NCBI GenBank assembly: GCA_946122785.1
Contig: CAMGYJ010000011.1
Span: forward strand, 54,548,449 to 54,612,448
Reading direction: 5' to 3'
Source of the DNA: Linum tenue
Taxonomy: Eukaryota; Streptophyta; Magnoliopsida; Malpighiales; Linaceae
Length of the DNA: 64,000 nucleotides
Below, in pieces: positions 1 through 64,000 of the stretch. The notes beneath the pieces were generated by a model. That model saw only the letters and a program-made list of their open reading frames with translations, was not told the DNA's origin and searched no databases. How positions within the stretch are numbered: position 1 is the first letter of the stretch; every line of letters begins with the position of its first letter. The position numbers were made by a program, and so were the translations under genes.

Positions 1-379
1 TCATTGGCCTAAGCTCACATTTTTGTTCTGCCGGGTTAATGTGTTTCCCACAGTCAAAAACTTGAATGCATTCATTGCTTTCATCTACCACTACCACTAG
101 GCCAGCCATTTCCACCTGCGCAAGGCTCCAAATTTAGTCCTACCTCAACTTAACATTGGACAGGTCTTGTGTTCCGTATCTTCGTACCCTAATTTTCGTG
201 ATTGAAACTTTGATTACACAAGCAAATCAAACGATTTAAAATCCCCAGCAAACTGTTTCTAAATGATTTTGTGCAGATGAAGTTCATGCATTCATACAAC
301 ATGCCACAGACAGAAAGACTTAGAAGGCTTTCATCAGGTAAGTTTTCGCAGTACCAATGAAAAAGATAAGGAACTACAC

Positions 380-2305
380 CTTAAGTCAAATGAGATGCCA
401 CTTCTTTTTTCTACAAACTTAATGATCGGCACACGAGCCTTTGCAATGACCTGAAAGGCAAGAGAAAAAAATAACAGATTAGAAGTTGCCTATTTATATG
501 TTTCATTTTGATATATGATTTATACATCAAAGGAGCAATACCAGTATCTTCTTTGCAATTCCTCTTTGAGACAAAGCTCTGGAAAGAGCATGTAAACCAG
601 TTTGTGGACTCACAACATGCGAGTTCAAAATTACAACCTAAGATTAACATAACAGTTATTTAATCAGTTTATTCATAGTAACTGGCCGTAGTAGAAAATG
701 AACACAGCTTGTAAGTGACTTTTCACACTCCATACATCAACATCGCTTGTTGGAAGATAAAGACCAGTCCTGAAAGACCCAAAAACTTCCACCTACAAAA
801 CAACAGCAGCAACCATCAGACCTTCATAGCAAAGCCAACCCAAGTAGAGGAACTAGTATTTTCTTTTTATAGTGAGCTTTGCCTCAACAGTGATGAGTAT
901 ATGACTAGGAAATCAAAATTGCATCCTAAAATTTTGTGCTATAGTCTTCAGACAAGTTCGCTACAGACTTTTAGACAACTGAGCCACCATATTCCTAGTC
1001 AATTGAACATATACATATGTAATCTATATCCAACTGCATCTTTTCAGGCGTGCACTAACAGTCTAGCACGAAGAGCCACTAGTCACCTTGCAACGAGGCC
1101 ATATATATTTTATAACATCACAAACACTTTCCACTGCTGCTCTACGTGAAGCTTGTTCTTCAAGAGTAGGGGACAAGAAATCACAGAAATCCACTATCTC
1201 TGCAACATCCACACCATTGGCCCAGGTTAGTGAACACCATCGCTAAACATCAGTCGAAAAGAAAGTGAGACCATAAACATCATGAAGTTACTTCCTCCAA
1301 TTTCTAGTTAAAAACTATGCAGCATCAGAAAAACATTAGAAACCAAGAATGAAGTTAACAGCGGTAGTAAAATATCTCACATTGAGTCCAAAACACGGAC
1401 ATGCAGTGAACTCACAACGCCATTAGGCACAATTGCATTTAATATAATGAAACTATTGTTTTATCCTCCAATGTCCTCTAGAAAAGTGAAGAATGGAGTG
1501 AATCTCAGAAGAAAGAATGAGGTTAGTATTGCCAACTCTTGTAACAGAGCATTAAAATGCTCAATTACTGGAAGTATTTGAAGAAAGTTGAACACGTTGT
1601 AGTTAGTAGTTATCAACAAGCATGAGTGCTAGCAATTTTAAGCAAGAACCAATGCGAAACATTGCCACCCTGATTGAATAAATGTCATATTCAACCAAAA
1701 GCTTCAAAATCAGATAAAAAGAATCAAACTTTTCATGCAACTAAATGAAATGTAGAAAAACAAGACCCTTCAGAATCAGACAAAAAGAATCAAACTTTTC
1801 ATGCAACTAAATGAAATGTAGAAAAACTAGTTCTCAGTATCACATCTAACCCGATAACACAAACCCTTCAGGGGAAACTCAAACAAAAACCAATGCAGCA
1901 TTCACCTTTATGCAGCTGCAACAAGGGACTCTTAAACCTGCCATTCCCACTAAACCATCCACTCTCCAGCCTGGGCTCCGTCTCACCCACCGGCTCAGCA
2001 GTTCCAGTTACCACAGGACTGGTCGACTCAGCTTCTCCACTCGGGGTCCTGAACTCTGCGTCCTCAACTTCATCGTCGCAAACATCAAGAGAAAAGAACT
2101 CGGGAGCCGCCGACGTCACCACGCATGCAGAAGGAACTTCGTCGGGGGCTACTTCATTGCGGAGCACTGTATAAGGCTCGGGAGATTGAGGCGGCACGGG
2201 GCCTTCGGTGGTAGGGGTAGATGGTGATGTTGGGGCGGAAGAAGAAAGGGGAAGAATGGCTAGGGTTTCATACACAGGGACCGGCGTTCCGGCAGGTGAA
2301 TCCAT
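380..2305 (-). CDS. TRL: TRF4/5-like non-canonical poly(A) polymerase (TRL-like), 5' part only
   Basis: Nuclear terminal nucleotidyltransferase family that adds short A-tails to RNA for exosome decay; the Arabidopsis member TRL acts on rRNA precursors (family knowledge). Exons on the minus strand, all with GT/AG borders and a continuous frame: 2305-1906, 1199-1087, 792-736, 637-542, 450-380. The next exon lies left of position 1. The 247 residues seen contain a Ser/Thr/Pro-rich, acidic N-terminus, then FKSPLLQLHKEIVDFCDFLS, then the nucleotidyltransferase signature GSFRTGLYLPTSDVD with catalytic GS (176-177) and Asp188/Asp190. Next comes SPQTGLHALSRALSQRG and the VIAKARVPI strand. The ATG at 2305 is the first in frame; the frame is open slightly further up but only from a TTG. 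The central and PAP-associated domains are outside the window. Family call is firm; the symbol rests on memory of one Arabidopsis protein. Confidence 0.85.
1702..1827. repeat. 66-bp tandem duplication inside intron 1 of the poly(A) polymerase gene
   Basis: Two head-to-tail copies of a 66-bp unit, the second starting at 1768, differing at only a few bases (for example cagataaaaag against cagacaaaaag). It lies wholly within the 706-bp first intron and should not affect the protein. Confidence 0.85.
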
Positions 2306-2990
2306 CGGAGAAAATTGACGATTGCCCACGCACCGTCCCGGTAATCTACTTCCACAACTTAAGTCAATTAGCTTGCGCAAGTTGTGTTGAATGTCAAGTA
2401 GATCAATTTATCGCACCGCCGTGGTGGACAGACAGTTTCCCCCAATCTCTAGGGTTGGAGGTTTAAGTTGCTGCGGTCATTGATCTTCCCTTCTGCGGTT
2501 TTTCCCTCGTCAGGATAGTTTGATAATATACGCGTAATAATTACATAAATGGGCACTAAAAATTTTGTTATGAGAAAATATTGTATTGATGCCTAGATGT
2601 AAAAAAAATTGGTGTATATGTACTTATTGTAGTTAAGTTATATTAACTTGAAATGTTACTATTACCTATTGTTTTTAATATAAAAAACGAATACACATAA
2701 AAAGGTAGGGATATAGTTGGGGAAAAAACCCCTACAAAGTATGAAGCTCTATCGAAAAGTGAATGTCCCAAGATAGCAAGATAATCTCCACATGCTTGAT
2801 CCTCATAGTCCAAGGAGTAAGGACGAGCTAGCCATCACCTAATCTCGATGATGCAAGCGTAATGTGGGTGATGATGGATGGCTATCTCAATGAGATCTTT
2901 CGCCATTGTTGTGTCTATTTGGAGAAGGAACTTCCTAGCCCCAGTGCCTATATAAGTTTCAAACCTTGCACAATTATAGTCAACTCCGCA
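2306..2990. other. Upstream region of the poly(A) polymerase gene, no gene seen
   Basis: Presumed promoter and 5' UTR of the minus-strand gene up to about 2500, then AT-rich sequence. I see no coding region or clear repeat. Confidence 0.5.
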
Positions 2991-2996
2991 TGGTGA

Positions 2997-4491
2997 TCAA
3001 ATCCTCCGCCAAAGTTCACTAAGAAAGCTTTGATGAAGCGACGTTTCCCCAAACCATGTGGTTAGCTGTCGTGCTTGAAGTAGAGTGAATAATCGATCAT
3101 TCGATATTGAGGCATATCCAATCCTCCTATGTTGGTTGCTAGCTAATGAATCGTCTTTCTTAGAGTCCCTCATCTCCAAAAGATTATCCTTCTTCATGAA
3201 AGCCGCAATAATCTGCTACTTAAGCTGAATGGTATGAGCAAGGATATGTGTAGGTCTTCTCAACTCACCTTGGAACAAGTGACTATTCTTATTCTTCCAC
3301 AATAGCCAACATGTGCCTGCAAAGAGAGTAGCATCAGTCTCCTTTCTTCTATCTGATGTGTAGTAATGGATCACTGAGTTTGTTGTTCGAAACAACACTC
3401 GCTAGGTTCGCCTTTAATATCGGAAAACGTGCAACACACTCTCTGCTCCACTTCCACAAATCTTGCAATCGTCGTTCTTCGTCAAGTGTCCTTGTTTCCT
3501 TTCGGTGTTGGTGAGGAGGCGCTCGTGAGTGACTAGCGAGAGAAATGTCCAAACTCTCTACATTATACGTACCCTCCAAATTGACCTCCAGATAGAATCG
3601 AACGTCGAGGAGACTCCGATATGGTCGGTGAGAGCATACACTATATTGATAGAGAATTGTCTGTTGGCCATCAATCTCCAGAAGTGCACATCCTCCTCGT
3701 GCTCCAACGGGATTGGGTGAAGCTTCACTTGTGCAACGATATCCGCAAGTAAGTAAGCCTTCAAAATTTCAAAATTTCACCTACCATTCAAAACAAACTT
3801 CGACCCGGAAGGCTAAGGAATTCATGGGGGATGCCCAGGGCGAGTGCTTTCTGTGGCTCGTAATCAGTAAGCCGGCGGTCACTCCAAAATCGAATTGTTC
3901 TCCTATTTTTATGTTCCAAGTTGTTCCTTCTTCAAGGAGGTGCCACACGCGCAACACTTCACGTCACAAATTAGAGAGGCGACCTCGAGCTCGCGGTTCG
4001 AGACCCTCTGGAGTCTGTTTTAAGCACTTTTAGCGTATCACTAGAGCATAGATGTCGTTTGGTTGGTTGAGAAGTCTTCATGCCACATTCATCATATACA
4101 ACTCATTGGTACAAGCCGAGTCCATAAAACTCAATCCTCCTTCTTTCTTCTGCTGACAAACAGTTACCCAATCAGCCAAGTGGATCTTTCTTCCGCTTTA
4201 TGTGCTTCCCCATATAAATCCTCGGATTTTATTGTCTATATAGTCGTGGACACTCGATGGGAGGAAGGAGGTTTGCATGGTATAAGCTGGGAGAGAGGAG
4301 AGGACTGAGTGCGCAAGTGTAACACGCACCGCAATAGACATGGTGGTTGCTTTGCAACCTGCAAGACGAGCATCAATACGATCAATCAGATTAGTACCAG
4401 TAGCCTTGGAGACTCTGTTGTGGATGATTGGGACTCCCATATATCTCCCCAAGTTCGAAGTTTGAGGAATCCTCATAGTTGCAGTCAACAA
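2997..4491 (-). mobile_element. Decayed LINE (L1-type) retrotransposon, end of reverse transcriptase and zf-RVT region
   Basis: Broken minus-strand reading frames read in order like the C-terminal half of a plant LINE reverse transcriptase. Positions 4491-4198 contain LGRYMGVPIIHNRVSK, RVTLAHSVLSSLPAYTMQ and KIRGFIWGS, all classic plant LINE motifs. After a frame break, about 4200-4080 gives HLADWVTVCQQKKEGGLSF. Fragments between 3764 and 3216 resemble the zinc-finger region after the RT domain (WRLMANRQFSIN, LFAGTCWLLWKNKN). Several stops and frameshifts separate the pieces, and no endonuclease or 5' end is present, so this is a 5'-truncated dead copy. The segment below 3216 is assigned only by continuity. 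The relic ends about 350 bp before the PPR gene. Confidence 0.75.
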
Positions 4492-4841
4492 CGTTCGCTG
4501 CTGATGGGGGACATTGACCGAGAAAAGTCATTGACTTCGGTTTGATGATGTTCTCCTCCGAATGTTCTAATTTATAAGAAATTTATTGTAAAAATTCCAT
4601 CCAAATTTACTTGCATTGCAAGTTGGCTTTTTCTTTTTTACTTATGAAGTGCCCAAATTTAAATTTGGAATCTTTCACCGTAAAGGGGAAAAAAAACTCT
4701 CTCCGTCTTTGTTCCCGACTCCACCAGCGGCGGGCGTCCCAGTTCGGAAGCAGCGCCGGCGGGGGATGTCTCCCTCTTCCGTCTCCAGGTGAATCATCCC
4801 CTGTTCCCCTGTTCTATTTATACAGGAACTTTTCAGTCTAT

Positions 4842-7805
4842 ATGGAATCTGAATTCATTACCAGGAGCATGCCTAAACTTCTGCCAAATTCTCCTACTCT
4901 CCTCTGTCTGCCTACTTGTTGGAAACAAGCTGCTCCCTTTTCCTTGCCTGGAGCTCAGCGTTCAACTTCCTGGCTACCTTCTTTCTGTGTTAAAATTCGC
5001 GGTTCAGCTACTTCCACTGCTACTGAAGTACAGCCCACGCGTCATTTTTATGCCAATCGTTCACCAGAGTCGCCGGAAGGATGCCGTGAGGCAAGTAAGA
5101 AGGTATCCGGGGATTCTTCAAACAAGGTATTGAAGAGGCAGGGGAAGATTGGTTTTTCAAAGGAGAGGCTAAAACAGTATTCTGCTATGCTTCGGGAATG
5201 TGCTTCGAAAGTGGCGCTAAACGAGGGGAGGGCAGTTCATGGGAATCTCATTAGGAATGGGGTGGTGCCGGATTCTCATTTATGGGTTTCTTTAACCAGT
5301 TTTTATGGTAAGTGCGGGCGTCTAGAGTTTGCACGCAAAGTGCTTGATGAAACGCCTGAACGTGATGTTGTGTCGTGGACGGCTTTAATTTCCGGGTTTG
5401 TCAGCGAAGGGTGTGGGGATGATGCTGTTGCCCTCTATTGTGTAATGAGAAACGAAGACGTGAGGCCGAATGAATATGTGTTGGCTACTACACTGAAAGC
5501 GTGCTCTCTCAGCTTGGATGTGGAGCTTGGTAGGCAAGTACATGCAGAGGCAGTAAAGGCCGGGTTGTTAACCGACTTGTTTGTTGCCTCTGGTCTTGTG
5601 GATCTTTATGCTAAATGTAAGGAGATAGAACTTGCAGATTCAGTGTTCTTTAGCATGCCTGAGAGGAACGAGGTCTTGTGGAACGTGTTGCTGAATGGTT
5701 ATGCTCAACTTGGCGATGGGAAAGCTGTTTTGAAGTTGTTTTCCCTGATGGTTGAGTGGGAACATAAGTTGAACCGGTTTACTTTGTCAACTGTGTTAAA
5801 GGGTTGTGCGAAATCCGGGCATTTGAAAGAAGGCAAGCTTTTGCATTCTGTTGCAATCAAGACTGGGCAAGAAGTTGACGAATTTGTGGCGTCTTGTTTG
5901 GTTGATATGTATTCCAAGTGTGGAATGACAGGCTATGCATTACAAGTCTTCAAAAGGATAAAAGATCCTGATCTTGTAACCTGGAGTGCAATGATTTCTG
6001 GTCTTGATCAGCAAGGGTGTAGCCATGATGCAGCTGAGTTATACAAGGCAATGGTACTTGCAGGAGTTAGACCTAATCAATATATTTTTAGCAGCCTTGT
6101 TAGTGCTGCTACAAGTATGGGGGATCTGCGCTTTGGCAAAACGATTCATGCATATATATCTAAATATGAAATGGAGGATGATATGTTAGTTAGCAATGCG
6201 CTGATCATGATGTATATGAAGCATGGACAGTTACAAGATGGTATTCAGGTTTTTAATTCAATGCCAGAGCAGGACACAGCATCTTGGAGCTACCTTTTAT
6301 CTGGATTTTGTGACTCTAACACGTGTGAGGAAGCACCAAGGATCTTCTACCAGATGCTTGTGGAGGGCTTCAATCCCAACATGTATACTTTCATAGACAT
6401 CTTAAGGTCATGTTCTAGCCTCTCAGATGTACATTTCGGTAGGCAAGTGCATACTCACATCATTAAGAACTGCAATGACAGTAATGATTTTGTCAGAACT
6501 GCTCTTATTGATATGTATGCGAAAGCAAGATGTATAGAAGATGCAGTAGCAGTGTTCAACAGATTGGTTGATCGAGACCTTTTTACATGGACAACTATGA
6601 TTGATGGTTATGCAAAAACAAATCAACCAGAAATGGCTTTGAAACATTTTGTTGATATGCAAAGTGAAGGGGTAAAGCCCAATGAGTTCACTATTGCCAG
6701 CTGTTTAAATGCATGCTCCCATATGGCAACCCTGGAAGGAGGGCAGCAGCTACATTCTATGGTTGTCAAAGCTGGTCACACGGGTGACATTATTGTGGCC
6801 ACTGCAATCACTGATATGTACGGAAAATGTGGATGCTTGGAAGATGCTGAGGCAAATTTCAAAGATATGGTTTTGAGAGATGCAGTCTCTTGGAACACAA
6901 TTATTGCTGTTTATGCATACCACAGCCAAGGGGAAAATGCTCTTCAAGCCTATAGAATGATGATAGAGAAAGGATTTTTACCTGATGAAGCGACTTTCTT
7001 AAGCATCCTATCCGTGTGCAGCAACATGGGTTTAGTTGAGGAAGGAAAGAAGCACTTTGAGTCAATGAGCAAAGTTTATGGGATTACACCTTCGCTTGAG
7101 CATTATGCATGCGTGGTCAATATTCTTAGTCGGGCTGGTCAGTTTGATGAGGTTGAAGCCTTTATTAAGGAGCAAAAATTAAGCACACATGCCTTGATTT
7201 GGGAGACTGTGCTTGGAGCTTGTAAATTGCATGGAAATCTTGACCTTGGTGAAACTGCTGCTAGGAAACTGTTTGAACTCCAACCCAAGGAGGACTCAGC
7301 TTATGTATTTCTATCGAACATTTTTGCTTCTAAAGGTAGGTGGGACGACGTCCAGAAGATCAGAGTATTGATGTCGGAGGAAGGCATTAAGAAGGAACCT
7401 GGTTGTAGCTGGGTTGGTGTTGATGGTCAAGTACATGTCTTTGTTTCTCAAGATGGTTCTCATCCCAAGACAGAACAAATCTACGCTAAGTTGCAGGATT
7501 TGAAGCAAAGGCTGTCATTCAGTGGTTATATACCAAAAACAGAAAATGTGCTTCATAACATCAGCAGCAGAGAGAAAATTGAGCATCTCTGGCATCACAG
7601 TGAGAGACTGGCTCTCGGTTTGGCCCTCATAAGTGCCAGCCCTGGTATGCCTATACGTATTTTTAAGAATCTGCGGATATGCGAGGATTGCCATGAAGTT
7701 ATGAAGGTTATCTCGTATGTTACAAGTCGAGAAATAGTAATCCGCGACTTTAAGCGCTTCCATCATTTTAAGTTGGGTTCTTGCTCTTGCCAAGACAGTT
7801 GGTGA
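4842..7805 (+). CDS. PPR protein of the PLS-DYW class (probable organellar C-to-U RNA editing factor)
   Basis: A single uninterrupted exon of 987 codons. Residues from about 110 to 800 are a long run of PPR repeats of P, L and S types (patterns such as DVVSWTALISGF, NALIMMYMKHG and LIDMYAKARCIEDA). Then come E/E+ motifs (GCSWVGVDGQVHVFVSQDGS) and a C-terminal DYW deaminase domain. The deaminase zinc site is present: His919-Ser-Glu921 (HSERLA) and Cys947-x-x-Cys950 (CEDCH). The chain ends in Asp-Ser-Trp instead of Asp-Tyr-Trp. Such proteins bind plastid or mitochondrial transcripts and edit C to U; the target and organelle cannot be read here. The N-terminus is rich in Ser, Leu and Arg, as expected for a transit peptide. 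Start choice: the frame is open further upstream (ATG at 4644) but that part is low-complexity and overlaps a donor-like site at 4791; ATG 4842 or 4869 is more likely. Confidence 0.93.
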   Translation: MESEFITRSMPKLLPNSPTLLCLPTCWKQAAPFSLPGAQRSTSWLPSFCVKIRGSATSTATEVQPTRHFYANRSPESPEGCREASKKVSGDSSNKVLKRQGKIGFSKERLKQYSAMLRECASKVALNEGRAVHGNLIRNGVVPDSHLWVSLTSFYGKCGRLEFARKVLDETPERDVVSWTALISGFVSEGCGDDAVALYCVMRNEDVRPNEYVLATTLKACSLSLDVELGRQVHAEAVKAGLLTDLFVASGLVDLYAKCKEIELADSVFFSMPERNEVLWNVLLNGYAQLGDGKAVLKLFSLMVEWEHKLNRFTLSTVLKGCAKSGHLKEGKLLHSVAIKTGQEVDEFVASCLVDMYSKCGMTGYALQVFKRIKDPDLVTWSAMISGLDQQGCSHDAAELYKAMVLAGVRPNQYIFSSLVSAATSMGDLRFGKTIHAYISKYEMEDDMLVSNALIMMYMKHGQLQDGIQVFNSMPEQDTASWSYLLSGFCDSNTCEEAPRIFYQMLVEGFNPNMYTFIDILRSCSSLSDVHFGRQVHTHIIKNCNDSNDFVRTALIDMYAKARCIEDAVAVFNRLVDRDLFTWTTMIDGYAKTNQPEMALKHFVDMQSEGVKPNEFTIASCLNACSHMATLEGGQQLHSMVVKAGHTGDIIVATAITDMYGKCGCLEDAEANFKDMVLRDAVSWNTIIAVYAYHSQGENALQAYRMMIEKGFLPDEATFLSILSVCSNMGLVEEGKKHFESMSKVYGITPSLEHYACVVNILSRAGQFDEVEAFIKEQKLSTHALIWETVLGACKLHGNLDLGETAARKLFELQPKEDSAYVFLSNIFASKGRWDDVQKIRVLMSEEGIKKEPGCSWVGVDGQVHVFVSQDGSHPKTEQIYAKLQDLKQRLSFSGYIPKTENVLHNISSREKIEHLWHHSERLALGLALISASPGMPIRIFKNLRICEDCHEVMKVISYVTSREIVIRDFKRFHHFKLGSCSCQDSW

Positions 7806-8685
7806 CTCTGAATGCAGCCAAAGTGCTTATTTGTTGTAATGATCGATGTGAATATCTTTGCTAGAATATAATTTATAGACCTCATGGTACTGCTAACTGC
7901 TAGGGGATTGACTTTGTACATTTCAGAAGTCATTTTCTTCTTTTGTAAAAAGAACACCAAAGAACTGTTCTTTTACTCGTGTTAGCATTTCAGTATTTTC
8001 AGTTAATGCTCAGGATCGCTGAACCACAGGAAATTCTGAGTTTAGTATATAGGATCAACCAAATAGGTTTGGTCGGCTTTGTATTGGAATTTGGAGGTAT
8101 TCTATGTACATTCATTCCTTACATTTACTTATTCTGGTCCAGGAGAAGACAAACTGTGGTAGCAATGGGGATATTGCAGGCAGGTCATCATGTAGAAGAA
8201 CTGATCCAGCATTTTGACATCGAATTGAACAACTGCGGCAACCTCTGAACAGATTCTATGTTCCAAATATTTCGCAACTTGATTGAAGTGTACGTCTGAC
8301 GACTTACCAGAGCAGAGTTTTTGGAAGCAATAGATTGATGGAACACTTGCATTCGAGTTTTTGCACAGGGGTTTTCTTGCCTTTGTATGTGGTAGTGGTA
8401 CAGTGTTGTTTATATGCATAACATTTATGCAGTGAAGAGAATACGATTGTAAATCCTTACCGCACCAATATTTTGTAATGACAACAGAACACATTGTTCA
8501 AAAAATAAAATCAGAATACACTCTTTCACTATGCTACAAAGGTTAAAAGGTTGCCTCATTTAGCAGCTGACCAGGCAGACAAAATGTCATCTCCAATTGA
8601 CTCGGAATAAAAATGTGATTGCACTACATTCACGAATGTGATTGACTCAGTCCTCTTCTCTCAATGCCAAAAACTCATTAATAAG
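7806..8685. other. Convergent 3' ends between two genes
   Basis: The 3' UTR and downstream region of the PPR gene meet the 3' UTR of the next minus-strand gene. Short open frames here look like chance. AATAAAA occurs near 8505. No other gene seen. Confidence 0.6.
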
Positions 8686-10794
8686 TCAGGCATCCTCGTC
8701 ACTGGTAGGGTTCTCTACTTCACTCTCACTGCTTGAACCATCATCACTGAGCACTGCATCTGAATCAGAAGTACCATCAGATAGCTCTTCTGCAGCAACA
8801 AGTTTGCTTCTTTTCTTCTTGTTCTTCCCCTCACTTCGGTCTTCTTTTCGTTTCTTACCTTCTTTTCTTTCCAACACTGCCATAGAGTGTGCAGCAGTCA
8901 TGAAGGCAGCTGTCATTGATAAATTGTTCACCTCTTCGTCTTTTTCTTCATCATAATCTTCTCCTTTTTCTCCCTTGTTATCAATGTAGATCGGAAGATC
9001 GGAATCCACTATATTTCCCTCCGGTTCGACATTCTCAGCTTTGGAAGAAGAATCAAGCGCAAGTTTGACACGAGTCCGTGAGATGCTATCGTCATATATT
9101 CTTATGCCTTGACCCTCAAGGGAGAACAACCATTCTGGGGAGAAAAGGATAACAATTCATCTCCTTCAGTCTCACAGTAAAGAGAGAAAAATGCAGAGAC
9201 AGACAGATAGAAACACTTACTTATGAGAGCCTTAGGAGATGAAACATGCAACCTGCCTGCTTCTTCCCCCATGCCAATCTGGCTTGTGACAAATTTGGCT
9301 ATTTGCAATGGTAATGGAGAACCAGCGAAGGAACTGGAATAGGAAATGGCCCTCTTATGGTTCCCTTCTTTCCTAAAACAAGTAAGTCAGAGATTGATGA
9401 GATGCTGCAGAAGGACATTTTCTAGGTTCCCTTTCAGTAAAAAACCTATCGTCCACTTACCTGAAAAATTCTGTGGCCTCAAGATAGAGGACCAGCCGCT
9501 TCAAGGCAATGCTTATGAAATTCTCTGCAGGCAGATCAACTGCAGTACGAGGATTGAGGGAAGTGTACTCTACCAATATGACAGCATCATACAAAGTAGT
9601 TCTCAGCAAGATCTCCTCTTCAGAACTCTGCGAATTGTAGATAGTGTGAGTTAATAACCACATGGTAATGGACTAATGGTTAAATAAAAAGAAAACAGAC
9701 TTCTTCAGCAACAAAGCGAACCGATGAACAGATGCAACTTACCAGCAGTGAAGCGACCGGTAATCTCGGCTCTAGCAGCATCCTCAACAGAATATCTAGA
9801 ATGACAAGAGTTTAAGACACAACTGTAAGGAAGAGCCCATAGGAAATGGAACTATAGAACATAACTTCCAAAATTATCCAGCCATTTAACTGCATCCTCA
9901 ATCACGAAAGCAGTTTTTATATGACCAGAAATGTATACACCCAAATTAGAGAAGTACAGGCAGAACAATGCTTCAACCATAATTCAGGAGTAATAGTCCA
10001 AGTCCAGCAGAACACTTACCAAAAAAAGAAACGCTCCCAAAGCCAGTAATTGACCCGACAATCCAATCCTTCAAATCCTTCTCCATCTCCACTCCTCTGT
10101 TCCCAACCCGTAAATCAACGCAAAGCTTCAACAGGAATAACTCCGCAGTAACAGCTCCAGCCAACTGCTCCACACTAAACCCACCAGCACCAATCACTCT
10201 GCGCAATTCATCATTCAGAAGCGGCAAAAACGACGACACCTCTTCCTTCCCTTCCATCCACACAGCGACCAAATCCGCAAACTTTACAATCAAGCTCGAA
10301 TCCTTCTCTTCACTCGAAGCCCCCGAACACACACCGACATAACCGAGAACAGACCCAATCAAAGACTGAACCTTTTTAACCAGTTTCTTCACTCTCTTGG
10401 CCCCTAAATCTCCGCTCAATACTTCTTGAACCAATTTATACAGCTCGAAGACAACCGGAGCCAGCAGCGCCATGCTTGTCGAGTCACTGCAAGGTGCGGA
10501 ACAACCCGAGACGAGCTGAAAGAGTTGTTTCACGGCTGCGAGTCGATCGGAAGAACCCTCATTTCCCGTCTTCAGGGAGCGGAAGGATAGAGCTGAGTAG
10601 AACCAAATGGCTTCCAGAGGTGGGTCGCGCTTCGATTGCATTAGCTCGTAGAAAACTTGGATAAACTGAGAGAAATTTGGGGTTTCTTTGCGAATTTCAT
10701 CGACGACATCTTTTGCTGATTGGTTCAGCTTTTCGAAGTAGTTTTCCCCCATAAGAGGAATAGGGTACACGAGCTCCATATCACACGACGCCAT
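8686..10794 (-). CDS. Conserved plant protein of unknown function with acidic/lysine-rich tail
   Basis: Five exons: 10794-10020, 9795-9743, 9627-9461, 9333-9221 and 9134-8686. All have GT/AG borders and phases that join without a break, giving 518 aa. I do not recognise a named family or known domain; the segments LLRMLLEPRLPVASLL and LYDAVILVEYTSLNP look like strongly conserved plant protein sequence. Residues 1-370 are predicted mostly helical and hydrophobic-patterned, without a signal peptide. The last 110 residues are highly charged: acidic runs (EDYDEEKDEEV), a basic cluster (KKRKEDRSEGKNKKKRSK) that could be a nuclear localisation signal, and a Ser/Asp/Glu-rich end (DGSSSESEVENPTSDEDA). 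A nuclear or nucleolar scaffold would fit that tail, but this is inference. It is divergently paired with the next gene across a 575-bp gap. Confidence 0.85.
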
Positions 10795-11369
10795 GGCCGT
10801 TTGCCAGAGAATTGGGGGTAGGGAAAGCAGTGGAGCGGACAGCGGAGGACTGAAGAAACCACAAAACCCTAAACCAGGGTTTTGAAGGTTTTGCTTATGC
10901 CGCCAGACGGGAAAACAACGTCGTTTGGTCTAGGTTTTCTGTCCAAAATTACGGGAACTAAATTATACATTCATTTAAAGTAAAAGTACTAAAATAGCAG
11001 TTAGTCAACATTATAGGGACTAATGTAAGATTTTCCCGAACGAATTAAAAAATAACCCGGGTTTTTAGTATTTACGTGTTTTCTTGCAGCTGATTGGCTG
11101 CAAGATCTGGGCCCCACTTAACGGCCATCGAACAGCCAATCAGAATCGAGCGAACACGTCTCCCCATCTCACTCTCTCCAACTTTCAAAGTTTTCAATTT
11201 GATTTTGAACTGAACTGAAGCACGCCAACAGACCAAACTGGGAAAAAGCTGAACGAAGGATCAAATCTTCGATACATAAAGAAACCTTCTTCGGCAGTCT
11301 CGTGTAAAGATTCGAACTTTCCCGCGGCCGGAGATCAGGGTTAGTAGGCGTTCTCTGAGCGGATCCACA
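10795..11369. promoter_or_regulatory. Bidirectional promoter region between divergent genes
   Basis: The start codons of the acidic-tail gene (minus) and the MSAP gene (plus) are 575 bp apart, so both promoters and 5' UTRs must lie here or overlap. No strong TATA box is evident near either gene, whereas CCAAT boxes are. Confidence 0.6.
11090..11143. promoter_or_regulatory. Inverted pair of CCAAT boxes
   Basis: CTGATTGGCTG at 11090-11100 and its exact reverse complement CAGCCAATCAG at 11133-11143 are separated by 32 bp. Both carry the CCAAT core recognised by NF-Y factors (family knowledge). They lie about 230 bp upstream of the MSAP gene ATG. Confidence 0.6.
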
Positions 11370-13126
11370 ATGGGGCGGCGGACGATGGCGGTCCTGACGG
11401 CGGTGGTGATGCTGGTTTTGTTGGTTCCGGAGTCGATCTGTGCGAAGAAAGTCGAAACAGCTGCGAGGAAAGAGGACGTTAAGTACATCAAATGCCAAGT
11501 CTGTGAGAGGATTGCGACACAATTGCAGCAGCAGGTTCAGAAGAAGCAAGCACAGATCTCACCCAAGAAGGTGATTTTGATTTGGAAAACTGGGGGTTTG
11601 GTGGGTTTAACAGGAATTGCGAGATTGTGTACCCTTTTGGGCTTACGTGTTTGAGTTGTTTGGTTATTTCTAGATCTCTGAGTACCAAATAATCGAGATT
11701 GCGGAGAATGTGTGCAATTTGAAGAAGGAAGAGGCTGATTGGATCACCAGGATTGATATTGTGGAGAAAGGAGACAAGTTGGAGGTAACTTTGGAGAAAG
11801 ACTTTTGCTTGAGCTTCATCTTATTGGGTTTAGAGTTTAGTTTTAGTTGATCATTTAATTGGTAATTGACGAATTGTTGGTATGTTGTTATATTAGCTGG
11901 TAGAGCAAGAAGAGGAAGGAATGTGCAATGCGGAATGTAAGACAATCGAAAAGGCGTGCCAAGAGGTGAGAGCTTTTCCCTTCTGCGGTTCAGGAGATGG
12001 AAAAGAGAAACTCTCTGTAGCTGTTGTACCGTGGTTCGGTTCTGAGAATACATTAAATATGTTGCAGGTTATGGGGTATTCTGATACTGATGTTGCTGAG
12101 TACATGTATAGTTCCAAGCCTCAGCTTGATCAGTTGGTAAACCATCTCTGCAAGGACCTGTCTGGAGCTTGCAGTAAGAAGCCACCTCCAGTTCCTAAGG
12201 TATTCAATTCAGAGTTTATATCCCATGTTATGAGGTGGCTAAATCCAATGATTGGTTTTCCATAGTACAAAGCGAACACAATCTATATGCTAGGGATCTG
12301 TCTTTGCTGACTAGAATGGCCCAGTTAGTGTGTAGTGCCAAACAGTATTAGAAGGTACTGATGTTACTGCAGAATAGTCGTTATGGCATGTTTGTGCTCA
12401 CTGTTTATAGTTGAGAGGCGAGAATCTCTTCAGTTTTTAGCTGTGCTTTCGAGCTGTCAGATGCCTGATTAAGCCTTTTCTTTTGCATTTCCCCCCTCGA
12501 TGTGTTTCAGAATAGGATTCCGGGAGAGGCATTTGCGCCAAAGCCATCTAAGCAGGCTGAAATGGACAAGCTCATGAGATCCATGGAGGTACTCATTTGA
12601 ATTCTTTGCTTGAACTGCAAGCTACTACTTGGTTCACTCTGTTTGTCTAAACTCTAGAATGTGTTCTCCTGTTTTGCATTCTCCAGGGCATGCCTGGAGC
12701 ACCTGGCATGAAAATGTACTCGAGGGAGGAATTGATGAACAATATGAACATCGGTAATGAGGATGGCGATAACGAGGATGATGATGAAGATGAGGAGCAA
12801 TCAAAAAGTTTCCCAAAGAATCTGGTAACAATGCCACGATGAGTTCTCGCATAAGTTCTGATAATTTTCTTCACCTCTGGTAGCCTTGCGCTTTAACCTG
12901 CGCGAACAACTTAACTTTTTCGCAGGGTAACATTATGAGGGAGAAAGAGAAGAAGGCAAAGCAGGGTGATTGGAAGCAAAAGATCACCAAACAAGTGGCT
13001 TCCACAGGCGAGACGTTGAAGAAGCATGCTCAGAGGGTCTCAAATAGAGTTCGGCAGTGGTGGAAAGGAATGAAGGATGGACAAGCAAAGAAGAAGACTT
13101 CCAAAGCTGGCAAGTCTGAGCTTTAG
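11370..13126 (+). CDS. Saposin-like MSAP / canopy (CNPY, PRAT4)-type secretory-pathway protein
   Basis: Seven exons: 11370-11570, 11674-11784, 11897-11965, 12068-12199, 12511-12588, 12687-12824 and 12926-13126. Every intron is phase 0, giving 309 aa. Residues 1-24 form a signal peptide (hydrophobic AVLTAVVMLVLLVP). The saposin-type cysteine framework follows: KCQVCERI (Cys42, Cys45), ENVCNLKKEEADW, MCNAECKTIEKACQE and HLCKDLSGACSKK. Then come an acidic stretch of Asp/Glu/Asn and a basic helical C-terminus ending KSEL, a loose relative of the KDEL retrieval signal. The Arabidopsis relative I recall is At1g42480, annotated as TLR4-regulator/MIR-interacting MSAP. Animal canopy proteins are ER chaperone partners; a similar ER folding role in plants is inference. 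Confidence 0.9.
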
Positions 13127-13918
13127 GACTCCTCGGAGAAGATATAGATGTAGATCATGGGGAGCGGATCAAATCTAATTTTGCCTCTACACTAGTTTTT
13201 CTTGCATTACCATGCGAGAGCTGTAATGTTTGATTGCAGGAATACCACCTTTAGTCGTCGGTTTATCGAGCAGTTGCTTTACACGAACTTGATGTCATCC
13301 ATTTTGTAACCAAATCAGAGCTAATCATAACAAACTTTGTGTACACTACCTCTAGTGCCTTCTCTTAAATGTTAAATCAAAATAGGCAACCAATGCGCAG
13401 ATAATATTGTTAGACTCTGTCAAGAGTTTGATCTAGGAGTCATAAAATTAACAGATCACCTAAACTAGTCTTTTGAGGTTGCCTACGGTGTAGAAGGAAG
13501 TGAATCGACGAACATGCTGGCGCACATGAATGAACATCCCAAAGAACGACTAAACCGAAGGACATGTGCCGATAATAACTTCAGTAGCTTACAGTTTCTC
13601 ACAAGCTGTCAACTAAAGTATCCATAATTGCTTGCCATCACAGATAGATGAAATGGATAAAGTATCTGACTCTGGCTATATTGCAACCTTTCCTTAAAAC
13701 ACAAGTTACAACACAGAACGCCAACAATCACTTGTGAAAGGAAATCACAGATTCACAGACAGCATGTCATTTAATCATGTCATAGTAAACTATATGGTCA
13801 TCTCTTCATCTTGGAAAATCTTTCATCAGCAGGCGGACATTTCATTGTCCCAAATTACAATGATCCAGACATGAGAGTTGTTCAACAGCAGCTCGGAACT
13901 CCCCCACTCGCAGAGGCT
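13127..13918. other. Convergent 3' region, no gene seen
   Basis: 3' UTR of the MSAP gene and downstream DNA of the prolidase gene, whose transcript end is near 13800. No further coding region found. Confidence 0.6.
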
Positions 13919-16900
13919 TTATTCGTTGGGCGGCCATGGGGCTCCTGCCATAACTGCTTCAATATCCGCAATGGTTCGGGGACACTTAGTCATGTTCTTA
14001 CAGCCAGTTGCCGTAACGTGCTGCATGCAATCATTCATTAGCAGCAGGAAATATTTATGTCAGGAGAACACTGAATGGCATGTCGTGCAGTCGAGTGCAT
14101 TTACACAGGGTTGTCAATTTATACAATTAATGAGTTTGTTTTAGCTTCTGCTTAAAAATAAGCAACTTTTCTCTTGAAGTTTTAGAAGTGAAAAACAAAA
14201 TGTGCTTGAATGTGTTTTAGCCACAACAAACACACCCTATATATTAGTATCAGATATCTAGTGAGCATTGTTTCTGGAATATGATGCTGTTGGAAAGAAC
14301 CAGAAGCAATAGCAAGCTTCGGCAAAAGCTCGAACAGTATTGGGATAAAGATACGACGTACCAAATCACTTTCGATGCGGACACCACCAAAGCCCTTGAA
14401 TCTGCCGATGGCTTCAGCGTTGAAGAACTTGGAAGTTTTTGGATTTGCCATTGCTGGGGTCAACAAAGCATCAATGAAATAGCATCCTGGCTCCACTGTG
14501 ATCACCTGCCAAACAGGACATGAAAGGGTGTATATTAGTGGCATTGTATTTTCCCATAAGCATTAAAGGAAGAATTTCACCCCTTTTTCCTATCTTTCAT
14601 TTTATCAGAAGTGCGTTAGAGTAGTCTAGAAAAGACGGGTACAGACCATTCCTTCTTTGAGTTCTCTGATGGTACGTAAAGAGCGTAACCCAGGTTCTGT
14701 TGGTTTCTTCAGTCCCTACAGAAAGTAAATATGCCACTTTCCTTCAGAACAATTCAAAATGCATTCTACAAATTCATATATGCACAGCGAGAAGGAAGAA
14801 GAAGAGACACGGCCAAGAAAACAGGAAAAATAGCTCGGAAATGCAGTGAAATGTACCTTCAAGTAGCCACCCGGATCATGAGTGTCAATTCCAAGGAAAT
14901 GCCCAAGACCATGAGGCATGAAAACTGCACCAAATCGCTCAGCCATCATATCAGCTACATCACTGTACTCAAGAGAATAAATCACCATTGCATTTATGTC
15001 AAATTAGCCCCTTTCCTTGGATGTCTACGTGGAAGCGAAGGAGAGGATTGCCATTAAGAGACCAAACATTTACCCAACAATAATGCCACCCTTTCTCAGC
15101 GAATCAAGGACTACTGTCTCTGCCAACCTGTATAAGGAAAAAAGCAGATGGGAACAATGATACACATTAGTTTGGCCCATCAAAGCTTTGCAACAGAAGA
15201 TACAAATGTCTCCCCAGGCAACTGAACTTCGGATGCATAAATCTAACCCAGAGGGGATATAGTCTAAAACATATCTTAAGCATCTTGTGCAGGCATGAAT
15301 AGTAGGATTATTAGTAACTATATATATAAAAGGGGAAGATTTCCCCCAAATGCTCATGAAATTGGAATCTTTCCAGAGTGACAGGTTTTGTCCATGATGT
15401 TTTCAATTAAATAATCAAATGCACCTTCCAAAATAGAAACATTTGAAATTATTCAATGATGCTGTCCCACAAGTGAGCTATTGCTTTGCGGCTAATTCCT
15501 TGTAGGTAAAGAAAAGGCATGGTTTATATTTAATGCATGATTAATTGTACAGCTTACTTGTGCATGTCAATCCAGCTGACGCCTGGCTTCATAGCAGAGA
15601 TGACAGAATCGTGTGCATCAAGGACAGCCTGCAAATAAATGTAACATCTAAAGTATAATTCCTTGAATACATTGACAGTAAACAACAATAGAAATGAACA
15701 CCAAAACATTCCAATTAACAGGAGAATCCACAAATGTAGGAGTTTAAATTTGTATGAACAGAGCATTAAACGGTGACCCAAGTTGAATCACACTCACATT
15801 GTAAATTAAAGACTGATCACTTGTAAACTTGCCATTCACCTGCATGCGAAATTAGAATCATCTTAGAGAAAATTTTAGCAAGAGGAGAAGAAAGTAACCT
15901 TCAGCTTTCCCAGCACTATAACTCCATTAACTAAGAAAACTTAGGTAAGATGGAGAACAGACGAATTTTTTCTCAACGTAAACTAGGCAGCCTGAAGGAA
16001 GGTGTTTGGAACAATTATGATCAAACTCATAGGCAAGAGAAAATATACTCACAGGAAACGAACAAGTTATATCAGAACCATAGAATTGGTATTCAGCTCC
16101 CATATCAAACAATGTCATATCCCCATCTTGCAAGGTCTGCAATACGACATACAAGGTTTAGAAGATGAAATGCAAAACATCCAGCCTAAGGTTAGTCGTT
16201 TTACAGGCAGCATAGCATTGATTCTGTTTCCAACAACTGATTGATATCAAATATTTTCTAACCCCAACTCTTAACTTTGGACCGAAGCTCTTGTTTGTAT
16301 CTTTTATCCATAATACGGAATCAACCAGGATTTACATTAAACTCCTTTTTCAGTATTCAAAAGTTATGATACAGTTATCGTCTTGAATTCCAGCTTGCTT
16401 AGCAATTAGGATTCAATATGTACAGGGCGTTCTTCAAAAGCAATGATTCTTCTTATAGTTTGATCTTTAGAAATATGTATAAGGGGAGCACAGAGAAACT
16501 TCAAAGACAAGGGCAAGCAGTTGATGGGAAAATGAAATATGAAGGGAAGGAGAGTTGAATTTACTGTACCCTGTCATTTGGGGCTGCTGCATGACCGTAG
16601 TGTAGAACAGCACTGCAATTGAGAAAGAAACTAAAGCTGTTAGGAACCCAGAAATGATGGAGTTAAGCTTCGGAACCAATACTTTCAAATACGTACATTA
16701 TTCGTTATAAGCACAATTCAGCTTCCATTAATAAAGTTTGCCAAAACTAATTCCAAGGCATGTACCTCTAATAAGTTACCAGCAAATGAACTTGCATCTT
16801 ACAACTTAAAATGATAAACAACACTCTACTATTTAACGATACTCGCATCTTACATAGCTCGCCCTCATAAATAAGTCAAGTCAGATGTCAATAAGTGTGA

Positions 16901-18754
16901 GGCAAATTAAAACAACAACAAAGAAAAAACACAAATTAGCTTCAGTCATACACAAAATCCTCAAAAGTACTCACAAATATGAGACTGTCTGACCTGTTTT
17001 CACCAGTAGCACAGATGCACGTGTATGAGCAATGCCGACAACCACCATACATGTAGGTGTGGTGTTGAAATGTACTTTCCAACTGATACTCTTTCATTCC
17101 AGGTTTAATGTTTCTCATGACCTAGAAGATTTTCCAATATTCGAGACATTAGTAAGATAATGAACATCTGCCTTTTGCCGTACTTATCAGTTATATCTAA
17201 GAAAATGACTGCAGAATTAGAAACAAGGAACATGAACTTAGAAGGTCAACAGACCACTTTTCCTATAACAGAACATAACATGTCTTTTATGGAAAAATAA
17301 AAATAACATCAAAGATTCTAAGCAATATTTTAAAAGCAAAGGAGCGCCTGCAATCGATCATTGACAAACACAGGACGAAGGAGGAGAATGGCTAAAATGA
17401 AATAGGCTACCTGGACGTGAGCCTCAGAGCTGATGTCATTGGCAAACTGAATTACAGCAAGCTCCAGGTCTGACTTGATAACACGGCATTCAGTTAAAAT
17501 AGGATGCAAAGCGTTCACGTCAGTTTGAAATGATTCCATTCCCTGTGAAGACAAATTCAACAAGACCTCAGACACCCCATAAGATATGAGTGACAAGCTA
17601 AACAATATACTAGCCAAGGGAAGAACCTTTTGGTCTAAGTACCTTAAAATCTGCCGGCTTTGAGTAATTGTTGCTATCAGTGTTGAGTCCATGTAGTAGA
17701 AACAGCAATGGTTTCCCAACACCCTTGCTCCGGTCAAGCAGAACTTCTACAATTTCGTCCGTATAGTATGCCTCGGTAACTAAGTACCTTTCCTACAACA
17801 AGAAGAGCAAAAAATCATTTTCTCTAACAAACATCATATGTTGACGCACAAATGGAAGAACATCCATAAATGGGTACCTGATAGTAAGATAATGACTTGA
17901 TTTTCCCCATCCAAACAGCATACTCCGCAGGTAACCTCGGAGCAAAGAGGATAGACTTCCCTGTAGCAATGTCCTGCAGCAGTAGGATGGGACACAACAA
18001 GTGATACCAACAAAGATGAGAAGCAACAATTGCCGAAATGGTGCCAGCAGGGAAGCATACTATTCATTTCAAACTAGATTCAAGGGAGACTATCTATCTG
18101 CTAGTCAACAAATCAGCAGGAAAGATGCATAAAAGGTGGAACAACTGCAACCAAATTTGTGTTAAAGATTGGAAACTGTGTTATGGAATTCATCGACGTA
18201 GGACAATTGCAGCCATTCCAATTCAGTGCACCAAAAAGGATGCAGAGACAATAGTGTTCTAGCATTTTTCCATGTGTTACAATTATAAATCAATTACAGC
18301 GGGAAAGAAGAATACAGGAGGAATGAAGAACTCACAATAGCCCCATAGAAGCCAGGCTCCACAACTCCAAACAAATAAGCGAAATAACTCTCCTGTCTAC
18401 AAATTGCACAATAAGAGATAAGTCATCCAGTCCAACTAGAACCAAACTACGGCGCAAATGAAAGCTCAAAAGCACACCTGAAGAGCTCCAAATGATCGGT
18501 GCAGTAGCGAGTCTGCTCGTCACCTCCCTGTCAAATTCAGGGGCAGCTATTCCGTATTGAATAAAATAAAGATCACCATCGATTAAATAAAGTCCAAACG
18601 AGCTCGCCGGGATCCGTACCTGAAGAAGGACGAAGCCTTGTAAGGGACGAGAAGTTTCGGCAAGATGATGCCGGATGGATTGGAGGAGCTTCTCGCGGTT
18701 GGAGACGTGGAGCTCCATTGGAACTTCGGGAGGAGATAGAGCCGACGCCGCCAT
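13919..18754 (-). CDS. PEPD: Xaa-Pro dipeptidase (prolidase, peptidase family M24B)
   Basis: Cleaves dipeptides with C-terminal proline or hydroxyproline, in proline recycling; a Mn-dependent cytosolic enzyme in relatives. Sixteen exons: 18754-18620, 18527-18478, 18396-18336, 17973-17878, 17792-17643, 17542-17411, 17121-16994, 16612-16570, 16136-16053, 15839-15798, 15628-15558, 15127-15074, 14962-14857, 14715-14647, 14505-14362, 14020-13919. All borders are GT/AG and the total is 1467 nt, or 488 aa, close to the family's usual length. All five metal ligands are present: Asp276 and Asp287 ([18 protein letters not shown]), His370 ([18 protein letters not shown]), Glu412 (ITVEPGCYF) and Glu452 (GGVRIESD). 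These numbers coincide with those I recall for human prolidase. The chain ends [14 protein letters not shown]. No signal peptide. Arabidopsis At4g29490 is the likely counterpart. Confidence 0.95.
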
Positions 18755-19510
18755 CGGAAAAAATGGCGTCTCCAGTCGCCAGCTTCGCGGATTTCCGTCT
18801 TTTACTTCAATCGTGTTTGAATATAATTGGTGTTTGGTAGTCGCGTCACTCAACCGGACAAACAACTTTCCGTGTCTTTGCCACAGGCCGCTAGATGGGC
18901 TTGAAAATTGGGCTAGTCTAAGAATTCTTGGACTTGAAGTTATATTCAAGATAGTGGTAAACTGACGAATTGGCCCAATGGGAAGGCTTTTGTTGAGCAA
19001 CGTTGATCTCGAGCTAGTTCCAAGAAGTCTACTGGCCCAGTATGCCAAGTCCATTTCGGCCCAGAGAGTTTTTGGTGGCTGAGGTCGAGACAAATTCTAA
19101 TAAAGATGAATTATCATTTATCAAATCTATGTGTCGTTATGGTTGACTACATTTGTAAGGAAATTCACGCGTAGAAGTGTTTTGGTGACTTAAAAAGGTG
19201 AAATTGTAAGTTTTTAAGTTTTAAATCGCGATTTTGACTGCATTGGCGAGAGGTAGTCACTACTATTGCAGGCGGTAGATGGTATGTGTAATACACGACC
19301 CAAAAAAGATGAATTACAACTTATTTATTATGGAAATAAGATCAAACAATTTTTAGTCTGGTAGTCATCAAAGACATTGTTTCGACACCCATCAAAGTTA
19401 TTGTAACCAACTAGTTCTTGAGATATCATTAGAGATTATAACCATCACTAATAATTGTTGGTTTAAACACAAGATATGGTAGACTTATGCAAGTTTGAAG
19501 TACATAAATT
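18755..19510. other. Prolidase upstream region and intergenic DNA
   Basis: The 5' UTR and promoter of prolidase. At about 19226-19245 the sequence AATCGCGATTTTGACTGCAT matches the terminus of the hAT-like element at 44168-44804, so a scrap of that family is present. No gene seen. Confidence 0.5.
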
Positions 19511-20026
19511 CAGTGGCATAGCCAGAAATTCATCTAACGTAGGTCAAATATGGAAAAAGTATATATCTATCATGCAAATTATGAAGGATGTTAAGATACT
19601 ACAAGAAAAAATCGTTCATGATCTTATTCTAAAATGTTTCTTTATTTTGCTTATTGTAGTAGCTAGTAAGTGCTCTTTCAACATTTGCAATGAGAACAGA
19701 TAGCAACAAAGTGAACAAACACACCTAAGTTTCGATGTTCTGTTTATATTAAACTCACTTACAGAATATATGAATTAAAAGTCAAATATAGATCACAAAA
19801 CATTACTTTTCATAAAATTATCTACAATAATATGAAAATCTTGTATTAATCTACAATCGCATTAACAATTTTACTCTATATATTTTTTTGGGCCAAGGTG
19901 GTGCAAATGACTCACCTTGGCCTCGACTGGCTCTGCCACTGCATACGCATTAACAATTTTACTATATATTTTTTGGACCAAGGTGGTGCAAATGACTCAC
20001 CTTGGCCTCAAGTGGCTCTGCCACTG
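19511..20026. mobile_element. Non-autonomous hAT-like element, 516 bp
   Basis: Begins CAGTGGCATAGCCAG and ends GGCTCTGCCACTG, whose reverse complement CAGTGGCAGAGCC pairs with the start. It is flanked by an 8-bp duplication: cataaatt at 19503-19510 and cataaatc at 20027-20034, matching in 7 of 8 positions. No transposase is encoded. Related sequence occurs near 43614 and 48737. Confidence 0.75.
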
Positions 20027-20030
20027 CATA
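19858..20030. repeat. 88-bp tandem duplication of the hAT end
   Basis: Two copies of an 88-bp unit, the second starting at 19946. Each contains a small hairpin (CCAAGGTGG ... TCACCTTGG) and the element's terminal GGCTCTGCCACTGCATA. Only the outer copy is next to the target-site duplication. Confidence 0.85.
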
Positions 20031-20034
20031 AATC

Positions 20035-22949
20035 GGTCTTCATTTTGAGGGGCACGTAAAAAAAGATACAATAAAATTTATAATTGAACTTCTCTAACTC
20101 GACTTATTGAAACCGACTACAAAACCCGCAAATCCACACTACATGCAAGTTCCAAACTACATATATTAATATATTATGCATGTTACTGCGGATGCTACTG
20201 TCTGTTATTAATGGACACATCTCAACAGACTCATCTGTGAATATTTATGATAATTAGGTGGGTCATATTCTATACACATGTGTGTTAAACAAAAAGGTCA
20301 CCATTCAACCCAACAAAGGCAGAGAAACAAAAAGGGTAGAAAAAACGACCAGACAATAACACACTTATGTGGCAATACTGATCCAGACTGGCCGGAGGGC
20401 ACAAAAAGCTCAGGATTTTTGGGGGGTTTGTCGATCGATCAATCTCAGATTCCCTTCTTCCACTAACCTAGCTAGAGCAAGAGCTAGAGCTACTTTTGTT
20501 TTGTTTCCCACATTACTTCTCCTTTTCGGCTTCTTCTTTTTTTTAATTCAGCCAGTTGTATTGCAATATTGCGTTGTTATAGGTGTAAATGGATCGCCCT
20601 TTTTCTCTATGATATGGTGTTCATCAAAAGGTAGACAACTCTAGAAAAAGATCCCAGTTGATGGTGTTTTTTCTTTAAGGCTGTGAATGACTTGATATTC
20701 GTCGATTATAGTATGTTCCTGTGTCGGCCCCTAAATGACCTAAACCATGGCATGATTATTTGGTTGCTTACTCTGTGTTCAATCCTTAGTTAGTCTTAAG
20801 ACAAGAAATTAACTAGGATTTGCATAATACGCGTGGTGCCAGATTGACGTTATAGTCTCGTAAATCAGTTTGTTTAGCCACGAAATAATGCGTGTTTGTT
20901 TGTGAAAGCATTCGCCAATAGTTTTGCGGGGTTGCATCACTTGCAATTTGGAATAATTTTTGGAATGGAATGCGCATGAGTTTCGATATGCTTTGTATGA
21001 AAACTAATTAAACAGGGAAGAATCATGCGTGACATATGGGCGCTTTGATGAAAACATTGACTCGAGACTAGTTTACTGAGAATTCTTTCAAACTCAACCT
21101 ATAGAGAGAGCTAGCTTGTTTCATGGCATATCAAGAGCATGAACGACAGTTTCTATCGCTAGCTAGACTAAAAACGTGATACGATGACATGAACAACATT
21201 TAGAGTATATTTTCATAGATCATATATATGTATAGGTCAAACTGAAATATTCTTGGAGTTTACCATAGTCTGGGAACTCCCAATATGATATCTGTATCTT
21301 TGACTATGAATTAAACTGATCGAATTTGCGATATATGATACTATATGCTAGCATTCATATTCACGTTGAGCTTTCTACCGGTCAGTTTAACTGGTATCGG
21401 CCACCAAACCTGCTGAAGTTTTGGTCAAATTCGACCAATACCGGTAAAATCTGATCATAACAGAGGATACCGATAGGTTAAACCAGAAACCGGATTTCAA
21501 TATTTTCCACACATGTCCTTCAAAAATAAACAATCATAAACATTAATACAAATTATTTTATATACTTTTATTTTTACGTATCTAATTGTCTACTATTAGT
21601 TACCAATGCCTAACTATAAACTATCTTGTGTGAATTAACTTTTTTAATTGCTTCTTCCTAACTAATTTACTTGATATATATTGATGATTTTCATTTTTCT
21701 CATGTATTCTATCAAACTCGGCATAAACCGATTGTACCACTGGTCGTAAACTCCACTTCCCAAACCAACATAACAGTATTAACCGCTTTGACATCTTTGA
21801 TCCTGGCCTCTAATGAACGAATCTTAGGTCCCCATTCTCTATAAATCCAAATCCGGTAAAAATTAATAATCTACAATTCCGATTTATCGAAATAAAAGAA
21901 CTACACGGTAGTTACCATATGTATTAGTACTCATTCACACTTCTGCACAAATTTTACGTACAGAAGTGATCAAAAGTACAAATGGAACTGAGCTGACAGT
22001 ATAATGCGTCAATAAAATGAAGTCCTGAAACTCAACCCCAGTTGACCTCATTATTGAGTTCCAATTTCAGGCAATAATTTCCATGAAACAAAGATAAGAT
22101 TTAGAATAGGAAGCAGTTGTAACTTGATTAAATTTCATAGTAAAGAATTGAATTGAGCTCTCTCAAACTTGGCTTCTGTTGCAAAATGAACATTATGACC
22201 AATCAGAGCTGCCTCTGCGCAACAGAAGAGAACATGTAAGCTAGCTATGTCGATGTGAAATAGTAGTGTTATGAACCATGTGTGATTGATTATTTACGAC
22301 TAGCTAGTTGTAAGTTGTCGTGTTGCTCCAAAACCCGACCATATTTTAAAAGCAAAGAAATCGTAACAAATTATATGTTTCGAGAGTTCCAATGCAAAAC
22401 CTTCCGGTTATATATTATATAATGCGTGCATGATCTGTACAGGTAATTCCCATTTGGCTAGTAGTATTCAATTCCACCGTATATGTGCGGAATAATCATT
22501 TATATGAATAATACTTCGCGATGGACTGTAATTCGATCCAATTGTCATGATCCATATGAGCAAACGGCATTGGAATTGCGTACACATTTTCTTTTAGGCA
22601 CCTAATACTATGTTTAGTGAACGAAATGAGAAGTGTGTAATCTCTTTAGTAGCTTGAGTGTTTGTGAGTGTGTTCTTCCTTTGGCTAAGTGCTTGTGACG
22701 TAAGGAAGACAAGTTACATTTGCTTTGATTTGTCAAGGGTTTGACTTTTGAGTTCCACCCGAAAGGAACTCAACTTGGAGTTAGAAGTTGGAATAAGAAG
22801 AAAACCATAGAAAACAAGGTCTCAAAAAGGTGATCAACTATCTTAGAACCGAAACGTAAAGCCACATGATAAAATTTGGTTTACAAAACATTATGTGTCG
22901 TACTACTACTTTCATTTTTCCTTTGTACATTTCAAGAGGAATTCGATAG
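20035..22949. other. AT-rich intergenic DNA without recognised genes
   Basis: About 2.9 kb with only short, unconvincing open frames. A CCGGT-rich patch at 21380-21490 looks like decayed transposon sequence. Nothing else can be supported. Confidence 0.5.
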
Positions 22950-23207
22950 CTCGTCATTACTTTAATACGACTTGAACTCAGATTTGAAATACAGTTATAA
23001 CCCGTTAAATTAGCCTTCTTGCTTTTATTTTTCTTGAAAATTGGGGGAAAAATCCCCTGTGTTTTCTTGATTAGTTTGGTTGAAGAAGAAAAAACACGTT
23101 ATTCATCGTGAGAGACAAGGTCATCAGACCACCGCAACAGACATCGACCCTTCTTCCCTTTAGATTGGCCTTATTAGGTTCAGAACTCGGAACCGAACTC
23201 CACTATG

Positions 23208-24214
23208 CAGGGGCGGACCCAGGGACCTTGTCCCGGGATATCCCAGAATTTTGAAAAAGCGATTATCTAAATCTCAATGATAACTTACGTATGGACAAAA
23301 AATTATAATTGATAGTCTAGGATACCATGAATTTAAAAAATCTGATTATCCTACTTTTGTTTGTAGTTTGCGTATGAGAATATAAGTGGTAATTTGAGTA
23401 ATTGAAACCCGTGACACTACTATTATTAATAAATATAATTTTCAACCATCACAAACACTTTTTTGATTATGGATCCACTACCGGAAATTCAATGGGTAAG
23501 CTTAGTATTCAATGTGTATTCCTGAACAATTTCATTTTTCAATTATTCAACCATTTCCTTTTACCAAGTTCAATGTTAATCCGATTAATAAATATTTCTA
23601 TGTTTCAGTCAGATGTGTCGATATCAATGGTGACTCATTATTTCGATGAATCATTTCTTCGGACAGAAGAAGATTATGTAAACACTTACTGGAAATCTCA
23701 CTTATCAGATTCCATTGTGGAAGACGCAATTTTTTCTGTAGGCTACAACTTTTTTTGTTGATCTAATCTGAATACGGTGTAATAGAAAAACCCTATTCTC
23801 TATATTTAATTATTTTCAAAACCCAACAATTAATCTAATTACAAGCTACCGTTAATTTATATTGATTTTATGGTTGTACGACAAGTGTTCAAAGTGTCTT
23901 TTCAGCTTTGAGTTACATCAAGAACAAATTTAGAAGTCGAATATGCATCAGTTCGTGAATGATTGTCTAGTAGGATATACTGAGACAAATTTGTTGAGTA
24001 GTGTAGGCACCAAGTGTATTTTACAATTTTTTTGAGAATATGAAAATACAAGTGTTTGCAATTTTTTTGAGAATATGAAAATACATAACTTGTACGAGTT
24101 GGGTATTTTCTTCTTTAAGAATTATTTAAATATTATCAGTTATTTATTTTTATTTTACTTTAATTATTTTCTTAAAGAGTACACCCCTATGTAAAATTCC
24201 TAGGTCCGCCACTG
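23208..24214. mobile_element. hAT-superfamily non-autonomous element, about 1.0 kb
   Basis: Terminal inverted repeats CAGGGGCGGACCCAGG at the start and CCTAGGTCCGCCACTG at the end. A perfect 8-bp target-site duplication, ccactatg, lies at 23200-23207 and 24215-24222. An open frame at 23402-23761 has no similarity I recognise and the hAT dimerisation domain is absent. Inserted in the left arm only: flanking DNA on both sides matches the right arm near 59.52-59.60 kb. Confidence 0.85.
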
Positions 24215-24222
24215 CCACTATG

Positions 24223-27200
24223 ACCAGGTCTATGCATGTATATGGTATGGTTACCTTCAATATTATAAAACTGATATAATAATATTATTATCAAATTATT
24301 TTAAGAAAATATTGATATGGATATATGAATTAAAAAAACTGAAGTCCACCACCAGGCCCATCTCTGATTTTGCAGGGTCGATGAATTGAATTTGTTGGCA
24401 CACGCGTGCATGGTGGATTGCTTGGTTGGCATGCAGCTGGAATTTACGTCCATATTTAATGAAAGAAGAAGAAGAAGAACCAGCCAGCCAGCCAGCCGAC
24501 TCATTAATACTGCTATTCATGCAAAATCAAAATCAATCAAGGTCTGAATTCTCAATATCCTTTGGCTGGTGGGTGGAAAATGGAGACTAATAATTGGGCA
24601 AAAAATCTTATCTTCTTATAAGTTGATTTTAGGCGCTTGTGTGGGCGTTCTTGAGTCACAATTTAGTGAGTCGAAATCCCAATGTTTATTGGGGGTTTTT
24701 TGGATTATTATTGCTATAGCAAGAGGAGGAAAAACGAAGTCTCGACCAATCATGGTAAAGGATAATTAATAAACTAGGTAAGCTACTTGTGCATATAATT
24801 CATTTTTTTTTACAATGATTATGAAAGAGACGGCACATGGTGGATTGTAATTAACTATATATTACTACAAACAATTTGAAATAAAAATAAAAATAGAGAC
24901 AATAGGAGAAAAAGCCAATTTTTGGCACCTTGTGCAGAAGCAGAGACCCTCTAGCGCAACTTAGAAAATCTTTTTGGCAGGCTCTTCATAATTAGAGGGG
25001 TTTTAATTAGTCTAGTGGGTATCGTGATTATTTTGAGGACGTGGGGAGTTTGGAATGTTACATGTATACAAGAGGATGTGGTTATCGTGATTATTCTGCA
25101 AACAACTCAAATCGACCCTAACATAATCATGCTGACTCATTCAATAAAATGTCACTACTAAACCAGAATACTCAAATCACAGTACTGCAAACTCTACATC
25201 GGCGCGAGCTTGATGCGTTGGGCTTAAGGCCTTGCGTCTTCTGGTGGATTGTGGGCTACTCCTCATGGTCGCGGTAATGGGTGTTGTTGCGGACTACATA
25301 CGGTCGAGTCGAATGAGAGATGGAAGGAAAATAGTGTTGTCATGGTTCTTTCAGCAGGTCGAAATATTTTTATTTTAGATACGCTGCACGAGCACACTAG
25401 CTACATACTACATAGACAAGTAGACACTAGGATTTCTTCTTCTTATTCCTTCTAATAGGGGATTTTTAATTAATAGCATCATTTCTTGACAATTAGCACT
25501 AGGCTTTTTAATAGCTAATAACTATTGGAACGCTTATTAAACAAATGCTATTATATTTATTGGGATTATGTGGTCAACGACGGTGTGGGTTTGCTTTGGT
25601 TTGATGCTATAAAGCTATGTCAGAAAGTACACATAAATTCTGAAAATAAAACAACAAGTAGAAATAAATTAAATAGTTTTGTGAACTAGCATTTTGGGCT
25701 ACATAAAAGGGGATTTGCTCAATTTCCATGAAATTTCTCAATAATGGATTAAAGCGACACCGGCAAAGGGCCATGCGTACGTACGAATGGGGTTCACAAA
25801 ACGTGTCGGGTCGTAGGAATTTGTTAGAACTTAGGAATCACAATTACGTTATTAATTCGTTGAACTAAAAAAACTCCTTTTTTTCATTTATTAAATGGAT
25901 TAGAAAGGAATTGATATGGATGGAACTAGAAATATCAAATGCGTGCGGACGTGGACGAAAAACAATATGGTTCTTTAGGTACGTTTATTGTGATTTTGTT
26001 AAAAATTCAAGTTACAATGATTTGAAAATTGGTGGAAGAATTCGGTATGATATTGTGAATATATTTTCTCGTTAGTTGTTGGTCCCAAAACTCGAACTCA
26101 GAGTGCGGTGAAAATTTTCATCCACAAATTACAACTTGACCAACCCTTTGGGTTGATATAATGATTATACTGTATATACGGTCTCTGTGTGATCCACTTC
26201 CAATATCCATCATCATACATCAGTTGATCACCTTAGTTCAATTAAGTAGGAAATTCCAAAATAACTTGCAATGTAAACACACTAGTACATTGCACTTAGC
26301 AAGAAGGATCTCCCCCGTCGTAGTTGATCGAAGAAGAAGGAAAGGAGGATTGAAGAGGAACCGAGTGGGCTAGGATACGTCCGGGGTGGGTTGGGCTCTA
26401 GGGCACCATGGTGGGTTGGGGCGTAGGGGGAACTATCGAGCTAGGGCTCATATTTCGGGCAGGGTTCGGTTAACGGTTGCAGCAAAATCCAAAAAACGAT
26501 CCTAACCCACAACATAGACCATTATGGTCTTTAATTTTTAGGTTCTCAATCCCCTAATACTCGATGAATTCAGTTTCCATTTCAGTTAAACGCAACACTG
26601 AACCCGAACATGTAGTCCTAATTTACAAATCGGTATCACTTATTCAAGATCATAAATGGCGCAACTTCTACATTCTCCTTCATAGATCATAAACTTATTG
26701 ATCTTTCCAACCACCTTGAAGTACTAGTTGCATTAGAATCAAACGGACTAGTAGCCTACATTTGCTAAGTGATTTTCTTTTCACCTAAGATATATATGTT
26801 TTGTAACTCTTAGTTAACATTGCTCTTTTACACTATTAATTTCATTGACACATACATCCACAGTAAAATCCTACATCATTTATATAAAAAACACACGATC
26901 CGCTAAAACATAATTTAATTATATTCATGTGATAGGTTAAACTATATATATCACGTATTTATGGAGAAGTATACATTTACCATGGTGTAAAAAAAAAAAA
27001 ACAAGTGGCTGGTTGACACTCTTTATCTGCCTGCAAAAGATTAGTGGCTGGTTGACTGATTGCATCGTCATTAATGAGGCAAATAAGCATGATTAGCTAT
27101 ATATAAACGCCTTCTAATGGTGTCATAAAGGTGTCGGTTTTCACCAAAGCAATGTGAAGCCAATTGGTGACATGTCTGCTAGCCGTAAGGGCATCAGAAA

Positions 27201-27876
27201 TTGCAGAAGAGAACAAAAAAATTAAAGAAGATAGAGACACACCATTAACAAAGACTAGTTAATTAATCAATTAATCAGGTTTTGAAGTTTACCTTTTGTG
27301 TTGGCCAAATGAAGAACAAGAGAGTGACAATCTCGATTGTTTAACAAACAGAAAGGACAGTGACAGATGGAGTTGTTTACTAAAGGGAAGTACAGACATA
27401 ATCCATACTAATCAGGAATTTTGGGATTAATTAAATCGACAAGATGGGATGGATATATATGACGTTGTTTAAAATTGACTAAAACCCCTTTTTTGCTGAG
27501 ATAGCAATAAAGGGTTTGTGATTTGGAGGGTGTCGTTTTCTTGTGGGGGAAAGTCAGAAGTTAGGGTTTACAGTTTCTTGGGTGCTTCCATTGCTCAGTT
27601 GGAATCCACTTCAGAGGAGCTTAAGTACGTATGTACAGTCGCTTTCATTAGGTGCATAACTTAATTAGTTAATTACAAATATAATTAAGTTCCTTAATCA
27701 TGCGTATCACGGGACAAGGAAGGAGTCAAAGACCTTCATCACTAACGTACAGAAGTAGCCCATGGGCGAGGAAGCAACCCCAAAAGGGATAAAGTGGTAA
27801 TGAGAAACTAATTCAACCACTTTGATCTGATGATGGCTGGGAATCTTGGCGCCTTCATTTAAGGTTATTATGTGAT
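24223..27876. other. Non-coding part of the left arm
   Basis: No convincing gene. Blocks of clear similarity to the right arm alternate with unrelated stretches (for example 26160-27000), showing indels since duplication. Includes a GCCAGCCAGCCAGCC / GAAGAAGAAGAA simple-repeat patch near 24465-24500 that is shared with the other arm. Confidence 0.6.
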
Positions 27877-28347
27877 TAGGGATGACAATTAAACTCGCAC
27901 ATGTAGTTTATGTACTCAACACAATCTTATTCAGTCAAAATGGGGTAAAGCTCGGAGTTGATAACGGGTTTCAGGTTAGCTGCATGCGAGTAGAAACTGC
28001 TTTTGGAATTCTCGGATTGGATTGGATTTAGGTTTGGTCAAAACTTGGTATGCTTTTCACCCAACCTGCACCGAAAAAGAAAAATGACATTGTTATATTA
28101 TGAATAAATTACGGACATTATCTGTCTTTGTGACAATATAGTTCCAATAGTATTAATAATTGTTAATGTTATCAGTCTTTATAGTAATAGTACTATAGAA
28201 ATTTTTGTATAACATAAGAATGTGGGTTTTCGGACGAATTATTCGTGGTTAATTATGTTTGTGAATCCATGGGTATTCATGGACTTGCCAGTACTCGCTG
28301 GATTAAGTTGGGTTGAAGAAACTCGACTCAACCCGACCCATTATTGT
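27877..28347. repeat. Dispersed transposon-like repeat, copy 1
   Basis: Starts AGGGATGACAATTAAACTCG and ends near GACCCATTATTGTCCCT, an imperfect inverted terminus. Similar text occurs at 60977-61308 (GGATGACAATTAAACC ... CCCGATCCATTATTGT). No target duplication found and no coding capacity. Confidence 0.45.
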
Positions 28348-28802
28348 CCCTATCTGCTACCCTTTGATACAACGACTCGTACTTTTCTAGGCCCGTTGCC
28401 AATCCCCCAATAGAGAATGATCACCTGGAGAATAATAAAATTGAAGAACTAATAGATAATTTTATTTCAAAATATGTTAGAAGGATGCTATTTTTCAAAT
28501 GAGGCTGTAATAATTTTATTTTTTTAATTAATGTAATAATTTTTATTTTAATAGGTTTATTGAAAAAATTTGAGCAACATTTGGTTCGTGAAACATGGCC
28601 TCCTGTATTCGAGGGTCGTCCTGTTCACTTAGCTATAGCCTCCAGGAGTGTGTGCAATGCATCATTTTGACATGCAATTGACCAAACTGACATTGTGATC
28701 GGACTTATTCATACTAAATGCAATAGAATTCGATTCTCGGTTACATGAATTGTTTGGATAGTAAAGGAAAAAAACCGAACCAATATTTGGAGCAGACAAA
28801 TG

Positions 28803-28999
28803 GACTTTTCGTTTAATTACGGTCCTTAAAATTCCTACACTTTCAAATCGGTTCTATCATGGTATGATTTATTAATATTGACTTTTCGTTTAATTACGGT
28901 CCTTAAAATTCCTACACTTTCAAATCGGTTCTATCATGGTATGATTTATTAATATTGAATTTTCGTTTAATTACAGTCCTTAAAATTCCTACTCAACTA
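28803..28999. repeat. 77-bp tandem repeat, about 2.5 copies
   Basis: The unit begins gacttttcgtttaattac at 28803 and 28880, with a third partial, slightly changed copy from 28957. Found only in the left-arm-specific DNA. Confidence 0.85.
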
Positions 29000-29699
29000 A
29001 TCAAAACCAATTTATGAAAAGAAGTGTCAGCTAGGTCTATTAATATTGAATTTGTTGGTAAAAGGAGACGGTAATTGTGTAGATTTGAATTCTAGAGGTC
29101 CTAACGAACAACAGATTTGTTTAGTGGGTAATACCACTAGTTTTGAACCTCGAGATTATAGGTTCAAATTCGTTAAGTAGTACTTTAAGATAGTGGTATA
29201 AGATCTAGTATAAACTTCTCTCAATAACTCGAGTTACTGAAACCAACTGGTTTATGCCATATATCACTTTTATATAGTAATAAAAAAGAATTCTAAAGGT
29301 TCTAAGTTCGAATTTTGGCGACCACTATTTTTACATTGTCCTCTTCCTGACCACCAACAAAAATATATTCTCGACTGCTCCTATGAATTTGCCGATTATC
29401 ATAAGACCGAAATTTATCGTCTTTAATGACTTTTTCATGTAACAAACAAAACAAAAAATTGTTAGAAAAACCACAAAGCTGATAAAAGTTTTATTTTTAT
29501 GTACATTCACCTGCCACTGCCAGTCAGTCAGTCATCCGTGTTTCAGTCGGTCACATGAAGCAGAGCCTGGCCGCCGATCCAAAGTTCGTTTATTGAGCCA
29601 GAGTTGCATGAGTAAATTCTACGCGCTCCTTAATTTTCTATGTTTCAATTCATCACTCTTGGCATTCTACTAAAAAATCAATTATTTTATTTACCAAGG

Positions 29700-30115
29700 T
29701 GTCAAGCAGAGTGTACAAGAGGAGCAATGGAGTTATTCGACAGAGGTGCACTCTGCTAAAGGAAGAAGACGAAGTGCAGAGGCTTGGGCCTGAAACCGGA
29801 TCGGGCTTCCTTTCACCCGGTCTAACCAAGAATCAGGACGTACATAAATAAGTGAAGACGACGACGTTTGGTTTCTCTACTGCGTCGTCAATACCAGCTG
29901 ATCGCACTTAGACACTTGTCGTCTTGTAATTGGTTAGTTTAACATGTTAGTTACTAATAGCCGTTGGAACAGTAGATTAGGAATTGTAATTAACTGACTC
30001 TGTATATATACTGCGCAAAAGGGAATGAGAAGGCATTCTGCCAAATTCCTCCAAACCCATCGTCATTTCTCAACAATTCTAAACCCTAGCAGCTCTCAGA
30101 TCTACTTTCTTCTCA
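29700..30115 (+). repeat. 5' LTR of the Copia element
   Basis: 416 bp, TG...CA ends. TGTATATATACTG at 30001-30013 is a plausible TATA box for the element's transcript. Confidence 0.95.
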
Positions 30116-30127
30116 TGGTATCAGAGC
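30116..30127 (+). promoter_or_regulatory. Primer-binding site for initiator tRNA-Met
   Basis: TGGTATCAGAGC directly abuts the 5' LTR. It is complementary to the 3' end of plant initiator methionine tRNA, the standard Copia primer. Confidence 0.93.
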
Positions 30128-30202
30128 CTGGTTAAGGCGTCTGTATACCTCTTCTTCCTACTCTGATCTTACCCTTCTTCTTCTTACACTTCGCATTTCG
30201 CC

Positions 30203-33200
30203 ATGGCTGGAAGTGAGACTTCGGATTCTGCTGAGAAGGAGGTTCCACCTCCACCTCCTCCTCGTTACGAAGATCCCTATTCCAACCCATTTTACTTGGC
30301 TCAAAGCGACAACTCTTTTCTTCCGGTGATCGGCTTCAAGTTGCCCGATGACAACTACCTCCTTTGGAGTGAGTCCATGGAGGTTGCTCTGCGCACTAAG
30401 AACAAGCTCGGCTTTGTTCTGGGAACGATTCAGGTACCCCCTTTGACAGATCCATCTTATGGGACTTGGGATCGTGTGAATGGTACTGTTGTTTGCTGGA
30501 TTAGGAATTCTGTGTCCGAAGATATTGTTCCTAGTCTTCGAAACATAGGAATTGCATCAGAAGCTTGGACTTATCTGAAATCCAAGTTCAGTCAAGGAGA
30601 TTCTATAAGAATAGCTAATTTGCAAGAGAAAGTTGACCTAGCTAAACAAGGAAATCAGACTGTTCGTCAGTATTTCACCAATTTGAAGTTGGCCTGGGAT
30701 GAACTTAAAACTTACCAACCAATACCCTATTGTGATTGTGCTGCTGGTACTTATGCTACTGTTATGAGGTATGAAGAAAGGGGAAGAGTGATTCGTTTCT
30801 TGCTGGGCCTTAATGAAAAATACCAGCAAGTGAAAACCCAGATGCTTATGCTAGATCCTCTCCCAGATCTGGACAGCATCTATCGATCTGTTGTTCAGCT
30901 TGAAAGACAGCTTGATGGGGCTAGTGCCAATGCTGGCAAATCTGAAGAAGCCATAGCACTAGCCACCGCTCTTGCAGCATCCAGGACTCAGTACAACCAA
31001 TCAAGGGACAAGACTCAGGCTGAACATCAACCAGGAGGACTGTTTTGCAGATACTGCAAAAAGGATAACCATGTCAAGGAGGATTGCTGGAAACTTAAAA
31101 GGAAGAATGGTTTACTTGGAAGTAACCCTGGCAGAGGTAACAATGCAGGGAGAGGGTTTGCTGGTTCAGTTGATGTGAATCCACCAGAGGGCAATTCTTC
31201 AGGAGGAGCTGGTTCTTACTCTCCTACCAGTCCTATAAGCCAGCAGGAACCACATTCACCAACTTTTACTGGTTTCACAGTGGATGAACTTACAAGGCTC
31301 AAGGCTTTGCTGCAACCAGCTTCCAGTTCTCATGGACCCTCTCAGGCTAATTCTGTGGTCACTAGATCACAGCCTATGTCAGGTATCCTATCCCTCTCAA
31401 CTTTGACACATAGAACCAGTGAATGTGTGTGGGTTTTGGACACAGGAGCAAGTGATCACATCATTTGCTCCATTTCTCTGTTCCTGAGATGTAAGAAGGT
31501 GCACAATGTTTCTGTTACACTACCAAATGGCCAACAAGCCTCTGTCACTCACTTAGGGGTAGTCAAACTGCCTTGTGGCATTTTCCTCACTAATGTCCTC
31601 TTAGTACCTTCTTTCTCCTATAATTTGATTTCAGTTAGCCAGCTTACCAAAAACAGCCCTGTCTCATTGCTGTTTCAATCCACTTTTTGTTATATTCAGG
31701 ACCTTATCTCTCGACAGAGGATTGGTTTAATCCCAGTAAGTAGAGGACTTTACCTTCTTGGAGATACCAGTGGCCCAGGAGAGACTTGCAACCCACAGAT
31801 TTTTGGAGTGAGCACCAGTCCAGAGAGTTCCAGTTTATGGCACAAACGGCTAGGACATCTTTCTTTAGATAGGTTGAGGAAAATTAAACAGACTTGTACT
31901 GAAGTTGTGTTACCAAACAGTTTAGAGTGTGAGGTTTGCCATTTGTCTAAACAGAAGCGTTTACCATTTCCCAGAAGTACTTCTTGTTCTAAAGAACCCT
32001 TTGATTTAATACATTGTGATATTTGGGGGCCTGTTAATGTTGTTAGTCATGATGGTTTTCAGTTTTTCCTTACCATTGTTGATGACCATAGTCGTTGTAC
32101 TTGGTTGTATTTGATGAGTCACAAGTCTGAGGTTAAGGGTTTGCTTCAGTCTTTCTTTGCTATGGTTGAGACTCAGTTCAGTAAGAAAGTGAAGGTCCTA
32201 CGTTCAGATCAGGGACAGGAGTTCAAAATGGTTTCCTTTTATCAAGAGAAAGGTTGCCTACATGAAATGAGCTGTGTTCATACTGCACAGCAGAATGGTC
32301 GAGTAGAAAGGAAGCACCAGCACATTCTAAATGTGGCTAGGGCTTTGAAGTTTCAGTCAGGCTTACCAGTTAGCTTCTGGAGCCATTTTGTGATGCATGC
32401 TATCTACCTAATTAACAGAACTCCCACTCCTGTCCTGCACAACAAGTCTCCTTTTGAGACTTTATTTGGTATCCCACCAGACTACAGCAACCTTAGGGTG
32501 TTTGGCTGTTTAGCCTTTGCCACAAACACTGAAAGCCATAAACCTAAGTTTGCCCCTCGTGCTGTCAAAGCAGTTTTCCTTGGTTACAATTTTGGCATAA
32601 AAGGTTACAAGTTGTATGATTTGGACACTCACTCAGTGTTCACCAGCAGGGATGTTGAGTTTCATGAGTCTGAATTTCCTTTCTTACCTTCTCAAACACC
32701 AGCACCTACTCCTCCATCAACCTCTTCTCCTTCAGATCATCTTCCTCCCTTTCTTTTTGATGATGATCTTCCACTACCACAGGATCATAATGTCCATGAG
32801 ACATCTGATCCTGATTACTTCCCCTCACCACCTGATTCACCTCTTTCCTCACCTCCTGCTTCTCCCATTCACTCACCTACTCCAGTACCTCCAGTTCCTT
32901 CTTCTTCTTCCTCTCCACCTACACTTCCCATTGCTCTTAGAAAAGCTTCTAGAGTTACCAGACCTCCTAAACATCTTGAATCTTTTCATACTTCTTTTCT
33001 ATCCCAGACTTGTTCATCTTCCTTTGATGACAAGCTTTTGTACCCTCTTTCCCACAGCCTGTCTTACTCTCACTTGTCCCCCTCACACAAGCATTATACC
33101 CTTTCCATTTCTATGTCTTCAGATCCTCAAACCTATGCACAGGCTGCTTTACATCCCTGCTGGAATCAAGCTATGAAGGAGGAGGTTCATGCCCTAGAGG

Positions 33201-34651
33201 CTAATGAGACCTGGGATATTGTTGACAGGCCACCTAATGTTGTACCTATTGGGTGTAAGTGGGTTTATAAGACTAAGTTCTTGCCAGATGGTGCCATTGA
33301 ACGTTTTAAAGCCAGGGTTGTTGCAAAGGGATACACCCAGACCTATGGAATTGATTTTGTTGATACTTTTTCCCCTGTTGCCAAAATCAATTCTGTCAAG
33401 CTTCTTTTAGCAATTGCAGCAGCCAAGCAATGGCATCTCCATCATATGGATGTGAGTAATGCTTTCTTGAATGGTGACTTAGAGGAGGAGATCTATATGG
33501 AACTTCCCCCTGGTTTGAGAGAGCTAAGTCACCTTCAAGGTAAAGTTTGCAGGTTGAAGAAATCCCTTTATGGGCTTAAGCAGGCCAGTCGTCAATGGTA
33601 TCTTAAGCTTACTGAGTTCTTGACTAAGCTGGGTTTCCAGCAATCATATGAAGACTATTCAGTTTTTAAGTCTTCTACAGTTGTGTTAGTCATCTATGTA
33701 GATGACATCATTGTGGCAGGACCAAATTTGCAAGACATTCAACAGGTCAAGGCACAGTTGCAGAAGGGTTTCAAAGTTAAGGACCTGGGGAATTTGAAGT
33801 ACTTCCTCGGTTTGGAGATAGCTAGAACTCAGGCTGGGATTTCTTTATGCCAACGAAAGTTCTGTTTAGAGATGCTGGAGAATGCAGATTTCTTGGAGTG
33901 TAAACCAGCTAAGACTCCAATTAGCATGAAAGCTACATTGTCTGCTGAAGATGGAACCTTACTTGATGATGGTTCAGTTTACAGACATCTCTTGGGACAG
34001 TTGCAGTATTTAACATCTACTAGACCTGACATTTGCTTCCCAGTACAGCAGCTAAGTCAGTTTCAAGATCGACCAACTACAGTGCATCTTAAAGCCCTAC
34101 ACAGAATCTTGAGATACTTGAAAGGTTGTCCAGCACAAGGTCTGTGGTTTTCTTCTTCATCCAATTTGCAATTAAGTGGCTATTGTGATTCAGATTGGGC
34201 AACTTGCCCAGATTCAAGGAAATCAATTACTGGATATTGCACTTTCCTAGGGAGTTCTCTCATTACGTGGAAAAGCAAGAAACAGAGCACAGTTTCACGC
34301 TCGTCTTCTGAAGCAGAATACAGAGCAATGGCACAGCTTGCTTGTGAGGTACAGTGGTTAAAGGCTTTTCTGAATTTCTTTGGGATTTCACATTCAAACC
34401 CAGTGAAGGTATACTGTGACAACCAGTCGGCCATTCATATTGCGGAGAACCCTGTTTATCATGAGCGAACTAAACATATAGAGGTTGATTGCCATGTCGT
34501 CAGGGAAAGGTTGAAATCAGGACTCTTAAATCTGTTTCATTTGAATACCGAGAACCAGTTGGCTGACTTATTTACTAAGGGGTTATCTGGTGATCGATTT
34601 AAGTTTCTGCTCTCCAAGCTGGGTGTACATGATATGTACTCGCCAGCTTGA
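30203..34651 (+). CDS. Copia gag-pol polyprotein
   Basis: 1482 aa in one frame with no stop or frameshift. In order: N-terminal gag domain (about 30-240, with NYLLWSESMEVAL); CCHC zinc knuckle at 282-295 (CRYCKKDNHVKEDC); aspartic protease DTGA at 413-416; integrase zinc site His547/His552/Cys576/Cys579 (LWHKRLGH, CEVCH); integrase catalytic Asp606, Asp669, Glu702 (CDIWGP, SDQGQEF, NGRVERKH); a Pro/Ser-rich linker; reverse transcriptase from about 1015 with the YVDD centre at 1165-1168; RNase H from about 1325 (GYCDSDWA, SRSSSEAEYRAM). All catalytic residues are present. The domain order protease-integrase-RT is that of Copia. The stop codon overlaps the polypurine tract. Confidence 0.96.
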   Translation: MAGSETSDSAEKEVPPPPPPRYEDPYSNPFYLAQSDNSFLPVIGFKLPDDNYLLWSESMEVALRTKNKLGFVLGTIQVPPLTDPSYGTWDRVNGTVVCWIRNSVSEDIVPSLRNIGIASEAWTYLKSKFSQGDSIRIANLQEKVDLAKQGNQTVRQYFTNLKLAWDELKTYQPIPYCDCAAGTYATVMRYEERGRVIRFLLGLNEKYQQVKTQMLMLDPLPDLDSIYRSVVQLERQLDGASANAGKSEEAIALATALAASRTQYNQSRDKTQAEHQPGGLFCRYCKKDNHVKEDCWKLKRKNGLLGSNPGRGNNAGRGFAGSVDVNPPEGNSSGGAGSYSPTSPISQQEPHSPTFTGFTVDELTRLKALLQPASSSHGPSQANSVVTRSQPMSGILSLSTLTHRTSECVWVLDTGASDHIICSISLFLRCKKVHNVSVTLPNGQQASVTHLGVVKLPCGIFLTNVLLVPSFSYNLISVSQLTKNSPVSLLFQSTFCYIQDLISRQRIGLIPVSRGLYLLGDTSGPGETCNPQIFGVSTSPESSSLWHKRLGHLSLDRLRKIKQTCTEVVLPNSLECEVCHLSKQKRLPFPRSTSCSKEPFDLIHCDIWGPVNVVSHDGFQFFLTIVDDHSRCTWLYLMSHKSEVKGLLQSFFAMVETQFSKKVKVLRSDQGQEFKMVSFYQEKGCLHEMSCVHTAQQNGRVERKHQHILNVARALKFQSGLPVSFWSHFVMHAIYLINRTPTPVLHNKSPFETLFGIPPDYSNLRVFGCLAFATNTESHKPKFAPRAVKAVFLGYNFGIKGYKLYDLDTHSVFTSRDVEFHESEFPFLPSQTPAPTPPSTSSPSDHLPPFLFDDDLPLPQDHNVHETSDPDYFPSPPDSPLSSPPASPIHSPTPVPPVPSSSSSPPTLPIALRKASRVTRPPKHLESFHTSFLSQTCSSSFDDKLLYPLSHSLSYSHLSPSHKHYTLSISMSSDPQTYAQAALHPCWNQAMKEEVHALEANETWDIVDRPPNVVPIGCKWVYKTKFLPDGAIERFKARVVAKGYTQTYGIDFVDTFSPVAKINSVKLLLAIAAAKQWHLHHMDVSNAFLNGDLEEEIYMELPPGLRELSHLQGKVCRLKKSLYGLKQASRQWYLKLTEFLTKLGFQQSYEDYSVFKSSTVVLVIYVDDIIVAGPNLQDIQQVKAQLQKGFKVKDLGNLKYFLGLEIARTQAGISLCQRKFCLEMLENADFLECKPAKTPISMKATLSAEDGTLLDDGSVYRHLLGQLQYLTSTRPDICFPVQQLSQFQDRPTTVHLKALHRILRYLKGCPAQGLWFSSSSNLQLSGYCDSDWATCPDSRKSITGYCTFLGSSLITWKSKKQSTVSRSSSEAEYRAMAQLACEVQWLKAFLNFFGISHSNPVKVYCDNQSAIHIAENPVYHERTKHIEVDCHVVRERLKSGLLNLFHLNTENQLADLFTKGLSGDRFKFLLSKLGVHDMYSPA

Positions 34652-34658
34652 GGGGGCG
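34650..34658 (+). promoter_or_regulatory. Polypurine tract of the Copia element
   Basis: gagggggcg immediately before the 3' LTR, overlapping the polyprotein stop codon. Confidence 0.8.
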
Positions 34659-35074
34659 TGTCAAGCAGAGTGTACAAGAGGAGCAATGGAGTTATTCGAC
34701 AGAGGTGCACTCTGCTAAAGGAAGAAGACGAAGTGCAGAGGCTTGGGCCTGAAACCGGATCGGGCTTCCTTTCACCCGGTCTAACCAAGAATCAGGACGT
34801 ACATAAATAAGTGAAGACGACGACGTTTGGTTTCTCTACTGCGTCGTCAATACCAGCTGATCGCACTTAGACACTTGTCGTCTTGTAATTGGTTAGTTTA
34901 ACATGTTAGTTACTAATAGCCGTTGGAACAGTAGATTAGGAATTGTAATTAACTGACTCTGTATATATACTGCGCAAAAGGGAATGAGAAGGCATTCTGC
35001 CAAATTCCTCCAAACCCATCGTCATTTCTCAACAATTCTAAACCCTAGCAGCTCTCAGATCTACTTTCTTCTCA
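34659..35074 (+). repeat. 3' LTR of the Copia element
   Basis: 416 bp, identical by eye to the 5' LTR. Confidence 0.95.
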
Positions 35075-36110
35075 CAAGGGATGAATAATTTAGCGCATCA
35101 AAGACAAGATAGGAATTTTAAGGTGATGTGTAAAATTTTTAGTATATGTCCCTTATTGTTGCGAATAAGCTAACGAAATTGCTAGGTCAAAGCAGTGTAA
35201 ACGGATCCACCTTATGAATGGAAATGAAATTTTTGTAATTTGTATGAGAAAGTTCGTAGATATTTTTTTTGTTTTGTTTTGCACCTGGGATCCCATGAAT
35301 TTTTTTATAAAAATTTGCTTAAAATCATTTATCATTTATGTGCAATTGATTTTTTCTAAATAATTGTAAACTACATATGTCTGAAAAGAGGTAAATATAA
35401 TAGAACTGAAAGCGACCATTGAAAGTGTTGAAAGACATTTGCAATGAGGCACGTGAAAATACTTCAATATTTAATTGGTGATGCCAAAATCTGGAATAGT
35501 TATTTGATAAGATATATTGAAATTGATATCATATGAATGCGTCATATATTCAACGAAAAAAATTGATAACATATGAATGTATTATACAAGTTTTTCAAAA
35601 TACAAGAACATATTGATCAGCCGCTACATAACTTACCATTGCCATCCATGGTATATCCCCTAATTTCTACAGATTGCAACTTTGATAAAAATAATTAATA
35701 GATATACAATCTATTTAATTACTATTTTGATTAAGTATTAGTTTATGTATATATAGTTTTGTTTCTGTTGATCATCATATCGCAAAATCTCTAGGTCTTG
35801 AGTTGAAATCTGCACATGGGTATATTCATATGTGGTTCATCGAGCCCCACACATACATGATCATCATTTGCGAGCGTCAGTTGCTAGCAGCATAATATAT
35901 CTTTGTTACACCAATTTTTTATTAAAATATTTTCCTTTCGATCGATCTGCTATACATATAATAATGTTATATTTTTTTCGATAATTAATATTATTATATT
36001 ATATAAAATCAACTGTCTGTTTATTTCATCTTTTTCAATTTTTGGTGACAACTTATTTTTTTTGGTTTTGTTTAATCTCTTAGTTCTTGCGTATGCATGA
36101 ATTGTAAAAA

Positions 36111-37665
36111 GGGCTAATACCACTGGGAAACCCGAACTATTAACTTTGTGTCATTTGTGTCCTAAAGTATTCGATATGACAATTGTGTCCCAACGTTTGG
36201 TAGTTTTGTGTCATTTACGTCCTAACAATTTTGTTGACCGTTATAGATAACGGTTGACCAAACGGTCAACCATAAAATGTTGACTGTTGATTACATGGCA
36301 CATATGTGGCAGCCACGTATACACCACATCAGCTGCCACATCAGCTCATTAACACATAATATTTTTAAATTATTTTTTAATGAAAAATAATAAAATTAAA
36401 AATTCTATTTTTTTAACCCCTACCGTCGGTCGCCGCAACCACCCAACCGAACCAAAACCAGATTCAGTTCCCTTCCGACCCTAAAGCTCCAAAGCTGAAT
36501 CGCGTCGTCTTCCCCAAACTTCACTTCCTCCACCACGCTGTTCCACTGCGACGTCAGAACGTAGTTCCCCCTGCCGACGACCGTGCCCCACTGCTCCGCC
36601 GCCTCCTCCGCCGTCAAGAACTCTTCCCCCACCGCCCCGCGCGGGATCGACAGCCGCGCTTGGCTCTGGTCTAGGTCGCTCCTCGACAGACACTTCTGGA
36701 TCACAGACTCCAATCGACATCTTCTCCGGATTTTCAGCACCAGCTCCGCAAAGGATACTTGGTCCGGCGACTTGGACGAGGAGAGACAAATATCGAACGG
36801 CGAATAATCCAGCTCCGGCAACCACCACTTCAATTCGGCCCTACAAATCCAGGTCATCTCCGTCGCCTTCAAATTCAGATAAAAATTCCAATCGAACTCC
36901 TCCAATCTCGGCTCCGTCGCCTTTAGATTCAATTCAAAATTCCAATCGAATTCCTCCAATCCCTAAATCACCCATCGTGCTTAAGATTTCCATTGCGGAT
37001 TCGCGAAAAGGATGCCGCCCCCCATGCCATTCTTCTTGCTCTCCCTCATCCGCCGTCGATGGTGAAAAGGATGCCGCCAATAGTGACTCCATCAGGTAAG
37101 TCGCCACTCCCCCATGCCATTCTTCTTGAATTTGTTTATATGAGTTGGGATTCAGATAAGAAAGAAACCCTGAAATTTTTAGGGATTTCGATTATTTTGT
37201 TGGCCATTTGGGTTTCTGATTTCGTTGTGGGTTGGGGTTTCTGATTTCGTTGTGGTATTGAGATCTGGGTTGGGTTTCTTGATTTGGGTTTGGGAGTTTG
37301 TAGTTCAAGAGGGCAACGAGCAGAGGAGAGAAGACGAAGAAGCAGCGGGAGGAGTTCCGGCGGCGAAGACTACGGAGGAGAGATAAAAGAGTTATTTATT
37401 TTGTATTTTTATATTTAATTTTTTGTATTTTGTAATTTTCGTTTTGTTAGTATATTATTTTTTATAATAAAATAAATCAATAATAAATAATAATATTCCA
37501 CGTCGGATGCCACATCAGCGCTGACTAGATTTTCAGTTAAAAACTAACGGTCAACGCCAGTCAACTCTAACGGACAAATAGTTTAGGACACAAATGTCAT
37601 ATCGATTACTTTAGGACACAAATGACACAAAGTTAATAGTTCGGGTTTTCTAGTGGTATTAACCC
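36111..37665. mobile_element. Mutator-like element (probable Pack-MULE), 1555 bp
   Basis: Long terminal inverted repeats of about 80 bp: the start GGGCTAATACCACTGGGAAA corresponds to the reverse complement of the end, GGGTTAATACCACTAGAAAA. Both continue with CCCGAACTATTAACTTTGTG. A perfect 9-bp target duplication, ttgtaaaaa, lies at 36102-36110 and 37666-37674, the Mutator hallmark. There is no transposase. The interior is far more GC-rich than the ends and resembles host-gene coding sequence, so it appears to have captured it. It is in the left arm only. Confidence 0.88.
36420..36959 (-). pseudogene. Gene fragment carried by the Mutator-like element, possibly B3-domain derived
   Basis: An open minus-strand frame of about 180 codons. 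Near its end, YVLTSQWNSVVEEVKFGEDD followed by IQLWSFRVGRELNLVLVRL has the look of the end of a plant B3 DNA-binding domain (pattern W...VV......D.IQLWSFR). The N-terminal part holds a 17-residue tandem duplication (EEFDWNFELNLKATE / EEFDWNFYLNLKATE). No full domain is present and both ends run into transposon sequence. B3 assignment is tentative; what is clear is GC-rich, codon-like sequence inside a transposon. Confidence 0.5.
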
Positions 37666-39964
37666 TTGTAAAAAATATATAGTTGGCCGTCCACTTAATT
37701 TATTACAATTATTGTTATTGGTTATCTGGTTCTTGATGAGTTTGTTAGTTGAAAATCTACATAGAAACACAATCTCGACAAGCATCTTCATGTCTTACAT
37801 GTAGTAGGCAAAGCAAATGTAGCAAACATCATAGATTTTCCCACATCTTCAATTGCCACCTATTCTGTTGTATATATTCCTTCACACATATCCTACTTAA
37901 GTACTTAGCTTAGTGTTAATCTCCCTCTCTCAACTAATTACCCATGCTAATCTCGGTCATTAAACTTGATCAATAGTGGATTGTGAGAAAGGGATTACAA
38001 GGAGAAATGAGAAGGTCGAAGTACATAAATAGGAGATAGATAGTTATAAAATGAGATAGAATTGATGTTCTATCTCATTTTCGACAACCATGAAACAATT
38101 TGCCATTAATAGAAGCTTAGTGAAGGGTTAAGTTAAATTATGTTCTACAGTTTGTTGCTAATGATTAATTAGCAAGGAGAAAGAGGGAGTAGGTTGTGGG
38201 GTCATGAGATCTCCTTTGGGCTTCTGTTTAGGTCATCAAAGCTTTGGGTTATAACCAAAATCAGAATCTTAAAATCTTGTGTTAAAATGGGTATCTTTGT
38301 CAAGTCATTAGTAGAACCTTCAACTACTCTTTAGATCTGCCGCCCCCTTCTCTAATATATATATTTTTTTTTTGTTAATTTCTGTAATATTAATTTGCTG
38401 AAGGCATATATGCATATGATTGATTGCCCATTGTGGTTATGATTTTGGTTTCAGTAAACAGAATTCTTCCACTAGCTAGTCATAGGTTTGGTGGTGGCTA
38501 GTTTTGGGTTACTATATAATGATGACCAAGATCATAGCTAATCCTTCTACAATGATTACTAATCAGATTAAAACCCATTAAACTAATTACAAGATCATTA
38601 TCACATATTATGAAGGAACCAATCATTAAAGGAAGAATTAGAACATCCTTTTATTTTTGACAAATAGTCTACTATATGTTCCATTTTTGCCATGCGGAAT
38701 TCGATAAGAATATGTAAGATGGCTCGAGGCTGGTTTTTAATACTCTTTGTATATTCATCTCAAATCTTTTCACGGTACGATGATTCCAATTGGAATAAGT
38801 TAGTGATCGGTTTCAGAGATATCTGGTATGAAATTAGTTGGTGCTTAACAAATTAAAATATTGAGATTAATATTTTCAAATATCGATCTAACTAGTGAAG
38901 GATAGACTTTTTGTTTCTCGCTAAATAAAGCCTCCTAATACACCACACACACTCATTCCATTATCCTTTTCTCATGCATATTATCTTTCTTGATGAGTCT
39001 TCTAACACTAGACAAATTGATTTCAAAATCTTATTTTTTATCCTAGATAAATCTCGAGTTATTTCCCGGTAGTACTCTACCTACAAAGTCTTTTATGATG
39101 TGTGCTGGTGGGTGTGGTTTGTAATGAGCGATTTTCGTTTCTTTTGGTGATCGTGATATATAGATCCAGAGAAGTAGCAGCGGTTCGTTATTTATGGTGA
39201 CTACTGTGGTGATGCAGTGGCTTCTCATTGTTTACTTAGTTGGGGATTGGGGATGTAGCCTTTTTTTTATAATTATGATAATATATAAATAAGAAAAAGG
39301 AGATTGTTCAAACAGGAGGTGATGGGAATTGGGGATGTAGCCTTGCTTCCGTATTTTTTATGTCCAGGAATTTCAGTAAAATTTGTCGCTATTCGTTAAA
39401 AAAATCGCAAGTTACTGATTTTTTTAATATCTTCTACTCCGTAAAATAATTTGACCCGAAAAATATAACTTTTTACATCGTTATCCATTGTTCACTCTAA
39501 ATCTCGATTTATCACTAATTAATACGAGTATCATATATGTAAGAAGAAGCTACAATGAAGAAGCTGAAAAAGGTGTGAAGGGAGAGAAAGAAAAGAGATT
39601 GATTAACACTACTTACACCAAGTCACCAACCCCTCTCTCCCCCTCCACTCTACACATTCAACCACCATATTCGGTTTGTGGGATCTTATGGAGATTGAGA
39701 GAAAGAAAAAAAGGGGCAGCTGACAGAACCGCAACATGTACAGTTGTCAAGATTAAACAAAAACAAGACCAACCCTCTCTTTCTCATTGATCTCTGTGAA
39801 AAAAATGAACAAGAAGAAGAAGTGGATTTTGTCTCTCTTGATCATATTTGCTTACACCATAGAATCATTGATTTCTTTTATTATTCTAAATCCCTCTAGT
39901 TGTGACCATTACCCTTTTCTCATATTATATTTCCCCAATAAACAAAAACACACTCTTTCCCCAC

Positions 39965-39975
39965 TATATATATAA
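39965..39975 (+). promoter_or_regulatory. TATA box of ACS copy A
   Basis: TATATATATAA, 240 bp upstream of the ATG, with the matching CTATATATAA at the equivalent place before copy B. It would put the transcription start near 39995 and give a pyrimidine-rich leader of roughly 210 nt. Confidence 0.7.
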
Positions 39976-40048
39976 GTAGCTTCTCCTTCTCCTCCTTCCA
40001 CAAATCATTCATTCTTCAAACATTCACAAATCCCTCTCCTTTTTTTTG

Positions 40049-40068
40049 CTCTCTCTCTCTCTCTCTCT
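40049..40068. repeat. CT microsatellite in the leader of ACS copy A
   Basis: Ten CT units inside the predicted 5' UTR. The corresponding tract of copy B (about 51930-51950) is shorter and interrupted, so leader length differs between copies. Confidence 0.8.
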
Positions 40069-40204
40069 TCCTTCCTCACAGACTTCTGTCTGTTTTTATC
40101 CTACTCAGGAAGAAGAAAGAAAGAAAGAAAAGCTAGCTCTCTCACTTCTTATACCTTGTCTCTTTCAGAAGAAACCCACTTCAATTCCCACCAACTTCTC
40201 ATAA

Positions 40205-41557
40205 ATGGCGATCGAGCTCGAGCAGCAGCCAAAACCCGCCGCCGTGGCGCTCTCCAGAATCGCAGTCTCCGAAACCCACGGAGAAGACTCTCCGTACTTC
40301 GCCGGGTGGAAGGCCTACGACGAGAACCCGTACGACGAGCTGACCAACCCGAGCGGGGTGATCCAGATGGGTCTGGCCGAAAACCAGGTCTCCTTCGACC
40401 TGCTCGAGGACTTCCTCGAACGCCACTCCGAGGCCGCCACGTGGGGGAAGGGAGCCACGGCCGGGTTCAGGGACAACGCCCTCTTCCAGGACTACCACGG
40501 CCTCAAATCCTTCCGCGGGGCAATGGCCTCCTTCATGGAGCAAATCCGCGGCGGCCGCGCCCGGTTCGACCCGGACCGGGTCGTCCTGACCGCGGGCGCG
40601 ACCGCGGCCAACGAGCTCCTGACCTTCATCCTGGCCAACCCGGGCGACGCCCTCCTCATCCCGACCCCGTACTACCCGGGGTTCGACCGGGACCTGAGGT
40701 GGCGGACCGGCGTCCAAATCGTCCCCATCCACTGCCACAGCTCCAACAACTTCCAGATCACCGAATCCGCCCTCCACGCCGCATACGACGACGCCGTTTC
40801 GCGCGGCCTCACGGTCCGCGGCGTCCTCATCACCAACCCTTCCAACCCCCTGGGCGCCACGGTGCAGCGCGCCGCACTGGAGCAGATCCTCGACTTCGCC
40901 GTGGAGAAGAACATCCACCTCGTGTCCGACGAAATCTACTCGGGCTCCACCTTCTCGTCCGCCGAGTTCGTCAGCATCGCCGAGGTCCTCGAGTCCCGCG
41001 GCTCCCGCCACGTGGACAGGGAGCGGGTCCACATCGTGTACAGCCTGTCCAAGGACCTGGGCCTGCCCGGGTTCCGCGTGGGGACCATCTACTCCTACAA
41101 CGACGCCGTTGTGACCACGGCGAGAAGGATGTCGAGCTTCACGCTCATCTCTTCGCAGACGCAGCACCTCCTCGCCTGCATGCTCTCCGACGAGGAATTC
41201 ACCGCCAACTACGTAAAGACGAACAGGGAGCGGCTGAGGAGGAGGTACGACGCGATCATCGCCGGGCTGCGTCGCGCCGGGATCGAGTGCCTACGTGGCA
41301 ACGCGGGGCTGTTCTGCTGGATGAACCTCGGTCCGTTGCTCGAGGAGACGACCAAGGAAGGCGAGCTGGCGCTGTGGAACCTGATTGTGAGGGACGTGAG
41401 GCTCAATATCTCCCCCGGCTCGTCCTGCCATTGCTCCGAGCCCGGGTGGTTCCGCGTCTGCTTCGCTAACATGAGCGAGGCGACGCTGGACGTCGCCTTG
41501 GATAGGCTGCACCGGTTCGTCGACCAGTATCGTCGACGGACCGGGTCGAGCCAGTAA
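40205..41557 (+). CDS. ACS7: 1-aminocyclopropane-1-carboxylate synthase, type III (ACS7-like), copy A
   Basis: Pyridoxal-phosphate enzyme converting S-adenosylmethionine to ACC, the committed step of ethylene synthesis; cytosolic, homodimeric in the family. 450 aa in one exon. Conserved sites: GLAENQ (Glu59), FQDYHG (Tyr97), TAGATAANE, NPSNPLG, SDEIYSG, SLSKDLGLPG with PLP-binding Lys283, and WFRVCF with Arg417. The protein ends about 30 residues after that arginine in QYRRRTGSSQ. It lacks the Ser-rich C-terminal tail phosphorylated by CDPK or MAPK in types I and II, so it is type III, whose stability is set elsewhere. Unlike its AT-rich surroundings the coding region is extremely GC-rich with mostly G or C third positions. 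Inverted partner at 50437-51789. Confidence 0.95.
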   Translation: MAIELEQQPKPAAVALSRIAVSETHGEDSPYFAGWKAYDENPYDELTNPSGVIQMGLAENQVSFDLLEDFLERHSEAATWGKGATAGFRDNALFQDYHGLKSFRGAMASFMEQIRGGRARFDPDRVVLTAGATAANELLTFILANPGDALLIPTPYYPGFDRDLRWRTGVQIVPIHCHSSNNFQITESALHAAYDDAVSRGLTVRGVLITNPSNPLGATVQRAALEQILDFAVEKNIHLVSDEIYSGSTFSSAEFVSIAEVLESRGSRHVDRERVHIVYSLSKDLGLPGFRVGTIYSYNDAVVTTARRMSSFTLISSQTQHLLACMLSDEEFTANYVKTNRERLRRRYDAIIAGLRRAGIECLRGNAGLFCWMNLGPLLEETTKEGELALWNLIVRDVRLNISPGSSCHCSEPGWFRVCFANMSEATLDVALDRLHRFVDQYRRRTGSSQ

Positions 41558-42300
41558 TATTGATGGTGGGGAAAGATAAAATTTATATTTTTTGTTAATT
41601 GATTTGGTCACATACATATTCTTTGTTACTGGGAAAAAAAAAATATAAGGGGAGAAAGGGAAAGTGTATACAGTATACAGAAAAGTCTGTTAATGATTTT
41701 TTTTTTTTGGATTTCTGGGGGGATGGGAGGGGATTTTTTGCTTGCTTTCATCGATCGAGCAAGTACTATACCTTTTTCGTTATCACAGAAAGTGGAGTTT
41801 TTTTTTTTTTTTGTCTATTATTGAAAATTCTATGTTCTCTGTCTTTGATCGCCGATAATAAAATAAAATCTTATTAAAGCTCAAGTATTTTGGAGTGATC
41901 CAAATTCTAAGGTTATAAATTATACAAGGAGCCTATCTCAAACTTGCACACTACTTCTCATTATACAAGAACTCTAACTAACATTACTTAATACAAGAAC
42001 ACCTTACTAACATCATCAGTAATTTTTCCCAATGACTTCAATTTATTTCTAATTAATCACCAAACAACCGATGAATTATCACATTTGTTTATATTAACCA
42101 CAAGTTTCGAAGTCGAATTAGCAATAAATTTGCTATAATTGTTTAGTGAGATACATAAAAGAGACGTACTATTAAGAGTGTAGACACCAAATGTACTTGA
42201 TGTTTCTTTTAGAATATGAAAACTTCACCCAACTGTCCCAAAACTTGTTTCGAAGCTCTCATTTACGAACTAGGACCTAAAACATCATAAACATGCACAA

Positions 42301-42702
42301 TTAGAGCCTAGAGGTGGCAAATGGATTGGATCCACATGGATTGGTGGATCCATGGATCAAATGGATTGGATTGGTTTTTCCATGGATTGGATCAAGTGGA
42401 TTGGTGGATTATCATGAATCCAAATGACATCCTCAACCTTGGACCAATATGTAAAATGTGAAAAGTTTAGGTACTAAAATGTCATAATAAAAAAATTTAG
42501 GTGCCAAAATGTAATTTTTTAATGATATTTTTAGTATAAAAATTGAATTTTAGGTACAAAAATCTAAAATATAAAAAGTATAGGTATCAAACCATAATTT
42601 GCCATTTTGATCCATGGATCAATCCGCCAATCCAATTGGATTTGGATTTAAATGGATTGGATTAGGTGGATATTTTTAATAGATTGGTGGATTGACACCT
42701 CT
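42301..42702. mobile_element. MITE-like element built from ATGGATTGG repeats
   Basis: About 400 bp flanked by a perfect 8-bp direct repeat, atgcacaa (42293-42300 and 42703-42710). Inner ends are inverted: AGAGGTGGCAAATGGATTGG near the start against CCACC..., GACACCTCT at the end. The left inverted terminus begins 9 bp inside the border, so the exact edge is uncertain. Many copies of ATGGATTGG in both orientations. hAT-type by target-site length. Confidence 0.6.
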
Positions 42703-43613
42703 ATGCACAACCAAGCGTAAAACCGGCTCAATGTGTAAGAAAATTATCACAAATGCTTAAGAAATGAAAGAATAAATATGTGTAATTAACGCGTTATCAG
42801 GTACATCAGGTACCAAGCTTTGTCTTGTCAGCTTGGTACCCTCTTGGCTCCAGACTTAACCAAATTTCGTATTTTGCTACCAGTTTTCTTGTTCCAAAGG
42901 AGAGAAGGTGTCAGCTTCGAGGTCATGGAGGCGGTCGGCCACTAGGCTAGGAAGAGGGAGTTTGACCACTTAGCCCCAAAAACTCACCCATTAAAGCCCA
43001 ACTAATTCATTTATTAACTTTTTAATATCAAAATAACCTTATAAATCCATTAAATATTTTGTAACTAAACGATGTGGTACAAATTGATCTTTTTGGATAA
43101 CCATCCCGTGTATTTTCTTCTTACCTCGTTCGTATTATTCGACGACCAATTTCACTTGCTTTTCAATACAATTTTACTAGTTATAAACAAATCTAATTAT
43201 TCTGACATATATCATGATTATAACATATATGTATGATTAATGACTCGAATCGAATAATGGGAATTCTCCCTCGAGTTATTCACTTAACTTTTCGTTTTTG
43301 TTTTTTTTTGCTATCTGATACATATCCTGCTAGCTCAATCAAAAGAATGATGCACCTTCCATGATTAATTATTAAGATGGCCGAGGCATATGATCCTAAA
43401 CACCAAAAGGAAGTGTTTATTATGTGTTAGAACGAATGTGTATAATCGACAATGCAATAAAATGAAGTACCCACATATCTATATAGTTAATTAACTAATA
43501 CAATGTGTATTAGGTAGTTCACAGGCAAAAAATGGTCAGTTTCACTTATTTGAAGATATACATATTAGAGAGAGATATAGAAGTGTATATAGTACTTCTT
43601 CAGATGGTCAGTG

Positions 43614-43880
43614 GTGTAGCTAGAATTTCATACAAGATGGATCCGATTTTTGTATAAAATCTTTTAAATTTTATACATTTTTCTCGCAACATGTTACATA
43701 ATTTGCAAAACTTGTAAGACACATTCATATAATATCAAACCAAATATGTCCAATCAAACAATCATTAATAATTTTATCACTCGTTCAATATTGATGAGTG
43801 TGTTTCATTTAGCTTAATGCAAATGTCCTTTCTACACTTACCATGGAAGTTGGTAACAAAACTATAAGATGCTTTCTTCA
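43614..43880. repeat. hAT-like relic related to the 19.5-kb element
   Basis: Starts CAGTGGTGTAGCTAGAATTT, close to the start of the 19511 element, and continues with recognisably similar AT-rich text. No opposite terminus or target duplication found. Confidence 0.4.
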
Positions 43881-44124
43881 ATGACCTTGATCTAGAAAAA
43901 GTACATTTAGTTTTAGAAAACCTCTAGTGTATTTTCCCAAGATATATAATAATGTAGTGGAGATTCCAAATCTATGGTATCATTGTTAGAGACTCATTAT
44001 TAGGATAAAAGAAAACTATCAAGTTTTAACAGGAGGGATTTTGGGGAAGAAAAGGAACAAAATTAAGAATTTGAGAAATGAAGGATGAAGTTTGATTTTG
44101 TTTCCATATTATTTATGTAGAAAC

Positions 44125-45030
44125 CGTTAGTAAACGGTATATGATCCATGATTGAACCTCTTCCAACCAATGCAGTTAAAATCGCGTTTTAAAACTTAAA
44201 AATTTACGATTTTACGCTTTTAGGTCACCAAAAGGCTTTCGTTTCCATATAAAAACTTAAGTGTATAAATCGGACCAAATTGCGCTTTAAACCTTAAAAA
44301 CTTACGCTTTTACGCTTCTAGTTCACCAAAACACTTTACGTTTTTACGCTTTTAGTTCACTAAATGGGTATTCTTTTCATGAAATTAATTATAAAAACTA
44401 ATATTTAAAAGTAAATCACCAACAATATGATGCATTTGAGATGAAAAGATACATACCAAGTACTTGGATGCATTCTCAATTTCAATAAAGTAATCTAATT
44501 CACCAGCCAGGCTCTTCCCGAATTCAGTAGCATAGAGGAAAAAGTGGCTTATTGTTAAATTTTATGTTTACAAACTTATTATTAAGATGCTATAAGTTGC
44601 TCTGCTTTGGACATGAATTGGATGTATTTATTAACTTATCTAAATTATGTGCATTCATATTTTACATAGTAAGTGTCCTACTTAATAAATTTTTAGTTAT
44701 TTTTCAGTATGCGTAAAAAACTTACGCTTGTACGCTTTGATTCTACGCTTTACGATTTTACCTCTTTTCCGCTTCTAGGTAGAATCGCGCTTTTGACTGC
44801 ATTGCTCCCAACAACTCGGGTTATTAGGATCAACTGGTTCTTGACATGGTATCATAGCCTTCTGTGGCCGTGAGGTCTTCTGTTCAATTCCCGATGACCC
44901 CATCTGTTTCTGTTAAAGCACACGGTGTCCGGACCTGTGCCTCTGTCCAAACTCCAAGCCTATCTGAATGGTCTGAGTTTGAAGGGGGTGTTAGTAAACG
45001 GTATATGATCCATGATTGAACCTCTCCTGA
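44125..45030 (+). mobile_element. Relic of a small-LTR (TRIM-like) retrotransposon
   Basis: TTAGTAAACGGTATATGATC occurs at 44127 and again at 44991. Between them, in retrotransposon order, are TTCTTGACA as a possible 5' LTR end, the primer-site-like TGGTATCATAGCC at 44847-44859, and a polypurine run GAAGGGGG just before the second copy. Leaving out the nested element, the first LTR would be only about 80 bp and the interior about 140 bp, with no coding capacity. The second repeat diverges after about 36 bp, so the 3' LTR is damaged or mis-assigned. Confidence 0.5.
44168..44804. mobile_element. hAT-like element nested in the small-LTR relic, 637 bp
   Basis: Starts CAATGCAGTTAAAATCGCG and ends CGCGCTTTTGACTGCATTG, near-perfect inverted termini. 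Target duplication cttccaac (44160-44167) against ctcccaac (44805-44812), 7 of 8 matching. The interior repeats TTACGCTTTTAG-like words many times. A terminal scrap of the same family occurs near 19226. Confidence 0.7.
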
Positions 45031-45964
45031 CTTCCACTCGACGACAAATAATTCGACACAAATCATATGTCTCAACCTCCCTTAGCTTAGAGATACAGGC
45101 CATACTCAACAATGATCATATATATGTATGCAATCTTTAACCTTTCCAAATAAAATCAAGAGAATTCCAAAATTAAACCCCATCAATAACGACAATCATT
45201 TATCGTTGGTCCTGAGATTTTGCAACCACCAAACGATCCGTAGGGGATCACCCTGATCTTCCCATTTTCTTTTTATAAAGCTGAGTTTGTCAACTTTTCC
45301 AGTTATCAAACATACAATTATGAAGTGGGTTAGTGTTCATAATCTTGAAGATCCAAACTATCTTTAGTGCCATGCCCATGCCCATTCCTAAACTAGGTAA
45401 GGCTCGAATTATTAGCAGCTGCTTCATTAGTTTACTTGTGTACGTGGTGGACCAAAGCTAGATTCGAGAGAGCTTAAAACCCATAATAGCACGCAAAAAC
45501 AGCAGAAAGAGGGAAGAAAACAGAGGCAAAAACTAATATATTGATCTGTAAGCATCACACAGCAAATCTTATCTATGATTAAACAATAATTAGATGTTAA
45601 TTATGAAAGCATGGACTTCTCGTGGAAAATTATTAAACCCATACCTCATCACCAGATCATATATTGGTGCGTCGGGAAAAAAACTAAAGAGAAAAGAAGT
45701 GTTGGATTGAAGTCGTTTGCTTTCGGCCGGCGGCTGGTAATTAGGTCAGCTGGTGCAAACGATAAAACTCCTCTACGCATATTATTATATGGGGCACGCC
45801 GAAACGGCTAAAAGAGGATATATATAATAACACGTATGATAGGGCAATCCAATATTATTGGAAGCCTTTTTTTGTATTAATTACTTCGATGATAATTAAT
45901 ATGCGTGTGTTCGAAGTAAACTGGTTAACAACTCGATACTCGGCTTTTAGGCGTCATAATAACT

Positions 45965-47030
45965 AGGGTGCGCCTATGGTGACATGCATGTCATTGTGAC
46001 TTGCACTTTTCGGTCGACCTCAGTTAGGATCAGGTCGACCTCACTTAGGATCAGGTCGACCGCATTTAGAATCAGGTCAACCTCATTTAGGATCAGGTCG
46101 ACCTAATCTGTTGTTTCGCTGTAAAAACAGTTTCATGGTGCCTACTTTGGAGATTCATATCATAAAATTGGCTAAATGGAAATTGAAGATTAATGGCTTG
46201 TTTTGAAGCTGGAGTGTCCATCTACATATTGAAGTGATTGAGAGCTCGATAGGAAGTCCAAAAGACCATTTTTGAACCTGAACAAAAGGCTATGCCAAAA
46301 CTAGGAAACTGCCTGAAAATGACTAAGTCTGGAAACGTGCTTGTGAAGCCTACTTTGAAGCTCAATTCGAGAAGCATGAATGCGAGTCGAGTCCGGGGGT
46401 CTCTACCACGTTAAATTAGGTATGTTTTTATACAAATTCAAGGCATTGGATGAAAGATTGGATATCTGTAAGGCTTCAAACAAAAGGGTCGAAGTTGCTA
46501 CGAAGGCTGTTTTTCTGGCAGACTTCGAGCACAAGCAAGTTTCCAGAAAAACAACCTTTGTAGCAACTTCGAGCCTTTTGTTTGAAGACTTAAAGATATC
46601 CAATCTTTCATCCAATGTCTTTCCTTTGTAGACAAACATACCTAATTTAACGTGGTAGAGCCTTTGGAATCGATCGCAACCATACTCCTCAAATTGAGCT
46701 CCAAAGTAGGCTTCACAAACACGTTCCCAGACTTGGCCATTTTCAGGCAGTTTCCCAGTTTTGGCATAGCCTTTTGATCAGGTTAAAAAGTGGTCTTCTA
46801 GACTTTCTATCGAGCTCCCAAGTACTTTAATGTGTAGAGGAACACTTCAGCTTCAAAACAAGCCATTAATCTCCAATTTTCATCTAGCCAATTTTAAGAT
46901 ATGAATCTCCAAAGTCGGCACCATGAAACTGTTTTAACACTAAAACAACAGATTAGGTCGACCTAATCCTATATGAGGTCGACCGGAAAGTGCATGTCAC
47001 CGTGACATGCATGTCACCGTAGCAAAGTCC
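45965..47030. mobile_element. Fold-back element: 1.07-kb near-complete palindrome
   Basis: The left half (45965 to about 46515) is the inverted copy of the right half (about 46530 to 47030), with a tiny loop near 46523. Shared landmarks in opposite orientation: GGTGACATGCATGTCA, TTTCATGGTGCC, GATTCATATC, GGATGAAAGATTGGATATC. Both strands therefore encode nearly the same short frame. A perfect 8-bp duplication, taataact, flanks it (45957-45964 and 47031-47038). No transposase, so non-autonomous; hAT by target length, though long palindromic arms also suit Mutator-type fold-backs. Confidence 0.85.
46012..46112. repeat. Subterminal array of AGGTCGACCT-containing repeats
   Basis: About five copies of a unit of roughly 21 bp (GGTCGACCTCATTTAGGATCA with variants) in the left end of the fold-back element. 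The right end has only two (46970-46985), so the arrays are unequal. AGGTCGACCT is itself palindromic. Confidence 0.75.
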
Positions 47031-48360
47031 TAATAACTAACGAGTATAGATATATATGCGTCATTTTTTGTGAAAAATGATTCAATTAAAGATACCATCC
47101 CTTACCATAGAATCGATAAAGCCAAATTTTTCATAGAATAAAGACACATTCCCAAATCCGAACCCATTTGGCCAATAATATCGAATTTGTGCATCTAAAG
47201 TCTCTACAACACCCAAGCCCTTTCTCCATCGAAGTCTTAGATGGAGAGCAAGAAACTGAGCAAAGACAAACTAAAAAAATCTCAAAGCATCACAAATTCG
47301 AAAATAGCACCTACATAAGGTGATATTTAGAACTCATTCGAACACATCCAATCAACCCTTAAATTGTACATTTACTTCATTGTCGATCAAAATATCTGAT
47401 CACTGTCGAGTTCGTCAACTCTTACAAAAGTAACTAATATATATATAGTAGCACTATCGTCTGTCACAAGTTTTACACAAATGTTTGACTATTTTGTGTA
47501 TGTAGAAAAGGATAGAGTATTATTCTCATTTGACTTTTAGGGTATTGTTAATCACGATGTGTTAGATAAAGAAAGCAATACATACAACCCAATACATTAT
47601 TATACGTTTGTATACAATGACCTCCAACCCTACTTACACATTGATTTCAACCACCCAATTCTATGATGGGTAATTAGCCGCGTCAAATAGATTAACCAGC
47701 ATTTAATTACAAGTGCAGTCCGGCCACTTATTCCTCGTTAACTTTTTTGGATCCTTGTGCATTGAAAAAAAAGCTTCATTGTTATATCTTATCACCATTG
47801 CTAAGTGTCATTTGACAATGGACATGTTCCTGATCGGTAAGAAATGTGAAAGCGAAACCATGTATGTATGTCAACACGTTACATATCTTGCACTACTCAT
47901 TGCACACGAGCCCGGCCAAAAACGTGCTCTTCGAGTTGACAATTAGTACTCCCTTTCCACAAAACTTTAGGATGGTTTTGCAAGCAATGTATGTACGCCG
48001 CACAACACAAATTTTAGCAACTATACGTACGTGGACTCACATTACATTGATTTTCTTGTTTCGTTTAAATACGAAATTCGTGTTGTTCGAATCCCATGTA
48101 ACATTAGAATATGGTGTTTACGGTAATTTTGTATCTTAATTGCTCTTTTTTTTTTTTACCAAATCCACTACTTTCTCGGGAAGTCGGTAGTAATTTACTA
48201 TTAGTGATGCCAATTTGAATCTATTTCACCGGGTATTATCCTACCTTACCCGCATTATGAACGATAGTACAGGAACTGTAGTAGCATGGGGTATTGGGAT
48301 TGGGTATATGTATTACTTCCACCTTGTCCCACCACGTTCTACCTCGATTTGTCTCCATAT

Positions 48361-48542
48361 CTATTTTTATTTCTCCTATTTGGATATTATATCTTAACTA
48401 AAACTTCAATGATCTTTACATTAGTGTAAGGGTTCATCTTTCAATCACTAACTATTTTTGTTTCTCCTGTTTGGATATTATATCTAAACTAAAATTTCAA
48501 TGATCTTTACATTAGTGTAAGGCTTCATCTTTCAATCACTAA
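48361..48542. repeat. 91-bp tandem duplication
   Basis: Two copies starting at 48361 and 48452, differing at a few bases. Non-coding. Confidence 0.85.
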
Positions 48543-48736
48543 CTGGACTCAATTAATCTACATATTGTCTCTATTTTTAACTATTTTCACTTTGTTTCAT
48601 TTTTAAAAGTAAATATTTTCTTAAAATAATATAAGAAATGGTAGACCTGCATCGATCCGTATACATATGACTATCACCCGATCTCACCCGCGAGCTGCAC
48701 TTGGTGTAGAACATATATGGATATTGCGATACCTCC

Positions 48737-49160
48737 GGTGGAGTAGCCAGAAAATTATTTAAAGCTAGGTTTAACGTGAAAAAATATAAAGTATATTTTA
48801 GAACGTGTTTTTATATTCTTAAGAATTTCTAAAATACATTCATCATGCAAATTATGAGAGATATTAAGATATACCCACCAAAAAATCATTCATGATTTCG
48901 TCACTCATCTTATTCGAAAGTGTTTCTTCTTTTTGTTCATTATAGTAACTACTCGTACAACACTTACCGTGACATTTGATAGCATACAAAATATATAAAT
49001 TAAAAGCTAATAGATACAAATATTTATTTCTCTTAAAGTTGTTTTCAATAATAGATCAATCTTGTATTCAATTCTCAACCACATAAAAAATTTATTGCAA
49101 AATTTTTTAACCGAAATAATGCAAATAACCTAACTTGACCTCAAATGATTCAACCATTGA
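48737..49160. repeat. hAT-like relic, third member of the 19.5-kb family
   Basis: Begins GGTGGAGTAGCCAGAAAATT; the interior matches the 19511 element in order (TCATGCAAATTATGA, AAAATCATTCATGAT, ATTATAGTAACTA). No clean terminus or target duplication remains. Confidence 0.5.
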
Positions 49161-50436
49161 TTTACCCGCTCCATTGTCATATTACTATTTACAATATTGG
49201 TAATGAAATGAAACTGAAAGCAAGAGTGGGGGTGGAAAAACTCGAGCGGCAGCACCAAATGTCCAAACATTAATTCTCTCGACAAAAAGAATTCTAAGCT
49301 GTCGCAACCCTGATTAGCGTTGTATAGTAAGAAAAACTCGAGTCTACTAAGTACGGCAGAAGATCCTCAAATGTGACTCAAACCTCCTACACCAATTGCG
49401 TTGTTGTCTTGATATCATTGACTCTGAATAATTAATTAAGGCCTTAATTTGGTGGAGAAAGTGACTATCCGATGGTTAATAGGGACATGGACACTTGATA
49501 ATATTAATCCTCTCCTAGCCTGCCTTGCATGCGTCGGCGATCAAATCTTATAGCTTTTTAAGATAGTTTTCAAGTTGCGATTCAGGAATTTAATTCTAAT
49601 TTGTTGTATATTGCACATCAGTTGATTCAACAGGCTAGTGGTGCGGGATGTGTTGGTCGCAGTTGTAATAGAGTGATTCATTTGATGTGCACGAAATTCG
49701 TTTCAATACGAAATTCGTTTAGAATATATAAGTGATTAGCTTGTGATTTTTTTTGTATATTTCTTTTGTTCGATTATACAAGTGATTTTTTTTGGAAATA
49801 AAACAAGATAATCACTAATCATCGCGCATCAAAGCTGAATCTATGCCATCATCATCCATAACATATTTTTGTTTTGATGAGGATGTTCGTTTTTTACTGA
49901 TCGTAAAAATTCCTTCGTCGATTAACGAATTGATACTTAATTTCTTTATTCTGTGTTCGATATATGATACTATTGTAGAATGATTTTCACCCATTTTCTT
50001 TTTACTCTCCGGTCAATTTGAGTCGAGGTAGATCATGAAACCCATAACAGAACAATCCAAGAGACAGACAACATAAAAAAAATTCATTAACAAGACAGAA
50101 ACAATTGAACTCCACTTTGTGTGACAACGGAAAAAGGTACACCACTTGCTCGAGGAGAGCAAGCAAAAAAAATCCCCTCCCGCCCTCACAGAAAACCAAA
50201 ATTACAGACTCTTTTTTTTTTTTTTTGGTATACTGTATACACACTTCCCTTTTCTCCCCTTAACATTATAATTTTTTTTTTCTTCTCAAGTAACAAAATC
50301 GTTCCTCTTTTTTTCCCCCTTCATTTTCTCCTCAAAGAATAGGTATGTGACCAACCAATCAATCAATAGAATAAAAATGACCTTCCCCAGCAAAGGCCAC
50401 CAAAAAAAAAAATCTCTTCCTTTCCCACCACCAATA

Positions 50437-51789
50437 TTACTGGCTCGACCCGGTCCGTCGTCGATACTGGTCGACGAACCGGTGCAGCCTATCCAAGGCG
50501 ACGTTGAGCGTCGCCTCGCTCATGTTAGCGAAGCAGACGCGGAACCACCCCGGCTCGGAGCAATGACACGACGAGCCGGGGGAGATATTGAGCCTGACGT
50601 CCCTGACTATCAGATTCCACAGCGCCAGCTCGCCTTCCTTGGTCGACTCCTTGAGCAACGGACCGAGGTTCATCCAGCAGAACAGCCCCGCGTTGCCACG
50701 TAGGCACTCGATCCCGGCGCGACGCAGCCCGGCGATGATCACGTCGTACCTCCTCCTCAGCCGCTCCCTGTTCGTCTTTATGTAGTCGGCGGTGAATTCC
50801 TCGTCGGAGAGCATGCAGGCGAGGAGGTGCTGCGTCTGCGAAGAGATGAGCGTGAAGCTCGACATCCTTCTCGCGGTGGTCACGACGGCGTCGTTGTAGG
50901 AGTAGATGGTCCCCACGCGGAACCCGGGGAGGCCCAGGTCCTTGGACAGGCTGTACACGATGTGGACCCGCTCCCGGTCCACGTGGCGGGAGCCGCGGGA
51001 CTCGAGGACCTCGGCGATGCTGACGAACTCGGCGGACGAGAAGGTGGAGCCCGAGTAGATTTCGTCGGACACGAGGTGGATGTTCTTCTCCACGGCGAAG
51101 TCGAGGATCTGCTCCAGTGCGGCGCGCTGCACCGTGGCGCCCAGGGGGTTGGAAGGGTTGGTGATGAGGACGCCGCGGACCGTGAGGCCGCGCGAAACGG
51201 CGTCGTCGTATGCGGCGTGGAGGGCGGATTCGGTGATCTGGAAGTTGTTGGAGCTGTGGCAGTGGATGGGGACGATTTGGACGCCGGTCCGCCACCTCAG
51301 GTCCCGGTCGAACCCCGGGTAGTACGGGGTCGGGATGAGGAGGGCGTCGCCCGGGTTGGCCAGGATGAAGGTCAGGAGCTCGTTGGCCGCGGTCGCGCCC
51401 GCGGTCAGGACGACCCGGTCCGGGTCGAACCGGGCGCGGCCGCCGCGGATTTGCTCCATGAAGGAGGCCATTGCCCCGCGGAAGGATTTGAGGCCGTGGT
51501 AGTCCTGGAAGAGGGCGTTGTCCCTGAACCCGGCCGTGGCTCCCTTCCCCCACGTGGCGGCCTCGGAGTGGCGTTCGAGGAAGTCCTCGAGCAGGTCGAA
51601 GGAGACCTGGTTTTCGGCCAGACCCATCTGGATCACCCCGCTCGGGTTGGTCAGCTCGTCGTACGGGTTCTCGTCGTAGGCCTTCCACCCGGCGAAGTAC
51701 GGAGAGTCTTCTCCGTGGGTTTCGGAGACTGCGATTCTGGAGAGCGCCACGGCGGCGGGTTTTGGCTGCTGCTCGAGCTCGATCGCCAT
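50437..51789 (-). CDS. ACS7: 1-aminocyclopropane-1-carboxylate synthase, type III (ACS7-like), copy B
   Basis: 450 aa, one exon, the inverted partner of copy A, with the same catalytic residues including Lys283 and Arg417 and the same short tail. Codons 1-271 appear identical to copy A at every base. After that there are scattered silent changes and six replacements relative to copy A: Asn335Asp, Val337Ile, Ala350Val, Glu380Lys, Thr382Ser and Asp429Asn. None touches a residue I recognise as catalytic, so both enzymes should work. The leader differs just before the ATG (a short indel), so the identity block starts abruptly at the start codon. The two genes point at each other, 8.9 kb apart. 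Confidence 0.95.
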   Translation of the reverse strand: MAIELEQQPKPAAVALSRIAVSETHGEDSPYFAGWKAYDENPYDELTNPSGVIQMGLAENQVSFDLLEDFLERHSEAATWGKGATAGFRDNALFQDYHGLKSFRGAMASFMEQIRGGRARFDPDRVVLTAGATAANELLTFILANPGDALLIPTPYYPGFDRDLRWRTGVQIVPIHCHSSNNFQITESALHAAYDDAVSRGLTVRGVLITNPSNPLGATVQRAALEQILDFAVEKNIHLVSDEIYSGSTFSSAEFVSIAEVLESRGSRHVDRERVHIVYSLSKDLGLPGFRVGTIYSYNDAVVTTARRMSSFTLISSQTQHLLACMLSDEEFTADYIKTNRERLRRRYDVIIAGLRRAGIECLRGNAGLFCWMNLGPLLKESTKEGELALWNLIVRDVRLNISPGSSCHCSEPGWFRVCFANMSEATLNVALDRLHRFVDQYRRRTGSSQ

Positions 51790-52002
51790 TATAATTAAGA
51801 AGTTGGTGGGAATTGAAGTGGGTTTCTTCTGAAAGAGACAAGGTATAAGAAGTGAGAGAGCTAGCTTTTCTTTCTTCTTTCTTCTTCCTTAGTATAGGGA
51901 AAAAAACAGACAGAAGTCTGTGAGGAAGGAAGAGAGAGGAAAAAGGAGAGAGATTTGTGAATGTTGGAATGAATGATTTGTGGAAGGAGAAGAAGAGGCT
52001 AC

Positions 52003-52012
52003 TTATATATAG
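52003..52012 (-). promoter_or_regulatory. TATA box of ACS copy B
   Basis: CTATATATAA on the minus strand, about 220 bp upstream of the ATG, equivalent in position to that of copy A. Confidence 0.65.
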
Positions 52013-52929
52013 AGGGGGAAAGAGTGTTTTTTGTATATTGGGCCTAATATAATATAGGAAAGGGGGGGAAAGGGTAATGGAGGGATTCAGAATAAAAATA
52101 AAATCAATGATTCTATGGTGTAAGCAAATATGATGAGGGACAAAATCCACTTCTTCTTGTTCATTTTTCGCAGAGATCAATGAGGAAGAGAGATTGGTCT
52201 TTTTTTGTTTAATCTTGACAACTGTATATGTTGTGGTTCTGTCAGCTGCCCCTTTGCAAAAAATTTCTTTATCCCAATCTCCACAAGATCCCACACACCG
52301 AATATGGTGGTTGAATGTGTACAGTGGGGGGGAGAGAGAGAGAGAGGGGTTGGTGTTAAAAGTTGGTTTGATTTCAATCTCTTTTCTTCTCTCTCACTTC
52401 CCACCCTTTTAGCTTCTTCATACCTCAACTAATACTAATGTTAATGAGTGATAAAATTGGGATTTTAGAATGAATGCAATTAAAGTTATAGTAATTTACA
52501 AAACTTGAAATTGGTTTTTAGAGCAGAAGGGGCTTAATTTGTTTAATGAATAGTGGCAAATTTTACTAAACTCTTTGATCAAATCAGGGGGCAGCGAAAG
52601 TACGCGGAGCCAAGGATCGATACAACCCCAACTGAGTAAACAACGAGAATACACTACATCACCACAGCAGTCACAATCACAACCTACATCGATCACCCAT
52701 AAAAAAAAGTAAGGAATCTTCGATCATGGAAGAAGGATTATATTAGCTATGATCTTGGTCATCATTAATATATAGTAACCCAAAACTAGCCACCACCAAA
52801 CCTATGACTAGCAAGTTGAAGAATTTTGTTTACTAAAACCAGAATCATCATTACAATGGGCAATCAATCATATGCATATATGCCTTTAGCAAATTAATAT
52901 TACAGACATTAACAAAAAAAAATTAATAT

Positions 52930-53180
52930 TACAGAAGGGGGCGGCAGATCTAAAGAGTAGTTGAAAGTTCTACTAATGACTTGACAAAGATACCCATTTT
53001 AACACAAGATTTTAAGATTCTGATTTTGGTTATAACCCAAAGCTTTGATGACCTAAACAGAAGCCCAAAGGAGATCTCATGACCCCACAACCCACTCCTT
53101 CTCTCTCCTTGCTAAATGATCATTAGCAACAAAGTTTATAACGTCATTTAACTTAACCCTTCACTAAGCTTCTATTAATG
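52930..53180 (-). promoter_or_regulatory. Upstream block conserved between the two ACS copies
   Basis: Reads almost base for base like 38100-38360 in the left arm (for example GTCATGAGATCTCCTTTGGG and AAGCTTTGGGTTATAACC), better conserved than most of the arm. About 1.2 kb upstream of the ACS start here and about 1.9 kb upstream in copy A. A shared distal regulatory region is possible. Confidence 0.45.
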
Positions 53181-53189
53181 GCAATGTTT

Positions 53190-54260
53190 TTATGGGTGTC
53201 TCAAAAGAGGAAGTAACACTTGGTTTGCTTTGGAAATTTTGGCTTGTCTCTTTTTCAGTTCATCAATGAGCTTATATGATGTAGGGTTTGTGGTTTACAG
53301 TTCAAGGAAAGAAAACAAACTTGGGACAGAAGAAAGTACAACCTGAAAGTGGAAAAAGTGCAAATTAAGAAGTTGTGGACTTGATTGGTAATTTGCCAGA
53401 GACCACTTCACTCCAGGTGCGATGCGTCGTCGTCTCGGTTGAAGATTGGATTGGGTTTAATGGATACGACGTCGTCTCCATTCTAATGGTCGACAGGTTT
53501 GAAGATTGGAGCACTGTCTCCTCCTGTGCTGATTCTGTTTCCAGATAAGGCGAAGAAAAACAAATGTTTTTCTTTGATAGGAAGAGCTAAGAGGAGGGAG
53601 GCTACAGACCTTGAAATCAAGATTTATGAATTCAAAGCATGACACCACACAATCGATACTGTACAACGAGGAGGGGGAAGAGGAGGAAAAGTTACGACTC
53701 TTAAATTTAAGATCTCCGTGTTGAAAGTCAAAACGACCACTCAATCAAACATTTGTTGTGTTGCTTCCTTTCTTCGCCCTCGTTGTTTGTATCTCCTCCA
53801 TGTTGCTTCCTTTTCTACTTCTGTTTACTCCGTCAGGTCAATGCTTTTGATCCGTTGTTGTTCCTCTGTTGTGTACTGATATTCTACTTCGTTTCTTTTT
53901 CTTTATGGATTTAATCGCTCGTACCCAAAAAAATGGCATCCAAAACCCAAGTTATGCATGTGATTAATAAATGAGCGGCTGAATTAATATTTCATTTAAT
54001 TGATCTGCCATAGCTACATGATTTGTGTTTTTCCAATCTTCCCTAAACGATCAAGATTGAATTGAAGCATTAAGAGAATTCCTTGCCTAGTTTTGATGTG
54101 GGATGGGTAATCGTTTAATAATAGTTTAGTACTTTATTATATGTACTTATTTAGCTTGATTAGTATTTTCGACTCGGTTCTGTATATGTATTGTACTTGT
54201 AGTCATTCGGCTAGCTTAATGATGATCAAATAACAGGAGCCCTAGCTAGTGCCTTTTCGT
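53190..54260. other. Right-arm-specific insert, unknown nature
   Basis: About 1.07 kb with no counterpart in the left arm, where the flanks join near 38050-38100. It contains a 95-codon minus-strand frame (53744-53457) without recognisable similarity. No inverted termini or target duplication located; alternatively the left arm lost it. Confidence 0.4.
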
Positions 54261-54580
54261 TTTATTCTCAAACTTCTCTCTATATTCTCTCAACCAAATC
54301 TCAATTCTACCTCATTTTATGATCAAGTTTAATGATCGAGATTAGCATGGGTAATTAGTTGAGAGAGGTGGGTTAAGACTAAGCTAAGTACTTAAGTAGG
54401 ATATGTGTGAAGGAATATATATACAACAGAATAGGTGGCAATTGAAGATGTGGGAAAATCTATGATGTTTGCTACATTTGCTTTGCCTACTACATGTAAG
54501 ACATGAAGATGCTTGTCGAGATTGTGTTTCTATGTAGATTTTCAACTAACAAACTCATCAAGAACCAGATAACCAATACT

Positions 54581-54584
54581 AATA

Positions 54585-54676
<92 letters not shown>
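54581..54676. repeat. ATT trinucleotide microsatellite, about 32 units
   Basis: An essentially pure ATT/AAT run of 96 bp, present only in the right arm, at the place where the left arm has about 250 bp of other sequence and the Mutator-like element. Confidence 0.97.
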
Positions 54677-54689
54677 GCTAGCAACTGAC

Positions 54690-56220
54690 GCTCGCAAGTG
54701 ATGATCATGGATGTGTGGGGCTCGATGAACCATATGAATATACCCATGTGCAGATTTCAACTCAAGGCCTAGAGATTTTGCGATATGGTGATCAACCGAA
54801 ACAAAACTATATATACATAAACTAGTACTTAATCAAAATAGTAATTAAATGGATTGTATATCTATTAATTGAGAAATTAGGGGATATACCATGATAAGCT
54901 ATGTACCGACTTATTTATGTTCTTGTATTTGAAAATTTTGTAAGATGCATTCATATGATATATCAGTATCAATATATTTTATCAAATAATCATTCAAGAT
55001 TTTGACATCATCCATTAAATATCGAAGTATTTTCACGTGCATCATTGTAAATGTCTTTCAACACTTTCCGTGGTAGTTTAGGTAGAAACAATACTAAATT
55101 ATCATTGACTCGACGAGAATTTCATCAAAGTGGTGTCCAAAAACAAAATATTCTTACTAGCATACGATAACAGTTCTATTATGTTTAATTGCCTCTTTCC
55201 AGACTTATGTAGTTTGCAATTATATATTTTTTTTAAATCAACTGCACATAAATGATAAAAAAAAGTTGTAATTTCATCAAATTCAACATCTAATTAAACT
55301 CGGGCAAAAATCATGTAATAACACCAAGATTCCCAGACATCATCAAATCAAAGTGGTTGAATTAGTTCCTGGTTACCACTTATCCCTTTTGGGGTTGCTT
55401 CCTCGCCCATGGGCTACTTCTGTACGTTAGTGATGAAGGTCTTTGACTCCTTCCTTGTCCCGTGATACGCATGATTAAGGTACTTAATCATTATATTTGT
55501 TATTAACTAATTAAGTTATGCACCTAATGAAAGCGACTGTACATACGTACTTAAGCTCCTCTGAAGTGGATTCCAACTGAGCAATGGAAGCACCCAAGAA
55601 ACTGTAAACCCTAACTTCTGAGTTCTGACTTTCCCCACAAGAAAACGACACCCTCCAAATCACAAACCCTTTATTGCTATCTCAGCAAAAAAGGGTTTTA
55701 GTCAATTTTAAACAACGTCATATATATCCATCCCATCTTGTCGATTTAATTAATCCCAAAATTCCTGATTAGCGTGGATTATGTTCTGTACTTCCTTCTA
55801 CTAAACAACTCCATCTGTCACTGTCCTTTTTTTCTGTGTTAAACAATAGAGATTGTCACTCTCTTGTTCTTCATTTGGCCAACACAAAAGGTAAACTTCA
55901 AAACCCAATTAATTGATTAATTAATTAGTCTTTTGTTAATGGTGTGTTTATCTTTCTCTGTCTCTCATCTTTAGATTTTTGTTCTCTTCTGCAATTACTG
56001 ATGCCCTTATACGGCTAGCTAGCAGACATATCACCAATTGGCTTCACATCATTGCCTGGTGAAAACCGACATTTTTATGACACCATTAGAAGACGTTTAT
56101 ATTGCTAATTCGTGCTTAATTGCCTCACTAATGACGACGCAATCAGTCAACCAGCCACTCATCTTTTGCAGGCAGGCAGAGAGAGAGAGAGTGAACCGGC
56201 CAATTGCTTCACTACGATAA
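54690..56220. other. Non-coding right-arm DNA
   Basis: Clear similarity to left-arm blocks 35300-35880 and 27000-27880, which are contiguous here. This junction near 55300 marks where the left arm carries 7.4 kb of extra DNA. No gene seen. Confidence 0.55.
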
Positions 56221-56455
56221 ATTTTTACTTCTAAATAAATATATGATATATATTAACCTCTCGCGAGAATTAACAACCGTTCAATTCGCTTTTCTACCCA
56301 AAATATACTATGGTGCTGGTTGCTGGAATTGTATTGTTTCGAGTTCCGGTAACAGAACAATTCGGTTCAGGTAACGGAAACAACCCGAATTTAAGTTCTA
56401 CTCTAATCAATAGAGGTCAACTGACAAAAAAATAAGAGGAAGTTACGAGACATAT

Positions 56456-56886
56456 TTAATGTTGTCAGAACCGAACCGGAGCATGGTCTGGTAATGCGAA
56501 CGGCTCGCATTTTAGTGGTCCAACCGGCATTAGACCGTTTAAAACCGTTACAGAACCGGTACCTAATAAACATTATCCGTACAAATAGTGGACATTTCTT
56601 AATCAGAGCTCGTCTCTTTCCTTCAAAATTTTGAAATGGAAATAAGGATTCAGTTTGAGAGCCCGACGTTTTTTGTTTATTTCAATTTTCAGCAATTTCT
56701 TTAATTAAATTTAATGGCGCGCAGAATGGCAAAAACCGTACGAGCGGCTCGTTCGGCTCGAGCGGTTTACCGCCTCGGCCGCTCGTCAACCACTACATAA
56801 AACCGGAACGGCTTTTAAACTGTTCCGAGCCGATTTTGTGACCGGGTGACGGTTTTACCGGTGCTCGGCCCGACTTTAATAACACA
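56456..56886. repeat. CCGG/CGGCTCG-rich transposon-like block, right arm only
   Basis: Rich in AACCGG, GGCTCG and GAGCGG words, bounded roughly by TGTTGTCAGAACCG and CGACTTTAATAACAC, which form weak inverted ends. Typical of decayed plant DNA transposons. No target duplication identified. Confidence 0.4.
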
Positions 56887-59160
56887 TTATTTACAAACAA
56901 AAAGTAGAACTAAAAAAAAGAAAGAGGTAGGCTTGCTCTACCAATGGTTTACAGTTCCTTAAGTGAGATTAGAGTAGAGGTTTCACTAGAATTGTCTAGA
57001 ATTAAGGAAACCATACAATTAATTAATTAGTTAGTTCATAATTAGCCATGGAATAGCATACTTGTAGGCCAATCACATACTATATGAATCTTCTTGGAAG
57101 ATGGTGCTCAAATTACGACGATCAGCCACGTAGACAACTCTTTTTTGAATATTCGATTCATATCTTGTTGTGCTTCAAAAGCATCCACACTAAAACTAGT
57201 TTATAGAATCAGATTGGGGTAGGTCACAGGAGATTATGATCGCTGACTTTTTCCTTCCCAAATTGATTCTTAAGCAATTTCATATTAAGAAAAGTTAACT
57301 TTATGAGTTTCTTATGAGACTATTGTACAAAATGTCGATAATAATAATAATAATATGTCTTAGTTTAAATAGGCGATTAATTGTATATCTTGAAAAATTA
57401 AGTACATAAAACTCAAATGTGTTTTGTCCATTATTAGCAAAGCTACTCCATCTCTTTGGCTAATCACTTCGTCTTGGCCAAAAGGTCGAGAAAGATATAT
57501 CTCTCTAGCTAATCACGAATCCTACTATATTGTGCTGGTCATTGTGTTATGTGTAGTTACGAAACAATTGATCCCAATAAATCAAGTTATTCGAACTCAA
57601 TATTAGTTAAACTGGATTCCTGTACCGATCAGTCGAACTTGTCTACCTATTGTCAAATCATCGTAACTTGGAATTTTAACGAAATCGCCATAAACATACT
57701 TCGAGAGCTGTTTTTTTTTCTCCGTCCACGTCCGCACTCGTTTCTAGTTCCATCCATATCAATTCCTTTTTAATTCATTTAATAAATGAAGAAAACTAGT
57801 TTTTTGAGTTCAACGAATTAATAACGTAATTGTGATTCCTAAGTACTAACAAATTCCTACGACCCGACACGTTTTGTGAACCCCATTCGTACGTACGCAT
57901 GGCCCTTTGCTGCCGGTGTCGCTTTAATCCATTCGTGAGAAATTTCATGGAAATTGAGCAAATTCCCTTTTATGCAGCCCAAAAGGTTAGTTCACAAAAC
58001 TATTTAATTTATTTTAGTTCCTTTTTTATTTTATTTTTTTATTTTCAGAATTTGTGTGTACTTTCTGACTTAGCTTTGGAGCATCAAACCAAAGCAAACC
58101 CACACCGTCTTTGACCACATATATAATAGCATTTGTTTAAGGAGCGTACCAATTGTTGGCTATTAAAAAGACTAGTGCTAATTGTATATATATAACCGAT
58201 TATATTAATTAAATATCCTCTATTAGAAAGAAGAAGAAACATTCATAGTGTCTAGCTAACTAGCTTGCTTGAAGATATCTTAAATAAAATATTTAGAGTC
58301 CGCTGAAAGAACCATGACGAGATTATTACTTTCATCCATTATTTGGCTCGACCTTCACAACCCCACATTTGTTACCACAACCACGAGAAAGTAGCCCAAT
58401 CCACCAGAAGACGCGAGGCCTTGAGTGTAGCATTCTAGTTTAGTAGTGACACTTGTTGATTGGGTGATTAGCATGGTCGATCGCGTTAGAGTCAACTTGA
58501 GTTGTTTGTAGAATAAACATGTCCACCTTAGCGGAACATTAGGGTCCAAATATGTTAGATATTGGCCGAAATAACAATATTAGAAAATAAAAAAGGGAAT
58601 TAGCTAGGGCCTAGGAGAATAGATTGTGTCAAGTGCGTCATAATTCAAAATTGTCCTCTCAATAATTGGAAGGTAAAACCATTCTAATCAAATGATTCCA
58701 ACACATTAATTAACTACATAAACATAAACCACACACTACCATACTATTGTTCATCATTACTTAATCACTTATATACATAAACTTAAACCTCAAAATCACA
58801 ATACCACCATACTAAAGACCCTCTAGTTCTGCTTCTGCAGAAGGTGCCAAGAATTGGCTTTTTTTTTCCTCCTCGTGTCGTCCTTTTTTTTTTTCTTCTT
58901 TCAAAATGTTATGAATATATAGTAATTTACAATCCACCATGTGCAGTCTCTTTCATAATAATTGTAAAAAAAAAAATGGATTATATATACAAGTAGCTTA
59001 GCTAGTTTATTATCCTTCACCAAGATTGGTCGATATATATACATCGTTTTTCCCCTCCTCTTGCTAGCAATAATAATCCAAAACCCAGAATAAACATTGG
59101 GATTTCGACTCACTAAAATTGTGACTCAAGAACGCCCACACAGGCGCCTAATTAAAATCC
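56887..59160. other. Non-coding right-arm DNA
   Basis: Alternates segments similar to the left arm (57840-57925, 58375-58425, 58800-58870) with unshared DNA. Short open frames here also appear in the opposite arm only as decayed text and are not supported as genes. Confidence 0.5.
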
Positions 59161-59830
59161 AACTTACAAGAAGATGAGATTTTGGTGGGCAATTATTAGT
59201 CTCCATTTTCCACCCACCAGCCAAGGATATTGAGAATTCAGACCTTGTTTGATTTTGATTTTTGCATGAATAGCAGTATTAATGAGTCGGCTGGCTGGCT
59301 GGCTGGTTCTTCTTCTTCTTCTTCTTCTTTCATTAAATATGGACGTAAAGTCCAGCTGCATGCCAACCAAGCAATCCACCATGCACGCGTGTGCCAACAA
59401 ATTCAATTCATCGACCCTGCAAAATCAGAGATGGGCCTGGTGGTGGACTTCAGTTTTTAATTCATATATTGATATTGGTCTTAAGAAGAAGAAAAAACAA
59501 TCATGATATTATAGCAATTATGTATTATGGAGTTCAGTTTTGAGTTCTGACTTAATAAGGCCAATCTGAACTCTAAAGGAAGAAGGGTTGATGTTGTGGT
59601 GATCCCACTTTGTCACTTATGAATCACTTTTTATCCCCCCCATCAAAACAATCGATAGAATACAGGGTATTTTATTACAAATATATTAGATATATGAGTA
59701 ATTCAAACAAAAAAAAAAAATCAGCAAAAAATTAAATATTAAAATTAGAAAGAAAAATGACAGCAGGCAGGCTAATTTGGTTGAAAGTCCAGGTTATATT
59801 TGGCACCGGTCCTGAGATTTTGGAGTTCAT

Positions 59831-60976
59831 GTTCTATAAAGAGTGACAATGATTTAAATAGAATGATGTAATTAAAAAAATCGATATTTGAGAGATAGAA
59901 TCAAAAGAATCCCAATAGTAACTAAACTGACAATGAATAAATTAACTAGACTCACATGAATAGGTTATGGGAATTAATTGAGTAGAAGATGAAAAAAGTT
60001 TTAGTAGAATCAAATAATGTAAACAAATATTAGAGTAAACTAAATTAGATAGGAGAAACTTATAATTTTTTTTAGTATTACTGCCTTGCTAATACAAGCA
60101 GATTAATTGACAAAATTGAATTCTTTTTCCCCCTTGAAAAGCTGAAATGAAGAAAGTTAAAGCAATAAATATAAAATGCTAATAATGAGACATCAACAAT
60201 CTTACCTCTTTTATTCTATTTAGGAAACATATGACAAAAAATGAGTTTTGTCATATGGTTTGTAAAAAGTCTAATAAGAAAGCAAGTATTTCTTTCATGT
60301 GATCCGTTCGTTCCTTTTGGACTTCAATTTTTTATATTATTGTTTTAGACCCATAATCAAAATCCGTTTTAAATTCATAATAATAAAACTTAATAGTTCG
60401 TAATAGTAATTAGTCATATACATGATTGAGGTCCCTAAGCACCATAATTTGAAGGCCCTATGCCGGAGGGCCTGCTGGCACACCCCAGAGACAACCCTAG
60501 AATTGGGTTAAAGCTAAGTCATATTAGAATAATGGAGAACTGTCTTTCTGGTCTGCTTCAGAAAACTTACGGTCAGTTTTGAGTTTTCTAGTATGTTTTT
60601 TGAGTTTTACGGTGTGCTTTTGGTATGCTTTATGAGCTTTATGGTCTACATTATGTGTTTTATGGTGTGATTTATTGTGTTTTTGGTATGAGTTTTATGT
60701 CTTTATGATATGTTTGTTTCACATGCATGTTTCTGTGATAATTTTAAAAAATGACAAGCGTACCCTCTCTTTAAAAATCAACATTAAATTGTGGTAAACT
60801 CTTTCAACATTAAAAGTGAGATAAATGAAAACTTCTTATTAGGTGAGGTTAGTGTTAGCACCATACTTATAAATTAGGTGTTAGCACTCTAACATCACCC
60901 GAATTTGAGAGAGAGCCATTGATCTTGTCTTCACAATCTTTTATCAAACCCAGGAATAAAGACATATGTGGAGTAT
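59831..60976. other. AT-rich intergenic DNA
   Basis: No supported gene. A T/G-rich stretch with many TTTTATGGTGTG-like words lies at 60560-60720. Confidence 0.5.
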
Positions 60977-61308
60977 GGATGACAATTAAACCAAAACCCA
61001 TGGGTACCCAACCCGATCACAACGGATAAAATGTGGATTTGCCAAATCCGACCCGCTTCTCCCCCTACCCATACTCACAAAGTCAAACAATATCGTTTTG
61101 CATCTAACCTTAATAATATGGGTAATGTGTAGATGTTATCAGTTTTTATATAAATATATTTATAAGAATATGAATGTTATTAGTTTCCATGAAGATATAT
61201 TTGTAAGAAAATTTATAATATTACAACTTGGGAATTCGAATTAATTATTTGCAGTTATACCAATGTACCCATAGGTGTTTAGAGAAATTCAATTCAACCC
61301 GATCCATT
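60977..61308. repeat. Dispersed transposon-like repeat, copy 2
   Basis: Same orientation and order of landmarks as 27877-28347 (GGATGACAATTAAAC, ATGTTATCAGT, AACCCGATCCATTATTGT). Non-coding. Confidence 0.45.
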
Positions 61309-61344
61309 ATTGTGAGAAACTTCCCAAACAGTGGCAGTAGTGGC

Positions 61345-62051
61345 TAGGGGTGGGTGGGCATTGGGTGGGTCGGGTGGATTTTGACCATAAAATGCACCCA
61401 CCCGCGCTTAAACGGATTGATAATTTTTAACCCACCACCCATCCACATTTAGTCTCGGGTTGGGTCGGGCGGATGGTGGATGATGCGGGTGGGTTTGTGG
61501 GTTCACCTACATCACAATGTATATAATATAAAGGAGTCAACTTGACATGATAATAGGTGAAGAGAATCATCGAGGGAAACAAGAAGTTGAAATAGGGGGA
61601 AAATGTTGAATTAGTTCTTAAATTGGATAGAAATTCTATTATGAAAGAGTTTTCTACAGATTGAGACGATTATTAGGTGCAATGAACTAATGAAAATAAT
61701 TCCACAAAGGAAAGAGCGGTGATCTAGCCACAAGAATTAGAGGGAAAAGTAAAGGGAAGAAGAGGGGATCTCTATTTGGAAGGTTGGCTTCGAGGTTCAA
61801 ACTCCAGGACCAGTCCGAGTTTATATCTAACGTCTCCACTCTCCTCTCTCTAGCGCCAACGACTTTGATCTTTTTGCTGTTGGGTTGAGCGGGTCACCCG
61901 CACACTCACTCACAACCCACCCACCACCCGGCGGATGGCTCCCAGCGCAACCCGTCACCCACCCACAAACCCACCCACTTAACGAAATTCGGGTCAAATG
62001 CGGGTGGGTCGGCCCTAACCCACGGATGATCCGCCCACATGCCCAGCCCTA
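61345..62051. mobile_element. hAT-superfamily non-autonomous element, 707 bp
   Basis: Inverted termini TAGGGGTGGG and CCCAGCCCTA, rich in GGGTGGG/CCCACCC words near both ends. A perfect 8-bp target duplication, gtagtggc, lies at 61337-61344 and 62052-62059. No transposase. It sits about 350 bp upstream of the presumed transcription start of the ATP synthase g gene. Confidence 0.85.
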
Positions 62052-62059
62052 GTAGTGGC

Positions 62060-62509
62060 AGATCCAGCCATTCCAAAGCGATCAGCCCACAAATCCCATA
62101 TATGAATTCATCCCTCATCTTTGGGTAAATACTTTGACATAAGCCCACAAAGCTTGGAGGCCCAATCCTCCCCCCATAACAAGAATAAAGCCCAACCTCT
62201 CCATCCTCCCTTTTATTCCTTCTTAAATCATGTTTACTAAAGGTTTTGACTGTTTTACTTGATGCAAAAGTCATGAAAAATATATTAGAGGTCCCTAATC
62301 TTCTCCTATTTCCCCAAAACACCCCCGACTGAAATAAGAGAAGAAAACCCCATCTTAGCATCAGCCTTAAACCATCGCTCCCAGTTCTCTTTCTAGCTCG
62401 CCCCACTCCGCGCAAGAACGACTGGTAGCGGCGAGACGAGCAATCGCCGTAACTCGATCTTCCCCTCCGCCATCGCCATCTTCGTTTTCTCCTCCTCGCT
62501 CTTCCAGAG
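62060..62509 (+). promoter_or_regulatory. Promoter and first leader exon of ATP synthase g
   Basis: Pyrimidine-rich, CG-containing sequence from about 62380 ends in CCAGAG followed by GTAGAC, a good donor that pairs with TTTCAG at 62901. Plant nuclear genes for respiratory subunits often have such a leader intron. Transcription start is estimated at 62380-62400; no clear TATA box. Confidence 0.5.
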
Positions 62510-62901
62510 GTAGACCTCTTTGCTTCAGTTTCAATCTCAATTTCTGCTCTCCGTTTCCAGTAGCCTCGTTTCACTGATTCCTTCGGTCTTGTATCGAGTC
62601 AGTCCCCGCCAGATCTCGTTCGATTCCTTCGCTCTCCTCTCGAATTTCTCGTTCTTCCGATTACCGATTGATTGCTTGTGGTTTGAGCTTGTTTTAGTTT
62701 GCGATTTTGTGCGGCGGACGATTTTATCGTCCCTGTTGATGCGGTCAATTAGGGTTTTGGTTGTGGTTTTGAGCTGCCTATGCGTCCTTGTTTGGTGTTG
62801 GATTTCTTGGATCTTCTACGCAGATCATCTTGTTTGTTGATTTACCTTGCGGTTTGGGGGACTGTCTAATTGATTGAGCATTTTTCCTGGCGTGGTTTCA
62901 G

Positions 62902-64000
62902 GTTTTAGTTTGTTGAACCAATGGCGTCCAAATTGCATCAGTTGAAATCCAAGGCTTGCCAAGCTACTCAGTTCGTAACCAAGCATGGCACCACCTACTA
63001 CAAGCAGTTATTGGAGCAGAACAAGCAGTACATTCAGCAACCTGCTACTGTTGAGAAGTGCAATGAATTGTCCAAGCAATTGCTCTACACTCGACTAGCC
63101 AGGTCTGCTTTTCTTCCGCCCCTTGTTATGTTGGGTTTCAATTGCGTTGATATTTGTCCCACTGCTGTTTGTTTCTGCTGGCAATAGTGGGTTGTGAATT
63201 GATAACATGTAGGATGGTATGCGCATGTAGTGTGATCCCTCTGTGGGTTTTAGATAGCGCAATCTGATGGCAATAACGCGGTTGGTCTTGTTGTATCCTT
63301 AATGCCATATTGATCTTGTTATGGATCTCAATTCTCTACACAAGTTCACTGAAGAATTGGTCTATGGTCGTTTGCATATCTTCTGCCATTTTGTTAAGCC
63401 ATTGAGACTGTTTTGCTAAGATACTGCTGCTGACAAGTGTTGAATTTATATAGTCTTCTTCCCCACATTGACTATCACTTCATGTTCTTGTGGACCATCT
63501 GTTAACTTCACTGACACCAAGTGAATTAATGGTTTGATGGTGCTACTTTCAGATTATTGATTTGTTTGAATCAAGCACTTAGATTGTTAATTTGACACCT
63601 AATTGAATAGTCAGCTAAAACCCTTAAGTCGCACTTTCCTGATCTTAGTTGAGTACAATATCATGGCTCATGTTATCAAGAGTCGAAATTTCCGATTTAC
63701 ATATGACTCATTGAAATAGTGCTTACCAGATGAGAAACTAATCCTTGTGTCTTTGTGATGTTTGATAAAATAACATTTGCCTACTTTGGTTATGAGCTTA
63801 GCCATTGTAAAATTGTAAGAAGGGAATGAGCTAACCTATTGTTAATAGATCACAACTTGTAAAGTAATGGGTGCTGAACACTCCATTTTCTGCCAACTGC
63901 GACTAGTTCAGTGAGGTGGGTTGATCTTGTTATCTGTATGTTTGACATGTGTTGGGTTCTTCTCTTTGAAACAGTATCCCCCAGCGAAATGAAGCATTCT
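62902..64000 (+). CDS. ATPG: Mitochondrial ATP synthase subunit g, 5' part only
   Basis: Small membrane-associated subunit of the mitochondrial F1Fo-ATP synthase, involved in enzyme dimerisation in fungi and animals (family knowledge). The coding sequence starts at ATG 62921 (MASKLHQLKSKACQATQFV). Exon 1 ends at 63102 (LLYTRLA then a split Ser codon). After an 872-bp intron, exon 2 begins at 63975 with IPQRNEAF and runs off the window. The frame joins across the intron, and the order KHGTTYYKQLLEQNKQYI ... PATVEKCNELSKQLL is that of plant subunit g. The 62902 start given here is the second leader exon. A 5' UTR intron is likely: donor after 62509, acceptor before 62902. Arabidopsis relatives I recall are At4g29480, At4g26210 and At2g19680; the symbol is only a label. 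Confidence 0.9.

Follow-up and report, generated by a model that had tools for sequence, protein, structure and literature searches.

How do duplicate ACC synthase genes stay alike? The enzyme makes the committed ethylene precursor, and this open but testable question is raised by a stretch of 64,000 nucleotides from Linum tenue (the window; contig CAMGYJ010000011.1, here C11), in which two such genes, ACS-A and ACS-B, lie tail to tail in an inverted duplication. A second, diverged copy of this palindrome is found on another contig of the same genome (C9).

Two inverted arms, each with an intact ACC synthase gene

Self-comparison of the window at E<=1e-8 yielded 11 inverted HSPs between the arms; with the dinucleotide-shuffled left arm, word size and E threshold being unchanged, none was obtained in 30 of 30 trials. 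A more sensitive self-comparison (E<=1e-3) gave 13 HSPs, two of which overlap at the ACS genes, leaving 12 blocks that are strictly antiparallel and collinear from 23049/59673 to 41844/50062. The left arm (23007..41844, plus strand) and the right arm (50062..59778, minus strand) enclose a spacer of 8217 bp (8.2 kb; 41845..50061). The outermost stretch is marginal, the match 23007/59778 scoring 38 against a maximum of 36 in 20 shuffles, and in the 1.66 kb inside each inner end of the spacer homology did not exceed that of shuffled sequences. The initial annotation had described at least eight collinear anchors in two arms of opposite orientation around a spacer of about 8 kb, with an intact ACS7-like gene in each arm, tail to tail. 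This large inverted duplication is confirmed as real. It had been proposed that an antidiagonal confined to the ACS coding region would speak against it; however, 4723 noncoding bases align between the arms, 432 of which differ (9.1%; the overlapping HSP 39491-41595 was excluded from this count and from that of GC against divergence).

The left arm exceeds the right in length because it contains an intact copia LTR retrotransposon of 5375 bp (29700..35074, plus strand; identical 416-bp LTRs, target site duplication CAAGG), a MULE-like transposon (36111..37665; 9-bp target site duplication TTGTAAAAA) and other unmatched DNA. Both elements are confined to this arm and missing at the corresponding places of C9. 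We rejected the foldback element at the centre of the palindrome as its maker, since this element is missing from C9.

Divergence along the arms is uneven. The block 37707..37972 (partner 54320-54587) differs at 7 of 266 positions (P 2e-5 in a binomial test with the 9.1% mean, for a block chosen after the profile was seen) and may represent either conserved noncoding DNA or an older tract. A further island of low divergence is 27523-27672 (2/150), and within the block the stretch 37707-37856 likewise differs at 2/150. As such islands may be conserved regulatory DNA, uneven divergence by itself is no proof.

Assemblies are known to fail at inverted repeats, and C9 and C11 show 0/999 differences at -10 kb, which would fit a misassembly, be it of the palindrome, of the second locus or of the spacer orientation described below. 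We consider such an artefact improbable. As to the palindrome, its arms are 9.1% apart in noncoding DNA, Ks in the 3′ part of the coding sequence (CDS) is 0.107, the spacer is unrelated, the left-arm transposons are flanked by target duplications, and the same palindrome is present on a second, diverged contig.

Both genes encode a complete enzyme. ACS-A (40205..41557, plus strand; 450 aa) and ACS-B (50437..51789, minus strand; 450 codons) are intronless type-III ACC synthases whose proteins are 98.7% identical. They possess the ACC synthase fold (PF00155, E about 1e-93; 1.2e-93 for ACS-A), and the PLP-lysine motif SLSKDLGLPGFRVG is identical across all 11 aligned proteins. The best solved relative of ACS-A is Arabidopsis ACS7 (7dlw, 762 bits), and the window proteins group with ACS7 orthologs. 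Their C-terminus is very short and lacks the type I/II extension, stopping 6 residues beyond the match to Arabidopsis ACS7, whereas an apple ACS of 473 aa continues for 40 residues beyond its match. None of the six columns in which ACS-A and ACS-B differ is invariant among nine other proteins, though two come close (337, with I in 8/9; 429, with E in 8/9). With a dN/dS of about 0.14 in codons 272-450, calculated from 6 and 13 changes, the differences look to be under constraint.

The description of this class as the least post-translationally restrained holds insofar as type III enzymes lack C-terminal CDPK/MAPK sites, but it is overstated, because PMC3808318 reports proteasomal degradation of ACS7 and, in vitro, its phosphorylation by CDPK16 at Ser216, Thr296 and Ser299. 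The counterparts S213, T294 and S297 are retained in ACS-A and ACS-B. XBAT32 is likewise named in the context of ACS7 (PMC10707884).

The ancestral locus and its intronless, GC-rich genes

A DYW-type PPR gene (4578..7805, plus strand; open reading frame from stop to stop), the syntenic neighbour of ACS7 in Hevea, and a gene without a Pfam domain (9973..10929, minus strand), related to Hevea P3X46_007648, are located outside the palindrome. The PPR gene identifies the genus as Linum, and the window is close to L. trigynum. At the Hevea ACS7 locus the corresponding tags are P3X46_007647 (PPR), P3X46_007648 and P3X46_007650 (ACS7); on the evidence of these tags, the synteny is retained and the ACS pair occupies the ancestral ACS7 locus. 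P3X46_007648 is termed an Exo70 family member by one source. ACS7 and PPR share a contig in 8 of 17 genera, a weak tally given that the genera were chosen by eye. Given these ancestral neighbours, we rejected the insertion of a retrogene elsewhere. Pfam assigned no domain to 12 of the 16 open reading frames examined, and scans for Rfam families and tRNAs returned no matches.

All four ACS copies, two on C11 and two on C9, are single open reading frames with 0 introns. The type-3 genes of Hevea (HbACS6/7) are reported to contain three introns (PMC4346948), and CsACS2 and CmACS-7 two (PMC2701604). The Linum copies thus lack the two or three introns of the ACS7 class, which is a departure in gene structure and leaves the protein class unaffected. 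The introns would have been lost in place in a Linum ancestor, presumably via a reverse-transcribed copy. By word search, the open literature provided no relevant report of an intronless ACS7, from which we draw no wider claim, and nothing on Linum ACC synthase together with gene duplication or related to flax ACS genes.

Intron loss at this syntenic locus is paired with an extreme shift in base composition. All four copies have a GC3 of 0.90-0.91, and each of the eight GC-richest among 212 segments of 600 bp overlaps an ACS coding sequence of the window. The GARP/FYMINK ratio of the window protein, 1.41, is the highest among 119 ACS matches (mean 0.89, sd 0.08); Dillenia turbinata P0002, second in score with 953 bits, was dropped from this comparison as a two-copy protein with 55-60% identity. 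The observed/expected ratio of CpG is 1.13-1.15 in ACS-A and ACS-B, 0.49 in the PPR gene, 0.20 in the copia open reading frame, 0.84 in the spacer and 0.88 in the gene at 10 kb. The high ACS values give no sign of long-term methylation decay.

Probable exchange between the arms

The first 271 codons of ACS-A (40205..41017, plus strand) are identical to those of ACS-B (50977..51789, minus strand) at 813/813 nucleotides, while 19 of 540 nucleotides differ in the remainder (41018..41557, plus strand), with a Ks of 0.107 for codons 272-450. Synonymous changes were found at 0 of 199 sites in codons 1-271 and at 13 of 130 sites in codons 272-450 (Fisher P 4e-6), their number per 90 codons being 0, 0, 0, 4 and 9 along the gene; a longest-run test on the identical tract gave 0/20000. 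In the 5′-UTR a further 79 bases are identical (40121-40199). A small difference interrupts the identical stretch directly before the ATG, a counterpoint to conversion. Such a region devoid of synonymous change within an otherwise diverged duplication is characteristic of a gene-converting palindrome.

We compared the four copies, ACS-A and ACS-B of C11 with R and L of C9, from position -600 onward, the alignment being poor farther upstream. Between -600 and -1, 30 of 31 informative sites group by arm (A=R, B=L). In contrast, all five informative sites in CDS 1-813 group by locus (A=B, R=L; Fisher P 1.6e-5), compared with 1/31 upstream, as expected of concerted evolution (C11 and C9 in one genome). 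The C9 copies R and L differ at 11/813 positions in CDS 1-813 and at 56/474 between -600 and -86. Many residues of the 5′ half are conserved, and its identity might therefore be ascribed to stronger purifying selection without conversion. We regard this as extremely unlikely, as it accounts neither for 0/199 synonymous changes against 13/130 downstream, nor for informative sites that group by locus in the 5′ half and by arm upstream. Arm-to-arm gene conversion thus probably generated the identical tract.

Downstream of the genes the pairing is reversed. At positions 1354-1650, 53 of 54 informative sites show A=L and B=R (Fisher P 6e-22 versus upstream), as the orientation of the spacer with respect to the flanks is opposite on the two contigs: blocks at 42075-50061 match C9 at 55.824-55.831 Mb on the plus strand, and both flanks match C9 on the minus strand. 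When inverted arms recombine, the segment enclosed by them is flipped, and a spacer oriented opposite to conserved flanks, here within one assembly, is the expected product. CDS 814-1353 is mixed: of its five informative sites, two follow the outer flanks, one the locus and two the spacer side. The simplest place for a crossover, where outer-flank pairing switches to spacer-side pairing, would be CDS 1009-1176 of ACS-A (41213..41380, plus strand), bracketed inside the CDS by two sites on each side, with lone contrary sites at CDS 1348 and 1367; as informative sites within the CDS are few (10 in 1353 nt), this point is loose. The flip on C9, with its evidence from one assembly, could be an orientation error; nevertheless, the identical stretch is shorter than 1.4 kb and hence below the usual length of long reads. 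An arm-to-arm crossover is the probable cause.

In 1-kb bins, divergence between C9 and C11 ranges from 0/999 to 69/991, being high beside the palindrome and low 10 kb away, as expected for haplotypes around an inversion. The contigs may represent two haplotypes of the same locus or the products of a recent duplication; given their local likeness, one of them may have been retained as an alternative haplotype. The presence of both spacer orientations in one assembly was counted for a flip between alleles.

Taken together, we consider the following course of events very likely. After intron loss in place, ACS7 and about 8 kb of upstream DNA would have been duplicated in inverted orientation, and the near-identical coding regions would have served ever since as the place of pairing and recombination of the two arms. 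Gene conversion would keep them alike, most recently in codons 1-271 on C11, and one or more crossovers within the arms would have inverted the spacer, so that the C11 and C9 versions are oppositely oriented. The result would be two intact ACS7 enzymes per locus; the order of events and the expression of both copies we infer. Conversion, spacer inversion, second locus, intron loss and GC island had all been missed by the initial annotation. One small plant locus would thus combine conversion and inversion, the two products of recombination between arms, with a switch point that falls within the genes, and their rates, direction and population frequency become measurable.

A further-reaching proposal, that the ACS7 twins are handles of a living flip-flop in which the spacer inverts recurrently in the population and conversion keeps the enzymes identical and drives them towards GC, appears rather doubtful to us. 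It is favoured by the divergence profile of C9 and C11 and by the two spacer orientations and, as regards GC, by the GC-richest segments, the GC3 and the GARP/FYMINK ratio given above. Conversion-driven GC enrichment is opposed by the drop of GC to 30-36% immediately outside the ACS coding sequences, by GARP/FYMINK ratios of 0.95-1.08 in named Linum relatives and by a sage protein at 1.27 without a known palindrome. GC and divergence in the arms are weakly related (Spearman -0.27, P 0.07, 47 segments), and a word search of the open literature for GC-biased ectopic conversion in plants found nothing.

Sex, silencing and related systems

Linum is hermaphrodite, and many of its species are distylous. 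By analogy with cucurbits, the initial annotation had conceived of a dosage phenotype of the ACS7 pair; dosage and sex effects are, however, unsupported. That ethylene is increased by the extra copy, with consequences for floral sex or distyly, strikes us as highly unlikely, even though both enzymes are intact, their proximal upstream DNA can be aligned over about 500 bp and cucumber offers a precedent (PMC7072070). According to that source, CsACS1 is tandemly duplicated at the F locus, in a repeat of 30.2 kb with a recombinant promoter; the cucumber repeat is hence direct and involves another ACS (CsACS1G and CmACS-7 share 53-62% identity; PMC2701604), whereas the Linum duplication is inverted and its proximal upstream DNA homologous. 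Moreover, TSS1 and WDR-44 are the candidates named for the Linum S-locus in the sources consulted; the main texts of PMC12371154 and PMC11114476 nowhere contain the word "ethylene". No S-locus gene was recognised in the window, which was not queried with S-locus genes, and we discarded the S-locus as the setting. Expression data would be needed before a connection with sex or distyly is taken any further.

In soybean, inverted chalcone synthase genes cause silencing via double-stranded RNA. Likewise, tail-to-tail read-through of the convergent ACS genes, with arms of 1392 nt that are 98% complementary, might silence ACS7. This is equally hard to credit, because the loop would span 8.8 kb, the reading frames are intact in all four copies and the CpG ratios of the ACS genes speak against long-term methylation.

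The Linum pair shares with ACS7, CsACS2 and CmACS-7 the orthologous enzyme, the short C-terminus and Hevea-like ACS7 neighbours, and departs from them in its lack of introns, its GC3, an arginine-rich and lysine-poor protein and the inverted arrangement. With the cucumber F locus (CsACS1/CsACS1G) it has in common that a segment with an ACC synthase gene was duplicated locally; yet the cucumber repeat is direct and has a proven phenotype, whereas the Linum pair is inverted, old and of type III. As in the palindromes of mammalian Y chromosomes, inverted gene copies would be kept alike by conversion while their surroundings diverge, and arm-to-arm gene conversion has reportedly been studied in palindromes of plant sex regions as well; in contrast to both, the Linum arms are old and eroded (9% in noncoding DNA) and the putatively converted core is short. 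In mechanism the locus resembles inverted-repeat-mediated inversion, with opposite spacer orientations in two versions and a pairing switch within the arms. Unlike in the general case, the recombining core here would consist of two intact hormone-synthesis genes.

Palindrome architecture and a second copy in the genome

Self-comparison of the window revealed 12 collinear inverted blocks that pair 23.0-41.84 kb with 59.8-50.06 kb around a spacer of 8217 bp (41845-50061), whereas shuffled sequence yielded no inverted matches in 30 of 30 trials. The arms contain the convergent genes ACS-A (40205-41557, plus strand) and ACS-B (50437-51789, minus strand), each comprising 450 codons and encoding proteins that are 98.7% identical. 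These data bear out the large inverted duplication with two intact, tail-to-tail ACS7-like genes proposed in the initial annotation. Likewise, collinearity continues outside the ACS coding region, as noncoding arm DNA could be aligned with 432 of 4723 positions different (promoter, 47/505; 3′ flank, 54/282). Short repeats that are 73-88% alike occur in the spacer and left of the left arm (19170-19246/44167-44340 and 19561-19871/48834-49093).

A PF00155 search of the window's own genome returned at least 10 matches (9 of 124 candidates were scored, so that counts are lower bounds). Among the matches listed, four retain the full profile in a single open frame, namely ACS-A, ACS-B and a tail-to-tail pair on a second contig, C9, the contig of the window being C11. 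Both C9 genes are intronless; they code for 448 and 449 residues and have a GC3 of 0.91 and 0.90, respectively. The near-shared block (C9 55.80-55.89 Mb and C11 54.54-54.62 Mb) spans at least 80 kb in opposite orientation on contigs of chromosome size. From 55.89 down to 55.80 Mb, C9 matches on the minus strand, with approximately 90-99.9% identity, the window start to 19.1 kb together with 10 kb leftward, as well as 62-74 kb. The spacer (42.1-50.1 kb) aligns with the plus strand of C9 at 55.824-55.831 Mb; identity is 89-96% over most of this stretch and drops to 77-78% in pieces at approximately 48.4-49.1 kb. Thus, the spacer is inverted relative to its flanks between C9 and C11.

Divergence between the contigs is uneven, ranging from 0/999 to 69/991 in ungapped 1-kb bins, and is high beside the palindrome (4-7% at 16-18 kb and 7-8% at 67-68 kb) and lower farther out (0-0.7% at -10 to -5 kb and 1-2% at 71-73 kb). 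This pattern fits C9 and C11 being haplotypes of a single locus between which recombination occurs away from an inversion; alternatively, they may derive from a recent duplication accompanied by exchange.

Probable gene conversion and crossover between the arms

ACS-A and ACS-B do not differ at any of the 813 nucleotides of codons 1-271, whereas 19 of the other 540 nucleotides differ. Synonymous differences amount to 0 in 199 sites in codons 1-271 versus 13 in 130 downstream (Fisher P 4e-6), or 0, 0, 0, 4 and 9 per 90 codons from 5′ to 3′, and the longest identical run scored 0/20000 in the longest-run test. Selection on the protein cannot erase synonymous change, and gene conversion between the two copies is the highly probable cause. 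The C9 pair was probably likewise converted, but less recently, judging from 11/813 differences in CDS 1-813 versus 56/474 just upstream.

Alignment of ACS-A, ACS-B and the right and left C9 copies from the start codon allowed informative sites to be counted. Between -600 and -1, ACS-A pairs with C9 right and ACS-B with C9 left at 30 of 31 sites, whereas in CDS 1-813 all five sites pair copies within a locus (Fisher P 1.6e-5 versus the upstream sites). CDS 814-1353 contains two sites of the outer pairing, one within-locus and two spacer-side, and from 1354 to 1650 ACS-A pairs with C9 left and ACS-B with C9 right at 53 of 54 sites. This four-copy comparison slightly strengthens the case for recombination between the arms. 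The simplest account of these patterns would be a single arm-to-arm crossover within CDS 1009-1176 that flipped the spacer on one lineage, combined with conversion of the 5′ CDS inside each lineage. The crossover point is only loosely located because informative CDS sites are few and lone contrary sites occur at 1348 and 1367.

Age of the palindrome and its mobile elements

At 7e-9 substitutions per site per year (PMC12371154), the Ks of 0.107 between ACS-A and ACS-B in the 3′ part of the CDS corresponds to 7.6 My, the mean noncoding divergence to 7.0 My and the gap-rich 3′ flank to 15.8 My; the Ks of 0.034 between the C9 and C11 PPR genes corresponds to approximately 2.4 My. The palindrome predates the C9-C11 split. 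The best match of the PPR protein (4578-7805) is from Linum trigynum (940/978 residues), followed by L. grandiflorum and L. perenne (73%). L. trigynum may well carry the palindrome, since an excerpt of PMC11114476 gives a dS to L. tenue of 0.017-0.10 for five S-linked genes.

The left arm harbors a copia element with target duplications, whose insertion is very recent given its identical LTRs and uninterrupted gag-pol ORF of 1494 aa (30167-34651). This element and a left-arm MULE-like element, also with target duplications, are probably late arrivals, as neither is present at the matching place on C9. At the place corresponding to the MULE-like element, the right arm contains approximately 31 perfect ATT units (54585-54676). 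The spacer contains a foldback element of approximately 1 kb (45967-47032) with an inverted repeat 87% alike and 21-bp GGTCGACC-type subrepeats; 988 nt fold into a single hairpin (-638 kcal/mol; z -57 versus 20 shuffles). The element seems to have been inserted on C11, because C9 lacks it and the flanking matches join there with a 12-bp overlap.

Origin of the ACS7 genes and comparison with other ACS genes

The window neighbourhood is that of the ancestral ACS7 locus, with Hevea counterparts tagged P3X46_007647 (PPR), _007648 (matching the gene at 9973-10929) and P3X46_007650 (ACS7). Excerpts of the respective papers describe three introns in type-3 ACS genes of Hevea (PMC4346948), two in CsACS2 and CmACS-7 (PMC2701604) and three to six exons in quinoa ACS genes (PMC10707884). 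The clean loss of every intron at an unmoved locus suggests that a reverse-transcribed copy replaced ACS7 in place, earlier than the C9-C11 split. The ACS-A CDS has a GC content of 65% between flanks of 30-36% (PPR GC3, 0.41), the eight GC-richest of 212 windows all overlap the two ACS CDSs, and the protein is the extreme of 119 hits in GC-coded amino acids (37 Arg versus 8 Lys). GC-biased conversion is possible, although the rise ends at the CDS edges. The CpG ratios speak against chronic methylation of the ACS genes.

Among relatives of solved structure, Arabidopsis ACS7 comes closest (762 bits, versus 595 bits for apple ACS), and the C-terminus is as short as that of type III enzymes. ACS-A and ACS-B differ at six residues; none of these columns is invariant among nine other ACS7 proteins, and two are nearly so. 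Most likely, each locus encodes two ordinary working ACS7 enzymes. An earlier duplication of ACS7 also took place in Linum, given that the two ACS7-like proteins of L. perenne (P0003 and P0014) are just 83% identical. The public Dillenia turbinata protein P0002 (786 aa) contains two ACC synthase copies in series, possibly because a tandem gene pair was annotated as one. The parallel that had been drawn between the duplication and sex-determining cucurbit ACS genes does not hold, given the differences in ACS type, orientation and biology.
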